Source: Sphingomonas changnyeongensis (GTDB taxonomy: Bacteria > Pseudomonadota > Alphaproteobacteria > Sphingomonadales > Sphingomonadaceae). From it: a stretch of DNA of 64,000 nucleotides. The translations under genes were made by a program, and so were the position numbers. This document shows positions 1 through 64,000 of the stretch, piece after piece. The first letter of the stretch is position 1. Every line of letters begins with the position of its first letter. Below the pieces are notes generated by a model. It ran no database searches and was not told the origin of the DNA. It saw nothing but the letters and a program-made list of their open reading frames with translations. The stretch spans positions 1,000,501 through 1,064,500 of the forward strand of contig NZ_CP047895.1 in the NCBI RefSeq assembly GCF_009913435.1. Reading direction: 5' to 3'.

Positions 1-558
1 CTCGATCAGCGACGACAGATTGGCCCCGTCCGCGCCGATGCGGAAGATCGCCTTGCCGCCATTGCCGTGCAGCGGCTTGACCACCACCTCGCCGTGGCGG
101 GCGAGAAACGCCTTGGCTTCGGCAACGCTGCGCGTGACCAGGGTCGGCGGCATGAACTGTGCATAATCGAGCACCCAGACCTTTTCCGGGGCGTTGCGCA
201 CCTGAACGGGGTCGTTCACCACCAGCGTCCGGTCGGCGATGCGTTCGAGCAGATGGGTGGCGGTGATATAGCCAAGGTCGAACGGCGGATCCTGCCGCAT
301 CAGCACGACATCGGCCTCGGCACCCAGATCGAGCCGCACCGGATCGGCAAAGGCGAAATGATTGCCGGCCACCGCCTGCACGGTCACCGGATGCGCGCTG
401 GCCCAGACGCGCCCGGCCTCATAGCTCAGATCCTCGGGCGCGTAATGGAACAGCCGGTGGCCGCGCGCCTGCGCCGACAGCATCAAAGCGAAGGTCGAAT
501 CGCCCGCAATGTTGATCGAATCGAGCGGATCCATCTGGACGGCGACCGCAAGCGACAT
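1..558 (-). CDS. gshB: Glutathione synthetase, N-terminal part (runs off window)
   Basis: ATP-dependent ligase that joins glycine to gamma-glutamylcysteine, the last step of cytoplasmic glutathione synthesis. The 186 visible residues start MSLAVAVQMDPLDSINIAGD, the usual N-terminus of GshB, whose first lines carry the MDP..I.I..DST pattern. RQDPPFD and the ATP-grasp segment VVKPLHGNGGKAIFRI near residue 160 follow. The family is about 315 residues, so roughly the last 130 lie beyond base 1. The ATG at 558 is the only start that gives the conserved N-terminus. It lies downstream of yraN on the same strand, separated by a 262-base gap holding a palindromic repeat, so it may have its own promoter. 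Confidence 0.93.
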   Translation of the reverse strand, partial: MSLAVAVQMDPLDSINIAGDSTFALMLSAQARGHRLFHYAPEDLSYEAGRVWASAHPVTVQAVAGNHFAFADPVRLDLGAEADVVLMRQDPPFDLGYITATHLLERIADRTLVVNDPVQVRNAPEKVWVLDYAQFMPPTLVTRSVAEAKAFLARHGEVVVKPLHGNGGKAIFRIGADGANLSSLIE

Positions 559-645
559 GTCGGCAAACTCCGTTGACTGGCGCGCGCTGTAGGGCGGCCG
601 GCGGGGCCTGTCACGTCAGCGGGTGTTTTTGTTTGTCGCGGCGTC

Positions 646-800
646 ATGGTTGGGAAGAACGGCACCGGCCCGCTCCCCCACCCGGCCTCCCATCGACAGG
701 ATATGCTATGGGAGGCCGGGTGGGGGAGCGGGCCGGTGCCGCCCCCGCGCCGCGAGGCGCGGCACAAACAACCCGGTGCCGCCCCCGCGCCGTCAGGCGC
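646..800. repeat. Palindromic mosaic repeat, copy 1 (33-bp arms)
   Basis: Left arm 661-693 and right arm 708-740 are perfect reverse complements over 33 bases, separated by a 14-base loop (694-707). The arm begins GGCACCGGCCCGCTCCCCCA. On the left it is preceded by GGGAAGAAC. On the right it is followed by small GC hairpins of the form CGCGCC-GCGA-GGCGCG, an ACAAACAAC tail, and a second partial CCGGTGCCG unit. It fills the gap between yraN and gshB, both on the minus strand. The same structure recurs five more times in the window. Confidence 0.9.
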
Positions 801-820
801 GCAACCAGGACTCTCGCCCC

Positions 821-1174
821 TCAGCCGATCCACGCATTCTCGATATGGCGCGGCAGGCGGCGGGGGGCGATCAGCAGCACGTCGATGCGCACCGCATCCT
901 CGGGCCGGGCATAGCGGGGCAGCAGATATTCGGCTGCCGCCGCAACGCGGGCGAGCCGGCGTTCGTCGATCGCATGGTCGAGCGCGGCGTCGCTGGCGCG
1001 GGTCTTCACCTCGACAAAGGCGACCAGCCGCCCGCGCCGCGCGACCAGATCCACCTCACCCACCGGGGTGCGCACCCGCCGGTCGAGGATCTGCCAGCCC
1101 TTCAGCCGCAGATACCAGGCGGCGCGCTCCTCGCCGGCGCGGCCGCGGGCCTCGGCGGCGCGCCGGCCGGTCAT
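821..1174 (-). CDS. YraN family putative endonuclease (UPF0102)
   Basis: Small nuclease-fold protein of 117 residues, a normal size for UPF0102. The segment GEVDLVARRGRLVAFVEVKT (about residues 38-57) is the restriction-endonuclease-like core, with the Asp and the E-V-K metal-binding pattern. The cellular role of YraN is not settled. Its start overlaps the stop of rsmI by four bases (ATGA), so the two are translationally coupled. The rsmI-yraN-lpoA neighbourhood is also known from enterobacteria. Confidence 0.85.
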   Translation of the reverse strand: MTGRRAAEARGRAGEERAAWYLRLKGWQILDRRVRTPVGEVDLVARRGRLVAFVEVKTRASDAALDHAIDERRLARVAAAAEYLLPRYARPEDAVRIDVLLIAPRRLPRHIENAWIG

Positions 1175-2004
1175 GGCTTGAGCGCCAGCGCCCGCGCATA
1201 AAGCGCCTTGCGGTCAAGGCCGAAGCGCCGGGCCACTTCGCCCGCCGCCTTGGCCGCCGGCAGCCGGGTCAGCGCCTCGGCCAGCGCGGCATCGGCATCG
1301 TCCGCGCTGGGCGGCGCGGCGGCACCGGGCGGGGCGACGACGATCACCAGCTCCCCCTTGGGCGGCTGTTCGGCATAGCGCTCGGCCAGCTGGCCGAGCG
1401 TGCCGGTCACGCATTCCTCGAACTTCTTGCTGATCTCGCGCGCCACCGCCGCCTCGCGGTCGCCAAGCCCCGCGCCCAGTGCGGCCAGCGTCGCGGCAAG
1501 GCGCGGCCCGGCTTCGTACAGCACCAGCGTCGCGCGCACCGCCGCCACCTCGGCAATCGCATCGGCGCGCGCCTTGGCCTTGGTCGGCAGAAAGCCGAGA
1601 TAGAAGAACCGGTCGGTCGGCAGCCCGGCCAGGGTCAGCGCGGCGATCGCCGCGCACGGGCCGGGGATGGTGGTGACCGCGATGCCCGCCGCGTGCGCGT
1701 CGCGCACCAGCTTGTAGCCGGGATCGGAGATCAGCGGCGTCCCGGCATCCGACACCAGCGCCACCGCCTCTGCGGTCATGCGCGCGATCAGATCGGGCCG
1801 GACGCGGTCGGCATTGTGATCATGATAGGGCAGCATCGGCCGCCTGGCACCGATATGGTGGAGCAGCCGGGCGGTCACCCGGCTGTCCTCGACCGCCAGC
1901 AGGTCGGCACGGGCAAGAATGTCAGCGGCGCGCGGCGACAGATCGGAAAGATTGCCGATCGGCGTCGCGACGATGTAGAGGCCGGGCGCAAGGGAGTTGG
2001 ACAT
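1171..2004 (-). CDS. rsmI: 16S rRNA (cytidine(1402)-2'-O)-methyltransferase
   Basis: RsmI methylates the ribose of C1402 in 16S rRNA using S-adenosylmethionine. The 277-residue protein has the tetrapyrrole-methylase fold: GLYIVATPIGNLSDLS near the N-terminus, VEDSRVT, LVSDAGTPLISDPGY (about residues 77-91) for SAM binding, and IPGPCAAIAALTLAG. Length matches the family (about 280). Its start at 2004 faces the divergent lipoprotein gene, and its stop overlaps yraN. Confidence 0.93.
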   Translation of the reverse strand: MSNSLAPGLYIVATPIGNLSDLSPRAADILARADLLAVEDSRVTARLLHHIGARRPMLPYHDHNADRVRPDLIARMTAEAVALVSDAGTPLISDPGYKLVRDAHAAGIAVTTIPGPCAAIAALTLAGLPTDRFFYLGFLPTKAKARADAIAEVAAVRATLVLYEAGPRLAATLAALGAGLGDREAAVAREISKKFEECVTGTLGQLAERYAEQPPKGELVIVVAPPGAAAPPSADDADAALAEALTRLPAAKAAGEVARRFGLDRKALYARALALKP

Positions 2005-2090
2005 TGGGGATCGTCATGGCAGAGGCAGCGCCCGCGCGGCAACCTGAGAGTGGCCGGGGCACAGGCCAGGGGCGTGGCGGACGGACGCCC

Positions 2091-3248
2091 ATGCTGGCGA
2101 CGCGGCTGACGCCGGTCATCGGCCTGTTCGCGCTCGCGGCCTGCCAGACGATGGTGCCCAAGCGGCAGGCGCCGACGCCCGCCCCCGGGCCGGCGCAGAC
2201 CGAAACCGGCCCGGCGGCTGAGGAACTGCCGACCGACCAGAACCGCCACCGCATCGCGCTGCTCGTGCCGCTGACCGGCACCAATGCGGCGGTCGGCCAG
2301 TCGATCGCCAATGCTGCCAATCTTGCCGTGCTCGACACCGGCGGCAAGCGCATCCGCATGACCGTCTATGACACGGCGGTCGGGGCGGCCGGGGCCGCCG
2401 AGCGCGCGATCGCGGATGGGGCCAAGGTCATTCTGGGGCCGCTGCTGGCCGATGACGCGCGCATCATCGCCCCGGTCGCGGCAAAGGCGCGGGTGCCGCT
2501 GGTCAGCTTTTCCAACGATGCCGCGATCGCGGGCGCCGGCACCTTCGTCATGGGCTATTCGCCTGCCCAGTCGATCGACCGGGTCGTGCGCTTTGCGCGG
2601 GCGCGCGGAGCGACCCGCTTTGCCGGGCTGACGCCCACCGGCGTCTATGGCGACCGGGCGGGCACGGCGTTCCTGCGCGCGGTCGAAAGCGCGGGCGGGC
2701 AGGTGGTGTCGCTGCAAAGCTTCGACCGCAGCCGGGGCGGCCTTGCCGCCGCGGTCACCCGGCTGGGCCGGGGCAGCGCCTATGACGCGGTGCTGATCGC
2801 CGATGGCGGGCGCATCGCCGTGCAGGCCGCGCCGCTGATCCGCAAGGCCGGGGCGACCGAGGCCCGGCTGCTCGGCACCGAGCTGTGGAATGCCGAGACC
2901 GGGCTGGCGGCGATGACGCCGCTGGCCGGCGCGTGGTTCGCCAGCGTCTCGGACGGGCTTTATGCGCAGCTCGCCGCCAAATATCGCGCCCGTTACCAGA
3001 CCGCGCCCTACCGGATCGCGTCGATGGGCTATGATGCGGTGCTGCTCGTCACCCGCATCGCGCAGGACTGGCGCGTCGGCCAGCCCTTTCCGGTCGCGCG
3101 GCTGACCGATCAGGGCGGCTTTACCGGCATTGACGGCGCGTTCCGCTTCGGCCGCGACGGCGTCGCCGAACGCGCGCTTGAGGTGCAGGAAGTCGGCGCG
3201 GGCACGCTGGTCACCGTGTCACCGGCCCCGGCGCGCTTCGACGACTGA
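2091..3248 (+). CDS. LpoA-like penicillin-binding protein activator, lipoprotein
   Basis: A 385-residue envelope lipoprotein with a periplasmic-binding-protein type I fold (Peripla_BP_6/LpoA group). The N-terminus [18 protein letters not shown] is a lipoprotein signal with lipid-accepting Cys18. [19 protein letters not shown] begins the binding fold, and [18 protein letters not shown] and VPLVSFSND follow. LpoA in enterobacteria activates PBP1A, and the neighbourhood with rsmI and yraN supports this relationship. Alphaproteobacterial members are shorter and their partner is inferred. The frame is open back to base 2004, but the ATG at 2091 gives a proper signal peptide and is preferred. Confidence 0.8.
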
Positions 3249-3309
3249 CGAACGGGCGCACAGGCGCGGCAGCGGGCGGCCCCGTGCGGGACCGCCCGCC
3301 CCGGCAATC

Positions 3310-4560
3310 TTAGGGCAGCAGGATGCCGGCCAGCGCCGCCGACATCAGATTGGCGAGCGTGCCGGCGATCACCGCGCGCACGCCCAGCTGGGCGATCAGC
3401 GGGCGCTGATTGGGCGCCAGGCTGCCGGTCGCGGCCATCTGGATGGCGATCGAGCTGAAGTTCGCAAAGCCGCACAGCACGAAGGTGATGATCGCGCGGC
3501 TGCGGTCGCTGAACACCGTCGCCTGGCCAAGATCGATGAACGCCACGAACTCGTTGAGCACGATCTTGGTGCCGAGCAGCCCGCCCGCCGCCTGCGCCTC
3601 GGCCCAGGGGATGTTGATCAGCACCATCAGCGGTGCGAGCAGCGTGCCGAGCACGCCCTGGAAGCTCAGCCCCGGATAGCCGAACCAGCCGCCAATGCCG
3701 CCCAATATGCCGTTGGCCAGCGCCACCAGCGCGACAAAGGCGAGCACCATCGCCCCGACCGCGACCGCGATGCGCACGCCGGTCTGCGCGCCCATTGCCG
3801 CGGCCATGATGATGTTGGCGGCCTTTTCCTCTTCCTCATGCGCCTCGACGGCGGCGATCACCTCGTCCTCGACCGCGACCGGGGCGGCGGTGCCGCGCTC
3901 ATCGGGCATCACGATCTTTGCCATCAGCAGCCCGCCGGGTGCGGCCATGAACGATGCGGCGAGCAGATAGGGCAGCGATTCCGGCCCCAGAAAGCTGGCA
4001 TAGGCGGCCAGGATCGTGCCCGCGACGCCCGCCATGCCGACCGACATCACCGCGAACAGCTGCGACGGGGTGAGGGCGGCCAGATAGGGGCGGATGACGA
4101 GCGGCGATTCGGACTGGCCGACAAAGATGTTGGCCGCCGCGCACAGCGATTCGACCTTGGACACGCCGGTCAACCGCTCGATCGCCCCGCCGACCCAGCG
4201 GATGACGAACGGCATCACGCGCAGGTGATAGAGCACCGCGATCAGCGCGGCGAAGAAGATGATCACCGGCAGGCCCGAAATCGCAAAGGCGGTGCCGAAC
4301 TTCGGATCGCTCGCCAGATTGCCGAACAGCAGCCGCGTGCCGTCGCTGGCATAGCCGAGCAGGTTGGACACGCCGCGCGACAGCGCCTCGATCACCGCCC
4401 GCCCGGCGGGCACATAGAGCACGAGCACGGCGATCCCGGCCTGCAGCGCAAAGGCGGACCCGACGACGCGCGGGCGGATCGCCCGCCGGTTTGCAGACAA
4501 CAGCACCGCCAGGCCGAGAATGACGATGATCCCGGCCAGGCCGATCAACAGACGAGACAT
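3310..4560 (-). CDS. NupC/CNT family nucleoside transporter
   Basis: Inner-membrane concentrative nucleoside transporter of 416 residues, close to the 400-420 typical of NupC. It has an N-terminal helix pair, the Nucleos_tra2 core with [13 protein letters not shown] (the substrate/cation site region), and the C-terminal block with [10 protein letters not shown] and [20 protein letters not shown], both CNT hallmarks. About eight to ten hydrophobic segments can be seen. It is divergent from hslV, and its 3' end converges with the LpoA-like gene. The nucleoside specificity and coupling ion cannot be read from sequence. Confidence 0.9.
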
Positions 4561-4642
4561 TGGCTGGAACAGCCCCCCAAAACACGAAACGGCCCTTCTT
4601 GCGGGCAAATGGCGGCAAAGGCGAGTCCGCAAATCGGCAGCC

Positions 4643-4669
4643 GTTGCACAACCGCGCCCGCCCCCATAT
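4643..4669 (+). promoter_or_regulatory. Candidate sigma-32 heat-shock promoter of hslVU
   Basis: GTTGCAC at 4643-4649 and CCCCATAT at 4662-4669 resemble the heat-shock pair CTTGAAA/CCCCATNT with a 12-base spacer. The -10 match is complete and the -35 match is partial. HslVU is a classical heat-shock operon. Transcription starting about 7 bases after the -10 would begin almost at the hslV ATG (4678), giving a leaderless or near-leaderless mRNA. Confidence 0.5.
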
Positions 4670-4677
4670 CGCCGGCC

Positions 4678-5241
4678 ATGAACGCACAGGAACAAAACGG
4701 ACCCGGCTGGCACGGCACGACCATCCTCAGCGTGCGCCGGGGCGGCCGGGTGGTCGTGATCGGCGACGGTCAGGTGTCGATGGGCCAGACGGTGATGAAA
4801 CCCAATGCCCGCAAGGTCAGGCGGCTGCATGACGGCTCGGTGATCGGCGGCTTTGCCGGCGCGACCGCCGATGCCTTCACCCTGTTCGAGCGGCTGGAAC
4901 GCAAGCTGGAGACGCATCACGGCCAGCTGCTGCGCGCGGCGGTCGAGCTGGCCAAGGACTGGCGGACCGACAAATATCTGCGCAACCTGGAGGCGCTGAT
5001 GATCGTCGCCGACAAGGATGTGACGCTGATCCTGACCGGCAATGGCGATGTGCTGGAACCGGTGGGCGGGATCGCGGCGATCGGGTCGGGCGGGCAGTTC
5101 GCGCTCGCCGCCGCCCGCGCGCTGGCCGATTACGAGCCGGACGCCGAGGCGCTGGCCCGGCGGGCGATGGCGGTGGCGGCGGAGATCTGCGTCTATACCA
5201 ACGACCAGCTGACCGTCGAAGCCCTCGACAGCGCGGCCTGA
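4678..5241 (+). CDS. hslV: ATP-dependent protease subunit HslV
   Basis: Proteolytic subunit of the HslUV (ClpYQ) protease, an N-terminal-nucleophile threonine peptidase. The 187-residue protein starts with a 13-residue propeptide ending WHG, then [10 protein letters not shown], so Thr14 becomes the catalytic N-terminus after processing. [15 protein letters not shown] and the [15 protein letters not shown] block are diagnostic. It is followed 58 bases later by hslU. The ATG at 4678 is the start that leaves the usual short propeptide. Confidence 0.96.
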
Positions 5242-5299
5242 CCGCACGCAACCCCTTTCATCTCCTTGATTTGCGGCCGCCCGGCGGCCAGGACGGACC

Positions 5300-6601
5300 A
5301 TGCAGGACAAGCTTACCCCCAAGGCGATTGTCGGCGCGCTCGACGCGCACATCATCGGCCAGGCCGAGGCCAAGCGCGCCGTCGCCGTCGCGCTGCGCAA
5401 CCGCTGGCGCCGCCAGCAGCTCGGCCCCGAGCTGCGCGACGAGGTGACGCCCAAGAACATCCTGATGATCGGGCCGACCGGCTGCGGCAAGACCGAGATC
5501 AGCCGCCGCCTCGCCCGGCTGGCCGATGCGCCGTTCGTCAAGGTCGAGGCGACCAAGTTCACCGAGGTCGGCTATGTCGGCCGCGATGTCGAACAGATCG
5601 CCCGCGATCTGGTCGAGGAGGCGATCCGGCTGGAAAAGGAACGCCGCCGCCTCGCCGTCAAGGACAAGGCCGAGGCCGCAGCGATGGCGCGGCTGCTCGA
5701 TGCGCTGACCGGCAAGGATGCGAGCGAGGCGACGCGCAGCGCCTTCCGCCAGCGGTTCGAGGACGGGCATCTCGACGACAAGGAGATCGAGATCGAACTG
5801 GCGCACCAGCCGCAGATGCCGCTCGACGTGCCGGGCATGGGCGGGCAGATGGGGATGATCAACCTGTCCGACCTGATGGCGCGGGCGATGGGCGGCGGCC
5901 AGATGAAGCGCCGCAAGCTGAGCGTCCGTGCTGCCTGGGACAAGCTGATCGAGGAAGAGGCCGACCGCCGCCTCGACCAGGACGAGCTGAACCGCGCGGC
6001 GATCGCCGATGCCGAGGCGAACGGCATCGTGTTCATCGACGAGATCGACAAGATCGCCGTGTCCGATGTGCGCGGCGGATCGGTGAGCCGCGAGGGTGTG
6101 CAGCGCGATCTGCTGCCGCTGATCGAAGGCACGACGGTCGCGACCAAATATGGGCCGATGAAGACCGACCATATCCTGTTCATCGCCTCGGGCGCGTTCC
6201 ATGTCGCCAAGCCGAGCGACCTGTTGCCCGAGCTGCAGGGGCGGTTGCCGATCCGCGTCGAGCTGAAAGGGCTGAGCGAGGCCGATTTCGTCGCCATCCT
6301 GTCGGACACCAAGGCGTCGCTGCCGGCGCAGTACAAGGCGCTGCTCGCGACCGAGGGGGTGGCGATCGACTTCACCCCCGACGGCATTGCCGCGATCGCG
6401 CGCATCGCCGCCGAGGTGAACGGCCAGGTCGAGAATATCGGCGCGCGGCGGCTGCAGACGGTGATGGAAAGGCTGCTCGAACAGCTGAGCTTCGAGGCCG
6501 AGGAGCGCGGCGGCGAGACGGTGCTGATCGATGCCGCCTATGTCGAGGCGCAGCTGGCCGGCATCGCCCGCAATACCGATCTGTCGCGCTACATCCTGTG
6601 A
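5300..6601 (+). CDS. hslU: ATP-dependent protease ATPase subunit HslU
   Basis: AAA+ unfoldase that feeds substrates to HslV. The 433 residues are full length. Walker A GPTGCGKT is at residues 58-65, the pore motif GYVGRD lies shortly after (about 91-96), Walker B FIDEID is near residue 245, and the C-terminus ends LSRYIL, the tail that docks into HslV. The variable I domain occupies roughly residues 110-240. It lies in an operon with hslV and is followed by a hairpin. Confidence 0.97.
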
Positions 6602-6614
6602 TGCAATGAGCGGC

Positions 6615-6647
6615 GACGGGGCGGCGGCTGGACAGCGCCGCCCCGTC
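6615..6647 (+). terminator. Hairpin after hslU, possible terminator
   Basis: Perfect 12-bp inverted repeat, GACGGGGCGGCG (6615-6626) and CGCCGCCCCGTC (6636-6647), with a 9-base loop, 14 bases after the hslU stop. There is no clear T tract, so it may be a weak or Rho-assisted end. A second hairpin without T tract (GGCACGC/GCGTGCC, 6687-6709) follows. Confidence 0.5.
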
Positions 6648-6744
6648 ATCCTATAAGTCAATCATCTGCCCGCCCTTTCGGGACATGGCACGCCTGAGCG
6701 CAGCGTGCCGGACGAATGGAAAGAGCGGGCTGCCTGACGCTTGA

Positions 6745-6778
6745 AGCTGCCACCCCGGTTGCGGGGTGCGCGGCTTTT
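6745..6778 (+). terminator. Terminator/attenuator-like hairpin in the rpoB leader
   Basis: CACCCCG (6751-6757) and CGGGGTG (6762-6768) form a 7-bp stem with a GTTG loop. The stem extends imperfectly with AGC/GCT and is followed by TTTT at 6775-6778. It lies about 50 bases upstream of the rpoB ATG. A partial terminator ahead of rpoB is known in other bacteria (the rplL-rpoB attenuator of E. coli). Whether this one acts that way is inference. Confidence 0.45.
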
Positions 6779-6826
6779 CGTGTCGGCTGCGCGTTCGCAT
6801 TCTAACGGCGAGGCAAGCACTTACCC

Positions 6827-10987
<4,161 letters not shown>

Positions 10988-10999
10988 GCGGGGACAAAG

Positions 11000-11076
11000 C
11001 GGGGCGGCGCGGCCGCCCCGCCGCCTGCCCGCGACGATTTGCCCATATTGAGCCCCTGCCGCTTCGCCGGCAGGGG
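11000..11076 (+). other. Two hairpins in the rpoB-rpoC spacer
   Basis: CGGGGCGGC (11000-11008) pairs with GCCGCCCCG (11012-11020). CCCCTGCCG (11053-11061) pairs with CGGCAGGGG (11068-11076) around a CTTCGC loop. Neither has a T tract, so they are more likely mRNA processing or stability elements than terminators. The second sits just ahead of the rpoC Shine-Dalgarno region (GGAGC at 11081). Confidence 0.5.
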
Positions 11077-11090
11077 GACCGGAGCAAAAA

Positions 11091-15359
<4,269 letters not shown>

Positions 15360-15406
15360 CGTGCCGGGGCGCGCAGCGCGCGCCCCCGACCGCCCTGATC
15401 GACACG

Positions 15407-15441
15407 AACGGCCGTCCCCTTGGCAAAGGGGGCGGCCGTTT
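15407..15441 (+). terminator. Intrinsic terminator after rpoC
   Basis: AACGGCCGTCCCC (15407-15419) pairs with GGGGGCGGCCGTT (15428-15440), with one bulge, around a TTGGCAAA loop. It is followed by TTTCG. It lies 48 bases after the rpoC stop and ends the rpoBC unit. It could also serve the convergent small gene at 15481. Confidence 0.75.
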
Positions 15442-15480
15442 CGCGTCCGAGATGGGGCTGGACCGATCAGCCCTGAAGCG

Positions 15481-15780
15481 TCAGGCGAGCAGGCTCATCA
15501 GGGCAGCGCCGGCCGGCACGGCGATGCCGAGGCCGAGTAGCAGGTCGAAGGCGCGGGCCGGACGCACGCGCCGGCTGCGCGTCACCGTCATCAGGTCGAG
15601 CGTGGCCAGGGCCAGGATCGCCGTGCCGCCCGCACAGCTCAGGCCAAGGGCGGCGACGAACGGCCAGTAGAGCGGCCCCTGGATCAGCGCATAGGCGGGC
15701 CAGAGAATGAGCGCCGCCACCGCGCCGATGCCGGCGGCAAGCGTTGCATGGCGCATCGGGCGGGAAGCGGAAGAGGCCAT
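15481..15780 (-). CDS. Small hydrophobic membrane protein, unknown
   Basis: A 99-residue protein with about three predicted membrane segments (roughly residues 13-33, 38-62 and 78-98) and a short basic loop (TRSRRVRPAR). No family is recognised. GC-rich codon use and a position between rpoC and the response regulator suggest a real gene. It converges on rpoC. Confidence 0.6.
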   Translation of the reverse strand: MASSASRPMRHATLAAGIGAVAALILWPAYALIQGPLYWPFVAALGLSCAGGTAILALATLDLMTVTRSRRVRPARAFDLLLGLGIAVPAGAALMSLLA

Positions 15781-15825
15781 GGCCCGTCCTTGCGGGCGGC
15801 GGCACGGCGGCGCAAGCCCCCCCTC

Positions 15826-15873
15826 AGAGCGTTTTCAGGCGGGGCGAACTCACCCGGCGGCTCGGGAAACGCG
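15826..15873. repeat. Short dispersed palindromic element, copy A
   Basis: AGAGCGTTTTC at 15826-15836 and GGGAAACGCG at 15864-15873 form an imperfect outer stem around GGGGCGAACTCACCCGG. Two related copies are at 50957-51002 and 63906-63955. The AGAGCG(T/A)TTTC...GAAANCGC layout resembles small intergenic palindromes common in alphaproteobacteria. It lies 46 bases upstream of the 99-residue membrane gene, which reads away on the minus strand, and about 130 bases upstream of the response regulator. Confidence 0.55.
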
Positions 15874-16005
15874 GTCAAACACAAAGCTGGAGCGGTCGAT
15901 CCGATGCAATCAGATCGACCGCCGCTCTGGACGGCCTCACGCACGGCACCGCCCGGACCGGCTGGTTTCCCGATCCTTAACCATCCCGCGCTAAGCCATG
16001 CGGCG

Positions 16006-16566
16006 ATGGATCTCTTCAGCCCCGAAGCGGCGGTCGACCGCATTGCGCCCGATACGGCCAGCCTGCTGGTCGTCGATGACAGCCGCACCGCATTGCAGGT
16101 GATGGGCAAGCGGCTGACGCGCATGGGCTACCGCGTGTCGCTGAGCGAGACCGGGCTGGAGGCGCTCGACCTGATGCAGGCGCGGCGGTTCGATCTGGTG
16201 TTGCTCGACATGGGGCTGCCCGGCCTGTCGGGCCTTGCCACGCTGCGCGAGATCCGCGCCGGATCGGCGACGGCATCGACGCCGGTGATGCTGATGACCG
16301 GCCGCAGCGACAATGGTGCCGCGCTCGACGCTGTCGAGGCCGGGGCCGATGACTGGATCGTCAAGCCGTTCGCGTTCGAGGTGCTGGGCGCGCGCATCGC
16401 GCGGACGCTTGAGCGCGCGCGGACGATCGAGGCGCTGCGCCGCGCCAATGAGGCGCTCGACGCCCGCATCGTGCAGCGCGCGATCGAGCTGGGCGAGGTG
16501 CGGGCCGAGCTTGCCGCGGCGCGGGCCGAGCTGCTGCGGCTCAGCGCAACCAGCGCGAGCGCATGA
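16006..16566 (+). CDS. Response regulator with C-terminal coiled coil
   Basis: A 186-residue protein with an N-terminal CheY-type receiver (about residues 20-135). The acidic pair is in LLVVDDSRTA, the phospho-acceptor Asp in LVLLDMGLPG, the Thr in MLMTGRS and the Lys in IVKPFAF. The rest is an Arg/Glu/Ala-rich helix likely to form a coiled coil. There is no DNA-binding or enzymatic output domain, so it probably acts by protein contact. No kinase is adjacent. Its 3' end overlaps the convergent zntB-like gene by 26 bases. Confidence 0.85.
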   Translation: MDLFSPEAAVDRIAPDTASLLVVDDSRTALQVMGKRLTRMGYRVSLSETGLEALDLMQARRFDLVLLDMGLPGLSGLATLREIRAGSATASTPVMLMTGRSDNGAALDAVEAGADDWIVKPFAFEVLGARIARTLERARTIEALRRANEALDARIVQRAIELGEVRAELAAARAELLRLSATSASA

Positions 16567-17497
16567 ACCAGGCAAAGGTGCCCGCCGCCAGCGCGGCGCA
16601 CACGCCGACCACGCCCCAGAACGCCCAGGGTTCGCGGGCATAGGGAATCCCCTCGACATTCATGCCGAGCAGGCCGGTCAGGAAGGTCAGCGGCAGGAAA
16701 ATCAGCGCGACGATCGAGATCCACAGCGAGCGCGTGTCGAGCAGCTCTGCCCTGAGGTCGGTGATCTGTTCGGAGGTCAGCGCCGCGCGCTCGCGGATGC
16801 TTTCCAGCTCCTCGGTCATGCGCGCGAACCGGTCCGCCGATTCGCGCAGGTGCAGCCGGTCGTCATTTTCCAGCCAGGCGCAGTCGAGCGCCGCCAGCCG
16901 TTCGAGCGCCTGGCGCTGCGGCGCGACGAAGCGGCGATATTCGATCGCCTCCGCGCGGACGCGGGCGATGTCGCGGCGCAGCGCAAAGGCCCGCCGGGCA
17001 TCGAGCATCAGCTCGCAATCGTCGAGCATGTCGCCCAGCGCCGCGACGCGGGGATCGAGATCGTCGGTGATCGCATCGGCGAGCATCGCGACGAAATCGC
17101 CGGGATCGCGCACCCGGCCGGCAAGCATCGCCGCGCGCATCCGGTCCAGCCCGTCAATGTCATAGCGCGCGACCGACACGATCCGGCCGCGCTGCGTCCA
17201 CACGCGGATCGACACCAGCGCGTCGGCATCGGTCGCCCGGTCGGGTGCGCGGGCGCGCAGGTTGATCAGCGCGCCGTCGCCAATGCCGTCGCAGCGCGGG
17301 CGCGTTTCGACCGCGGTCAGCGCACCGACGACCAGATCGGGCAGGCCGAGCCGCTCGCCGAGCAGCGCGCGCGTCTCCTCGGATATGCCGTGCAGGTGCA
17401 GCCAGCCCAGCACCGCGCCGTCCAGCCGGTCGATCGCCGCCTCGAGCGGCAGTTCGACGCCGCCCTGCGCGCCCGCGATGATCGCAAAAGAACTCAT
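16541..17497 (-). CDS. CorA/ZntB family divalent metal transporter
   Basis: Inner-membrane metal-ion channel of 318 residues. A large soluble N-terminal part with long helices is followed by two C-terminal membrane segments. The signature GMN is present in LTGLLGMNVEGIPYA, and the YP-like periplasmic loop is altered, as in ZntB rather than CorA. ZntB members import or export zinc; the direction is not decidable here. Its start overlaps the stop of the siroheme gene by four bases, so the two are coupled. Confidence 0.87.
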   Translation of the reverse strand: MSSFAIIAGAQGGVELPLEAAIDRLDGAVLGWLHLHGISEETRALLGERLGLPDLVVGALTAVETRPRCDGIGDGALINLRARAPDRATDADALVSIRVWTQRGRIVSVARYDIDGLDRMRAAMLAGRVRDPGDFVAMLADAITDDLDPRVAALGDMLDDCELMLDARRAFALRRDIARVRAEAIEYRRFVAPQRQALERLAALDCAWLENDDRLHLRESADRFARMTEELESIRERAALTSEQITDLRAELLDTRSLWISIVALIFLPLTFLTGLLGMNVEGIPYAREPWAFWGVVGVCAALAAGTFAWFMRSRWLR

Positions 17498-18297
17498 CCC
17501 CGCATCTCCAGGTCGAGCGACAGGCCAGGCCCCGGATCGGCGGGGGCTGCGGAACAGGCGATGCGTGCAGCATCGGCGCGGGCGCGGTCGAGAATGGCGG
17601 CCGGCACGTCGGGGCGGTGATAGACGCGGTCGGCCCCGCCCAGCAGCCGCGCGGTGCCGAGCGTCAGCGCATCGGGATCGGGCGAGGCGATCAGGATGCG
17701 CACCAGCCGGTCGGCGGACATGGCGGTGGAGGCGGTGGCGTCCGCCGCCAGCCAGCGCTCCACCGCCGCCGCGCCGTCAGTGCCGCCGCCGCCGAACGGG
17801 TCGAGCGGCCCGCCGGGGCCAAGCGCGGCATCGATCGCGCGCCGCCGCGTCGCACCGTCGGGCCAGCGCGCGCGCATCGCCGCCCGTGCCGCGCCCAGCG
17901 CCGTGGCCAGCGCCCCCAGCCGCGCGGGCAGCAGCGTCTCCAGCCGCTGGCGCAGCGCCTTGGCCAGCCCGGCCGATGCCCCGCCGGTGCCGATGCCGAT
18001 CAGCACCGGATCGCGGTCGACGATCGCGGGCAAAGTGAAATCGCACAGCGGCAGCCGGTCGACCGCGTTGACGATCATCCCGCGCGCCTTCAGCCGGGCG
18101 ACCGCCGCCTCGGCGTCATCGTCATCGGCCAGCGCCACGATCGCCAGCCGGGCCTCCGCTGCCCGCCGGTCGTCCTCCGCGACCACGACCGCCCCGGCGC
18201 GTTCGAGCAGGCGGCGCTTGGCCGCCGCCATCTCGTCATCGCCGACAAGCACCACCGGCCGGTCCGTGAGGCGCATCAGGACCGGCAGGCTGTGCAT
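17494..18297 (-). CDS. Precorrin-2 dehydrogenase/sirohydrochlorin ferrochelatase-like, with truncated SUMT remnant
   Basis: The N-terminal half is a Met8/CysG-N Rossmann domain: PVVLVGDDEMAAAKRRLLERAGA, and NAVDRLPLCDFTLPAIVDR, the siroheme-synthase hallmark. It oxidises precorrin-2 and may insert iron for siroheme (sulfite or nitrite reductase cofactor). After about residue 195 the sequence (RILIASPDPDALTLGTARLL) resembles the very start of a uroporphyrinogen methyltransferase domain, but the protein stops at 267 residues, far short of full CysG (about 460). The remnant lacks the catalytic SUMT parts. It starts one base from the lysA stop. Confidence 0.85.
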   Translation of the reverse strand: MHSLPVLMRLTDRPVVLVGDDEMAAAKRRLLERAGAVVVAEDDRRAAEARLAIVALADDDDAEAAVARLKARGMIVNAVDRLPLCDFTLPAIVDRDPVLIGIGTGGASAGLAKALRQRLETLLPARLGALATALGAARAAMRARWPDGATRRRAIDAALGPGGPLDPFGGGGTDGAAAVERWLAADATASTAMSADRLVRILIASPDPDALTLGTARLLGGADRVYHRPDVPAAILDRARADAARIACSAAPADPGPGLSLDLEMRG

Positions 18298-19562
18298 CAG
18301 ACCCGGTCCAGCCAGTCGGGCACGCGCTCGGCATGCATGATCGTCTCGGCCGAAATCCGGTCGGCGACCACGGCATAGCGGTCGCCGTCCACCATCACCT
18401 CGGGCACCAGCGGCCGGCTGTTATAGGTGGACGCCATTGTCGCGCCATAAGCGCCCGCCGTGCGGAAGATCGCCAGATCGCCCGACACCACCCGGTCGAT
18501 CTCGCGCGCCATCGCAAAGGTGTCGCCGCTTTCGCACACCGGCCCGGCGATGTTGGCGATCATCCTGTCACCCGCCGGGCGCACCGCCTCGAAATGATGA
18601 TAGGCGTCGTAAAGGGCCGGGCGCGCGAGGTCGTTCATCGCCGCATCGACGATGATATAGGGGTGGACGACCCCCGGCTTCACCCAGATCACCCGCGTCA
18701 GCAGGATACCGGCATTGCCGGCGATCACCCGCCCCGGCTCGAACATCAGCTCGACATCCCAGCCGGCGGTCACGCGCGCGGTCATCTCGCCCAGCGCGTC
18801 GGGCGTCGGGTAGACGGCCCCCGGCTGATAGGGGACGCCCAGCCCGCCGCCCAGATCGATGCGGTCGATCACATGGCCGGCGGCGCGCAGTTCAGCGACC
18901 AGCGCGCCGATCCGGCGATAGGCGGCCTCCAGCGGCTCCAGGCTTTGCAGCTGGCTGCCGATATGGATGGCGACGCCGCGCAGCCTCAGCCCCGGCCGGC
19001 CCGCCAGCCGCGCAAAGATCGCCGCCGCCTGATCGACGGGCACGCCGAATTTGTTTTCCTTGCGCCCGGTCGAGATCTTGGCGTGGGTGCCGGCATCGAC
19101 ATCGGGGTTGACGCGCAGCACCGCCGATGCGGTCAGCCCGCGCGCGGCGGCGAGCGCGGCGAGCACCTCGCCCTCCTCTTCCAGTTCGATGTTGAACTGG
19201 CCGATGCCCGCTTCCAGCCCCTTGGTCAGCTCCGCCGGGGTCTTGCCGACGCCTGAAAACACGATGCCCGATGCGGGCATGCCGGCGGCGAGCGCCCGGG
19301 CCATTTCCCCGCCCGACACCACGTCCGCGCCATAGCCTTCATTGGCCATCACGCGAAGCACCGCCAGATTGGGATTGGCCTTGATCGCATAGGCCAGATG
19401 CACGCGCCCGGCGCGCTCCATGCCGGCGCGGAACGCCCGGGCATGGCGCTCGAACGTCGCGCGCGAATAGACATAGACGGGGGTGCCGACCTCGGCCGCG
19501 ATCCGCGACAGGGGCACGTCTTCGGCGTAGAGTTCGCCGTTTCTCAGCTGAAAATGGTCCAT
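18297..19562 (-). CDS. lysA: Diaminopimelate decarboxylase
   Basis: PLP enzyme that converts meso-diaminopimelate to lysine, the last step of the DAP pathway. It has 421 residues. The Schiff-base Lys61 lies in HLAYAIKANPN. HIGSQL, the GGGLGVPY loop and EPGRVIAGNAG bind PLP phosphate. CESGDTFA carries the conserved catalytic Cys. It follows the small lipoprotein with a one-base overlap, in the order argH-lptM-lysA common in proteobacteria. Confidence 0.96.
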   Translation of the reverse strand: MDHFQLRNGELYAEDVPLSRIAAEVGTPVYVYSRATFERHARAFRAGMERAGRVHLAYAIKANPNLAVLRVMANEGYGADVVSGGEMARALAAGMPASGIVFSGVGKTPAELTKGLEAGIGQFNIELEEEGEVLAALAAARGLTASAVLRVNPDVDAGTHAKISTGRKENKFGVPVDQAAAIFARLAGRPGLRLRGVAIHIGSQLQSLEPLEAAYRRIGALVAELRAAGHVIDRIDLGGGLGVPYQPGAVYPTPDALGEMTARVTAGWDVELMFEPGRVIAGNAGILLTRVIWVKPGVVHPYIIVDAAMNDLARPALYDAYHHFEAVRPAGDRMIANIAGPVCESGDTFAMAREIDRVVSGDLAIFRTAGAYGATMASTYNSRPLVPEVMVDGDRYAVVADRISAETIMHAERVPDWLDRV

Positions 19563-19801
19563 CAGTTCGGCGGCAGGTCAAAGCGGTCGTCGCGGCGGTC
19601 CTCGGACCGGCGCAGCAGTTCGTCGCTGCGCTGGGGCCGGGCCTGCGGACCGGGGGTCATCAGTTCGGTCGGGGTCGGCTGGCGCGCCTCGCCCGGGGCG
19701 GGTGCCGGCAGGCTCTGGCCCGGCGGCGGCTGCAGCTCGCTCTTGCCGCCGCATGCAGCGAGCAGCAGCAGCGCGGCGATGCCGCTTCCTCTCAGATTCA
19801 T
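19562..19801 (-). CDS. LptM-like small lipoprotein
   Basis: A 79-residue protein with a lipoprotein signal ending LLLLAACGG (lipid Cys at about residue 17) and a Pro/Gln-rich disordered tail. Size, tail and position between argH and lysA match LptM (YifL), which assists assembly of the LptD outer-membrane LPS translocon in E. coli. The sequence is too short for a motif proof. Start and stop overlap both neighbours. Confidence 0.75.
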
Positions 19802-21258
19802 GCCTCTGTCTCCGCTGCGCCCGGCGCGGCACTGACCGCAGCCGGCATGTCATCCTCGTCCATGCCGATCAGCGTCCGCGCCTCGGCGATGCGGGCGCGC
19901 ACCTGCGCCGGGGCGGTGCCGCCATGGCTGGTGCGCGACGCGACCGAGGCGTCGACGCTCAGCACATCATAGACGCGGGCATCGATCCGCGCATCAATGC
20001 CCTGCAGCTCCTGAAGGCTGAGCGCGGCGAGCGGCCGTCCCGCCGCCTCGGCCAGCCTGACCGCCTGGCCGGTGATGTGATGCGCCTCGCGGAACGGCAC
20101 CCCCGCCTCGCGCACCAGCCAGTCGGCCAGATCGGTCGCGGTCGCAAAGCCGCTTTCGGCCAGCGCGCGCATCCGGTCGGTGCGGAAGGTCAGGCTGTCG
20201 ACCATGCCGGTCATCGCCGCGATCGACAGGGTCAGCAGCTCATGCGCCTCGAACACCGGCGGCTTGTCGTCCTGCATGTCCTTTGAATAAGCGAGCGGCA
20301 GGCCCTTCATCGTCACCATGAGCGCGGTCATGCAGCCCATGATCCGCCCGGCATGGCCGCGCACCAGCTCGGCGGCGTCGGGATTGCGTTTCTGCGGCAT
20401 GATCGATGATCCGGTCGACCAGGCATCGGCCAGCTGGACAAAGCCGAAGGGCTGGCTTGCCCACAGGATCACCTCTTCGGCCAGCCGCGACAGATGCAGC
20501 GAACAGGCAGTGGCGGCGAACAGATATTCGAGCGCGAAATCGCGGTCGGACACCGAATCAAGGCTGTTGTCGGTCGGCCGGTCGAACCCCAGTTCCTCGG
20601 CCACGCCGTGGCGGTCGATCGGAAAGCCGGTGCCGGCCAGCGCGGCGGAGCCGAGCGGGCATTCGTTCAGCCGCGCCCGCGCATCCTCCAGCCGGCCGCG
20701 ATCGCGGTGGATCATCTCGAAATAGGCCATCAGATGATGGCCAAGCGTGACCGGCTGGGCGGACTGGAGATGGGTGAAGCCCGGCATCACCGCATCGGCA
20801 TTTTCCTCGGCGCGGCGCACCAGCGCGCGCTGCAGGCCGGCAAGTGCCGCATCGGCCTCGTCGATCGCATCGCGCACCCACAGGCGGAAATCGGTCGCCA
20901 CCTGATCGTTGCGCGAGCGTGCGGTGTGCAGCCGCCCGGCCGCCGGACCGATCAGCTCGGCCAGCCGCGCCTCGACATGCATGTGAATGTCCTCGAGCGC
21001 CGGATCCTCGGGCACGCCGCCGGCGGCATATTCGGCCTCGATCCGGTCAAGCCCGGCCTCGATCGCGGCGACATCGGCGGCATCGACGATCCCCTGCCGG
21101 CCGAGCATCGCGACATGGGCGCGGCTGCCGGCAATGTCCTGCCGCCACATTCGCTTGTCGAAGCCGATCGAGGCATTTATCTCGCGCATCACTGCCGCGG
21201 GCCCTTCGGCGAAGCGCCCGCCCCACATGCTGTTGGAGCTTCCCGTGCGGCCGTTCAT
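19798..21258 (-). CDS. argH: Argininosuccinate lyase
   Basis: Cleaves argininosuccinate to arginine and fumarate, the last step of arginine synthesis. It has 486 residues. The family signature [12 protein letters not shown] lies near residue 283 and carries the catalytic Ser. [16 protein letters not shown] and [11 protein letters not shown] are also present. The C-terminus has about 20 extra Ala/Glu-rich residues. The start at 21258 has AGGAGAGG seven bases upstream, and it overlaps the start of the divergent TlpA-like gene. Confidence 0.96.
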
Positions 21259-21889
21259 CACGCCTCTCCTGCCAATCGTCCCGCCTGCTGCTGTCCGGCC
21301 TGCCACTGCGCTGCTGCTGGCCGGCCTTGCCCTGCTGGGCGGCTGCGATAGGCAAAGCGATCCCGCGCCGCAAGCGATGGCGAACAGCACCGCGCCTGCA
21401 TCAGCCGCGCCCGCAGCCCCGGCCGGGGGCGAGGGCGGCGAGACGGCAGGCACGCTCGACATTGCAAAGCGCGGCCAGCCGGCCCCCGACAAGGGCTTTA
21501 CCGATCCCGCCGGCCGGCCGGTCACGCTGGCGGCGTTTCGCGGCACGCCGGTGCTCGTCAACCTGTGGGCGACATGGTGCGGCCCGTGCGTCAAGGAAAT
21601 GCCGACGCTCGAAGCGCTTGCCGCGCGCACCGGCGACCGGCTGAAGGTGCTGACCGTCAGCCAGGACCGGGACGGGATCGACATCGCCCCGACCTTCGCC
21701 AAGGGCGGTTTCACCCGGCTGCAGCCCTATCGCGATACCCAGCAGGAACTGGGCTTTGCGATCGGCAGCGGCATGCTGCCGACGACGGTGCTCTATGATG
21801 CCGAGGGCAAGGAAGTGTGGCGCGTGACCGGCGGCATGGACTGGAACGGCCCGCGCGCGAACACGCTGCTCGCTGAATATCTGGGCTGA
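21245..21889 (+). CDS. TlpA/ResA-type thiol:disulfide oxidoreductase, lipoprotein
   Basis: Membrane-anchored thioredoxin-fold protein, about 214 residues. A lipoprotein signal ends LALLGGC (lipid Cys about 34). An Ala/Pro-rich linker and the AhpC/TSA-Redoxin domain follow, with the active site [13 protein letters not shown] (Cys 112 and 115) and the cis-Pro in [10 protein letters not shown]. It probably reduces or oxidises periplasmic thiols, for example in cytochrome c maturation. The GTG at 21245 has GGAG six bases upstream and is preferred over the ATG at 21227. The 5' end overlaps argH, so the two promoters must lie within each other's genes. Confidence 0.85.
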
Positions 21890-21897
21890 GGTGGTCG

Positions 21898-22083
21898 GGT
21901 GTCGTTAGCTGGGAAGAACGGCACCGGAAGTTTGTTGATTGGGAAGAACGGCACCGGGTGTCGTTAGCTGGGAAGAACGGCACCGGCCCGCTCCCCCACC
22001 CGGCCTCCCATAGCGTAACCTGCCGTTGGGAGGCCGGGTGGGGGAGCGGGCCGGTGCCGCCCCCGCGCCGCGAGGCGCGCAAC
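21898..22083. repeat. Palindromic mosaic repeat, copy 2, with three tandem left units
   Basis: Arms 21979-22010 and 22027-22058 are perfect 32-bp reverse complements with a 16-base loop, TAGCGTAACCTGCCGT. Three copies of GGGAAGAACGGCACCGG (21911, 21941 and 21970) lie 29-30 bases apart on the left, the last one running into the arm. A small GCGCCGCGAGGCGC hairpin follows on the right and touches the dapD stop. It lies between convergent genes and could end transcription from both sides. Confidence 0.9.
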
Positions 22084-22923
22084 TCAGTCGCGCAGCAGCT
22101 CGTTGATGCCCGTCTTGGCGCGGGTCTGGGCGTCGACCCGCTTCACGATCACCGCGCAGTAGAGATTGGGGCCGGGCGTGCCGTCGGGCAGCGGGCGGCC
22201 GGGCAGCGTGCCGGGGACGACGACCGCATAGGGCGGCACCCGGCCGATGAACACCTCGCCGGTCGCGCGGTCGACGATCTTGGTCGATGCGCCCAGATAC
22301 ACGCCCATCGACAGCACCGCGCCCTCGCCGACGATCACGCCTTCGGCCACCTCGGCGCGTGCGCCGATGAACGCGCCGTCCTCGATGATCACCGGCCCGG
22401 CCTGCAGCGGCTCCAGCACGCCGCCAATGCCCGCCCCGCCCGACAGATGGACGTTGCGGCCGATCTGAGCGCACGAGCCGACGGTCGCCCAGGTATCGAC
22501 CATCGTGCCTTCGCCGACATGGGCGCCGATGTTGACGAAGCTCGGCATCAGCACCGCGCCGCGGCCGATGAACGCGCCCCGGCGCACGATGCTGCCCGGC
22601 ACCGCGCGGAAGCCGGCGGCGCGGAACTGCGCCTCGTCCCAGCCGGCGAATTTGGACGGCACCTTGTCCCACCAGTTTGCGCCGCCGGGGCCGCCGGCGA
22701 TCGCCGCCATGTCATTGAGGCGGAACGACAGCAGCACCGCCTTTTTCAGCCACTGATTGACCCGCCAGCCGCCCTGGCCGTCAGGCTCGGCGACGCGCGC
22801 CGTGCCGGCATCGAGTGCGGCAAGCGCCGCGTCCACCGCGTCGCGCACCGCGCCGCCGGTCTCGGCCGAAATCGTGTCGCGCGCATCCCATGCGGCATCG
22901 ATGATCTGCATCGGATCGGTCAT
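22084..22923 (-). CDS. dapD: 2,3,4,5-tetrahydropyridine-2,6-dicarboxylate N-succinyltransferase
   Basis: Succinylates tetrahydrodipicolinate in the DAP/lysine pathway, supplying both lysine and cell-wall DAP. The 279-residue protein has the left-handed beta-helix hexapeptide repeats in the middle ([20 protein letters not shown] onward) and the [13 protein letters not shown] and [20 protein letters not shown] segments typical of DapD. It starts four bases inside the HAD gene stop, so it is coupled to it. The start is [13 protein letters not shown]. Confidence 0.96.
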
Positions 22924-23591
22924 GTCCTGTCCCCCAAAATCTCGTGAAGCCATTCGCCCAGATCGGCGATTTCGAAATCGATATAGGCCCGGTCATCGGC
23001 CTCGCGGCCCTGTTCGGAGCCGTTATTGACCCACACCGTCGTCATGCCGATCGCCTTGGCGGGCCTGAGGTTGCGGGCCATGTCCTCGACGAACAGGCTT
23101 TCGTGCGGATCGATGCCGAACGCCGCGCACATGCTCTGATAGGCGCCGGGCCTGGGCTTGGGTTCATAGGCGCAGGCATGGATATCGTGGATCGCCTCGA
23201 ACGCATCGGTCAGCCCCAGCCGGGCGAGCACGCGCCGCGCATAGGGGGCATCGCCATTGGTGAAGATCAGCTTGCGCCCCGGCAGCCGCGCGACCGCATC
23301 GACCAGCCGGCGATCCTCGGCCAGCACATCCATCTCGATGTCGTGGACATAATCGAGAAAATGGTGCGGATCGACGCCATGCTCGGCCATCAGCCCCGAC
23401 AGGGTCGTGCCATGATCGTGGAAATAATCCTTTTGCAGCCTGAGCGCCGCGTCGCGGTCCAGCCCCAGCAGATCCTGGATGAACCGCGTCATCTTGGCAT
23501 CAATCAGCCCGAACAGGTCGATCGAGGCCGGGTAGAGCGTGTTGTCGAGATCGAAGATCCAGTTGCGGACATGGGACAGGCGGGTGATCAT
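22920..23591 (-). CDS. HAD family pyrimidine 5'-nucleotidase
   Basis: Haloacid-dehalogenase phosphatase of 223 residues. The motif I nucleophile is in [11 protein letters not shown] (Asp14, Asp16), motif II is LIFTNGD, motif III is near KPRPGAY, and motif IV is [11 protein letters not shown]. The pattern FDLDNTLYP...I...M matches the SDT1/YjjG-like pyrimidine 5'-nucleotidases, which dephosphorylate UMP/CMP. It is coupled to dapD by an ATGA overlap; the meaning of that link is unclear. Confidence 0.88.
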
Positions 23592-23736
23592 GGCGGGGCC
23601 CGCTCTAGCTGCGCCCGGCGCGGGCGGCAATCGGCGCGCGCGGGCTGTGCGGTGGTCGCGGGGCTGCCGGGTGCAGGGCATTAAACGAACGGCAAGGGCT
23701 GTCGCCTATGCCGGGGGCCGACCTGGCGGGGGCAGC

Positions 23737-26025
23737 ATGGCACGAAACGGATCGGGACGCGGGTTTCTGGGCGGCGTGTGCGCGCTGGCGCTGTCGGCCT
23801 GTGGCGGCGGGGGCGGCGGGGGCGGCGTGCAGTCGACGCCCGCACCGGCTGTGCCGCCGCCGGTCGCCTCGCCATCGCCCACGCCGCCGCCGCCCAGCTT
23901 CGACACGGCCGAATATCAGCGCTCGACCGGCCTTGCGCTCGCCAATGCGCTGCCCGCCTATCAGGCCGGGGGCAGCGGGGCGGGGGTGACGGTCGCGGTG
24001 ATCGACAGCGGCGTCGCCGCCGGCAATGCCGAGTTTGCCGGCCGCCTGTCGCCGGCATCGACCGATGTCGTCGGCACGCGCGGCATCGGCGATGAAAGCG
24101 GCCATGGCACGGCGGTGTCGAGCGTGCTGCTCGGCGCGCGCAACGATATCGGCACCCATGGCGTCGCCTTTGGCGCGACATTGCTTGCGCTGCGCACCGA
24201 CAGCGTCGGCAGCTGCACCGGCGCGCAGGGCGAATGTTCGCACAATGACAATGCCATTGCCCGCGCGCTCGACATCGCCGTGCAGCAGGGCGCGCGCGTC
24301 GCCAACCTGTCGCTGGGCGGCGATGCGCCCAACACCGCGCTGCGCATCGCCATGCAGCGCGCGACGGCGGCGGGGATGGTGCTCGTCATCTCCGCCGGCA
24401 ATGACGGCGCGGCCCAGCCCGATCCGTTCGCGGCGGTGGCGACCGACGGCGTCGTCGCGCGCAACCAGATCATCATCGCCGGGGCCTATGATGCGGGCCG
24501 CGTGATCGCCGAGTTCAGCAACCGCGCGGGCGCGGCCTCGGCCTTCTATCTGACCGCGCTCGGCACCCGGGTGCGCGCGATCGACGAAACCGGCACCAGC
24601 TTCCTGTATTCGGGCACATCCTTTTCCGCGCCGCACATCGCCGGCGCGGCGGCCCTGCTCGCCCAGGCCTTTCCCAACCTGACCGGCGCGCAGATCGTGC
24701 AGATCCTGCTCGACAGCGCCGACGATCTGGGCACGGCGGGAACCGATGCGATCTATGGGCGGGGCGGGCTCAATATCGGCCGCGCCTTTGCCCCGCGCGG
24801 CGGCGCGTCGCTCGCCGGCACCGGGTTCAGCCTGACCGGCCAGGCGGTGTCGGCGACGCTGTCGCCGGCCATGGGCGATGCCGTGCAGCGCGGCCTGGGC
24901 GCGGTGATGCTCGACGGCTTTGGCCGCGCTTATGATGTCGATCTCGGCGCTGGCATCGGCGTTACCGCGCCGAGTGCCATGCTCGGCCCGATCCTCAACC
25001 AGCCGGTGCGCGGGGCCGGGCTGGCGCATGGCGGGGCGGTGTTCGGCCTGTCGCTCGCCGCTGGCCGCGCGGTGCCGGGGGATGGTGATCCGGCCGCCTA
25101 TCCGGGGGTCAGGCCCGATGCGGGCTTTGCCCGGCCGCTTGCCGGGTTCGTCGCCGGGCAGATCGGCGCGCGTACCGCGCTGGCCGCGGGCTTCGGTCAG
25201 GGCGGCGCGGCGCTGGCCGCGCGTCTGGACGGGCGCGCGGAACCGGGATTGCTCGTCGCGCGCGCGCCCGCCGACGCGCTCGGTTTCGACCGGCGGATCG
25301 CGAGCGCTGCCGGGGTCAGCCACCGGCTCGGCGCACTGGGGCTCAGCCTGATCGCCGAACAGGGCGATGCGCTGCGCGCCCTGCCCGGCGATCCGCGCCG
25401 TCCGCTCGACCGGGCGGGCTATGCGCTGGTCGGGCTGGGCGCGGCGCGGTCGCTGGGTGCGGTCGCGCTCGACGCGCGGCTGAGCGTGATGCGCGAGGCC
25501 GGAAGCGTGCTCGGCGGCCGGTTCGGCGCGGCCTTTGGCGGCGGCGGCGCGCGGACCCTGTTCAGCGATCTGGGTGCGCGTTGGGCACCGGCACCGGGCT
25601 GGTCGCTGGGGGCGGCGGCGCGGATCGGCTGGACGCGGATGGACGGCGGCGGCCTGGTGGCCGAGGGCGCGTCGTTCGGCAGCACCGCCTTTGCCGTGGA
25701 TCTGGCCGGCACCGGCGTGTTCGCGCCCGGCGACCGGCTGGCGCTTCGGGTCGCGCAGCCGCTGCGCGTCGGGCTGGCGGGGGCGGGCGGCATCGCGGTG
25801 CGGCTGCCGACCGGCTATGACTATGCCGATGGCAGCACCCGGTTCGACTGGCGGCGGCTCAATCTCAACCCCGAAGGGCGCGAGATCGCGGTCGAGGCCG
25901 GCTATTCCGGGCGGGCGATGGGCGGCGCGTTCGGGGCCAACCTGTTCTGGCGGCGCGACCCCGGCCATTTCGCCGCTCTGGGCGATGATGTCGGCCTTGT
26001 CATGCGGTGGCAGACGGGGTTCTGA
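23737..26025 (+). CDS. Subtilisin-like serine protease lipoprotein with probable C-terminal beta barrel
   Basis: A 762-residue secreted S8 peptidase. The N-terminus ends in a lipobox LALSAC (Cys22), followed by a run of eight Gly and a Pro-rich linker. The catalytic triad is Asp90 (VAVIDSGV), His123 (ESGHGTAVSS) and Ser295 (SGTSFSAPHIAG). The last 340 residues are Gly/Ala-rich alternating strands ending in Phe, as in autotransporter-like or outer-membrane barrels. The substrate is unknown. The start has GGCGGGGGC upstream and is the only one that gives a signal peptide. Confidence 0.85.
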   Translation: MARNGSGRGFLGGVCALALSACGGGGGGGGVQSTPAPAVPPPVASPSPTPPPPSFDTAEYQRSTGLALANALPAYQAGGSGAGVTVAVIDSGVAAGNAEFAGRLSPASTDVVGTRGIGDESGHGTAVSSVLLGARNDIGTHGVAFGATLLALRTDSVGSCTGAQGECSHNDNAIARALDIAVQQGARVANLSLGGDAPNTALRIAMQRATAAGMVLVISAGNDGAAQPDPFAAVATDGVVARNQIIIAGAYDAGRVIAEFSNRAGAASAFYLTALGTRVRAIDETGTSFLYSGTSFSAPHIAGAAALLAQAFPNLTGAQIVQILLDSADDLGTAGTDAIYGRGGLNIGRAFAPRGGASLAGTGFSLTGQAVSATLSPAMGDAVQRGLGAVMLDGFGRAYDVDLGAGIGVTAPSAMLGPILNQPVRGAGLAHGGAVFGLSLAAGRAVPGDGDPAAYPGVRPDAGFARPLAGFVAGQIGARTALAAGFGQGGAALAARLDGRAEPGLLVARAPADALGFDRRIASAAGVSHRLGALGLSLIAEQGDALRALPGDPRRPLDRAGYALVGLGAARSLGAVALDARLSVMREAGSVLGGRFGAAFGGGGARTLFSDLGARWAPAPGWSLGAAARIGWTRMDGGGLVAEGASFGSTAFAVDLAGTGVFAPGDRLALRVAQPLRVGLAGAGGIAVRLPTGYDYADGSTRFDWRRLNLNPEGREIAVEAGYSGRAMGGAFGANLFWRRDPGHFAALGDDVGLVMRWQTGF

Positions 26026-26073
26026 GCGGGGGAGCGGGCCGGTGCTGCCTGTGCACCGGCGGGCGCGCAGACC
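26026..26073. repeat. Degenerate remnant of the palindromic repeat
   Basis: GGGGGAGCGGGCCGGTGCTG just after the protease stop matches the right arm of the long palindrome, followed by a GC-rich GGCGGGCGCGC tail. The left arm is missing. It sits between two convergent genes, as the intact copies do. Confidence 0.6.
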
Positions 26074-26427
26074 TTAAACGGTAAAGCTCTCGCCGCAGCC
26101 GCAGCTGCCCTTGGCATTGGGGTTGGCGAACACGAAGCCGGCGGTGAAATCGTCCTCGCGCCAGTCCATCGTCGATCCGACAAGATAGAGGATCGAGCCG
26201 CCATCGACGAACAATGTGCCGCCAAGCGTGTCGATGCGCTCGTCGAACGGCTTGGCCTCACTCACATAATCGACCGAATAGGCCAGGCCCGAACAGCCGC
26301 GCCGGGGTGTCGACAGCTTGACGCCGATCGTGCCTTCGGGTGCGCGCGCCATCAGGTCGGCGATCCGCTGTTCAGCCGACGGCGTCAGGATCAGGGCGGC
26401 GGGCCGGGCGCGGGTGGTGGTCGCCAT
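26074..26427 (-). CDS. sufA: Iron-sulfur cluster assembly accessory protein (SufA/HesB/IscA)
   Basis: A-type Fe-S carrier of 117 residues. The three ligand cysteines are visible: Cys45 in RRGCSGLAY, and Cys109/Cys111 in the C-terminal SCGCGESFTV. It passes clusters made on SufBCD to target enzymes. It is the last gene of the suf operon and starts within the sufT stop (ATGA). The GTG one codon upstream (26430) is a possible alternative. Confidence 0.92.
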   Translation of the reverse strand: MATTTRARPAALILTPSAEQRIADLMARAPEGTIGVKLSTPRRGCSGLAYSVDYVSEAKPFDERIDTLGGTLFVDGGSILYLVGSTMDWREDDFTAGFVFANPNAKGSCGCGESFTV

Positions 26428-26915
26428 CACAGCATCCCCAGTTCAAGCTTGGCTTCGTCCGACATCTGCGCCGGGTTCCATGGCGGATCCCAGACCAGAT
26501 TGACCTCGACATCGCCGACGCCCGGCACCGCGCCGACGCGCAGCTCGACCTCGCCGGGCATGGTTTCGGCAACCGGGCAGTGCGGCGTCGTCAGCGTCAT
26601 GGTGACGACCGTGTGGCCGCCATCGCTCACCTCGACGCCGTAGATCAGCCCCAGATCATAGATGTTGACCGGGATTTCGGGGTCGTAAATCTCCTTGAGC
26701 GCGGCGATCACCGCGTCATAGATCTCGCCGCCCGGCGCGCCTGCGGGCACCGTTGCCGGCTTTTCGGCCAGAAACCCGTCCAGATAGTCGCGGCGGCGCG
26801 GTTCGGCGGTGCCGGTCTCGGCCCCGGCCGTCACCTGCGCGTCCTCCACCCGTGCGCGGGGCGGCGGCGGCACCGAATCGACATGTTCAACGGCAATGCG
26901 GCTCTGCTCGTTCAT
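26427..26915 (-). CDS. sufT: SUF system assembly protein SufT (MIP18/DUF59)
   Basis: A 162-residue protein with an N-terminal extension of about 60 residues rich in Pro and charges, and a C-terminal DUF59/MIP18 domain: EIYDPEIPVNIYDLGLIYGV, then TLTTPHCPVAETMP with the conserved Cys, and VNLVWDPPWNP. SufT proteins help Fe-S maturation. The gene lies between sufS and sufA with four-base overlaps on both sides. Confidence 0.9.
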   Translation of the reverse strand: MNEQSRIAVEHVDSVPPPPRARVEDAQVTAGAETGTAEPRRRDYLDGFLAEKPATVPAGAPGGEIYDAVIAALKEIYDPEIPVNIYDLGLIYGVEVSDGGHTVVTMTLTTPHCPVAETMPGEVELRVGAVPGVGDVEVNLVWDPPWNPAQMSDEAKLELGML

Positions 26916-28142
26916 CCGAAAATCCTTGTCACCCGCCTCAGCCCGGCCAGCAGCGCGTCGACATCGGCCGGTTCGTTATAGATGCCGAAACTGGCCCGCG
27001 CGGTCGCGGGCACGCCCAGCACGTCCATCAGCGGCTGGGCGCAATGATGCCCGGCCCGGATCGCCACCCCGCCTTCATCCAGGATGGTGCCGATATCGTG
27101 CGGATGCACCCCCGCCATCGTGAAGCTGACGATGCCGGCGGCATCGTCCGGCCCGAACAGCGTCAGGCCGGGGATTTCGGCCATGCCCGCCCGTGCCTGC
27201 GCGACCAGTGCCGCTTCATGGGCGTGGATGCGGTCCAGTCCGATCGCCTCGACATAGGCGACCGCCGCGTCGAGCGCGACCACGCCTTCGATATGCGGGG
27301 TGCCGGCCTCGAACCGCGCCGGGGCCGGGGCAAAGGTCGTGCCGGCAAAGCTCACCCGGTCAATCATCGCGCCGCCGCCCTGCCAGGGGGCATCGCCGCC
27401 AGAATCTCGCCGCGCGCCCACAGCACGCCAATGCCGGTCGGGCCGTAAAGCTTGTGGCCCGACAGCACATAGAAATCGCAGTCGAGCGCCGCCATGTCGA
27501 GTGCAAGGCGCGGTGCCGCCTGGCAGCCGTCGAGCAGCAGCTTTGCCCCGACCCGGTGGGCAAGTGCTGCGGCGCGGCGCGCGTCGAGCACGCTGCCGAG
27601 CACGTTCGAGACATGCGCGAACGCGACCAGCCGGTGCCGTTCGGTCAGCATCGCCTCGGCAGCGTCCAGGTCGATCCGGCCATCGGCGGTCAGCGGGCAG
27701 ACATCGATGGCGATGCCGGTTTCCTGCTGGATCAGCTGCCACGGCACGATGTTCGAATGATGTTCGAGCGCCGACAGCAGGATGCGGTCGCCGGGCTTCA
27801 GCGTGGCGCGGCCCCAGCTCTGGGCGATCAGGTTGATCCCCTCGGTCGCGCCGCGGGTGAACACGATCTCGTCAGCCGTCGCGCCGATGAAGCGGGCGAC
27901 GGTGGCGCGCGCCGCCTCGAACGCCAGCGTCATGTCGGCCGAGCGGCGATAGACGCCGCGGTGCACGGTCGCATAATCGCGCGCATAGACGCGGGCGACG
28001 GCATCGATCACCGCCTGCGGCTTCTGCGCCGTGGCGGCGGTGTCGAGATAGGACCAGCCGGCGGGCAGGGCCGGGAAATCGGCGCGATACCCGCTGATCG
28101 CCGCAGGGTTGGGGCGGGGGCGGCGTGCAGCACGGCGCTCAT
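26912..28142 (-). pseudogene. sufS: Cysteine desulfurase SufS, frameshifted twice
   Basis: PLP enzyme that supplies sulfur to SufBCD. Its parts are complete but in three frames. The ATG at 28142 overlaps the sufD stop and begins MSAVLHAAPAP. The frame then shifts within the C runs at 28111-28120 (minus strand) to PNPAAISGYRADFPALPAGW, through the PLP Lys in LSGHKLYGP. It shifts again at a run of five G (27386-27390) where AAMPP should continue WQGGGAMI. The last frame holds RAGHHCAQPL with the catalytic Cys. Each break is repaired by one extra base in the homopolymer. In an otherwise intact, presumably needed operon, sequence error is more likely than a dead gene. Confidence 0.85.
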
Positions 28143-29211
28143 CCCCGCGCGCCCAGCCAGTGCGCGGCGTCGGCGAGCAGCGCTGCACGCACCGCCTCGT
28201 CCGCGACCGGTTCCAGCGCATCGGCCACGAAGGCGCGCGTCAGGATCGCCCGCGCCTCGACCGGCGGCAGGCCCCGGCTCGCCAGATAGAAAAGCGCCTG
28301 CCGGTCCAGCTCGCCCACCGTCGCGCCATGCGCGCATTTGACGTCGTCGGCGAAGATTTCCAGCTCGGGCTTCAGGTTGATCGTCGCGGTGCGGCGCAGC
28401 AACAGCCCGCGCAGCGACTGTTCGCCATCGGTCTGCTGGGCGTGGCGCGCGACCTCGACCCGCGCCGCCAGGCTTGCGGTTGCCTGATCATCGGCCACGG
28501 CGCGCCACAGCTGCCGGCTCGTGCCGCCGGGGGCTGCATGGCGCACGACGACCGCCGCCTCATGGCGCTGGCTGTCACGGGCGAGCAGCGCGCCGCCCAT
28601 CTCCGCCGACCCGCCTTCGCCGGCGATCACCAGCCGCGCATCGCTGCGGCTGCCCGCGCCGCCCAGCGCCAGCACCGTCGTCGCCAGCCGGGCGTCGGCA
28701 CCGATCTCGGCCTCGTCGCGCAGCGACTGGAAGCCGCTGTCCTGCGCCAGCCGCACCACCCGGTCGAGCTTCGCGCCCGCCGCAAGGGTGATCGCGGTCA
28801 GCCGGTTGGCCCAGCCATCGCCGATAAACGTCTCGACGATCATCGCCTGCGCCGCTTCGCCCAGCGTGATGCGGCCGGGCAGGTGATTGGCCCCGCCGGT
28901 CGACACATGGACGATCTCGACCGCCGCGCCCGTGCTGCCCGCCGGCAGATCAAGCTGCCAGCCCTGGCCGGTCGCCAGCCGCCCGAGCGCATGATCGGTC
29001 ACGGGATCGAGCGGCCCGAGCGCGACCGGTCCGGGCGTGCTGAGCGCGGCGTCGATCCGGCCGTTGACGAACACCAGCCGCGCGCCGGTGCCGAGGATGA
29101 AGGGCGGCAGCGCCGGGCGCTCCGCCGCCGGGCTGGCCTCGGCAAGCGCGGGCAGCGCCTTCAGATCGGCCCAGCGCCACGCCTCGTCACGGGGAGAGGG
29201 AAGGGCCAGGC

Positions 29212-29215
<4 letters not shown>
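28139..29215 (-). CDS. sufD: Fe-S cluster assembly protein SufD
   Basis: Scaffold subunit of the SufBC2D complex, 358 residues. The N-terminus MSLALPSPRDEAWRWADLKA is the usual SufD R-x-E-x-W-R-x-T/A-D-L pattern. The core beta-helix is GASE-like repeats, and DDVKCAHGATVGELDRQALF near the C-terminus carries the conserved Cys/His region. It overlaps sufC upstream (29212-29215) and sufS downstream by four bases each. Confidence 0.94.
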
Positions 29216-29955
<740 letters not shown>

Positions 29956-29959
29956 GGTC

Positions 29960-30307
29960 TCATTTCCACTTTCCAGGATCCATCCCACCGGACATGACTT
30001 CCGCGAGAAGCTGCTCCAATCCGTCAAACTTCTGCTGCACAAAGGCGCTTCGCGTGTCGGGATCGGAGAACGCCGGCAGTTCAGCGAGTGCTGTCATGGC
30101 TCGTTCTATGGACTGCGCTCGAACCTCGGCGCACCCGGCCCGGGCAACCTCGAAAACAGCCGCCATCTTTGCGCGCCGGTTGGGCTTCTGGTTCATCGCG
30201 GCCTCGAACCGCTCGTTCAGGCATTGCGCGTAACTGTCCAGCGCCGGCTCCATTTGCGGCGGCAGCGGCGCGGCCGCAAATGCTTGGGCCAAGAGAAAGA
30301 GGATCAC
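29960..30307 (-). CDS. Unknown exported protein inside the suf operon
   Basis: A 115-residue protein whose N-terminus [17 protein letters not shown] looks like a short signal peptide. The rest is helical and charged, with two Cys (YAQCLNERF and [10 protein letters not shown]). No family is recognised. It sits between sufB and sufC, with its start overlapping the sufB stop by four bases and its stop five bases before sufC, so it is co-translated with them. An exported protein in a cytoplasmic assembly operon is unexpected. Confidence 0.7.
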
Positions 30308-31773
30308 CCGACGCTCCCCTCCAGCGAAATGCCCAGCAGCTTCTGCGCCTCGACCGCGAACTCCATCGGCAGTTGCTGCAGCACTTCCTTGGCGAAGCCG
30401 TTGACGATCAGGGCGACCGCGTCTTCCTGCCCCAGGCCGCGGCTCATCGCGTAGAAGAGCTGGTCGTCGCTGATCTTGCTGGTCGTCGCTTCATGCTCGA
30501 TCTGCGCGGACGGGTTCTTCACTTCGATGTACGGCACGGTGTGGGCGCCGCAGCGGTCGCCCAAAAGCAGCGAGTCGCACTGGGTGAAATTGCGGACATT
30601 TTCCGCCGTCGGGCCGACGCGGACGAGCCCGCGATAGGTGTTGTCCGACCGGCCGGCGCTGATGCCCTTGGAGACGATCGTCGAGCGACTGCCCTTGCCG
30701 AGATGGATCATCTTGGTACCGGTATCGGCCTGCTGGCGGTTATTGGTGACCGCCACCGAATAGAATTCGCCGACCGAATTCTCGCCCGCCAGCACGCAGC
30801 TCGGATATTTCCAGGTGATCGCGGAGCCGGTCTCGACCTGCGTCCATGACACCTTGGAGTTCCGGCCCTGGCAGAGCGCGCGCTTGGTGACGAAGTTGTA
30901 GATGCCGCCCTTGCCCTCGGCATCGCCCGGATACCAGTTCTGGACGGTCGAATATTTGATCTCGGCATCATCCAATGCGACCAGCTCCACCACCGCGGCG
31001 TGGAGCTGGTTCTCGTCGCGCATCGGCGCGGTGCAGCCTTCGAGATAGGAGACGTAGGAGCCCTTGTCGGCCACGATCAAAGTCCGTTCGAACTGACCGG
31101 TATTGGCCGCGTTGATGCGGAAATAGGTCGACAGCTCCATCGGGCAGCGCACGCCTTCGGGGATGTAGACGAAGGTACCGTCGGAAAACACCGCGCTGTT
31201 CAATGTCGCGAAATAATTGTCGTGGATCGGCACGACCTTGCCGAGCCACTTGCGGACGAGGTCCGGATATTCGCGCACCGCTTCCGAGATCGACAGGAAG
31301 ATGACGCCCGCCTTTTTCAGCTCCTCGCGGAAGGTGGTCGCGACCGAGACCGAATCGAACACCGCGTCGACCGCCACCTTGCGCGCGCCCTCGACGCCGG
31401 CGAGCACCTTCTGCTCCTCGATCGGGATGCCGAGCTTTTCATAGGTGCGGCGGATTTCGGGATCGAGCTCATCAAGGCTCTTGAGCGTCGGCTTCGCCTT
31501 CGGCGCGGCGTAATAGTAGGCGTCCTGATAGTCGATCGGCGGGATCGACAGCTTCGCCCAGTCCGGGCTGTCCATGGTCAGCCACAGGCGGAACGCCTTC
31601 AGGCGCCAGTCGAGCATCCATTCCGGCTCGTTCTTCTTGGCCGAAATGAAGCGGACAATGTCCTCGTTCAGCCCCTTGGGGGCGAATTCCTGCTCGATCT
31701 CGCTGGTGAAGCCCCATTCATAGGTGCTCAGCTTCTCGGCGGCCGCAAAGGCTTCTTCGTTGCGCGTCGCCAT
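30304..31773 (-). CDS. sufB: Fe-S cluster assembly protein SufB
   Basis: Core scaffold subunit, 489 residues, the family length. Visible blocks are [20 protein letters not shown] at the N-terminus, [40 protein letters not shown], and the C-terminal [20 protein letters not shown] with the cluster-assembly Cys, followed by [16 protein letters not shown]. The start ATG at 31773 shares one base with the stop of the Rrf2 regulator. Confidence 0.96.
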
Positions 31774-32180
31774 CAGGCGGCTCCTGCTAGGGTGGCCAGG
31801 CTGACGCCCGACAAAGAGGCGCGGATTGCGCCGTTGACCGCGCCCCAATGCGGGCGCACCTGACACGCGCCCTCAAGCGCACAGTCGTGGCGGCCTTCCT
31901 CGACACAGGCGGTCATCGCGATCGGGCCTTCGACCGCCTCGACAATGTCGGCAAGGCTGATATCGGCCGGGGTGCGGGTGAGGATGAAGCCGCCGCCGCC
32001 GCCACGTGCCGAGAGGAACAGCCCGGCCTGCGCCAGCCGCTGCAACAGCTTCTGCGTGGTGGGCAGGGGAATGCCGGTTTCATCGGCGACCATATTGGCG
32101 GACAGGCGCGCGCCATCGCCCGCACGGGCGGCGGCGGCCATGATCACCACGGCATAATCGGCAAGGTTGGACAGGCGCAT
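31773..32180 (-). CDS. Rrf2 family regulator of the suf operon (SufR/IscR-like)
   Basis: A 135-residue winged-helix repressor or sensor. The N-terminal helix-turn-helix [16 protein letters not shown] is typical of Rrf2. Three cysteines, Cys92, Cys100 and Cys106 ([14 protein letters not shown]), match the Fe-S-binding spacing of IscR-type members, so it probably senses Fe-S status. It heads the suf operon and likely regulates itself and the genes behind it. An upstream ATG at 32207 is possible but lies inside the candidate operator. Confidence 0.9.
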
Positions 32181-32206
32181 GGGTTCAGGCGGACCGTTCG
32201 GGTTCA

Positions 32207-32227
32207 ATCAGACTGTTCTTGTCCGAT
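32207..32227 (-). promoter_or_regulatory. Candidate Rrf2 operator upstream of the suf operon
   Basis: ATCAGAC (32207-32213) and GTCCGAT (32221-32227) form a 7-bp dyad with six of seven matches across a 7-base spacer. It starts 26 bases upstream of the Rrf2 ATG. Rrf2 regulators bind dyads of this size next to their own genes. The assignment is by position and symmetry only. Confidence 0.5.
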
Positions 32228-32563
32228 TGCATGTGGGCGCGGCGGGCCTTTGGGTCAAGCCGGAAATGTCAGGTCCGGGCCGAGGCGGTGTTTGTCTGAG
32301 CCCCGGCACCGGGTGTCGTTGACTGGGAAGAACGGCACCGGGAGTTGTTAGTTGGGAAGAACGGCACCGGCCCGCTCCCCCACCCGGCCTCCCATAGCGT
32401 AACCTGCCGTTGGGAGGCCGGGTGGGGGAGCGGGCCGGTGCCGCCCCGCGCCGTGAGGCGCGCAACAAACAACTTGGAGCGGGCCGGTGCCGCCGTGCGG
32501 CGTAAGCCGCAATACAAACAACTCGTACCCGCGCCGTGAGGCGCAGCACAAACACACCCCCGC
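32228..32563. repeat. Palindromic mosaic repeat, copy 3, with flanking modules
   Basis: The arms at 32363-32394 and 32411-32442 are perfect 32-bp complements around the loop TAGCGTAACCTGCCGT, the same loop as copy 2. GGGAAGAACGGCACCG units lie on the left at 32325 and 32354. On the right are three small GC hairpin modules (GCGCCGTGAGGCGC, GTGCGGCGTAAGCCGC, GCGCCGTGAGGCGC), each followed by AACAAACA-type tails. The element fills the gap between the suf regulator promoter and the AraC gene, and no gene is seen in it. Confidence 0.9.
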
Positions 32564-33412
32564 TCAGGTCTCCGCGACCAGCGGAGCGACCTCGCCGGCA
32601 AAGGCGGTGCGGCGCAGCGTCAGCCGGGTCAGTTCGGGCAGGTCGCTGGTCAGCCGGGTCGGGGTGATGCCGGTGAAATGCTTGATCTCGCGGATGCAGT
32701 GCGACTGATCGTAAAAGCCGTGATCAAGCAGGTCCGCCGGGCTGGCCTGACGCCGGGCGAGGATCACCGCCGCGCGCAGCGCCCGGTATTTGCGCGCCAG
32801 CAGCTTGGGCGGCGCGCCGTAAAGCCGCTTGCACAGCCGCTCGATCTGGCGGCGGCACAGACCGGTCGCCGTCACCAGATCGGCAATGTCGGGGCTGGGG
32901 CTGCCGGCCAGCCAGGCATCGACCGCGCGGGTGAAGTCGCGCGACCGGTCCGGTCCTTCGGCGATCAGCCGGGCGAACATCGGCGTCGCCGCCGCGATCT
33001 TGGCGGCAATGTCGGGCGCGGCGCGGATGGCGGCCGCGGTCTCGTTCAGCCCGGGGCCGAACAGCTGGGTCGCATCGATCACCCGGTTGGCCATGGCCGA
33101 AGCGTCCATGGCGATCATCGCCCCCCAGCCGGAAGGCAGGATGCCGACGCCGAACACCTCGACCGGGCCGTCGATTTCGACATGGCTGGGGGCGGTCGTC
33201 GGGCCGACCAGCTGGATCGCGGGGCCGGCCTGCACATGGCCGTCAGCGAATCGGTAGGTGCCGCGGCCGCGCAGCAGGAAGCGGAACTGGGCCAGATCGG
33301 CGCGCTCATCGTCAGCAAAATGCGGCACATCGGCCCGGAAATGATAGAAGACCGAAAGATATTCGGCGAGCGCCGGATCCGGCGCGGCATAGTCGAGCGC
33401 GATCGACCCCAT
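32564..33412 (-). CDS. AraC family transcriptional regulator
   Basis: A 282-residue regulator with an N-terminal ligand-binding part (about 1-160) and a C-terminal AraC double helix-turn-helix (about 180-260). Recognisable segments are DIADLVTATGLCRRQIERLC and LLARKYRALRAAVILARR, then DHGFYDQSHCIREIKHFTGI, the second-helix signature with F-x-D-x-S-H. The effector is unknown. It is divergent from threonine ammonia-lyase, but a small-RNA-like unit lies between them. Confidence 0.88.
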   Translation of the reverse strand: MGSIALDYAAPDPALAEYLSVFYHFRADVPHFADDERADLAQFRFLLRGRGTYRFADGHVQAGPAIQLVGPTTAPSHVEIDGPVEVFGVGILPSGWGAMIAMDASAMANRVIDATQLFGPGLNETAAAIRAAPDIAAKIAAATPMFARLIAEGPDRSRDFTRAVDAWLAGSPSPDIADLVTATGLCRRQIERLCKRLYGAPPKLLARKYRALRAAVILARRQASPADLLDHGFYDQSHCIREIKHFTGITPTRLTSDLPELTRLTLRRTAFAGEVAPLVAET

Positions 33413-33464
33413 CTGGGTGCCCCCATCCTGTCCCCGCTGCAGGATAAACGGCAGTTGATCGAAT

Positions 33465-33600
33465 GAAAAGCGGCCCGGCCGAAACGGATTCGGCCGGGCC
33501 TTGAGGTCAGGAACTCCCTTGGAGGGGGAGCCCTTCGGGTCGCAAGATCTTCATAACGGCGCGCGCGGCGATTCGGATAGGACAGATGCGACACGCAGTG
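33465..33600 (-). ncRNA. Putative small RNA with anti-Shine-Dalgarno loop
   Basis: Read on the minus strand, this gap between divergent genes ends in a perfect 12-bp hairpin (GGCCCGGCCGAA / TTCGGCCGGGCC, 33472-33500) followed by GCTTTTC, an intrinsic terminator with no annotated gene before it. Just ahead are two compact hairpins, CCCGAAGGG and CTCCC-CCTCCAA-GGGAG, the second exposing CCTCC, complementary to Shine-Dalgarno sequences. A 34-codon frame (MPGGTACRICPIRIAARAVM...) also ends just before the terminator, so a small protein is the alternative. The 5' end is not determined. Confidence 0.45.
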
Positions 33601-33660
33601 CCGCCGGGCATTGTTGACGTAGCGGCATGACAGAGCCGGTCCGACTGGTTAAGGCGGGCC

Positions 33661-34917
33661 ATGGCTTCCGTTCCGTCCACCCCTGCCGCCCTTTCTGCCG
33701 CCGATCTGCCGGTGTCGCTGCCCGATATCGAGGCGGCTGCCGCGCGGCTCGCCGGCGCGATCGTCCGCACCCCGACGCTGCACAGCCAGACGCTGTCGGC
33801 GATGACCGGGGCCGAGGTGTGGCTGAAGTTTGAAAATCTGCAGTTCACCGCCGCCTACAAGGAGCGCGGCGCGCTCAACACCCTGCTGCAGATGGACGAG
33901 GCGGCGCGGCAAAAGGGGGTGATCGCGGCCTCTGCCGGCAATCATGCGCAGGGGCTTGCCTATCACGGCAATCGGCTGGGCATTCCCGTCACCATCGTGA
34001 TGCCGCGTCCGACGCCGACGGTGAAGGTCACGCAGACCGAGGGGCATGGCGCGCAGGTGATCCTGGAGGGCGAGACGTTCGACGCCGCCTATGCCCATGC
34101 CCGGCGGCTGGAGGCGGAACGCGGCCTCACCTTCGTGCATCCGTTCGATCATCCGCACATCATCGCCGGGCAGGGGACGGTCGCGCTCGAACTGCTCGCC
34201 GATGCGCCGGAGATCGACACGCTTGTCATCCCGATCGGCGGGGGCGGGCTGTTTTCGGGCATGGGCACCGCCGCGCGCGGCATCCGCCCGGACATCGAAC
34301 TGGTGGGCGTGCAGGCCGAGCTTTATCCGTCGATGTATGCGCTGACCAAGGGGCTGGACCTCGCCTGTGCGGGCGACACTCTGGCCGAAGGGATCGCCGT
34401 CAAGCAGCCGGGCCTGCTCACCCGCCAGTTCGTGCAGGCGCTCGCTGACGACATCCTGCTGGTGTCCGAGCGCGATCTGGAACGCGCGGTCAGCCTGTTG
34501 CTGCAGATCGAGAAAACGGTCGTCGAGGGCGCGGGCGCGGCGGGGCTGGCGGCGCTGCTCGCCCATCCGGGCCGATTCGCCGGGCGGCGCGTGGGCGTGG
34601 TGCTGTGTGGCGGCAATATCGACACCCGGCTGCTCGCCAATGTGCTGCTGCGCGATCTGGCCCGGTCGGGGCGGCTGGCGCGGCTGCGGGTGCGGCTGCA
34701 GGACCGGCCGGGCGCACTGTTCAACGTCGCGCGCATCTTTCACGATCAGCAGGTCAACATCATCGAGGTCTATCACCAGCGGGTGTTCACCACCCTGCCG
34801 GCCAAGGGGCTGATCACCGACATCGAATGCGAAACCCGCGACCGCGCGCATCTCGACCGGCTGATGACGGCCCTGCGCGCCGACGGTTATGAGGCGAGCC
34901 TCGTCGAACTGGCCTGA
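33661..34917 (+). CDS. ilvA: Threonine ammonia-lyase (threonine dehydratase)
   Basis: PLP enzyme that deaminates threonine to 2-oxobutyrate. The 418 residues comprise a catalytic domain (about 25-330), with PLP Lys67 in FTAAYKERGALN, SAGNHAQG and the glycine loop PIGGGGLFSGMG. A single C-terminal ACT-like domain follows (RLRVRLQDRPGALFNVARIF). This single-ACT architecture is shared by catabolic and some biosynthetic enzymes, so the isoleucine role is probable, not proven. The start has AAGGCGG upstream. Confidence 0.9.
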   Translation: MASVPSTPAALSAADLPVSLPDIEAAAARLAGAIVRTPTLHSQTLSAMTGAEVWLKFENLQFTAAYKERGALNTLLQMDEAARQKGVIAASAGNHAQGLAYHGNRLGIPVTIVMPRPTPTVKVTQTEGHGAQVILEGETFDAAYAHARRLEAERGLTFVHPFDHPHIIAGQGTVALELLADAPEIDTLVIPIGGGGLFSGMGTAARGIRPDIELVGVQAELYPSMYALTKGLDLACAGDTLAEGIAVKQPGLLTRQFVQALADDILLVSERDLERAVSLLLQIEKTVVEGAGAAGLAALLAHPGRFAGRRVGVVLCGGNIDTRLLANVLLRDLARSGRLARLRVRLQDRPGALFNVARIFHDQQVNIIEVYHQRVFTTLPAKGLITDIECETRDRAHLDRLMTALRADGYEASLVELA

Positions 34918-35217
34918 CCGGATTTTCCGTTCGGGTGCTTTTTGAGTTTGTCGCGGCACCGGCCCGCACCCCCACCCGGCCACACGGGCGGCAGGATACG
35001 CTATGGGAGGCCGGGTGGGGGTGCGGGCCGGTGCCGCTCGTGCGGCGCGAGCCGCACCACAAACAATCCGCGCCCGCCCCGCACCACAAACAACCCCAGC
35101 CCAGGCAAATCCCGTCCCCGCAAAAAAGCTCTGCCAACGCGGCCCGCTATCGGGTAAACCTCGTCTTCACGATCTGCGGGCTAGCGCTCGGCGGGATCGG
35201 ACGGAGGATCGGAGACG
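34918..35217. repeat. Palindromic mosaic repeat, copy 4 (27-bp arms, compensating change)
   Basis: Arms at 34955-34981 and 35009-35035 are perfect 27-bp complements. Here the arm reads CCCGCACCCCCACC instead of CCCGCTCCCCCACC, and the right arm carries the matching GGGGGTGCGGG, so a base pair has changed on both sides. Right-hand modules (GTGCGGCGCGAGCCGCAC, ACAAACAA) extend to about 35095. The remaining stretch to 35217 holds no gene; it contains the bpt leader with GGAG at 35211. Confidence 0.88.
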
Positions 35218-35973
35218 TTGAGCGCACCATTTCGCTTTCCCCGCTTCTTCGTGACCAGCCCCAATCCCTGCCCCTATCTGCCGGGGCGGCAGGAACGGAA
35301 GGTGTTCACCGAGCTGAACGGCCAGCATGCGGCCGAGCTCAATGACGCGCTGGGCCGGATCGGCTTTCGCCGCAGCCAGAGCGTCGCCTACCGGCCGAGC
35401 TGTCCGGAATGTTCGGCCTGCATTTCGGTACGCGTCGTGGCGCATGATTTCGAGCCGAGCACGACCCAGAAACGCACGCTCAAGCGCAACCGCGATCTCG
35501 AGGTCACGGCCTGCCGGCCCTGGTCGACCGACGAGCAGTTTCAGCTGCTGCGCCGCTATCTGGCCGCACGCCATCCAGGCGGCGGCATGTCGGGCATGGA
35601 CGAAATGGACTATGCCGACATGGTCGAACAGACGCCGGTCAACACCCATGTCATCGAATATCGCGAGCCGCGTGTCGGCGGGGCGCAGGGCCGGCTGGTC
35701 GGCGCCTGCCTGACCGACCAGCATGCCGATGGCCTGTCGATGATCTACAGCTTTTACGATCCCGACCATGCCGAGCGGCCGGGCCTGGGCAATTTCATCA
35801 TCATGGATCACATCCTGCGCGCCCGCGCCGCCGGACTGCCCTATGTCTATCTCGGCTATTGGGTGCAGGGATCGCAGCGCATGGCCTATAAGACGCGCTT
35901 CCGCCCGATCGAGCGGCTGACCGGCACCGGCTGGGTGCGATTCGAACCCGAATCGGTGCCGCAGCCGATGTGA
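35218..35973 (+). CDS. bpt: Aspartate/glutamate leucyltransferase (Bpt)
   Basis: Transfers leucine from Leu-tRNA to proteins with N-terminal Asp or Glu, marking them for ClpAP through the N-degron pathway. It has 251 residues. The N-terminal Cys motif [16 protein letters not shown] and the C-terminal GNAT-like part with [29 protein letters not shown] and [11 protein letters not shown] are typical of the bacterial Ate1 relatives. The start codon is TTG at 35218, with GGAG three bases upstream; no ATG fits. Confidence 0.9.
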
Positions 35974-36000
35974 GTGGCGTATCGCCGCACCGGCGGGCGT

Positions 36001-36150
36001 TTGTTCGGGAAGAACGGCACCGGGTGTTGTTGACTGCGAAGAACGGCACCAGCCCGCTCCCCCACCCGGCCTCCCAACGGCAGGATACGCTATGGGAGGC
36101 CGGGTGGGGGAGCGGGCTGGTGCCGCCCCCACGCCGCGAGGCGCACAACC
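36001..36150. repeat. Palindromic mosaic repeat, copy 5 (loop inverted, compensating change)
   Basis: Arms at 36045-36076 and 36093-36124 are perfect 32-bp complements. The outer arm reads GGCACCAGCCCGC and is matched by GCGGGCTGGTGCC, again a paired change relative to copies 1-3. The loop ACGGCAGGATACGCTA is the reverse complement of the copy 2/3 loop apart from one base, so this copy lies in the opposite orientation. GAAGAACGGCACC units precede it at 36010 and 36039. It is between convergent bpt and ctrA. Confidence 0.9.
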
Positions 36151-36167
36151 CAGCCTCACCCCACCGC

Positions 36168-36204
36168 AAAAAAGAAAAGGCCGGGGGCTGGCCCCGGCCT
36201 TTTC
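36168..36204. terminator. Bidirectional intrinsic terminator between bpt and ctrA
   Basis: GAAAAGGCCGGGG (36174-36186) and CCCCGGCCTTTTC (36192-36204) form a perfect 13-bp stem with a GCTGG loop. T runs are at the 3' side on either strand (CTTTTCC on plus, and CTTTTCTTTTTTTGC on minus from the A-rich left edge). It ends ctrA and bpt transcripts. Confidence 0.85.
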
Positions 36205-36226
36205 CTCCCCCCGGCTGGAAGCCCGG

Positions 36227-36934
36227 TCAGGCGGCGGCGGTTGCCGGCGCCTTGTCCTCGTCGGCGTCGCGCAGCACATAGCCGCGGCCCCACACCGTCT
36301 CGATGTAATTGTCGCCGCCACAGGCAAGGCTGAGCTTCTTGCGCAGCTTGCAGATGAACACGTCGATGATCTTCAGTTCCGGCTCGTCCATCCCGCCATA
36401 GAGATGGTTGAGGAACATTTCCTTGGTCAGCGTCGTGCCCTTGCGCAGCGAAAGCAGCTCGAGCATCGCATATTCCTTGCCGGTCAGATGGACGCGCGCG
36501 CCATCGACCTCGACGGTCTTGGCGTCCAGATTGACCGCCAGCTTGCCGGTGCGGATGACCGACTGGCTATGGCCTTTCGACCGGCGGACGACCGCATGGA
36601 TGCGCGCCACCAGCTCGTCGCGGTGGAACGGCTTGGTCACATAATCATCGGCACCGAAGCCGAAGCTGCGGACCTTGGAATCCATTTCCGAAATGCCCGA
36701 CAGGATCAGCACCGGCGTCTGCACCTTGGCGGTGCGCAGCTTTTTCAGCACGTCATAGCCGTGCATGTCGGGCAGGTTCAGGTCGAGCAGGATGATGTCG
36801 TAATCATACAGCTTGCCAAGATCGAGGCCTTCCTCGCCCAGATCCGTGGTGTAGACGTTCAGACCTTCGGCATTGAGCATCATCTCGATCGACTTGGCGG
36901 TCGTCGGCTCGTCTTCGATCAGCAACACGCGCAT
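36227..36934 (-). CDS. ctrA: Cell-cycle response regulator CtrA
   Basis: Master OmpR-type regulator of the alphaproteobacterial cell cycle and motility. It has 235 residues. The receiver has the phospho-acceptor Asp51 ([18 protein letters not shown]), LILSG and [12 protein letters not shown]. The C-terminal winged helix carries [23 protein letters not shown] and [11 protein letters not shown]. The C-terminus ends ATAAA, as in CtrA proteins degraded by ClpXP. In Sphingomonadales CtrA is usually not essential and controls motility and gene-transfer functions. A TTAA-N7-TTAA box lies upstream. Confidence 0.96.
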
Positions 36935-37248
36935 GGCGGCAGGCCCCCTGGTTGTCGCGGCCTGATGCGCCCCTCATGCGCAACCTGCCCCGGTCACCTT
37001 CATTAACCAGTTAACCTCTGCGGGCAAAAGGTTAATATGCATTTAATGCCACGATACGTCCGGTTCCGCGCCAATGGGGGCATCGGCATGATCGCGATGC
37101 GGGGCGGTGCGCCGCGCAGAAGGAGGCGGGCAAGGGGGCTGAACAGCATCGTCGGGCACCGGTGCGGCGGATGCGCGACCGGCCCGGCAACAGCGACCCC
37201 GGGCCTGCCAGGTATCGCGCTAAACAATCAGTCAAATCAGGGGGATAA
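36935..37248. other. ctrA upstream region and spacer
   Basis: This 314-base gap holds the ctrA promoter region with its candidate CtrA boxes (separate entry) and then GC-rich sequence from about 37050 to 37248 without a convincing gene. Short open frames here lack start signals and a family pattern. Confidence 0.5.
37003..37046 (-). promoter_or_regulatory. CtrA boxes upstream of ctrA
   Basis: TTAATATGCATTTAA at 37032-37046 is an exact TTAA-N7-TTAA full CtrA box. A second pair, TTAACCAGTTAA at 37003-37014, has half-sites with a 4-base spacer. They lie 69-112 bases upstream of the ctrA start. CtrA controls its own promoter in Caulobacter; here autoregulation is inferred from the site. Confidence 0.75.
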
Positions 37249-37324
<76 letters not shown>

Positions 37325-37635
37325 GCACCATGTCCCGCGCCCGGCCCAGCCCGGCGCGAAGCAGGGCCATTAGCGGCGCTTTTGCCGGGATGCAACGCCT
37401 GTTGCGCATCGGCGGGCGGCGGACGATGATTTTTTCCCGGCGATGATTTTTTCCGTGGGCGATTTTTTCGGTCACGGCGGGCGCGGCCGGGCCGGGGCAA
37501 GCCGTAACGGCAGCCATGGTCCGGCACCGCCGCCGCGCCTGACCGGAACCCGCCGGCCACCGGCGGCGAGCCTTGTTTCGCGCCCGCGTCCCGGCCTAAC
37601 GAGGCGTGCACGCTGACCATATAAGGAGAGAGAGA
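37325..37635. other. Spacer with AT-rich tandem repeat
   Basis: A 311-base gap between the tRNA and the oxidoreductase. It contains three direct repeats of CGATGATTTTTTCC or a shortened form at about 37423, 37441 and 37460, in strong contrast to the GC-rich surroundings. On the tRNA strand these are A tracts about 100-150 bases upstream of the tRNA. The part before the oxidoreductase holds its Shine-Dalgarno sequence AAGGAGAGAGAG (37622-37633). No gene is seen. Confidence 0.5.
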
Positions 37636-38625
37636 ATGTCCCGCGCCTGGATCCTCAAATCGCGTCCCGCCGGCATGCCCGGCCCGGACAATATCGCGCT
37701 TGTCGACCTGCCGTCCCAGCCGCTTGCCGAAGGGCAGATCCGCGTCGCCAATCGCTGGCTGTCGGTCGACCCCTATATGCGCGGCCGGATGAACGACGTG
37801 AAAAGCTATGTCCCGCCGTTCCAGATCGGTGAGCCGCTGCAGGGCGGCGCGGTCGGCGAGGTGATCGAGAGCGCCAATCCCGCCTTTGCGGTCGGTGACA
37901 AGGTGCTGCACATGGCCGGCTGGCGCGACGAGGCGGTGGTCGGCCCCGAAATGATGCCGCAAAAGCTGCCGGCGCTGGGCGTGCCGGATGAAACCTTCCT
38001 GCACAATATGGGCCTGACCGGCGGCACCGCCTATTTCGGGCTGCTGCGCTGCGCCGCGGCACAGCCGGGCGACATCGTGTTCGTGTCGGCCGCGGCGGGC
38101 GCGGTCGGCTCGGCGGTGGTCCAGATCGCCAAGCTCAAGGGGATGACGGTGATCGGTTCGGCCGGCGGGCCGGACAAGGTCGCCTTCGTCAAGGAACTGG
38201 GGGCCGATCACTGCATCGACTACAAGGCTGGTCCGGTGCTGCCGCAGCTGATGGCGGCCGCGCCCAAGGGCATCGACGTCTATTTCGACAATGTCGGCGG
38301 CGAGCATCTGGATGCCGCCTTCGCCACCGCCCGCCAGAATGCCCGGTTCGCCATCTGCGGCATGATTGACGTCTATAACGACGGCAAGCCGCAGGAGATG
38401 AAGTATCTGATCCGCACCATCCCGGCGCGGATCATGATGCGCGGCTTCATCTACACCGATTACATGGCCGAGTTCCCGGTGTGGCAGCAGGAAATGGCCG
38501 GCTGGGTGACCAGCGGCCAGATGAAGGCGCGCACGACGGTGATGGACGGGCTCGACTCGACGCTCGACGCGTTCCTCGGCCTGTTCTCGGGCGCCAACAC
38601 CGGCAAGATGCTGGTCCGGCTTTGA
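37636..38625 (+). CDS. NADP-dependent oxidoreductase (MDR, curA/PTGR-like)
   Basis: Medium-chain zinc-independent reductase of 329 residues. The N-terminal segment LSVDPYMRGRMNDVKSYVPP is diagnostic of the leukotriene B4 dehydrogenase/CurA group. The Rossmann domain has VFVSAAAGAVGSAVVQIAKL, GSAGGPDKVAFVKELGAD and DVYFDNVGGEHLDA. Members reduce activated double bonds of enones; the natural substrate is not predictable. A strong Shine-Dalgarno sequence precedes the ATG, and an intrinsic terminator follows the stop. Confidence 0.92.
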   Translation: MSRAWILKSRPAGMPGPDNIALVDLPSQPLAEGQIRVANRWLSVDPYMRGRMNDVKSYVPPFQIGEPLQGGAVGEVIESANPAFAVGDKVLHMAGWRDEAVVGPEMMPQKLPALGVPDETFLHNMGLTGGTAYFGLLRCAAAQPGDIVFVSAAAGAVGSAVVQIAKLKGMTVIGSAGGPDKVAFVKELGADHCIDYKAGPVLPQLMAAAPKGIDVYFDNVGGEHLDAAFATARQNARFAICGMIDVYNDGKPQEMKYLIRTIPARIMMRGFIYTDYMAEFPVWQQEMAGWVTSGQMKARTTVMDGLDSTLDAFLGLFSGANTGKMLVRL

Positions 38626-38636
38626 TGTCGTGAGGG

Positions 38637-38664
38637 CGGGGGCGCATGGCGCCCCCGTCTTTTT
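38637..38664 (+). terminator. Intrinsic terminator after the oxidoreductase
   Basis: CGGGGGCGC (38637-38645) and GCGCCCCCG (38649-38657) form a 9-bp stem with an ATG loop, followed by TCTTTTTG. It lies 12 bases after the stop codon. Confidence 0.85.
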
Positions 38665-38863
38665 GTGCGGCTCACGCCGCACGAGCGGCACCGGGCCGCT
38701 CCCGCTTGTTTGTGCTGCGCCTTGCGGCGCAGGGGCGGCACCAGCCCGCTCCCCCACCCGGCCACCCAACGGCAGTATATTGTGGGTGGCCGGGTGGGGG
38801 AGCGGGCTGGCGCCGCGACAACAAAGACTCCCGGTGCCGCAACCGCGCCGGGAGGCGCGCAAC
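38665..38863. repeat. Palindromic mosaic repeat, copy 6 (compensating change)
   Basis: Arms at 38737-38768 and 38783-38814 are 32-bp complements with one mismatch and a 14-base loop ACGGCAGTATATTG. The inner arm reads CCACCCA and is matched by TGGGTGG, whereas other copies have CCTCCCA/TGGGAGG. On the left are inverted modules (GTGCGGCTCACGCCGCAC, TTGTTTGTGCTGCGCC); on the right is GCGCCGGGAGGCGC next to the peptidase stop. It is between convergent genes. Confidence 0.88.
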
Positions 38864-39760
38864 TCAAACCGCGCCCGTAAATGTGTCGCACACCGCCGGG
38901 TCGCCGCTGTCCAGCCCGCGCTTCAGCCAGGTCTGGCGTTCGGCGGCGCTGCCATGGGTGAAGCTTTCGGGCACCACGCGGCCCTGTGCCGCGCGCTGCA
39001 GCGTGTCGTCGCCGATGGCGGCGGCGGCGCGCAGCCCCTCCTCGATGTCGCCGGGTTCCAGCCGGTCGCGGTTGCGTGCCGCCCACACCCCGGCATAGCA
39101 GTCCGCCTGCAGCTCGACGCGCACCTGGATGCGGTTGCCGCCGCGCGCATCGGTGCGCGCCTGGGCCGCGCGCGCCTGTTCGAGCACCCCGGTCAGCGCC
39201 TGGACATGATGGCCGACCTCATGCGCGATCACATAGGCCTGGGCGAAATCGCCGGCCGCGCCGAACCGGTTCTGCAGCTCGGCATAAAAGCTGGTGTCCA
39301 GATAGATGCGGTTGTCGCTCGGGCAGTAGAACGGGCCCATTGCCGCCTGCGCCGCGCCGCAGCCCGACTGGCCGCGCCCGTCATAGAAAATGAACCCCGC
39401 CGGGCGGTAGCTCTGGCCGCGTTCGGCAAAGATCCGCGCCCAGCTGTCCTCGGTGCTCGCCAGCACCTGGCAGGAAAAGCGGCTGGCGGCGTCGACCGCG
39501 CAGGCGCGGGCGGCGGCATTCTGGCCGATCGCGGTGCTGGTCGCCGGCCCGGCCGCCTGCCTGCCGCCGCCGCCGAACGGATTGATGCCGAGCAGCATCG
39601 CGCCGATCACGACGACGACGATTCCCCCCAGCCCGAACCGGCTGCCGACGAGGGAGAGGATAAGACCCAAGCCGCCGCCGCCAAGGCCGCCGCCGCCCCC
39701 GAAATCCTGCCCGCGCTGGTCGCCGACATTGTCGCTGGTCCGGTAATCGTCGAGGCGCAT
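38864..39760 (-). CDS. Neutral zinc metallopeptidase (YpfJ family)
   Basis: A 298-residue membrane-anchored protein. The N-terminus is Gly-rich and hydrophilic (MRLDDYRTSDNV, then Gly runs), with a membrane segment at about residues 45-65. The peptidase domain carries the zinc motif AYVIAHEVGHHVQALTG, the upstream ARIFAERGQSYRPAGFIFYD, and the Cys pairs (GQSGCG, PFYCPSD, ELQADCYAGVWA) of the Zn_peptidase/YpfJ family. Its function is not established. It converges on the oxidoreductase and diverges from the patatin. Confidence 0.9.
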   Translation of the reverse strand: MRLDDYRTSDNVGDQRGQDFGGGGGLGGGGLGLILSLVGSRFGLGGIVVVVIGAMLLGINPFGGGGRQAAGPATSTAIGQNAAARACAVDAASRFSCQVLASTEDSWARIFAERGQSYRPAGFIFYDGRGQSGCGAAQAAMGPFYCPSDNRIYLDTSFYAELQNRFGAAGDFAQAYVIAHEVGHHVQALTGVLEQARAAQARTDARGGNRIQVRVELQADCYAGVWAARNRDRLEPGDIEEGLRAAAAIGDDTLQRAAQGRVVPESFTHGSAAERQTWLKRGLDSGDPAVCDTFTGAV

Positions 39761-39869
39761 CGGCGTGTTCCTGCACTGGATCGGCGGCCTGTCGATGGCA
39801 TGGCCGCGCCCAAGGTTGCATGTCGCGCCATCTTACGACAGGGAAAGGGCCGCTGCGAGGAGGTTTTGG

Positions 39870-41021
39870 ATGGCCGATGCAGATCCGCCCAGCGGGCGTC
39901 CCCGCCGCCGGAGCGAACCGGCGCTGCCGCTGCCCGAATGCGTGGCGCTGGTGCTTCAGGGCGGCGGTGCGCTCGGTGCCTATCAGGCCGGCGTCTATCA
40001 GGCGCTCGACCAGCGCGGCATCGCCATCGACCGGATCGCCGGCATTTCGATCGGCGCGGTCAATGCCGCGATCATCGCCGGCAATCCGCCCGAGCGGCGC
40101 GTTGCCGCGCTGCGTGAGTTCTGGTCGCTGGTCACCAGCTGGCTGCCCAGCTTCCCGGCGCTCGACGATCCGCAGACGCGCCAGACGCTGCACGAATGGT
40201 CGGCCGGCTTTGTCGCGCTGATGGGCGTGCCGGGCTTTTTCGCGCCGCGCCCCTTTCCCCCGGCGCTGGCACGGGCGGGGACGCCCGATGCGCTCAGCTT
40301 TTACGATTCGCGCGCGCTGGCGCGGACCCTCGACCGGCTGATCGACTGGGATCTGCTCAATGACGGGCCGGTCCATGTCTCGGTCGGGGTGGTCGAGATC
40401 GAAAGCGGCAATTTCCGCTATTTCAGCAACCGCCGCGAACGGCTGGATGCGCGCCACATCATGGCGTCGGGCGCGCTGCCGCCCGGCCTGCCGCCGGTCG
40501 AGATTGACGGGCGGCTCTATTGGGATGGCGGGCTGGTGTCGAACACGCCGCTGCAGGAGGTGATGGACACCCAGAGCTCGCCGATGCTGGTGTTCCAGGT
40601 CGATCTGTTTCCCGCCGAAGGGCGGGTGCCGCGCACGATGGAAGACGTGATCGCCCGCGCCAAGGAAATCCGCTTTTCCAGCCGCACCCGCCAGGTCGGC
40701 GATCAGCTGCTCCGCCTGCGCAAGGAGCGCGAGCTGATCCGCCGCGCGCTCGCCAAGCTGCCGGCGGAGCTGTGCGGCGATCCCGACATTGCGGCCCTGA
40801 AGGCGCTGGCCGAAGAGCATCCGGTTAACATCGTTCATCTGATCCACCGCCCCAATGCGTGGGAGGGCGATGCCCGCGATTATGAATTTTCCACCCGCAC
40901 GATGCGCGAGCATTGGGCGGCCGGGCATGGCGCGGTGATGCAGTCGGTCAATGCCAGCGCGCTGCTCGCCCGCAACATCCTGAACGGCGAAACCGCCGCG
41001 TTCGACCTGACCCGCAGCTGA
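39870..41021 (+). CDS. Patatin-like phospholipase
   Basis: Serine acyl hydrolase of 383 residues. The oxyanion loop LQGGGALGAYQAGVYQAL and the nucleophile motif GISIGAVNAAI (Ser60) are at the N-terminus; the dyad Asp is in YWDGGLVSNTPLQ. A C-terminal DUF3734-like part (about 290-380) with HLIHRPNAWEGDARDYEFS links it to the patatins that often accompany 3-hydroxybutyrate dehydrogenase, as here. GAGGAGG precedes the ATG at 39870. Confidence 0.9.
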   Translation: MADADPPSGRPRRRSEPALPLPECVALVLQGGGALGAYQAGVYQALDQRGIAIDRIAGISIGAVNAAIIAGNPPERRVAALREFWSLVTSWLPSFPALDDPQTRQTLHEWSAGFVALMGVPGFFAPRPFPPALARAGTPDALSFYDSRALARTLDRLIDWDLLNDGPVHVSVGVVEIESGNFRYFSNRRERLDARHIMASGALPPGLPPVEIDGRLYWDGGLVSNTPLQEVMDTQSSPMLVFQVDLFPAEGRVPRTMEDVIARAKEIRFSSRTRQVGDQLLRLRKERELIRRALAKLPAELCGDPDIAALKALAEEHPVNIVHLIHRPNAWEGDARDYEFSTRTMREHWAAGHGAVMQSVNASALLARNILNGETAAFDLTRS

Positions 41022-41034
41022 AGGACCAGACCCA

Positions 41035-41820
41035 ATGACCCTTGCCGGCAAGACCGCGCTGATCACCGGATCCACCTCTGGCATCGGGCTCGCTTATGCC
41101 CGCGCGCTCGCGGCCGAGGGCGTGTCGGTGATGATCAACGGCTTTGGCGATGCGGACGCGATCGAGGCCGAGCGCGCGGCGCTCGAGGCGCTGGCCGGTG
41201 CGCCCGCGCGCTACAGCGATGCCGACATGTCGCGGCCCGACGAGATTGCGGCGATGGTCGCCCGCTGCACCGACGAACTGGGCGCGCCGGACATCGTCAT
41301 CAGCAATGCCGGCATCCAGCATGTCGCCCCGGTGAGCGCGTTTCCGGTCGACAAATGGGATGCGATCCTGGCGATCAATCTCAGCTCGACCTTCCACCTG
41401 ATCCGCGCGGCGCTGCCGGCGATGCAGGCGCGCGGCTGGGGACGGATCATCGCCACCGCCTCTGCCCATTCGCTGGTCGCCAGCCCCAATAAATCGGCCT
41501 ATGTCGCGGCCAAGCACGGGCTGGCCGGGCTGATCAAGACGGTCGCGCTCGAAGTCGCGCAGGCCGGCATCACCGCCAATTGCATCAGCCCGGGCTATGT
41601 CTGGACACCGCTGGTCGAAAAACAGATCCCCGACACGATGGCGACGCGCGGCCTGACCCGCGACCAGGTGATCAACGACGTGCTGCTCGCCGCCCAGCCG
41701 ACCAAGCAGTTCGTCACCCCGGAACAGGTCGCGGCGCTCGCCCTGTTCCTGTGCGGCGACGGTGCCGCCTCGATCACCGGGGCGAACCTGACCGTCGATG
41801 GCGGCTGGACGGCGGCCTGA
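41035..41820 (+). CDS. 3-hydroxybutyrate dehydrogenase
   Basis: Short-chain dehydrogenase of 261 residues that interconverts 3-hydroxybutyrate and acetoacetate with NAD, in PHB or ketone-body turnover. The NAD motif is TGSTSGIG (11-18) and the catalytic Tyr156/Lys160 are in YVAAKHGLAGL. VISNAGIQHVAPV and the substrate loop TPLVEKQIP match BdhA. It follows the patatin after 13 bases, an association typical for this enzyme, since the patatin may release storage polymer or lipid. Confidence 0.92.
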   Translation: MTLAGKTALITGSTSGIGLAYARALAAEGVSVMINGFGDADAIEAERAALEALAGAPARYSDADMSRPDEIAAMVARCTDELGAPDIVISNAGIQHVAPVSAFPVDKWDAILAINLSSTFHLIRAALPAMQARGWGRIIATASAHSLVASPNKSAYVAAKHGLAGLIKTVALEVAQAGITANCISPGYVWTPLVEKQIPDTMATRGLTRDQVINDVLLAAQPTKQFVTPEQVAALALFLCGDGAASITGANLTVDGGWTAA

Positions 41821-41825
41821 CGGGC

Positions 41826-42521
41826 ATGAAGCGTCTGCGCGTCGCCCTGCCTGCCGGGATGATCGTCGCGCTGCCGGCGGCGGCCAGTGCCGCCGCATTG
41901 CCGGCCGCCGCAACGCAGAATGCGCCGTCGCTGCGGGCGGAAATGGCCCCGGCCGCAGGCGCAGACTGGCGGCGCGTGGCGCGCCCTGCCGACCAGATCC
42001 GCCTGCGCCAGTGGCGGACATCGTTTCTGGCCGGGCTGGAGGCGGCGCGCATCGCCGGTTTTGCCGCCGAACTGGCAGGCGAAGGGGCGCTGCTCGATCC
42101 CGATGCCGGGCGGGTCGATGCGCCGCCCCCCGGTGCCTATCGCTGCCGCGTCGTCAAGCTGGGGGCGCGCCCCGGGGCGACGCGCGCCTTTGCCGCCGGC
42201 GTGGCGACGCCGTGCCGGGTGACCGAGAATGCCGGGCGGCTGCGCTTCCAGATCCTCGACGGGGTCCAGCGTCCGGCCGGGCGCATCTATCCGGGCCGGG
42301 GCGCGCAGCCGCCGGTGTTTCTCGGCTCGCTGGCGCTGGGCGACGAGGTGCGGGCGATCGGTTATGGCCGCGATGGCGGCCGCGACCTTGCCGGGCTGGT
42401 GGAAGCGGTCGGGCCTACCGAACGGGGTGGAGCGGCCGGTTCGGCCCGGTGGCGGATCATCCTGCCCGCGCCGCAGTTTGAAAGCCTGGTCGACGTGATC
42501 GAGATCGTCCCCGCCGGCTGA
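41826..42521 (+). CDS. DUF4893-like exported protein
   Basis: A 231-residue protein with a signal peptide (MKRLRVALPAGMIVALPAAASA). The core ADWRRVARPADQIRLRQWR, YRCRVVKLG, PCRVTENAGRLRFQILDGVQ and RPAGRIYPGR resembles the DUF4893 family of sphingomonads. Its function is unknown. It starts five bases after bdhA, so it is probably in the same transcript. Confidence 0.78.
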   Translation: MKRLRVALPAGMIVALPAAASAAALPAAATQNAPSLRAEMAPAAGADWRRVARPADQIRLRQWRTSFLAGLEAARIAGFAAELAGEGALLDPDAGRVDAPPPGAYRCRVVKLGARPGATRAFAAGVATPCRVTENAGRLRFQILDGVQRPAGRIYPGRGAQPPVFLGSLALGDEVRAIGYGRDGGRDLAGLVEAVGPTERGGAAGSARWRIILPAPQFESLVDVIEIVPAG

Positions 42522-42579
42522 GTCCCGTGTCCCGCAAATCGGGGCTGGCGCGCGGGGCCGGGGCTGCTAGCCTTCTGCC

Positions 42580-43905
42580 ATGACCGTCATTGCCGCCCTG
42601 TCGCTGCTGCTCGCCGCTCAACCTGCCGCATCGCAGCCACCCGCCCTTGCCGCCGATCTGGCGCGCGACATGCCGGGGCTGATCGCCATTTACCGCGACC
42701 TGCATGCCAATCCCGAGCTGTCGGGGCAGGAAAAGCGCTCGGCCGCGATCATGGCGGCCGAGGCGCGCAAGGCGGGGTTCGAGGTCACGGCCGGGGTCGG
42801 CGGCACCGGCGTCGTCGCGGTGCTGCGCAACGGCCCCGGCCCGGTCGTCATGCTGCGCGCCGACATGGATGCGCTGCCGGTTGCCGAACAGACCGGCCTT
42901 GGCTTTGCCAGCACGGTCCGCGCCAGGGGGCCGGACGGGCAGGAGACGCCGGTGATGCATGCCTGCGGCCATGACACGCACATGACCGCCTGGATCGCGA
43001 CCGCGCGGCGGCTGGCGGCGCTGCGCAGCCGCTGGTCGGGCACGGTGGTGATGATCGGCCAGCCGGCTGAGGAAACGGTCGGCGGCGCGCAGGCGATGCT
43101 GAAGGACGGGCTCTACACCCGTTTCCCGAAGCCCGATTATGTGCTCGCCTTCCACGATTCGGCGTCGCTGCCCGCCGGGCATATCGGCTATACGCCGGGC
43201 TATGCGCTGGCGGCGGTCGATACCGTCGATCTGCTGGTCAAGGGCGTGGGCGGGCATGGTGCCGCACCCGCCACCACGCGCGATCCGATCGTGCTTGCCG
43301 CGCGCATCGTGACGACGCTGCAGACGCTGGTCGCGCGCGAGATCGATCCGCAGGATGCGGTGGTCGTCACCGTCGGGTCGATCCATGGCGGCACCAAGCA
43401 CAACATCATCCCCAGCGAAGTGCGCCTGCAGCTGACGGTGCGCAGCTATGCCCCCGAAACCCGGGCCAAGCTGCTGGCGGGCATCGCCCGGGTGGCGCGC
43501 GGCGAGGCGATCGCCGCCGGGCTGGACGAGGCGCTGATGCCGGTGATGACCGTCGATCCGCAAAGCGGCATGGCGACGTTCAACGACGAGGATCTGACCG
43601 CGCGGATCGCCGCCCGCTTCACCGCCCATTTCGGGGGCGACCGTGTCCGCCCGGTGCGCCCGGTGATGGTGAGCGAGGATTTTCCCGAATATCGCGCCGC
43701 CGATCCGGCGCGGATCAAGAGCAGCATCTTCTGGGTGGGCGGCGTGCCGCGCGCCAAATGGGAGGCGGCGGGCGGCGATCCCGCCCGGCTGCCGTCGCTG
43801 CACAGCCCGTTCTGGGCGCCCGATGCCGAGGCGGTGATCGGCGCGGCGGCAGAGGCGCTGACCGTGGCGACGCTCGATCTGCTCGCGCCCCCGGCCACGC
43901 GCTGA
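42580..43905 (+). CDS. M20 family metallo-amidohydrolase, exported
   Basis: A 441-residue zinc peptidase/amidohydrolase with an N-terminal signal (MTVIAALSLLLAAQPAASQP). The catalytic blocks are IYRDLHANPELSGQEKRSA, VMLRADMDALPVAEQTG, HACGHDTHMTAWI and QPAEETVGGAQAML, as in hippurate hydrolase/IAA-amino-acid hydrolase relatives. It probably removes acyl groups from amino acids or peptides in the periplasm. The substrate is unknown. Confidence 0.9.
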   Translation: MTVIAALSLLLAAQPAASQPPALAADLARDMPGLIAIYRDLHANPELSGQEKRSAAIMAAEARKAGFEVTAGVGGTGVVAVLRNGPGPVVMLRADMDALPVAEQTGLGFASTVRARGPDGQETPVMHACGHDTHMTAWIATARRLAALRSRWSGTVVMIGQPAEETVGGAQAMLKDGLYTRFPKPDYVLAFHDSASLPAGHIGYTPGYALAAVDTVDLLVKGVGGHGAAPATTRDPIVLAARIVTTLQTLVAREIDPQDAVVVTVGSIHGGTKHNIIPSEVRLQLTVRSYAPETRAKLLAGIARVARGEAIAAGLDEALMPVMTVDPQSGMATFNDEDLTARIAARFTAHFGGDRVRPVRPVMVSEDFPEYRAADPARIKSSIFWVGGVPRAKWEAAGGDPARLPSLHSPFWAPDAEAVIGAAAEALTVATLDLLAPPATR

Positions 43906-43933
43906 CCGGGCGGCCGGGTGATGCCACCCCGGT

Positions 43934-44314
43934 CTAGCCGGCCGGCTGGCCCGCCATCGCCGCGATGATCGCCTGCGCCAGATCGCTGGTCCGATAGGGT
44001 TTGCACACCAAAGGCGCGCGGTCGAAACCGCCCGGTCGCCCGGCATCGCCATAGCCGGTCGTGAACACGAATGGCCGGCCGAGCGCGCGCAGCTTTTCAG
44101 CGACCGGCAGGCTGTTTTCGCCGTTTAGGTTCATGTCGAGCAGCGCAATGTCGAAATCGCCAGTGCCGGCGCGGGCGAGTGCTGCGGCAAGGCTGGTTTC
44201 GATCCCGACGACATCGCCGCCCAGTTCGAGCAGCATGTCCTCCGCCATCATCGCGATGATGGCCTCGTCCTCGACGATCAGGATGCGCAGGCCGGCAATG
44301 GCATCGGTCATCAT
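43934..44314 (-). CDS. Stand-alone response regulator (partner of HWE kinase)
   Basis: A 126-residue receiver-only protein. The acidic residues are in RILIVEDEAIIAM, the acceptor Asp in DIALLDMNLNGENS, and the Lys in PLVCKPYRTSDLAQAI. The FATGYG-like FTTGYGDA segment is typical of receivers paired with HWE kinases. It starts 10 bases after the kinase, so they form a two-component pair. There is no output domain. Confidence 0.9.
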   Translation of the reverse strand: MMTDAIAGLRILIVEDEAIIAMMAEDMLLELGGDVVGIETSLAAALARAGTGDFDIALLDMNLNGENSLPVAEKLRALGRPFVFTTGYGDAGRPGGFDRAPLVCKPYRTSDLAQAIIAAMAGQPAG

Positions 44315-44324
44315 CGGTCCTTCC

Positions 44325-46276
44325 CTATATCATTCTGAGATTGGGCGCGACGGGCGCGTCGATCGTGCAGATGAGCCCCGCCGGATCGAAATCGATCCTG
44401 ACCCGGGCAGCGAGATCCGAGGCAAGTGCGCGTTCGATCATGCGGATGCCGAAGCCCCGCGAGGACGGGCGCGCGACGGGCGGTCCGCCCAGTTCGCGCC
44501 AGTCGAGCAACAGCCTCTGCCCGTCGAGCCGCCAGCCAATGTCGATGCGCCCGTCGGGCAGCGACAATGCGCCATATTTGACCGCATTGGTCGACAGTTC
44601 ATGCAGCGCCATCACCACCGCCACCGCGGCCTTGGGCGTCAGTTCGGCATGGGGGCCGGCGGCGCGCAGCCGGTTGCTGCCCGGCGCCACAGGGCCGGTC
44701 GCGCGGCGGACCAGCTCGGCCAGCGTCGCGCCCTCCCATTGTTCGCGGGTCAGCAGATCGTGCGCCGCAGCCAGCGCCGCCAGCCGCGCCTGAAAATCGG
44801 CCAGCGCCTGTTCATGGTCGCGCCCCGGCCTCAGGCTGTGCCGGGCCAGCGCCTGGACGAGGGCAAGGCTGTTCTTCACCCGGTGATTGAGCTCGTCGAT
44901 CAGCAGCCGCTGCCGCTCCTCGAACGCCCGTTCGGCGGTCACGTCGCGGGCGATCATGTGCAGGCCGATCGGCGTGCGGTCATCGCCCAGCGTTACCGTG
45001 GAGCTGACCGCCCAGCGCATCGCCCTGCCGTCCGCGCCGGTGACGCCGACATCGTGGCGGCTGGGGGTGCCTGGTTCGTCCCTGTCCCGCCGCCGCGGGC
45101 GCAGCCTGGCCCAGGCGCGGCGTCCTTCGCCCGGTGCCAGGAAATCGGACAGCGGCCGCCCGGCCAGCCCCGCCGCCGGCAGGCCGAGCGCGGCCCCGGC
45201 CGCGGGGTTCGCCGCAGTGATCACCCCGTCGAGCGTCGCGGTGAACATGATGTCGGTCGCCTGTTCAAAGATCAGCCGGTGGCGCTGCTCGCTGTCGCGC
45301 AGCCGGGCCTGGGCGCGGGTGCGCGCCAGATCGCGCCACAGCCGCCCCGCTGCCAGCCGCAGCAGATCGGCATCATGATCGAACCAGCGCCGGGGGACGG
45401 GGGAATGCAGGAAGATCGCCCCGGCATAGCCGCGGTCGGTCATCACCGGCGCGGCCAGCAGGGCGGCGATGTCGAGATCGCGCCACAGCCGGGCGGCATG
45501 GCCGTCTGCCCCCGCCAGATCGGCGACGTTTTCAATCCTGAGCACCGCGCCCCCGCGCAGTGCCGCCGACGATGCGGAACCGAAAGCGCCCGCCGCGAAC
45601 CGCCCCGACAGCGGCAGCGTCCCCGCCGTCCAGCAGCGCCGCACGATCGCCCCGTCGCCATCCTCCTCGATTTCGGCAAAGCCTGCCCGCGCGACCCCGA
45701 AGCCGGTGCCGATCAGTGCCAGCGCCGCATCGAGCGCGGCCTCCTCGGTCGCCGCCTGACGCAGTCCGTCGTCCAGCTCGGCAAGCAGCCGGTCGCGACG
45801 CGACTGGAGCACCCGGTCGGTCACCTCGCGCCCCTGGTTGAAGATGCCGCGCACCGCGCCGCCTTCGCCCCGGATCGGTGTGAAGCTGTAATCCCAATAG
45901 GTTTCCTCGGCCCTCCCGTGGCGCTGCATCGGCAGCATCTGTTCGGTCGCCGAAAAACCGATGCCCTGTTCATAGACGTCGCGCATCTGGGGGGCGATCA
46001 CGTCCCAGATGTCGGGCCAGACCTGCCGCGCCGGGCGGCCGAGCGCGGCCGGATGGCGGGGGCCGGGAATGGCGGACCAGGCATCGTTGTAGAGCAGGAT
46101 ATGGTCCGCGCCCCAGTAGATCGCGGTCGGAAAGCTCGACTGGAGGCACAGGCCGAGCGTGACCTGCAGCGGGGCCGGCCAGTGCAGCGGCGCTCCGAGC
46201 GGGGATGACGACCAGTCATGGGCGCGGATCCTGGCCCCATTTCGCCGCCGCCGCGCATAAAGGCCTGTTCGCCCAT
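44325..46276 (-). CDS. HWE-family sensor histidine kinase (PAS-GAF-PAS), frameshift near N-terminus
   Basis: Soluble sensor kinase. An N-terminal PAS-like block (PLGAPLHWPAPLQVTLGLCL onward) is followed by a GAF domain (about 175-300) and a second PAS (IFEQATDIMFTATLDGVITA). The HWE kinase has the H-box LIDELNHRVKNSLALVQAL, the N-box ALHELSTNAVKYGAL and the WxE motif LDWRELGG. The usual N-terminus GGGEMGARIRAHDW is split: MGEQAFMRGGGEMG starts at 46276 in one frame, and ARIRAHDW continues in another. One base is missing in the run at 46235-46238. A caller using the longer frame would start upstream with an unrelated sequence. Confidence 0.82.
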
Positions 46277-46386
46277 CGCCGCACCCTCCCCCGCGCATCC
46301 CGGGGGGATGCCGAATGCGTCCCCCATCCCACGGGCGGCAAACGCAAAAGGCGGCGATCCGATCCATTTCGAAACCGGAACGGATC

Positions 46387-46432
46387 AAAAAAATCCCGCT
46401 CCCGCAGCCGCCGGGGCGGCCAGGGGAGCGGG
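46387..46432 (-). terminator. Intrinsic terminator of aceA
   Basis: CCCGCTCCC (46395-46403) and GGGAGCGGG (46424-46432) close a branched GC hairpin. On the minus strand the stem is followed by a run of seven T (46393-46387). It lies 15 bases after the aceA stop. Confidence 0.85.
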
Positions 46433-46447
46433 TGCAGATCCATGCGC

Positions 46448-47728
46448 TCAGGCCGCGGTCTTGCGGAACTGGTCGGCCTCGGTCGATTCCGCGAGCGCGG
46501 TGGTCGACGCTTCGCCGCCGGCGACCGCCTGGGCGACCAGATCGAAATAGCCGGTGCCGACCTCGCGCTGGTGACGCGTCGCGGTATAGCCATTGGCCTC
46601 GGCCGCGAACTCGGCCTGCTGCAGTTCCGAATAGGCCGCCATGCCGCGATCCTTGTAGCCGCGCGCCAGTTCGAACATGCCGTAGTTGAGCTGGTGGAAG
46701 CCCGCGAGGGTCACGAACTGGAACTTGTAGCCCATCGCGCCCAGCTCGCGCTGGAACTTGGCGATGGTGTCGCGGTCGAGCTTGGCTTCCCAGTTGAACG
46801 ACGGCGAGCAGTTATAGGCCATCATCTTGCCCGGATGCGCTTTCTGGATCGCCTCGGCAAAGCGCTTGGCGTCTTCCAGATTGGGGTGCGAGGTTTCCCA
46901 CCACAGCAGATCGGCATGTTCGGCAAAGGCGATGCCGCGCTTGATGCAGTGATCGACGCCGGTGCCGTCCTTCAGCCGGAAAAAGCCCTCGGGCGTGCGC
47001 TCGCCGGTCAGGAACTCATGGTCGCGCTCGTCAATGTCGGAGGTGATGAGCTTGGCTGATTCGGCATCGGTGCGGGCGACGAGTACGGTCGGCACGCCGC
47101 ACACATCGGCGGCCAGCCGCGCGGCGTTGAGGTTGCGGATATGCGCCTGGGTGGGGATCAGCACCTTGCCGCCCAGATGGCCGCACTTCTTTTCGGACGC
47201 GAGCTGGTCCTCGAAATGCACGCCCGCGGCGCCCGCCTCGATATAGGCCTTCATGATTTCAAAGCAGTTGAGCGGCCCGCCAAAGCCGGCTTCGGCGTCG
47301 GCGACGATCGGCGCGAACCAATCGCGCTTCACCCCGCCTTCGGAATGTTCGATCTGATCGGCGCGCTGCAGCGTGCGGTTGATGCGCCGCGCCAGTTCCG
47401 GGCCGGCATTGGCCGGATAGAGCGACTGGTCGGGATACATCGCCCCGGCGGTGTTGGCGTCGGCCGCGACCTGCCAGCCCGACAGGTAGATCGCCTTCAG
47501 CCCCGCGCGCACCATCTGCATCGCCTGGTTGCCCGACAGCGCGCCGAGCGCGTTGATATAGGGTTCGCTTTTCAGCAGTTCCCACAGCTTGAGCGCGCCG
47601 CGACGGGCGAGCGTGTATTCGATCGGCACCGAGCCGCGCAGCTGCTCGACATCGGCGGCGGTGTAGGTGCGGTTGATGCCGTCGAAGCGGCCGGTGGGCG
47701 CGGGGACGAGCGAAGCGAAATCAGACAT
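46448..47728 (-). CDS. aceA: Isocitrate lyase
   Basis: First enzyme of the glyoxylate bypass, splitting isocitrate into succinate and glyoxylate for growth on acetate or fatty acids. It has 426 residues. The catalytic motif [11 protein letters not shown] is present, with [31 protein letters not shown] and [11 protein letters not shown]. It is divergent from a ScfR-like regulator whose relatives control short-chain acyl or glyoxylate metabolism. Confidence 0.97.
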
Positions 47729-47847
47729 GGTGAAATCCTTTACAATCCCGAGAGGCTGTGACCGCCTTTTCCGCGCCGCAGCCGCCATGCGCCAGCGATT
47801 CGGCGCGGCAATCGGGTGGGCTTGTCGGGTTCTGGCGGTCCGGATTT

Positions 47848-47868
47848 GTCATTTTGTGAAGAATTGAC
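47848..47868. promoter_or_regulatory. Candidate operator between aceA and the ScfR-like gene
   Basis: GTCATTT (47848-47854) and AATTGAC (47862-47868) form an imperfect 21-bp dyad in an AT-rich patch of the 171-base divergent gap. Regulators of this family bind next to their own gene. The assignment is by position and symmetry only. Confidence 0.4.
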
Positions 47869-47899
47869 GTATCGAGGGGGCGGACGCACGGGGGAGGGC

Positions 47900-49322
47900 A
47901 TGGCCAAGGACGGCACCGACAAGCTGATCGCCGGGCATCAGGTGCGCCGCGTGCGCCGCCGCGCCGGGCTGACCCAGGCGCAGATGGCGGCGCGGCTGGC
48001 GGTGTCGCCCAGCTATCTGAACCTGATCGAGCGCAACCAGCGGCCGATTTCGGCGGCGCTGCTGCTGCGGCTGGTCGAGCAATTCGATCTTGATCCGCGC
48101 GCGCTGGCCGGGGCCGGGCCGGGCGGCGGGGCCGAGGCGCTGCGCCGCCGGCTTGCCGATCCGCTGTTCGCCGATCTGGAAATCGACCGCGCCGAACTGG
48201 CCGAATGGATCGCCGCCGCCCCCGGTGCGGCCGAGGCGTTTGCCCGGCTTTACGACCGGGGCGGCGGCGCGCCGGGGCAGGCGGCGGATGATCCGATCGC
48301 GCGGGTGCGCGACGAAATCGGCCGGTGGCGCAATCATTTTGCCGATCTGGATGCGGCAGCCGAGCTGCTGGCCGACGAGCTGCGCCTCGGCTCTGCCGAT
48401 CTGTACGGCGCGATCGCCGACCGGCTGCGCGTGCGCCACGCGCTCACGCTGCGCATCCTGCCGGTCGAGGTGATGCCCGACCGGCTGAGGCGGCTCGATC
48501 TGCATGCCCGCCAGTTGCAGCTGTCGGAAATGCTCGACCCGGCGTCGCGCACCTTTCAGGCGGCGTTCCAGCTCGGCGCGATCGAGGCGCGGGCCGAAAT
48601 CGATGCGCTGGCGCGGGGGCGGGCTTTGCCGACCGCGCAGGCGAGCGGCTGTTCCGCCGCCATCTGACCAGCTATTTCGCCGCCGCGCTGATGATGCCCT
48701 ATGCCCGGTTCCTGCGCGCCTGCGAGGCAACCGGCTATGATATCGAGCTGCTCCAGCGCCGCTTCGGCGCCGGCTTCGAACAGGTCGCGCACCGGCTGAC
48801 CACGCTGCAACGCGTGGGCGCGCGCGGCCTGCCGTTCTTCATGATCCGCATCGACCGGGCGGGGCAGGCGTCCAAGCTTTATGCCGGGGCCAGCGAGGCA
48901 CCGCTCGCCACGGCCGAGGGGCGCTGCCCGCTCTGGCGGCTGCATGCCGCGTTCGAGCGGCCGGGCCGGGTCGAGCGCGATCTGGTCATGCTCGAGGATG
49001 GCAGCCGCTGGTTCACGCTTGCCCGCACCGTGCACCCGCAGGGGCGGCGCGCCGGCGATGTCGGGGCGGAGTTTGTCGTCGGGCTGGGCGTGGCGGCGGC
49101 GCTGGCCGGCGATCTGGCGCTTGCCCAGGGGATCGATCTGGCCGGCAGGGCAACGCCCATTGGCCTGGGCTGCCGCGCCTGCACCCGGCCCGAATGTCCG
49201 CAGCGCGCCGCGCCCCCGCCGGGCGCGCGCTGCTGTTCAACGAACGCGAGCGCGGCGTGTCGCCGTTCAGCTTTGCCGGTGAGGGCATTGGTATCATTCC
49301 TGATGGAAATCTTGCCGGATAG
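47900..49322 (+). pseudogene. ScfR/RamB-like XRE regulator, frameshifted twice
   Basis: Transcription regulator with an XRE helix-turn-helix at the N-terminus (AGLTQAQMAARLAVSPSYLN and LIERNQRPI), a central region, an IrrE/ImmA-like part and a C-terminal DUF2083-type Cys domain (LGCRACTRPECPQRAAPP). Three frames are needed. The first ends near DALARGR, where the G run 48615-48619 lacks one base before AGFADRAGERLFRRHLTSYF. The second breaks at the C run 49213-49217; the tail then reads GRALLFNERERGVSPFSFAG, ending at 49322. Adding one base to each run restores about 475 residues. By position and family it probably controls aceA. Confidence 0.82.
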
Positions 49323-49379
49323 GGGCGACAAGGGGTTAACCGTTGGCCATGCGCCCCGGGATCGGTTGGGGGATGATGT

Positions 49380-49814
49380 TTGGATCGTCAGCTCGTGCGC
49401 AGGGTGCTGGTATCGCATGACGCGATCCATGCCGGCCTTGCCGAACTTGAAGCGCGGCTGGCCGACGCCATTCCGGACGATGGCCTGCCGCAGGCGCGGG
49501 CGCGGCTGCTGGCGGCCGATCTCACCCGCCGCAATGCGCTGCGCGAACTGCTCGTCGTGCTCGCCCGCCGCAGCGACTCGGCGGCGGCCGAGATCATCGG
49601 CAATCTCGTCGACACGCGCGGGCATCTCGACAGCTTTCTGAACCAGTATCTGTCTCGCTGGAGCAATGGCGAGGCAATGGACCATTGGGCGCAATATCGC
49701 CTCGCCGCGCGCGAGAAGATCGACATGATGCGCCGGTGCCTCGCCACCGAGGTGGTTCTGCTCGGCCGCGTCGAGCGGCTTTCGCCTTTGGGTGACGCAC
49801 CCCGCGCGGCTTGA
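49380..49814 (+). CDS. Hypothetical helical protein
   Basis: A 144-residue acidic, helical, soluble protein (MDRQLVRRVLVSHDAIHAGL). It has no recognised family, membrane segment or Cys motif. The start would be TTG at 49380, since a stop codon lies two codons upstream and no ATG is nearby; a GTG at 49395 is another option. Codon use fits the genome. It follows the regulator by 57 bases. Confidence 0.55.
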   Translation: MDRQLVRRVLVSHDAIHAGLAELEARLADAIPDDGLPQARARLLAADLTRRNALRELLVVLARRSDSAAAEIIGNLVDTRGHLDSFLNQYLSRWSNGEAMDHWAQYRLAAREKIDMMRRCLATEVVLLGRVERLSPLGDAPRAA

Positions 49815-50310
49815 TCCCGGCTGCAACGCGGGGTCGATTGGCGTCGTGAATGCCTGACCCCAGAACTTATCGTTCGTGGAATGAATCGCCGCGCGCTAGC
49901 ACCTGCTGGCGGGCCGGGCCCCTCTGGCGATCGTGTCTCCCTCGCGATCGTGATGTCGGACCGCACAGCGTATGCTTGTGTCCGGCCCGGCGGTTCTCGC
50001 CCCCTTATCCGCGCGGTCCCGGTCGCAAGCTCCACGCGTCTCGTCGTCGGAGGAGGACATCATGCGTTCGACCAGAAAAGCAGGCGCTCTATTCCCCGCT
50101 TGTGCCACCCGGCCGCAGAGCCGGGGGTGCCGGTGCGGCGCGTCCGTGACGGTCTGGAACGCCCTGGCGGCGGGCATCTGAGCGACTGGCCGGGCGACGA
50201 AGGGGTCGCCCGGCCTATCGCATTCCGCGCCACGATGGCGCGCCCCATTTCCTCCATCACCGGCCGGTTTTTCCCGGCCCATAGCCTGTTTCGTTCCCGG
50301 AGAGACATTG
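49815..50310. other. Gap without a convincing gene
   Basis: 496 bases with several open frames but none with a family pattern. It holds a small frame with a very strong Shine-Dalgarno sequence (separate entry) and a perfect 10-bp hairpin (GCCGGGCGAC 50189-50198, GTCGCCCGGC 50205-50214) without T tract. A structured RNA cannot be excluded; no RNase P, tmRNA or SRP core sequence was found. Confidence 0.4.
50062..50181 (+). CDS. Possible small protein with strong ribosome binding site
   Basis: A 39-codon frame starting MRSTRKAGALFPACATRPQS, preceded by GGAGGAGGACATC, one of the best Shine-Dalgarno sequences in the window, and followed by the hairpin at 50189. No homologue is recognised and the composition is arginine/cysteine-rich. 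It contains a five-G run (about 50121-50125), so its frame may be affected by the same base losses seen nearby. Confidence 0.3.
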   Translation: MRSTRKAGALFPACATRPQSRGCRCGASVTVWNALAAGI

Positions 50311-50756
50311 ATGCTGACTGCGCTGTTGCTGGCGATTGCCGCGCCGACCGTTCCGTCCCCGAAGCCGAGGCGCTGGGCGTGCAGCTGGCGCGGCTGGGCA
50401 GCCTGGCGAGCGTGCTGCCGGTGCTCGAACTCAAGGAAACCGACGAGCTGCTCGAGTCCATGCCCGGGCTGGCAGCGGGGGAACGGCTGAAGCTGCGTAT
50501 GGTCGCCCACCGTGTCGCGGTCGAAGGCTCCGAGCGGCTGCTGCGCGCCGAGGGGCGGGCGCTGGCCGAGCGGCTGAGCATCGCCGATCTGCGCGCGCTG
50601 ATCGCCTTTGCCGAAAGCGCGCCCGCGCAGCGGATGCGCGCCGCCGAACCGGCGGTAACCATCGCGACGATGGAGGCGATGCGCGGGTTCGCCTATAAAG
50701 AAGAGGTGATCAAGGCGTTCTGCAAGGAAACCGGCAAAGCGTGTCCGCAAAAATGA
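50311..50756 (+). pseudogene. DUF2059-like exported protein, frameshifted
   Basis: The gene begins MLTALLLAIAAPTVPS, a signal peptide, with CCGGAGAGAC upstream. The frame must shift at the four-C run 50357-50360 to continue EAEALGVQLARLGSLASVLP through LRMVAHRVAVEGSERLLRAE and end EEVIKAFCKETGKACPQK. The C-terminal half, with LIAFAESAPAQRMR and repeated helices, resembles the DUF2059 family of exported proteins of unknown role. One added C restores about 149 residues. It overlaps the next gene by ATGA. Confidence 0.72.
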
Positions 50757-50959
50757 ATTCCCGCCCGCTGGCGCGTGGCCGCCAGCTTGCCTGCCCGGCC
50801 TGTGGCGGAGCCGCCGAAGTGATTGTTTCGGGTTCGATCGAATATGACCGGTGCCGCGATTGTGGCGGCGTCTGGCTTGACCGGGGCGAGCTGGAACAGC
50901 TGCTTGCCATCGCCTATCGCACCGGCAAGGCCAAGGCGGCGGGGAGCCGCGCGGGCTAG
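50753..50959 (+). CDS. Zinc-ribbon protein (zf-TFIIB type)
   Basis: A 68-residue protein with two Cys pairs, LACPACGGAAEV and DRCRDCGGVWLDRGELEQLL, the pattern of the TFIIB-like zinc-finger family of small bacterial proteins. Its function is unknown. It starts inside the stop of the DUF2059-like gene (ATGA) and is probably co-translated. Confidence 0.82.
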   Translation: MNSRPLARGRQLACPACGGAAEVIVSGSIEYDRCRDCGGVWLDRGELEQLLAIAYRTGKAKAAGSRAG

Positions 50960-51002
50960 AGCGATTTCCAGTCAGGTGGACTCACCTGACATTTCGGAAA
51001 TC
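50957..51002. repeat. Short dispersed palindromic element, copy B
   Basis: The nested stems are GATTTCC (50963-50969) with GGAAATC (50996-51002), and GTCAGGTG (50971-50978) with CACCTGAC (50983-50990) around a GACT loop. It shares TAGAGCG and GGTGGACTC with copies at 15826 and 63906. It lies between convergent genes and may also act as a terminator. Confidence 0.6.
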
Positions 51003-51021
51003 CTCCAGCCGACCGGCCGGC

Positions 51022-51495
51022 TTACTCGGCGGCCATCGCCCTGAGCGCGGCGGTATCGACGAAGCACAGATCGTCCCAGGCCAGCGGCCGCCCGTCATGG
51101 GCATGGACGCGCACTTCGGCGACCGGCAGCTGATCGCGCTTGTCGACCAGCACCGGATTGGACGGACAGCCGGTTTCCCAGCGCTCGCCCCATTGGCGCA
51201 GCGCGATCATCGTCGGCAGCAGCGCCATGCCCTTTTCGGTCAGCCGGTATTCGATCTTGCGGCGATCATCGGCGCAGGGGGTGCGTTCAAGGATGCCGAC
51301 ATCAACGAGCCGCCCCAGCCGGTTGGCCAGGATGTTGCGCGCGATGCCCAGGCTCGACTGCATCTCCTCGAAATGCATCAGGCCGTTGAACGCGGCGCGC
51401 AGGATCAGGAACGACCAGCGTTCGCCCACGGCCTCAAGGGCTTTGGGCAGGCTGCATTCGGCGGCGATCTGCGCCAGCGGTTCTCTCAGTCCCAT
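51022..51495 (-). CDS. HxlR family transcriptional regulator
   Basis: A 157-residue winged-helix regulator. The HxlR core is visible as CSLPKALEAVGERWSFLILR, FNGLMHFEEMQSSLGIARNI, LANRLGRLVDVGILER and KIEYRLTEKGMALLPTMIAL. The signal sensed is unknown. The ATG at 51495 has AAGAGGA upstream; earlier in-frame ATGs at 51513 and 51576 are less likely, since 51576 would lie within the operator. It is divergent from a small exported protein. Confidence 0.9.
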   Translation of the reverse strand: MGLREPLAQIAAECSLPKALEAVGERWSFLILRAAFNGLMHFEEMQSSLGIARNILANRLGRLVDVGILERTPCADDRRKIEYRLTEKGMALLPTMIALRQWGERWETGCPSNPVLVDKRDQLPVAEVRVHAHDGRPLAWDDLCFVDTAALRAMAAE

Positions 51496-51562
51496 CGATC
51501 CTCTTCCTGCCATGGAAATGTAACCCAAGGCGGCCTTTCCATAAAGCGCCAAAAATTTTTCC

Positions 51563-51584
51563 GTTTCTGGTTGCAACTCGAAAC
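51563..51584. promoter_or_regulatory. Candidate HxlR operator
   Basis: A 22-bp dyad with left half GTTTCTGGTTG and right half CAACTCGAAAC, where 9 of 11 positions pair. It is in the AT-rich 140-base divergent gap between the HxlR gene and the exported protein. HxlR regulators bind such sites next to their own gene. Confidence 0.55.
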
Positions 51585-51635
51585 CTAATAATCTAGGTAG
51601 CGATTCGCAACTGACGTATCGGAAAGGCTCGGATC

Positions 51636-51977
51636 ATGGCTCGCTTTCTTGCGCTTATCGTGTCGGTGCTCGGCTCCTTCACCCTGTTTGCGGCGTCCGC
51701 TTCGGCCGAACCGGCCGGTGCCCATTACCGGCTGCAGCTCGCCAATCCGGCGCCGGCGGCCAAGGTCATCGTGCGCGGCCTGATGTTCAACTGTGCGGGC
51801 GACAGCTGCACGGCGGCGGCTGGCGCCAGCCGCCCGGCGGTGATCTGCGCGGCCGCGGCGCGCGAGTTCGGTCAGATCGCGACGTTCAGCGCCGCCGGTG
51901 CGGCGCTCGACGACGAGGCGCTTGCCAAGTGCAACGCCAAGGCGCGGATCGACACCACCCGGATCGTCCAGCGCTAA
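51636..51977 (+). CDS. Small exported protein (CC_3452-like)
   Basis: A 113-residue protein with a signal peptide (MARFLALIVSVLGSFTLFAASASA). The mature part YRLQLANPAPAAKVIVRG, then FNCAGDSCTAAAGASRPAVIC with three Cys, and LAKCNAKAR is the pattern of the CC_3452 family of small alphaproteobacterial exported proteins of unknown function. It is a possible target of the divergent HxlR regulator. An intrinsic terminator follows. Confidence 0.75.
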   Translation: MARFLALIVSVLGSFTLFAASASAEPAGAHYRLQLANPAPAAKVIVRGLMFNCAGDSCTAAAGASRPAVICAAAAREFGQIATFSAAGAALDDEALAKCNAKARIDTTRIVQR

Positions 51978-52071
51978 TCCGGAAGCGATCCTTGGCGGTG
52001 CCGTTCCCGAACGGGCCCGGCGCTGCCCACCCCTCCCAGCGGACCCATTCCTCCCTCGTCCGCATGACTGA

Positions 52072-52105
52072 GCCGGCGCCCGTCCCCCCGGGCGCCGGCT
52101 TTTTT
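52072..52105 (+). terminator. Intrinsic terminator before rel
   Basis: GCCGGCGCCCG (52072-52082) and CGGGCGCCGGC (52089-52099) form a perfect 11-bp stem with a short TCCCCC loop, followed by six T (52100-52105). It ends the exported-protein transcript and isolates rel. Confidence 0.9.
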
Positions 52106-52177
52106 CCGGGCGGGCATCCGGCGGCACCGCTGCATATTGCGGTTGCGTTCTCCCCCCGATGACCCGATCTTGGGCCG

Positions 52178-54265
52178 GTGCTGAGACAATATGAACTGGT
52201 CGAGCGGGTCAAAAGCTATGACCCCGACGCTGACGAGAATCTGATCAACCGCGCCTATGTGTTCTCGATGCAGGCGCATGGCAGCCAGAAACGCGCATCG
52301 GGCGATCCTTATTACAGCCACCCGATCGAGGTCGCCGGCATCCTGACCGACCTGCACCTCGACGATGTGACGATCGCGACCGCGATCCTCCATGACACGA
52401 TCGAGGACACGGTCGCCACGCACGAGGAGATCGAGGCCAAATTCGGCGCCAATGTCGCCCGGCTGGTCGACGGCGTGACCAAGCTGTCGAAGATCGAGGC
52501 GCAGACCGAAAGCCAGCGCGCGGCGGAAAATCTGCGCAAATTCCTGCTCGCCATGTCGGACGACATCCGCGTGCTGCTGGTCAAGCTGGCCGACCGGCTG
52601 CACAATATGCGCACGCTCCATTTCATCAAGGACGAGGCCAAGCGCAAGCGCATCGCCCGCGAGACGATGGACATATATGCCCCGCTTGCCGAGCGGATCG
52701 GCATGTACGAGTTCATGAACGAGATGCAGACTCTCGCCTTCCGCCAGCTGGAGCCGGAGGCGTATGAGTCGATCACCCGCCGGCTCGCCCAGCTGCACGA
52801 GGGAGGGGGCGACCGCATCGCCCGCATCGCATCGGGGCTGAAGCTGCTGCTGTCGCGCAACGGCATCGAGGCGGAGGTGTCGGGGCGCGAAAAACATCCC
52901 TATTCGATCTGGCGCAAAATGGCCGAGCGGCACATCAGCTTTGAACAGCTGTCCGACGTCATGGCGTTTCGCGCGATCGTGCCCGACGTCGCCGAATGCT
53001 ACCGCGCGCTCGGCGTCATCCATGGCCGCTGGCCGATGGTGCCGGGCCGGTTCAAGGACTATATCTCGACGCCCAAGCGCAACGGCTACCGGTCGCTGCA
53101 CACCTCGGTCATCCATGCCGAGAACATGCGCATCGAGATCCAGATCCGCTCGACCGACATGCACGCCCAGGCCGAATATGGCCTGGCCGCCCACTGGGCC
53201 TATAAGCAGCGCCAGGGGCAGCCCGATACCCAGGTGCGCTGGATCCGCGACCTGATCGAGATCCTCGACAATGCCGAGAGCCCGGAAGAGCTGCTCGAGC
53301 ATACGCGCATGGCGATGTATCAGGACCGGATCTTCGCCTTCACCCCCAAGGGCGAGCTGATCCAGCTGCCCAAGGGCGCGACGCCGATCGATTTCGCCTA
53401 TGCCGTTCACACCGATCTGGGCGATCAGGCCGTGGGCGCGAAGATCAACGGCCGGGTCGTGCCGCTGCGCACGCCGATCGCCAATGGCGATCAGGTGCAG
53501 ATCCTGAAATCCAAGGCGCAGGAGCCGCAGCCGCAATGGCTGAACTTCGTCGTCACCGGCAAGGCGCGCGCCGCGATCCGCCGTTTCGTCCGCCACAAGG
53601 AACGCAGCGAATCGGTCGCGCTGGGGCGCAAGCTTTATGACGAGGTCGTCGCCCGGCTGCCCGCGCAGCTGGGCGGGGAGGCGATCGGCACTGCGGTCAA
53701 GCGGCTGAAGCTGTCGGACGAAGGCGCGCTGATGGTCGCCATCGCGCGCGGCCAGATCAGCGATGCCGAGCTGATGGAGGCGCTGATGCCGGGATCGACC
53801 GGCGACGGCGCGGCGCGGCCCCCGGCGCAGCGCGAGGCGATTTCGATCCGCGGGCTGACGCCCGGCGTCGCCTTCGACCTTGCGCCCTGCTGCCATCCGG
53901 TGCCCGGCGACCGCATTGTCGGCCTGCGCCGCACCGACGAACCGATCCAGGTGCACACGATCGACTGTGTCGAACTGGCCGACGGCGTCGATGCCGACTG
54001 GGTCGATCTGGCCTGGGGCGACCGGTCGGAAGGCGGCACGGCGCGGCTGCGCATCGTCGTCAAGAACGAGCCGGGCTCGCTTGCGGTGATGAGCGGCATT
54101 CTGGGGTCGCACACCGCCAACATCCTCAACCTGAAGCTTGAGAACCGGGACGGCAGCTTCCACACCTTCCAGGTCGATATCGAGGTGGCGGACCTGCACC
54201 ATCTGGTCAGGATCCTCGCCGCGCTGCGCGCCGCCGATGCGGTGGTGAGCGCCGAGCGCATCTGA
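52178..54265 (+). CDS. Bifunctional (p)ppGpp synthetase/hydrolase (RelA/SpoT)
   Basis: Stringent-response enzyme of 695 residues. The HD hydrolase domain is at the N-terminus (AHGSQKRASGDPYYSHPIEV, ILHDTIEDT). The synthetase domain (about 230-350) has RFKDYISTPKRNGYRSLHTS and EIQIRSTDMH. TGS follows (FAFTPKGELIQLPKGATPID), and the C-terminal ACT domain is in the last 80 residues. Intact HD residues suggest both activities; alphaproteobacteria usually have a single such enzyme. The start codon is GTG at 52178. Confidence 0.95.
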   Translation: MLRQYELVERVKSYDPDADENLINRAYVFSMQAHGSQKRASGDPYYSHPIEVAGILTDLHLDDVTIATAILHDTIEDTVATHEEIEAKFGANVARLVDGVTKLSKIEAQTESQRAAENLRKFLLAMSDDIRVLLVKLADRLHNMRTLHFIKDEAKRKRIARETMDIYAPLAERIGMYEFMNEMQTLAFRQLEPEAYESITRRLAQLHEGGGDRIARIASGLKLLLSRNGIEAEVSGREKHPYSIWRKMAERHISFEQLSDVMAFRAIVPDVAECYRALGVIHGRWPMVPGRFKDYISTPKRNGYRSLHTSVIHAENMRIEIQIRSTDMHAQAEYGLAAHWAYKQRQGQPDTQVRWIRDLIEILDNAESPEELLEHTRMAMYQDRIFAFTPKGELIQLPKGATPIDFAYAVHTDLGDQAVGAKINGRVVPLRTPIANGDQVQILKSKAQEPQPQWLNFVVTGKARAAIRRFVRHKERSESVALGRKLYDEVVARLPAQLGGEAIGTAVKRLKLSDEGALMVAIARGQISDAELMEALMPGSTGDGAARPPAQREAISIRGLTPGVAFDLAPCCHPVPGDRIVGLRRTDEPIQVHTIDCVELADGVDADWVDLAWGDRSEGGTARLRIVVKNEPGSLAVMSGILGSHTANILNLKLENRDGSFHTFQVDIEVADLHHLVRILAALRAADAVVSAERI

Positions 54266-54366
54266 GCGGGCGGCGCGCCCGGCGCTTAGGCCGGTCGCCC
54301 GCCCATCTCGGCGCCCCCGATCTCGGCGCCCCTGTCTCCGCCCCCGCGCGGTTGCTACATGGGCGC

Positions 54367-55158
54367 ATGTCCACCGACGTCACCTATGCCAGCTATCTCG
54401 CGCTCGACGAGATCCTCGCCGCGCAGCGCCCGCATTCCGACCGGCATGACGAGCTGCTGTTCATCATCATCCACCAGACCAAGGAGCTGTGGCTCAAACA
54501 GATCATCGCCGAGCTGACGCTTGCCAAGGCGATGGTCCGCGCGGGCGATCTGGTGCCCGCCTATAAGGGGCTGGCGCGCGTGTCGCGCATCCAGACGGTC
54601 ATGACGGTCAGCTGGGATGTGCTCGCCACCATGACCCCGGCCGATTATTCGCGCTTCCGCCACGTCCTCGGCTCCAGCTCCGGCTTCCAGTCGGACCAGT
54701 TCCGCACGGTCGAATACATGCTGGGGCTGAAGGACGGGCGCTTCATCGCCTATCAGGAGGACCGGCCCGCCGCCGCCGCCGCCATGGCCGAGGCGCTGGG
54801 CCAGCCGAGCCTGTGGGACGATGCCAATGCCGCGCTCGCCGCGGCCGGGTTCGCGCTGCCGCCGCACATCCTCGCGCGCGACTGGTCGCAGCCCTATGCG
54901 CCCGATCCGGCGGTCGAAGCGGGCTGGGCGCAGGTGTACCGCGATCCCGCGCGCTGGTGGGAACTGTATCAGCTGGCCGAAAAGCTCGTCGATCTCGACG
55001 ATGCGATGACCGCGTGGCGGCACAAGCATGTGCTGACCGTCGAACGCATCATCGGCGGAAAAACAGGCACTGGCGGCACGGCCGGCGTCAAATATCTGCA
55101 ATCAACACTCGCCAAGAGGGCGTTTCCCGAACTCTGGTCGCTGAGAACCACGCTGTGA
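54367..55158 (+). CDS. kynA: Tryptophan 2,3-dioxygenase
   Basis: Haem enzyme that opens the indole ring of tryptophan to N-formylkynurenine, the first step of the kynurenine pathway. It has 263 residues. The N-terminal YASYLALDEILAAQRPHSDR, FIIIHQTKELWLKQI (distal pocket), SSGFQSDQFRTVEYMLG and the C-terminal WRHKHVLTVERIIGGKTGTG with the haem-ligand His are all present. Its stop overlaps the next gene by GTGA. Confidence 0.95.
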   Translation: MSTDVTYASYLALDEILAAQRPHSDRHDELLFIIIHQTKELWLKQIIAELTLAKAMVRAGDLVPAYKGLARVSRIQTVMTVSWDVLATMTPADYSRFRHVLGSSSGFQSDQFRTVEYMLGLKDGRFIAYQEDRPAAAAAMAEALGQPSLWDDANAALAAAGFALPPHILARDWSQPYAPDPAVEAGWAQVYRDPARWWELYQLAEKLVDLDDAMTAWRHKHVLTVERIIGGKTGTGGTAGVKYLQSTLAKRAFPELWSLRTTL

Positions 55159-56309
55159 GCTGGAAGCATCTGTTTCAAAGGGCGCTGTCCGCCGCGCCCG
55201 ACCGGCTCCACATGGCGGCGCACAGCCATCATCTGTGGCCCGATGCCAGCCTTGCCGGCCAGCAGGACGCCTGGGCCGATGCCGCGCGGCTCGCCGACCG
55301 CAAATGGGATCGGGTGATGGGCGAAATCTGGCCGCGCGCCCAGGCCGAGGTGGCGGCCGAGCTGGGGCTGCCCGATCCCGCGACGGTCTGTTTTGCGCCC
55401 AACACCCATGAACTGATCGTCCGCCTCGTCTCCGCGATCGAACGGCCGCGCCCGCTCAGGGTGCTGGCGAGCGACGGCGAGTTTCACAGCTTCCGCCGGC
55501 AGGCGGCGCGCTGGGCCGAGGCCGGGGAGATGCTGGTCGAAACCGTGCCGGTCGAACCCGCCGCCGATTTCGCCGCCCGCTTCCGCGCCGCCGCCGAACA
55601 GGGCGGGCATGATCTGATCTTTGTCAGCCAGGTGATGTTCGGCTCCGGCCTGGTCATCGACGATCTCGCGCCGCTCGCCGCGCTCGCCCGGCCCGAGGGG
55701 CCATGGGTGGTGATCGACGGCTATCACGGCTTCATGGCCGTGCCGACCGATCTCGGGCCGGTGGCGGACCGGGTCTTCTACCTGTCGGGCGGATATAAAT
55801 ATGCGATGGCGGGGGAGGGCATGGGCTTCATCCACGCCCCGCCCGGCTTTGCCCCGCGCCCGGTGGTGACCGGCTGGTATGCCGCGTTTGACGATCTGGC
55901 CCTGCCGCCCGGTGCGGTCGGCCATGCCCCGGACGCCCGCCGCTTTCTGGGCGCGACCTTCGACCCGTCGGGCCTCTACCGCTTTCTGGCGGTGCGCGAC
56001 ATGCTGGCCGCCGAAGGGCTGACGACCGCCCGGATTTCCGCCCATGTCGCGCTGCTGCGCGACCGGCTGCTCGCCGGGCTGGCGGCGACCCCGCTTGGCC
56101 ATGCAGACCTGCTCAACCCGCCGGGTGCGGGGCCGGCGGCGCGCTTCGTCGCGCTGCGCGCGCCCGCCGCACCGGGCTGGCAGCAGGCGCTCATCGCCCG
56201 CGACGTGATCACCGATGTGCGCGGCGACGTGCTCAGGATCGGCCTTGGCCTCTATCACGATGCCGGGGACGTGGACCGTTTCATTGCCGAGGCGGGGCGC
56301 CTCGGCTGA
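55155..56309 (+). CDS. Kynureninase-like PLP enzyme (class V fold)
   Basis: A 384-residue aminotransferase-class-V-fold protein. AAHSHHLWPDASLAGQQDAW at the N-terminus and the PLP-lysine segment YLSGGYKYAMAGEGMGFIHA, after VVIDGYHGFMAV, place it near kynureninases, which cut kynurenine to anthranilate and alanine. Its start (GTG) overlaps the kynA stop, so a role in tryptophan breakdown is likely. No formamidase (kynB) is seen beside it. A distinct substrate cannot be excluded. Confidence 0.8.
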   Translation: MSWKHLFQRALSAAPDRLHMAAHSHHLWPDASLAGQQDAWADAARLADRKWDRVMGEIWPRAQAEVAAELGLPDPATVCFAPNTHELIVRLVSAIERPRPLRVLASDGEFHSFRRQAARWAEAGEMLVETVPVEPAADFAARFRAAAEQGGHDLIFVSQVMFGSGLVIDDLAPLAALARPEGPWVVIDGYHGFMAVPTDLGPVADRVFYLSGGYKYAMAGEGMGFIHAPPGFAPRPVVTGWYAAFDDLALPPGAVGHAPDARRFLGATFDPSGLYRFLAVRDMLAAEGLTTARISAHVALLRDRLLAGLAATPLGHADLLNPPGAGPAARFVALRAPAAPGWQQALIARDVITDVRGDVLRIGLGLYHDAGDVDRFIAEAGRLG

Positions 56310-56327
56310 TCTGATGGAGACCGGATT

Positions 56328-57962
56328 ATGACCATTGCGATCGATCGCCGTTCCCTGGTGCGCGGGGGCGCGCTGGGCCTGGGGGCGCTGCTTCTGCCGG
56401 GCGGCGGCCGGGCGATCGCGCAGCTGGTCGCGGCGCGCGGCTTCACCCACAATGTCGCAAGCGGCGAGCCGCAGGCCCGGTCGGTGCTGCTGTGGACGCG
56501 CTTTGTCGGCAGCGGCGACAGCGCGCGGGTCCATGCCGAGGTGTCGGAAACCGCCGATTTCGCGCGCATCGTCGCGGGCGGCGATGTGGTCACCGGGCCG
56601 TTCCGCGACTGGACGGCCAAGGTGACCGTCACCGGGCTTCAGCCGGGGCGGCGCTATTTCTACCGCTTCGTCGCCGACGGGCAGACATCGCCGGTCGGGC
56701 GCACCCGCACCTTGCCCGAAGGTGCGCTCGACAGCTGGACGATCGGCGTCTTTTCCTGCTCGAACCTGCCTTATGGCTGGTTCAACGCCTATGGCCATGC
56801 GGCGGCGCGCGACGATATCGATCTGGCGCTGCACCTGGGCGATTATCTGTATGAATATGCGCGCGGCGTTTATCCGTCGCCGCGCGATGCGGTGGCCGAA
56901 CGCGTGCTCGAGCCGGTGGGCGAGATGATCCAGCTTGCCGATTACCGCACCCGCTATGCCTGTTACCGCGCCGATCCCGACCTGCAGGCGCTTCATGCCC
57001 GTGTGCCGATGCTTGCATCCTGGGATGATCATGAATCGGCCAATGATTCCTGGGAGGGCGGGGCTGAAAACCATAATCAGGGCGAGGGCGACTGGGCGGT
57101 GCGCCGTGCGGCGGCGATGCAGGCCTGGCATGAATGGATGCCGGTGTCGGATCTGCCCTATGCCGCCTATGATTTCGGCGATCTCGGCACCTATTTCCGC
57201 ACCGAAAGCCGCCTGAATGGCCGCAGCAAGCCGCTGTCGCTCGATGCCGTGCTGCGCGGCGGCGGCGACATCAGGGCGGCGCTGTCGGCGTTCCGCGACG
57301 GTCCGCTTGCCGATCCCGCGCGCACGATGCTGGGGCTGGAACAGGAAGCATGGCTGGCCGGGGCGCTCAGCGCGTCCAAGCGGGCCGGGCGGCGCTGGCA
57401 GGTCGTCGGCTTCGGCACGGTGATGGGCCAGACGCGCACGCCGGACCGGGTCGCCAACTGGCTGCCTGCCGATGCGTCGGAGCTGGTGCGCAACCGCACC
57501 CAGGCGGGTCTGGCGGCCTCGGCGGCGGGCATTCCGTTCAACCTTGATAACTGGGGCGGCTATCCGGCGGCGCGCGCCCGCTTCCTCCGCGCGGCGCAGG
57601 CGGCCGATGCCGATCTGGTCGTGCTGGCGGGCGACAGCCATAATGGCTGGGCGTTCGACCTGGCCGAGGGCGGCCGCCCGGCCGGGGTCGAGTTCGACAC
57701 CCACAGCGTCACTTCGCCGGGGTTTGAAAGCTATTTCCGGGGCGTGCCGCCGACCGATGTGGCGCGCGCGCTGGTTGAGACCAACCCGGAACTCAAATGG
57801 TGCGACACCAGCCGGCGCGGCTATATGACCGTCACGCTGACGCGCGCGGCGGCGACCGCCGAATGGACGTTCATGAACACCATCCGCACCCGCGATCCGC
57901 GCGTCGCGGCGACGCACCGGATGCGCACGCCGGCCGGGCGGCGGCAGCTGGAACAGGCCTGA
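56328..57962 (+). CDS. PhoD-family alkaline phosphatase
   Basis: Exported phosphatase/phosphodiesterase of 544 residues. The N-terminus has a Tat-type signal (DRRSLVRGGALGLGALLLP). A PhoD N-terminal domain (about 40-135) is followed by the metallophosphatase core: DIDLALHLGDYLYEYARGVY, MLASWDDHESANDSW, VVLAGDSHNGWAFDL and FDTHSVTSPGFES. Members use Ca and Fe to hydrolyse phosphate mono- and diesters under phosphate limitation. It follows the kynU-like gene after 18 bases. Confidence 0.93.
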   Translation: MTIAIDRRSLVRGGALGLGALLLPGGGRAIAQLVAARGFTHNVASGEPQARSVLLWTRFVGSGDSARVHAEVSETADFARIVAGGDVVTGPFRDWTAKVTVTGLQPGRRYFYRFVADGQTSPVGRTRTLPEGALDSWTIGVFSCSNLPYGWFNAYGHAAARDDIDLALHLGDYLYEYARGVYPSPRDAVAERVLEPVGEMIQLADYRTRYACYRADPDLQALHARVPMLASWDDHESANDSWEGGAENHNQGEGDWAVRRAAAMQAWHEWMPVSDLPYAAYDFGDLGTYFRTESRLNGRSKPLSLDAVLRGGGDIRAALSAFRDGPLADPARTMLGLEQEAWLAGALSASKRAGRRWQVVGFGTVMGQTRTPDRVANWLPADASELVRNRTQAGLAASAAGIPFNLDNWGGYPAARARFLRAAQAADADLVVLAGDSHNGWAFDLAEGGRPAGVEFDTHSVTSPGFESYFRGVPPTDVARALVETNPELKWCDTSRRGYMTVTLTRAAATAEWTFMNTIRTRDPRVAATHRMRTPAGRRQLEQA

Positions 57963-58059
57963 GCCGGGTGGCTGACCGGGCGGGCGGCGGGCGCTTGCCT
58001 GTTGCCGTGGGGGCGGATTCAGGCCAAGGATGGCCGCTTTCCGCCCCCATGCAGCTCCG

Positions 58060-59361
58060 ATGCCGCCCTTAGCCCCCTTTCCCTGGATCGACGTCGCGAT
58101 CATCCTGGCGCTGGTCGCGCTCAACGGCGTGTTCGCAATGTCCGAACTCGCGATCGTGTCGTCGCGCAAGTCGCGGCTGCAGGCGCTGGCGAAGCTGGGC
58201 AGGCGCGGGGCGAACACCGCCATCGCGCTGGCCAGCGATCCCGGCCGCTTCCTGTCGACCGTGCAGATCGGCATCACGTTGGTCGGCATCATGGCGGGCG
58301 CCTATTCGGGCGCGAGCCTGGGCGGGCCGGTCGGCGACCGGCTGGCGCGGCTGGGCGTTCCGGCTGCATGGGCGGAGGAGCTGGGCTTCGGCATCGTGAT
58401 CGCGCTCACCACCTATCTCTCGCTGATCGCGGGCGAGCTGGTGCCCAAGCAGTTCGCGCTGCGTTCGCCCGAGCCGATCGCGCTCGTGATGGCGGTGCCG
58501 ATGCGCTGGCTGGCGCGGCTCGCCGCCCCGCTCGTCTGGCTGCTCGACCGGTCGAGCGCGCTCATCTTCCGCCTGCTCGGCATGGCGCGCGAGTCCGAGG
58601 ATCATGTGACCGCCGAAGAGCTGCACATGATCGTCGCCGAGGCGAGCAAATCGGGCGTGATCGAGGAAAGCGAGCGGGCGATCATTTCCGGCGTCGTCCG
58701 CCTTGCCGACCGGCCGGTGCGCGAGGTGATGACGCCGCGCACCGACATTGACTGGATCGATGTCGATGCCGACCCCGAACAGATCCGCGCCCGGCTGATC
58801 GAAACGCCGCACACCAGGCTGCCGGTCGCCGAAGGGTCGGTCGACCGCATCATCGGCGTGATCCAGAGCCGCGACATCGTCGCCGCGATGCTGGCGGGCA
58901 AGCCGCTCGACCTGCGCGCGCTGATGCGGCCGCTGCGCGTCGTGCCCGATCAGGTCGATGCGATGGACGCGCTCGAAACGCTGCGCGCGGCGGAGGCGCC
59001 GATGGTGCTGGTCAATGACGAATATGGCCATCTGGAAGGGATCGTCACCCCCGCCGACCTGTTCATCGCCATTGCCGGCCAGTTCGCGTCCGACCAGGAC
59101 GAGGGCACCGATCCCGCCATTGTCGAGCGCGAGGACGGGTCGCTGCTGATTTCCGGCTCGCTTGCCGCCGATGCGCTGGCCGAGCGGCTGGGGCTGAGGC
59201 TGGCCGAGGACCGGGATTATGCGACCAGCGCGGGCTTTGTGCTCGCCGTGCTGCGCCATCTGCCGGTGGTCGGCGAGACGTTCGAGGAACAGGGCTGGCG
59301 GTTCGAGGTCGTCGACATGGACGGCCGCAAGATCGACAAATTGCTCGTCGCCCCGGCCTGA
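58060..59361 (+). CDS. Hemolysin-family CNNM/CorC membrane protein
   Basis: A 433-residue membrane protein: a DUF21 transmembrane domain (about 5-190, with NGVFAMSELAIVSSRKSRLQ and GELVPKQFALR), a pair of CBS domains (VMTPRTDIDWIDVD to VNDEYGHLEGIVTPADLF), and a C-terminal CorC_HlyC domain (DGSLLISGSLAADALAERLG). Relatives are linked to Mg/Co efflux rather than hemolysis. The ATG at 58060 gives the family N-terminus; one at 58030 adds ten residues. Confidence 0.9.
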   Translation: MPPLAPFPWIDVAIILALVALNGVFAMSELAIVSSRKSRLQALAKLGRRGANTAIALASDPGRFLSTVQIGITLVGIMAGAYSGASLGGPVGDRLARLGVPAAWAEELGFGIVIALTTYLSLIAGELVPKQFALRSPEPIALVMAVPMRWLARLAAPLVWLLDRSSALIFRLLGMARESEDHVTAEELHMIVAEASKSGVIEESERAIISGVVRLADRPVREVMTPRTDIDWIDVDADPEQIRARLIETPHTRLPVAEGSVDRIIGVIQSRDIVAAMLAGKPLDLRALMRPLRVVPDQVDAMDALETLRAAEAPMVLVNDEYGHLEGIVTPADLFIAIAGQFASDQDEGTDPAIVEREDGSLLISGSLAADALAERLGLRLAEDRDYATSAGFVLAVLRHLPVVGETFEEQGWRFEVVDMDGRKIDKLLVAPA

Positions 59362-59403
59362 CCGTTCACTGCCCGAACCGCCCCCGCCCGCCAGCCCAGC
59401 CTG

Positions 59404-59909
59404 TCAGCCCAGCCGGCCGAACGCGGCCTCATAGGCGGCGGTGTCGCCGGCGGCGAGCAGCCGGGCCTGCTCGACCCAGCGGTCGCGCACCGCGCGCCCG
59501 CGAAACGCGCCCAGATGCGCATCGATCCGGGCGATGTCGTCATCGCTCCAGGCGGCGATCTGGTCGAAGCGCGTGACCCCGAGGCCCTGAAGCAGCGCCG
59601 CAACCTTGGGGCCGACGCCCTTCATCCGCGTCAGATCATCGGCGGGGCCGGTGGCGGGCGCGATTGCGGGGGCGGCGGGCGCAGGCGGTTCCGCTGCCGC
59701 TGGTGCCGGGGCCGCGTCGATGGCGGGGGAACATCGGCCGGGGCCGCGCCCATGCCCATGATCACCGGCGAGATTTCCTTTTCGACGCCGTCGCGCGTGA
59801 CCGCTTCGGGCGACCGGGTCCGGCTGGACCCGATCAGCCACCAGACCGATGCGATCACGAGCGCCGCCCCGATCAGGACCAGCACCAGATTCTGCTGCAC
59901 CCATTCCAT
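59404..59909 (-). pseudogene. Membrane-anchored helix-hairpin-helix protein, frameshifted
   Basis: The protein starts MEWVQQNLVLVLIGAALVIA with one membrane helix. A linker (KEISPVIMGMGAAPADVPP) reaches a five-base homopolymer (59725-59729) where the frame breaks; the other frame continues AIDAAPAPAAAEPPAPAAPA and a helix-hairpin-helix domain (LTRMKGVGPKVAALLQGLGV, FDQIAAWSDDDIARIDAHLG). One added base restores about 168 residues. The function is unknown; HhH domains of this NADH-dehydrogenase/ribosomal type bind nucleic acid or protein. Confidence 0.78.
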
Positions 59910-59952
59910 GTTCGGCACCCTCCGTCTTGTTCGTGTTGCCCCTCGTTGGCGC

Positions 59953-61209
59953 TCAGGCAGCCGCTTCGCGTGCCGCCTCGCGCCAGCCAATGTCGCGCCG
60001 GCAGAAACCGGTCGGGAAATCGATCTGCGCGACCGCAGCATAAGCGCGCGCCTGCGCTTCGGCCACGCTGCCGCCGGTCGCGGTGACGGCGAGCACGCGT
60101 CCGCCTGCCGCCACCAGCCCGTCGGCCGTCATCCGCGTGCCGGCATGGAAGACCAGCGCCCCCCCGGCCTCCGCCGCGTCCAGCCCGGCAATCGCGCCGC
60201 CGGTCGCGGGCGTGCCCGGATAGCCATTGGCGGCAAGCACCACGGTCAGCGCGACATCGCCGGTCAGCGCGGGGGCGGCGATCTGATCCAGCCGCCCGGT
60301 CGCACAGGCATGGAACAGCGCCACCAGATCGCCGGCGAAACGCGGCATCAGCACCTGCGTCTCGGGATCGCCGAACCGGGCATTATATTCGATCAGCTTT
60401 GGACCCTGTGCGGTCAGCATCAGCCCGGCATAGAGCACGCCGACAAAGGGCGTGCCGGCATCGGCGAGCGCGGCGACCGTCGGAATGACGATTTCGGCCA
60501 TCGCCCGCGCCTCCAGCTCCGGGGTCAGCACCCGCGCGGGGCTGTAGGCGCCCATGCCGCCGGTATTGGGGCCGGTGTCGCCGTCGCCGACGCGCTTGTG
60601 ATCCTGCGCGGAACCAAAGGCGATGACCGCGCGGCCATCGGTCAGGGCGAACAGGCTTGCCTCCTCGCCGGCCAGATATTCCTCGATCACCAGCGGGCCG
60701 CCCGCTGCCGCGACCGACGCTTCGGCCTCGGCGCGGGTGTCGGCGATGACCACGCCCTTGCCGGCGGCAAGCCCGTCCGCCTTGATCACCACCGGCAGGC
60801 CGAACCGGTCGAGCGCCGCCAGCCCGGCGGCGGTATCCTCAACCCGCACATAGGCGGCGGTCGGGATGCCGTGCTCAGCGCACAGATCCTTGGTGAAGCC
60901 CTTGGACCCTTCAAGCTGCGCCGCCGCGCGGCCGGGGCCGAACACGGCGATGCCGGCGGCGCGCAGATCATCGGCCAGCCCGGCGACCAGCGGCGCTTCC
61001 GGGCCGATCACCACCAGATCGATCGCATGCTGCGCGCAGAAACCGATCACCGCGCCATGATCGGCGGGATCGATCCCGGCGGCTTCGGCATGGCGCGAGA
61101 TGCCGGGATTGCCGGGGGCCGCGTAAAGCTTGCCGAGCGTCGGGCTTTGGCCCATTTTCCAGGCCAGCGCATGTTCGCGCCCCCCCGATCCGATCAGCAG
61201 GACGTTCAT
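59953..61209 (-). CDS. purD: Phosphoribosylamine-glycine ligase
   Basis: Second enzyme of purine synthesis, an ATP-grasp ligase forming GAR. It has 418 residues. The N-terminus [76 protein letters not shown] and [20 protein letters not shown] are full family blocks. AAGGAGGA lies nine bases upstream of the ATG. That ATG shares the tetramer CATG with the divergent xseA start. Confidence 0.97.
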
Positions 61210-62583
61210 GGCCAGTCTTCCTCCTTCCGCGCCCCGGCTGGACGCCGCCGGCCGGCTGTTAGCCGAGCAGCAGCCCGGCGACAACGCGCCTGCGCTCAGC
61301 GTGTCCGAACTGGCCCAGGCACTGAAGCGCGTGGTGGAGGACCGGTTCGGCCAGGTGCGGCTGCGCGGCGAGATCAGCGGGTTCAAGCGCGCCGCATCCG
61401 GCCATGCCTATCTGTCGCTCAAGGACGATCAGGCGGTGATCGACGCGGTGATGTGGAAGGGGAGCATGGCCGGGCTTGCCTTTCGCCCCGAAGACGGGAT
61501 CGAGGTGATCGCGACCGGGCGGCTGACCACCTATCCGGGCCGGTCCAAATACCAGATCGTGATCGAAAGGCTGGAACTGGCCGGGGCGGGCGCGCTGATG
61601 CAGCTGCTCGAACGGCTGAAGGCAAAGCTTGCCGCCGAGGGACTGTTCGATCCGGCGCGCAAGCGGCCGCTGCCGTTCCTGCCCCGTCGCATCGGCGTCG
61701 TGACCTCGCCGACCGGGGCGGTGATCCGCGATATCCTGCACCGGCTGGCCGACCGGTTTCCGAGCCATGTCATCGTCTGGCCGGTGCTGGTGCAGGGGCA
61801 GGGGGCCGCCGAACAGGTGGCGGCGGCGGTGACGGGCTTTGGCGCGCTGCCCGCCGACCGCCGCCCCGATCTGGTGATCGTCGCGCGCGGCGGCGGATCG
61901 ATCGAGGATCTGTGGGCGTTCAACGAGGAAATCGTCGTGCGCGCGGTGGCGGCCAGCCCGATTCCCGTGATCTCCGCCGTCGGGCATGAGACCGACACGA
62001 CATTGTGCGACTATGCCGCCGACCGCCGCGCGCCGACGCCGACCGCGGCGGCGGAAATGGCGGTGCCTGTGCGCGCCGATCTGCGCGCCTATGTCCGCGA
62101 TCAGGGCGCGCGGCTGGAACGGGTCGTGCAGCGCAGCGCCGACCGCGCGGCGGAGCGGCTGGCGGCGCTCACGCGGCTGTTGCCGGTGCCGGCGCGGCTG
62201 CTCGACCCGCAGCGCCAGCGGCTCGATGATCTGGGCGATCGGCTGGGGCGGGGCTGGGCAGGCGCATCGCCGATGCGCGCGGCGAGCTGGCACGCGCATC
62301 CGGCGCGCTGCGTCCCGGCCTGCTCCATGCGCGGCTGGAGCGCGGGCGGGACCGGCTGGCGGCGGCGTGGCGGCTGGCGCGCTCGGTCAATCCGGAAAAT
62401 CTGCTCGCCAAAGGCTATGCCTGGGTGTCGCGGCGCACCGATGGCGCGGTGGTGACCAGTGCGGTGGCTGCCCGGTCATCTGCCGGGCTGGTGCTGCATT
62501 TCGCCGACGGCACGGTTGACGTGAGGCCGGAGCGCGCGGCATCCCGCCGCGACGACGGGCCGGCCCAGCCCAGCCTGTTATGA
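61208..62583 (+). pseudogene. xseA: Exodeoxyribonuclease VII large subunit, frameshifted near the C-terminus
   Basis: Nuclease subunit that degrades single-stranded DNA with XseB. The OB-fold and core are intact: [79 protein letters not shown] and [20 protein letters not shown]. After GDRLGRG the frame breaks at the four-G run 62250-62253; the next frame continues [20 protein letters not shown] and ends [19 protein letters not shown] to the stop at 62583. One added G gives about 459 residues, the family length. Confidence 0.88.
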
Positions 62584-62629
62584 GTGGGCAGCCTGCTCTG
62601 ACCGGGGCCGGTCCGGCCTTGATCGCAAG

Positions 62630-62848
62630 ATGAAAGCGTTGAAAACGATGCTGATGTTCAACCGCAACCAGCCGGCCCGGCTGCATTATATGGCCAATGG
62701 CTTCCGCATTCTCGCGCAGGGCGACCATGTGCTGTGCGCCCTGTCCGGCGAGAAGATCGCGCTCGACGAGCTGCGCTACTGGTCGGTCGAGCGCCAGGAA
62801 CCCTATGCCAGCGCGGAGCTGGCGACCCGGGCGCTCGCTCCCAAATGA
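62630..62848 (+). CDS. DUF2093 family protein
   Basis: A 72-residue cytoplasmic protein. MFNRNQPARLHYMANGFRIL, HVLCALSGEKIALDELRYWS and VERQEPYAS match the DUF2093 family of alphaproteobacteria, which often follows xseA. Its function is unknown. The ATG at 62630 is taken; the one at 62648 gives the more usual start. Neither has a clear Shine-Dalgarno sequence. Confidence 0.85.
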   Translation: MKALKTMLMFNRNQPARLHYMANGFRILAQGDHVLCALSGEKIALDELRYWSVERQEPYASAELATRALAPK

Positions 62849-62879
62849 TGACGGTGGCGTGAGGGGCGGCGTGCGGCGC

Positions 62880-63858
62880 ATGGCGGGCGCGGGGCGGCTG
62901 GCGGCGGTGTTTCGGCATGCCGCAATCCTGCCCAACCCCATCTTTCCCAGCCCCGTCCCGCTGGCCCCGGCTCTGCTCGCGCTTGCCCTCACCGCCTGTG
63001 TCGCGCCCGGCGGCACGCGCACCGCGCCGCCTGCTGCGCCCCCGCTTCAGCCGGAGGGTCTGCCCCGGCCGCCTTTCCCGCCGCGCCGGTTGGGGACATC
63101 ATGCTCGATGCCGCGCCCCGTCAGGGCGCGGTGGTGCGCGGCTTTGCGCCGCCGGGGACGGAGCGGCTGCTGCTCGACGGCGAGCCCCTGCCGCTTGCCG
63201 GTGATGGCCGCTTCCTGATCGGGCTGGACCGCGATGCCCCGCCACGCGCGCTGCTCGTCGCCGAGCTGGCGGGGGCGGGCAGGTGTCGCGCATGATCGAC
63301 GTCGCGCCCTTCGCCTGGCCGATCGAGCATGTCGACACGCCGCGCCGCCCGGCGGTGCCCGATGCCGAGTTCGCGCGGATGCGCGCGCCGGAGCTGGCGC
63401 GCATCGCCGCCGCCCGCGCGGTCGACACCGGCAGCGGCGGCTGGCGTCAGGGCTTTTTCTGGCCCGCGCCGGGGCGGCTGAGCGGGCGGTTCGGCGCGCA
63501 GCGTTTCTATCGCGGCGGCGAGGCCGGGGCCTATCATTCGGGCCTTGATCTGGCCGGCGGCGCGGGCGCGCCGGTGACGGCGCCCGCCGACGGTGTCGTC
63601 GTGCTGGCCACGCCCGTGCCGTTCACGCTCGAGGGGCGGCTGGTCATCATCGATCATGGCATGGGCCTCAACAGCGCGTTCCTGCATCTGTCGGCCATCG
63701 ATGTGCGCGAGGGCGAGGCGGTGCGGCGCGGCCAGCGCATCGGCGCGATCGGTGCCTCCGGCCGGGTCACCGGGCCGCATCTGCACTGGGCGGTCAAATG
63801 GCGCGGCGCGCGGGTGGACCCGGCGACGCTGATCGATCCCGCCGCGCCGCCGCGCTGA
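62880..63858 (+). pseudogene. M23 family metallopeptidase, lipoprotein, frameshifted twice
   Basis: Cell-wall endopeptidase. The first frame gives a lipoprotein signal (VPLAPALLALALTACVAPGG) and a Pro-rich linker. It breaks at the C run 63063-63066; the second frame reads MLDAAPRQGAVVRGFAPPGT to VAELAG and breaks at the G run 63271-63275. The third reads VSRMIDVAPFAWPIEHVDTP and the peptidase: AYHSGLDLAGGAGAPVTAPA (first zinc His), VIIDHGMGLNSAFLHLS and GRVTGPHLHWAVKWRG. Adding a base to each run restores about 326 residues. It probably cuts peptidoglycan crosslinks. Confidence 0.82.
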
Positions 63859-63905
63859 CCGCCGATCCGATTGCGTCGGCTCCGCCGCTCAAGGCCTTTG
63901 TTTTA

Positions 63906-63955
63906 CCGCGGTTTCCGGGCCACGGGGCGAGTCCACCCGGCTCGAAAACGCGCTA
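63906..63955. repeat. Short dispersed palindromic element, copy C
   Basis: CGCGGTTTCC and CGAAAACGCG flank GGGGCGAGTCCACCCGG; its reverse complement begins TAGCGCGTTTTCGAG, matching the layout of copies A and B. It overlaps the stop codon of the gene entering from the right. Confidence 0.5.
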
Positions 63956-64000
63956 GCCGACCCGCATCCCCTTGACCGCGCGGGCCTTGCCGAAGCGGAT
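63953..64000 (-). CDS. C-terminal end of an unidentified gene
   Basis: The last 15 codons of a minus-strand frame, reading IRFGKARAVKGMRVG and a TAG stop at 63955-63953. It is too short to identify. The frame is open to the window edge. Confidence 0.45.
   Translation of the reverse strand: MRFGKARAVKGMRVG

Follow-up and report, generated by a model that had tools for sequence, protein, structure and literature searches.

A REP/BIME-like palindromic mosaic repeat of Sphingomonas changnyeongensis with covarying arms and inward-facing flanking modules

Long palindromes whose two arms change together raise the question of whether the stem is retained for a function, or whether the arms are kept alike by the way in which the DNA is copied. 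This question is posed by a 64,000-nucleotide stretch of the Sphingomonas changnyeongensis genome (hereafter, the window), in which six copies of one palindrome, here called P, were found where the first-pass annotation had placed them, with outer arms of 28-34 bp and loops of about 14-16 nt (Table 1). Our preferred reading, to which we give a probability of roughly 0.5, is that P is an untagged REP-like repeat of sphingomonads whose arms are kept alike mainly by template switching at the DNA level.

Copies in the window and across the genome

Contiguous perfect arms measure 34 bp in copy 1, 33 bp in copies 2, 3 and 5 and 28 bp in copy 6, whose arms can also be read as 34 bp with one mismatch, and copy 4 has 28 perfect outer pairs followed by a mismatched patch adjoining the loop. 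With loops of up to about 20 nt allowed, perfect arms of at least 15 bp occur nowhere in the window except in copies 1, 2, 3, 5 and 6, and three dinucleotide shuffles of the window gave 4, 1 and 0 arms of at least 12 bp, the longest being 13 bp. As originally described, three of the gaps holding the copies are convergent, and the other three are tandem by our own gene caller; the window beyond 38.9 kb is indeed without a copy, and the next genomic copies after the last one in the window are at 1078964 and 1081559, about 40 and 42 kb further on.

Table 1. Copies of the palindrome P and their flanking modules (positions within the window).
Feature	Position	Strand	Remark
A unit, left of copy 1	652..659	+	GGGAAGAAC end
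Palindrome P copy 1	660..741	.	34-bp perfect arms, 14-nt loop
Two B units, right of copy 1	742..806	-	hairpin modules facing P
Three-A-unit array, left of copy 2	21896..21977	+	about 29 bp each
Palindrome P copy 2	21978..22059	.	33-bp perfect arms
B unit, right of copy 2	22060..22083	-	extends to the end of the convergent gene
Two A units, left of copy 3	32304..32361	+	
Palindrome P copy 3	32362..32443	.	33-bp perfect arms
Three B units, right of copy 3	32444..32555	-	one with P-arm fragment GGAGCGGGCCGGTGCC
C unit, left of copy 4	34940..34953	+	GTTTGTCGC
Palindrome P copy 4	34954..35036	.	28 perfect outer pairs including A/T swap; loop-side patch mismatched, partly inverted
B unit, right of copy 4	35037..35070	-	
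Two A units, left of copy 5	36000..36043	+	
Palindrome P copy 5	36044..36125	.	33-bp perfect arms, G/C to A/T pair
B-like unit, right of copy 5	36126..36150	-	seen by eye; no match to the exact hairpin pattern
Two B units, left of copy 6	38660..38734	+	polarity reverse of copies 1-5
Palindrome P copy 6	38735..38816	.	34-bp arms, one mismatch
C unit then B unit, right of copy 6	38817..38866	-	

A search of the whole genome and of relatives showed P to be a genome-wide mosaic intergenic family, present at no fewer than 76 distinct places (at least) in the 3.0 Mb genome, and matches were also obtained in 123 of 297 sampled genomes of the host's family (taken as Sphingomonadaceae), while under strict filters and at E 1e-5 the other 174 were without one. 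Further copies and paired substitutions were thus both found, and the repeat family first proposed from the window alone stands. Because the model used to gather most copies gives credit for pairing, intact stems are favoured among them; 40 copies of this genome were found by sequence alone. The suspected bias towards gene ends was also borne out: among the 76 copies listed, 43 are convergent, 32 tandem, 1 divergent and 0 inside genes, and 75 follow a gene 3' end on at least one side. Convergent gaps hold 43 of these 76 copies; among the 432 other gaps of the same regions, 59 are convergent (p=7.5e-15).

Copies of P are denser in the origin half in three of four genomes. Two loci filled in a congener (G003) are empty in S. 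changnyeongensis, and no clear target duplication of the kind expected of a MITE was seen at these two sites, whose junctions have diverged. Spread by phages or plasmids was rejected, as P was matched by 0 of 50,697 phage records and by 3 of 72,556 plasmid records, each of them from a sphingomonad. Among open-access PMC papers, no paper on the repeat was found.

Covarying arms, loops and flanking modules

The paired arm changes are real: copy 4 has T/A to A/T, copies 5 and 6 both have G/C to A/T, and the second T/A swap claimed for copy 6 is present as well. Among 20 P sequences from 19 genomes, 14 of 33 pairs have changed on both sides and 60 cells carry a paired change, and neither figure was matched in any of 500 shuffles. 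Within S. changnyeongensis, paired changes occur at 5 of 33 pairs in the 76 copies listed (1 of 500 shuffles as high) and at 4 of 33 pairs in the 40 copies found by sequence alone, and further pair types in the same genome give a weak signal (47 of 500 shuffles as high).

The first-pass annotation took such covariation to mean that the stem itself is kept. Covariation alone does not show that it is kept for a function, because template switching can also give paired changes: switching from arm to arm is described in PMC8794818 as producing paired changes in one event and also inverted loops, and correction of quasipalindromes is reported with strand bias (PMC7202029). In the arms of P, G-T and A-C mismatches are about equally frequent (22 and 24; in tandem-gap copies alone 1 GT and 3 CA, or 2 and 4 by another pairing), and T/A to A/T swaps occur alongside A-A and T-T half-way forms, so that no sign of a wobble path is seen. 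Moreover, the loops, which share the motif CAGG-A/T/G-TA..CT, are found in both directions, independently of the flanks (p=0.48), and an inverted patch adjoins the loop in 4 of the 76 copies listed (three clear and one looser). The loop is reversed in one of six alignable orthologous pairs, in which the right-hand module differs too, so that exchange with another copy is possible. The similar mismatch counts and the two loop directions weaken the reading of a stem kept for function, and P displays the compensatory pairs with inverted loops that mark template-switch hairpins, reversal between orthologues being seen in one pair.

Two further features, absent from the first-pass annotation, have now come to light: modules on the flanks of the palindromes that face inward, and a polarity of these modules that goes with replication. 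Small modules (A, B and C) flank P, and 248 of 250 matches (gaps within 400 bp) face it; 13 P-arm fragments also lie in the flanks, around 12 copies. Module sequences vary between genera, and the modules surrounding an orthologous P at 481699 differ. The side that carries module B tracks the replication arm in 67 of 75 copies of this genome among those listed, and in 56 of 64 automatically typed copies, and when polarity switch points are placed without supervision, the best ones bracket hemE, which probably marks the origin, and the terminus region opposite it. By a post hoc definition, 31 of 41 copies are polar in a second genome, and a pre-set test in a third (G103) failed, with no polarity found. 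A trend in another genome, G032, was seen by eye only and is uncounted.

Gene orientation was rejected as the cause of polarity, as 39 of 42 copies in convergent gaps alone follow the replichore, with one more unassignable. Composition was likewise rejected by an argument from the sequence: since the modules face inward, one flank is rich in G/T and the other in C/A, and leading-strand skew therefore cannot explain both. The mostly uniform polarity relative to replication in this genome hints that fork copying errors help to shape the copies of P.

Explanations for the paired arms

Under the template-switching reading, a nascent strand would switch to the opposite arm as template when a replication fork meets P, which would repair a mutation or copy it into both arms and sometimes invert the loop. 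The A, B and C modules would build up on the flanks, probably by slippage or template switching, with growth restarting at the shared GGCACCGG sequence at the arm base. Because the leading strand would enter P from one side and the lagging strand from the other, the modules could have different histories on the origin and terminus sides, in line with what is seen in this genome, and gene-end placement would reflect tolerance, possibly also a useful 3' hairpin in RNA. A bolder version, that the two sides are built by different fork strands, with one module kind on the origin side and another on the terminus side, while arms are re-copied and the loop flips randomly, so that copies record fork direction and template switching, is tentative and somewhat doubtful. 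The mechanism leaves unexplained the sorting of module types by fork direction and the origin of new loci. It is also weighed against by the number of alignable orthologous pairs (only six, with one loop reversal) and by the lack of polarity in G103.

Selection for a 3' hairpin in RNA could also preserve the stem, and both-strand transcription between convergent genes would hide any wobble preference. That P is kept as a bidirectional 3' RNA hairpin, protecting or ending the transcripts of convergent and upstream genes, is nevertheless judged unlikely. The gene-end placement and convergent enrichment agree with it, the full gap of copy 2 folds strongly as RNA (z -8.05), and two of four congeners without a P match (G004 and G002) have different palindromic repeats where the same gene ends (3'), but G001 and G005 have no such repeat there, arm mismatches show no G-U preference, and more than half of the family genomes gave no match to P. 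T-rich tails are also few, with 5 T in 8 bases at 7 of 152 arm ends of the copies listed, and P was rejected as an intrinsic terminator on this U-tract measure. A terminator scan found 13 candidates compared with 10.1 expected by shuffles; P itself lies outside its reach, as it allows loops of 3-8 only, and its calls include some of the B modules beside copies 3 and 6. Rfam at gathering thresholds, over the whole window, gave no match to a known RNA family for P, and at a low threshold copy 2 gave generic hits far below gathering, mostly miRNA hairpins. Template switching in replication fits P better than RNA selection alone.

Replichore polarity could also arise if P and its modules were a non-autonomous mobile element that an HUH-type enzyme copies, by way of single-stranded DNA, on the lagging-strand template. 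The two loci filled in G003 and empty here, the many composites that terminate in GTTGTTTGT...ACAAACAAC, and the lagging-strand targeting of IS200/IS605-type elements (PMC6006769) would suit this origin, which is nevertheless improbable given 0 matches to Y1_Tnp (the only transposase family covered) in this genome, the two empty sites without clear target duplication, the lack of polarity in G103, and the lack, by eye, of a GTAG or CGTC tag adjoining P. Still more improbable are polar modules that serve to orient the chromosome, whether as KOPS-like signals or as sites of another kind linked to forks or segregation. Replichore polarity and the concentration in the origin half would be expected of such signals, but module sequences vary between genera, G103 shows no polarity, and outside the repeats the A-unit word GGGAAGAA is unskewed (3 vs 3 in 638 kb), by contrast with the word GGGCAGGG (63 vs 11 in the same 638 kb). 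The KOPS idea was rejected because A-unit words are unskewed outside the repeats.

If template switching does maintain the arms, P would provide a natural record, in many copies, of how this process acts on palindromes inside living bacteria, and would also test whether RNA function really follows from a covarying stem. Polarity with the replichores is not expected of a repeat that has no visible Y1 transposase; it would connect the growth of the repeat with synthesis of the leading and lagging strands.

Relation to known repeat systems

P is a REP/BIME-like mosaic repeat set apart from REP/BIME proper: the likeness proposed in the first-pass annotation holds for style (an intergenic mosaic at gene ends), and the arms are longer than REPs as stated there, but membership among REPs does not hold. 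P palindromes occur with other motifs at many intergenic sites, as in a BIME-like mosaic, and BIME proper was rejected, since P is not built from REP (PU) units and is without REP tags and stem size. The RIME/ABC mosaic elements and Bru-RS of other alphaproteobacteria are intergenic palindromic mosaics as well, and P is likened to them by description only. The absence of a REP transposase, noted at first for the window, extends to the whole genome, with 0 Y1/RAYT (PF01797) matches in a search that found matches in 8 of 14 genomes as a control.

GTAG-tagged REP/BIME elements are described in PMC3733652 as many intergenic palindromes at gene 3' ends and in mosaic arrays, and P is likewise multicopy, intergenic, palindromic, placed at gene 3' ends and in mosaic arrays. 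It differs in its stem of 33 pairs (33-bp arms), compared with 5-13 or 8-9 bp for REP stems in that paper, and in a genome without a Y1/RAYT match; no GTAG tag was seen by eye in the four bases adjoining each arm of the 76-row alignment. CGTC-tagged REPs (e.g., of S. wittichii) share with P sphingomonad hosts among others, 3'-end placement and the lack of a dedicated transposase, and also resemble the B hairpins, which have 4-nt loops and similar-sized stems (PMC3733652). P, however, is far longer and without the CGTC tag, and neither this tag beside P nor a CCA tail on B units was seen by eye.

Similarly, in P. fluorescens SBW25, which has REPINs and tandem REP arrays, arrays are reported to run forward at one site and in reverse at another, and the reversed one is put at about 2 Mb from the origin (PMC3116915). 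In SBW25 they are tied to RAYTs and 16-mer REP sequences, whereas P sits centrally, as a palindrome whose modules differ between its two sides. Hairpins maintained by template switching share the compensatory pairs and inverted loops of P; PMC8794818 treats them in RNA genes, whereas P is a multicopy intergenic DNA family.

Family, spread and placement of the palindrome

The six long palindromes (P) described in the first-pass annotation were reproduced at their positions, and both the arms and the paired arm differences between copies proved real when re-read in the sequence. In five of them the arms match perfectly over 28-34 bp; in copy 4 the 28 outer pairs are perfect and there is also a patch of mismatches. 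No arm longer than 13 bp was found in three dinucleotide shuffles of the window.

Features in the window (C1:1000501-1064500; positions within the window)
Feature	Position	Strand	Observation
P copy 1	661-740		follows polarity rule
P copy 2	21979-22058		follows polarity rule
Half P arm	26028-26048		GGGGGAGCGGGCCGGTGCTGC; in a short gap between convergent genes; likely the remains of a decayed copy
P copy 3	32363-32442		follows polarity rule
P copy 4	34955-35035		follows polarity rule
P copy 5	36045-36124		follows polarity rule
Terminator-like hairpin	36177-36195	minus	directly after copy 5, so P is not the sole 3' structure there
P copy 6	38737-38814		reversed
terC RNA (Rfam RF03067)	49906-49968		above gathering score

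P spans 82 bp, a palindrome whose loop measures about 14-18 nt. The motif CAGG-A/T/G-TA..CT is present in many loops and can be recognised in this genome and in two relatives, G032 and G247, and other loops have shorter forms such as CAGTATCAT; exact words left 2 of 76 listed loops unassigned here, 5 of 19 in G032 and 19 of 58 in G247. P is flanked by small modules that finish with GGCACCGG, the sequence at the foot of its arm: A (GGGAAGAAC), C (GTCGC) and B (a hairpin with a 4-nt loop after GTTTGT). Among matches in gaps within 400 bp of listed copies, the modules face P in 99 of 99 cases for A, 116 of 117 for B and 33 of 34 for C, while 21 of all 283 matches lay inside predicted genes and were set aside and 12 lay farther than 400 bp from P. 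G247, which belongs to another genus, has the same plan built from other modules, TTTGTCAGA-hairpin-CGCGGCACC.

In the whole genome (3,005,093 bases, 2 contigs), a sequence-only search gave 92 candidates, of which 40 were scored, corresponding to 40 places. The genome-wide covariance search proposed in the first-pass annotation yielded many further copies: a model built from 33 copies gave 150 listed matches at 76 or more distinct places, all listed ones on C1. The model also matched 18 of 59 relative genomes (E 0.001) and 123 of 297 family genomes in 52 of 89 genera (E 1e-5), a count which includes this genome and from which strict filters lose weak matches. Within the genus, P was matched in G003 (80% complete) and in none of G001, G002, G004 and G005 (E 0.001). 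Moreover, a loop-and-inner-arm pattern search of named genomes found at least 111 stretches, nearly all listed ones from Sphingomonas, Sphingobium, Hephaestia and Novosphingobium, and one labelled Hyphomonadaceae. P was seen in 3 plasmid records out of 72,556 and in no phage record out of 50,697. The G003 contigs C97, C31 and C54 begin inside or beside P, suggesting that these repeats probably interrupt draft assemblies, which would then contain too few of them.

The 76 listed copies lie in 43 convergent, 32 tandem and 1 divergent gaps between predicted genes; none overlaps a predicted gene, and the median distance to a gene 3' end is 66 bp. A gene-end bias, which had been put forward for checking, was evident as an excess of convergent gaps (43/76 versus 59/432 other gaps in the same stretches, p=7.5e-15), in stretches that were picked around copies, except six control stretches, so that the comparison is not a random genome sample.

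Replication polarity of P and its modules

The gene hemE, a usual neighbour of the alphaproteobacterial replication origin, lies at 657.5-658.5 kb, away from dnaA at 2.57 Mb. In the stretches examined, GC skew is mainly positive between 0.75 and 2.06 Mb and mainly negative outside that range, though not without exceptions. Among listed copies, the right replication arm has the A/C-P-B order in 34 and the reverse in 5, and the left has the reverse in 33 and the direct order in 3 (Fisher p=1.4e-12), with one further copy having B on both sides. Thus, 67 of 75 listed copies have the order A/C, P, B when followed from origin to terminus; two of these carry B on one flank and no assignable module on the opposite one. 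Module typing was done by eye for 14 copies; when automatic typing alone is used, the polarity holds for 56 of the 64 copies that have B on exactly one side (p=8e-10). Automatic strand counts beside P (plus/minus, right arm then left) were 26/4 and 2/43 for A (p=8.7e-14), 6/30 and 32/3 for B (p=8e-11), and 8/1 and 2/11 for C (p=0.0015). Over all breakpoint pairs, the best split fell at 609-717 kb and 1.875-2.287 Mb with 67/75, versus at most 55 in 300 shuffles, and polarity was kept in 39 of 42 convergent gaps taken alone. Near the terminus, C1:1.875-2.41 Mb contains just one of the listed copies. As a separate observation, GGGCAGGG is far more frequent on the leading strand (63 vs 11 in 638 kb outside repeats), which fits a GGGNAGGG-type KOPS.

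In G247, where 58 listed copies were examined, a polarity is followed by 31 of the 41 that carry modules of both classes, T and S (p=0.003), with T 36/S 16 on the origin side and T 15/S 37 on the terminus side (p=7e-5), the classes having been defined after seeing the sequences and the terminus taken as opposite hemE. With the rule fixed beforehand, the relative G103 showed no polarity in 27 copies (origin side 9 T/10 S, terminus side 11/12, p=1). The polarity is therefore strong in S. changnyeongensis, provisional in G247 and absent in G103. As well, three of the four genomes examined have their copies concentrated in the half around the origin (49/76 listed here, p=0.015; 43/58 listed in G247; 24/27 in G103), with no clear excess in G032 (12/19).

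Arm pairing, turnover and proposed mechanism

The arms were compared in 20 sequences from 19 genomes, G011 giving two and the shorter match of G007 being excluded; pairing is intact in 96.2% of cells, and changes on both sides affect 14 of the 33 pairs, exceeding all 500 shuffles and slid controls. In the 76 listed copies of this genome, 5 of 33 pairs change on both sides (1 of 500 shuffles was as high), and further pair types were matched by 47 of 500 shuffles. Most sequences analysed were collected by a model in which pairing raises the score; the 40 copies from the sequence-only search have 4 both-side-changed pairs and 9 mismatches in 1,317 cells. Among the listed copies, 52 have mismatch-free outer 30 pairs, 7 a one-base indel in the C5/G5 run and 17 one to three mismatches. 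G-T mismatches are about as frequent as A-C ones (12 vs 8 here, 10 vs 16 across genomes), and T/A to A/T is the main pair swap, A-A and T-T occurring as in-between forms. In addition, the direction of the loop does not depend on the flanks (24/13 vs 20/17, p=0.48, listed copies), and a patch beside the loop is inverted in four listed copies, three clear and one looser.

Nine of 16 G003 loci mapped to the examined stretches of this genome; of these, six were alignable, one was cut by a contig end and two, bearing P in G003, were empty here, with no clear target duplication at either. Modules differ around the P copies common to both genomes; loop direction is kept in five of the six alignable pairs and reversed in one (756844), where the right-hand module differs too. 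At the copy 2 junction, G003 has P-family sequence and three B units. At the 3' end of the gene beside copy 2, G004 and G002 have unrelated palindromic repeats (L319/L318, just before position 1501), the G002 repeat starting with CGTCATCCCGG and, in our reading, resembling CGTC REPs, and G001 and G005 have no palindromic repeat there.

Template switching, in which the nascent strand copies the other arm at the replication fork, is said in PMC8794818 to leave paired arm changes and inverted loops, and the arm and loop pattern of P corresponds to these marks. Selection on an RNA hairpin may also be compatible with them, because both strands may be transcribed. The RNA of the whole copy 2 gap folds strongly; no Rfam family reaches its gathering score at P, and T-rich tails are rare (7 of 152 arm ends of listed copies). 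Template switching is the best supported mechanism for P, but unproven.

Relation to REP and BIME elements

P is a real, widespread REP/BIME-like repeat. The likeness to REP/BIME elements suggested earlier stands in style, but P does not belong to the REPs by tag, stem length or transposase. The lack of a REP transposase, first remarked in the window, extends genome-wide, with no Y1 transposase match. According to PMC3733652, REPs are known at 3' ends, S. wittichii CGTC-1 among them, and so are CGTC REPs that lack a transposase; PMC3116915 mentions P. fluorescens arrays with forward orientation in one location and reverse orientation in a different one. In the open-access literature, no paper was found that deals with P or with modules of this kind being polar with respect to the replichores. 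As a variant of REP/BIME-like repeats, P is marked by its long arms, its loops in both directions and, in S. changnyeongensis, its fork-related polarity.
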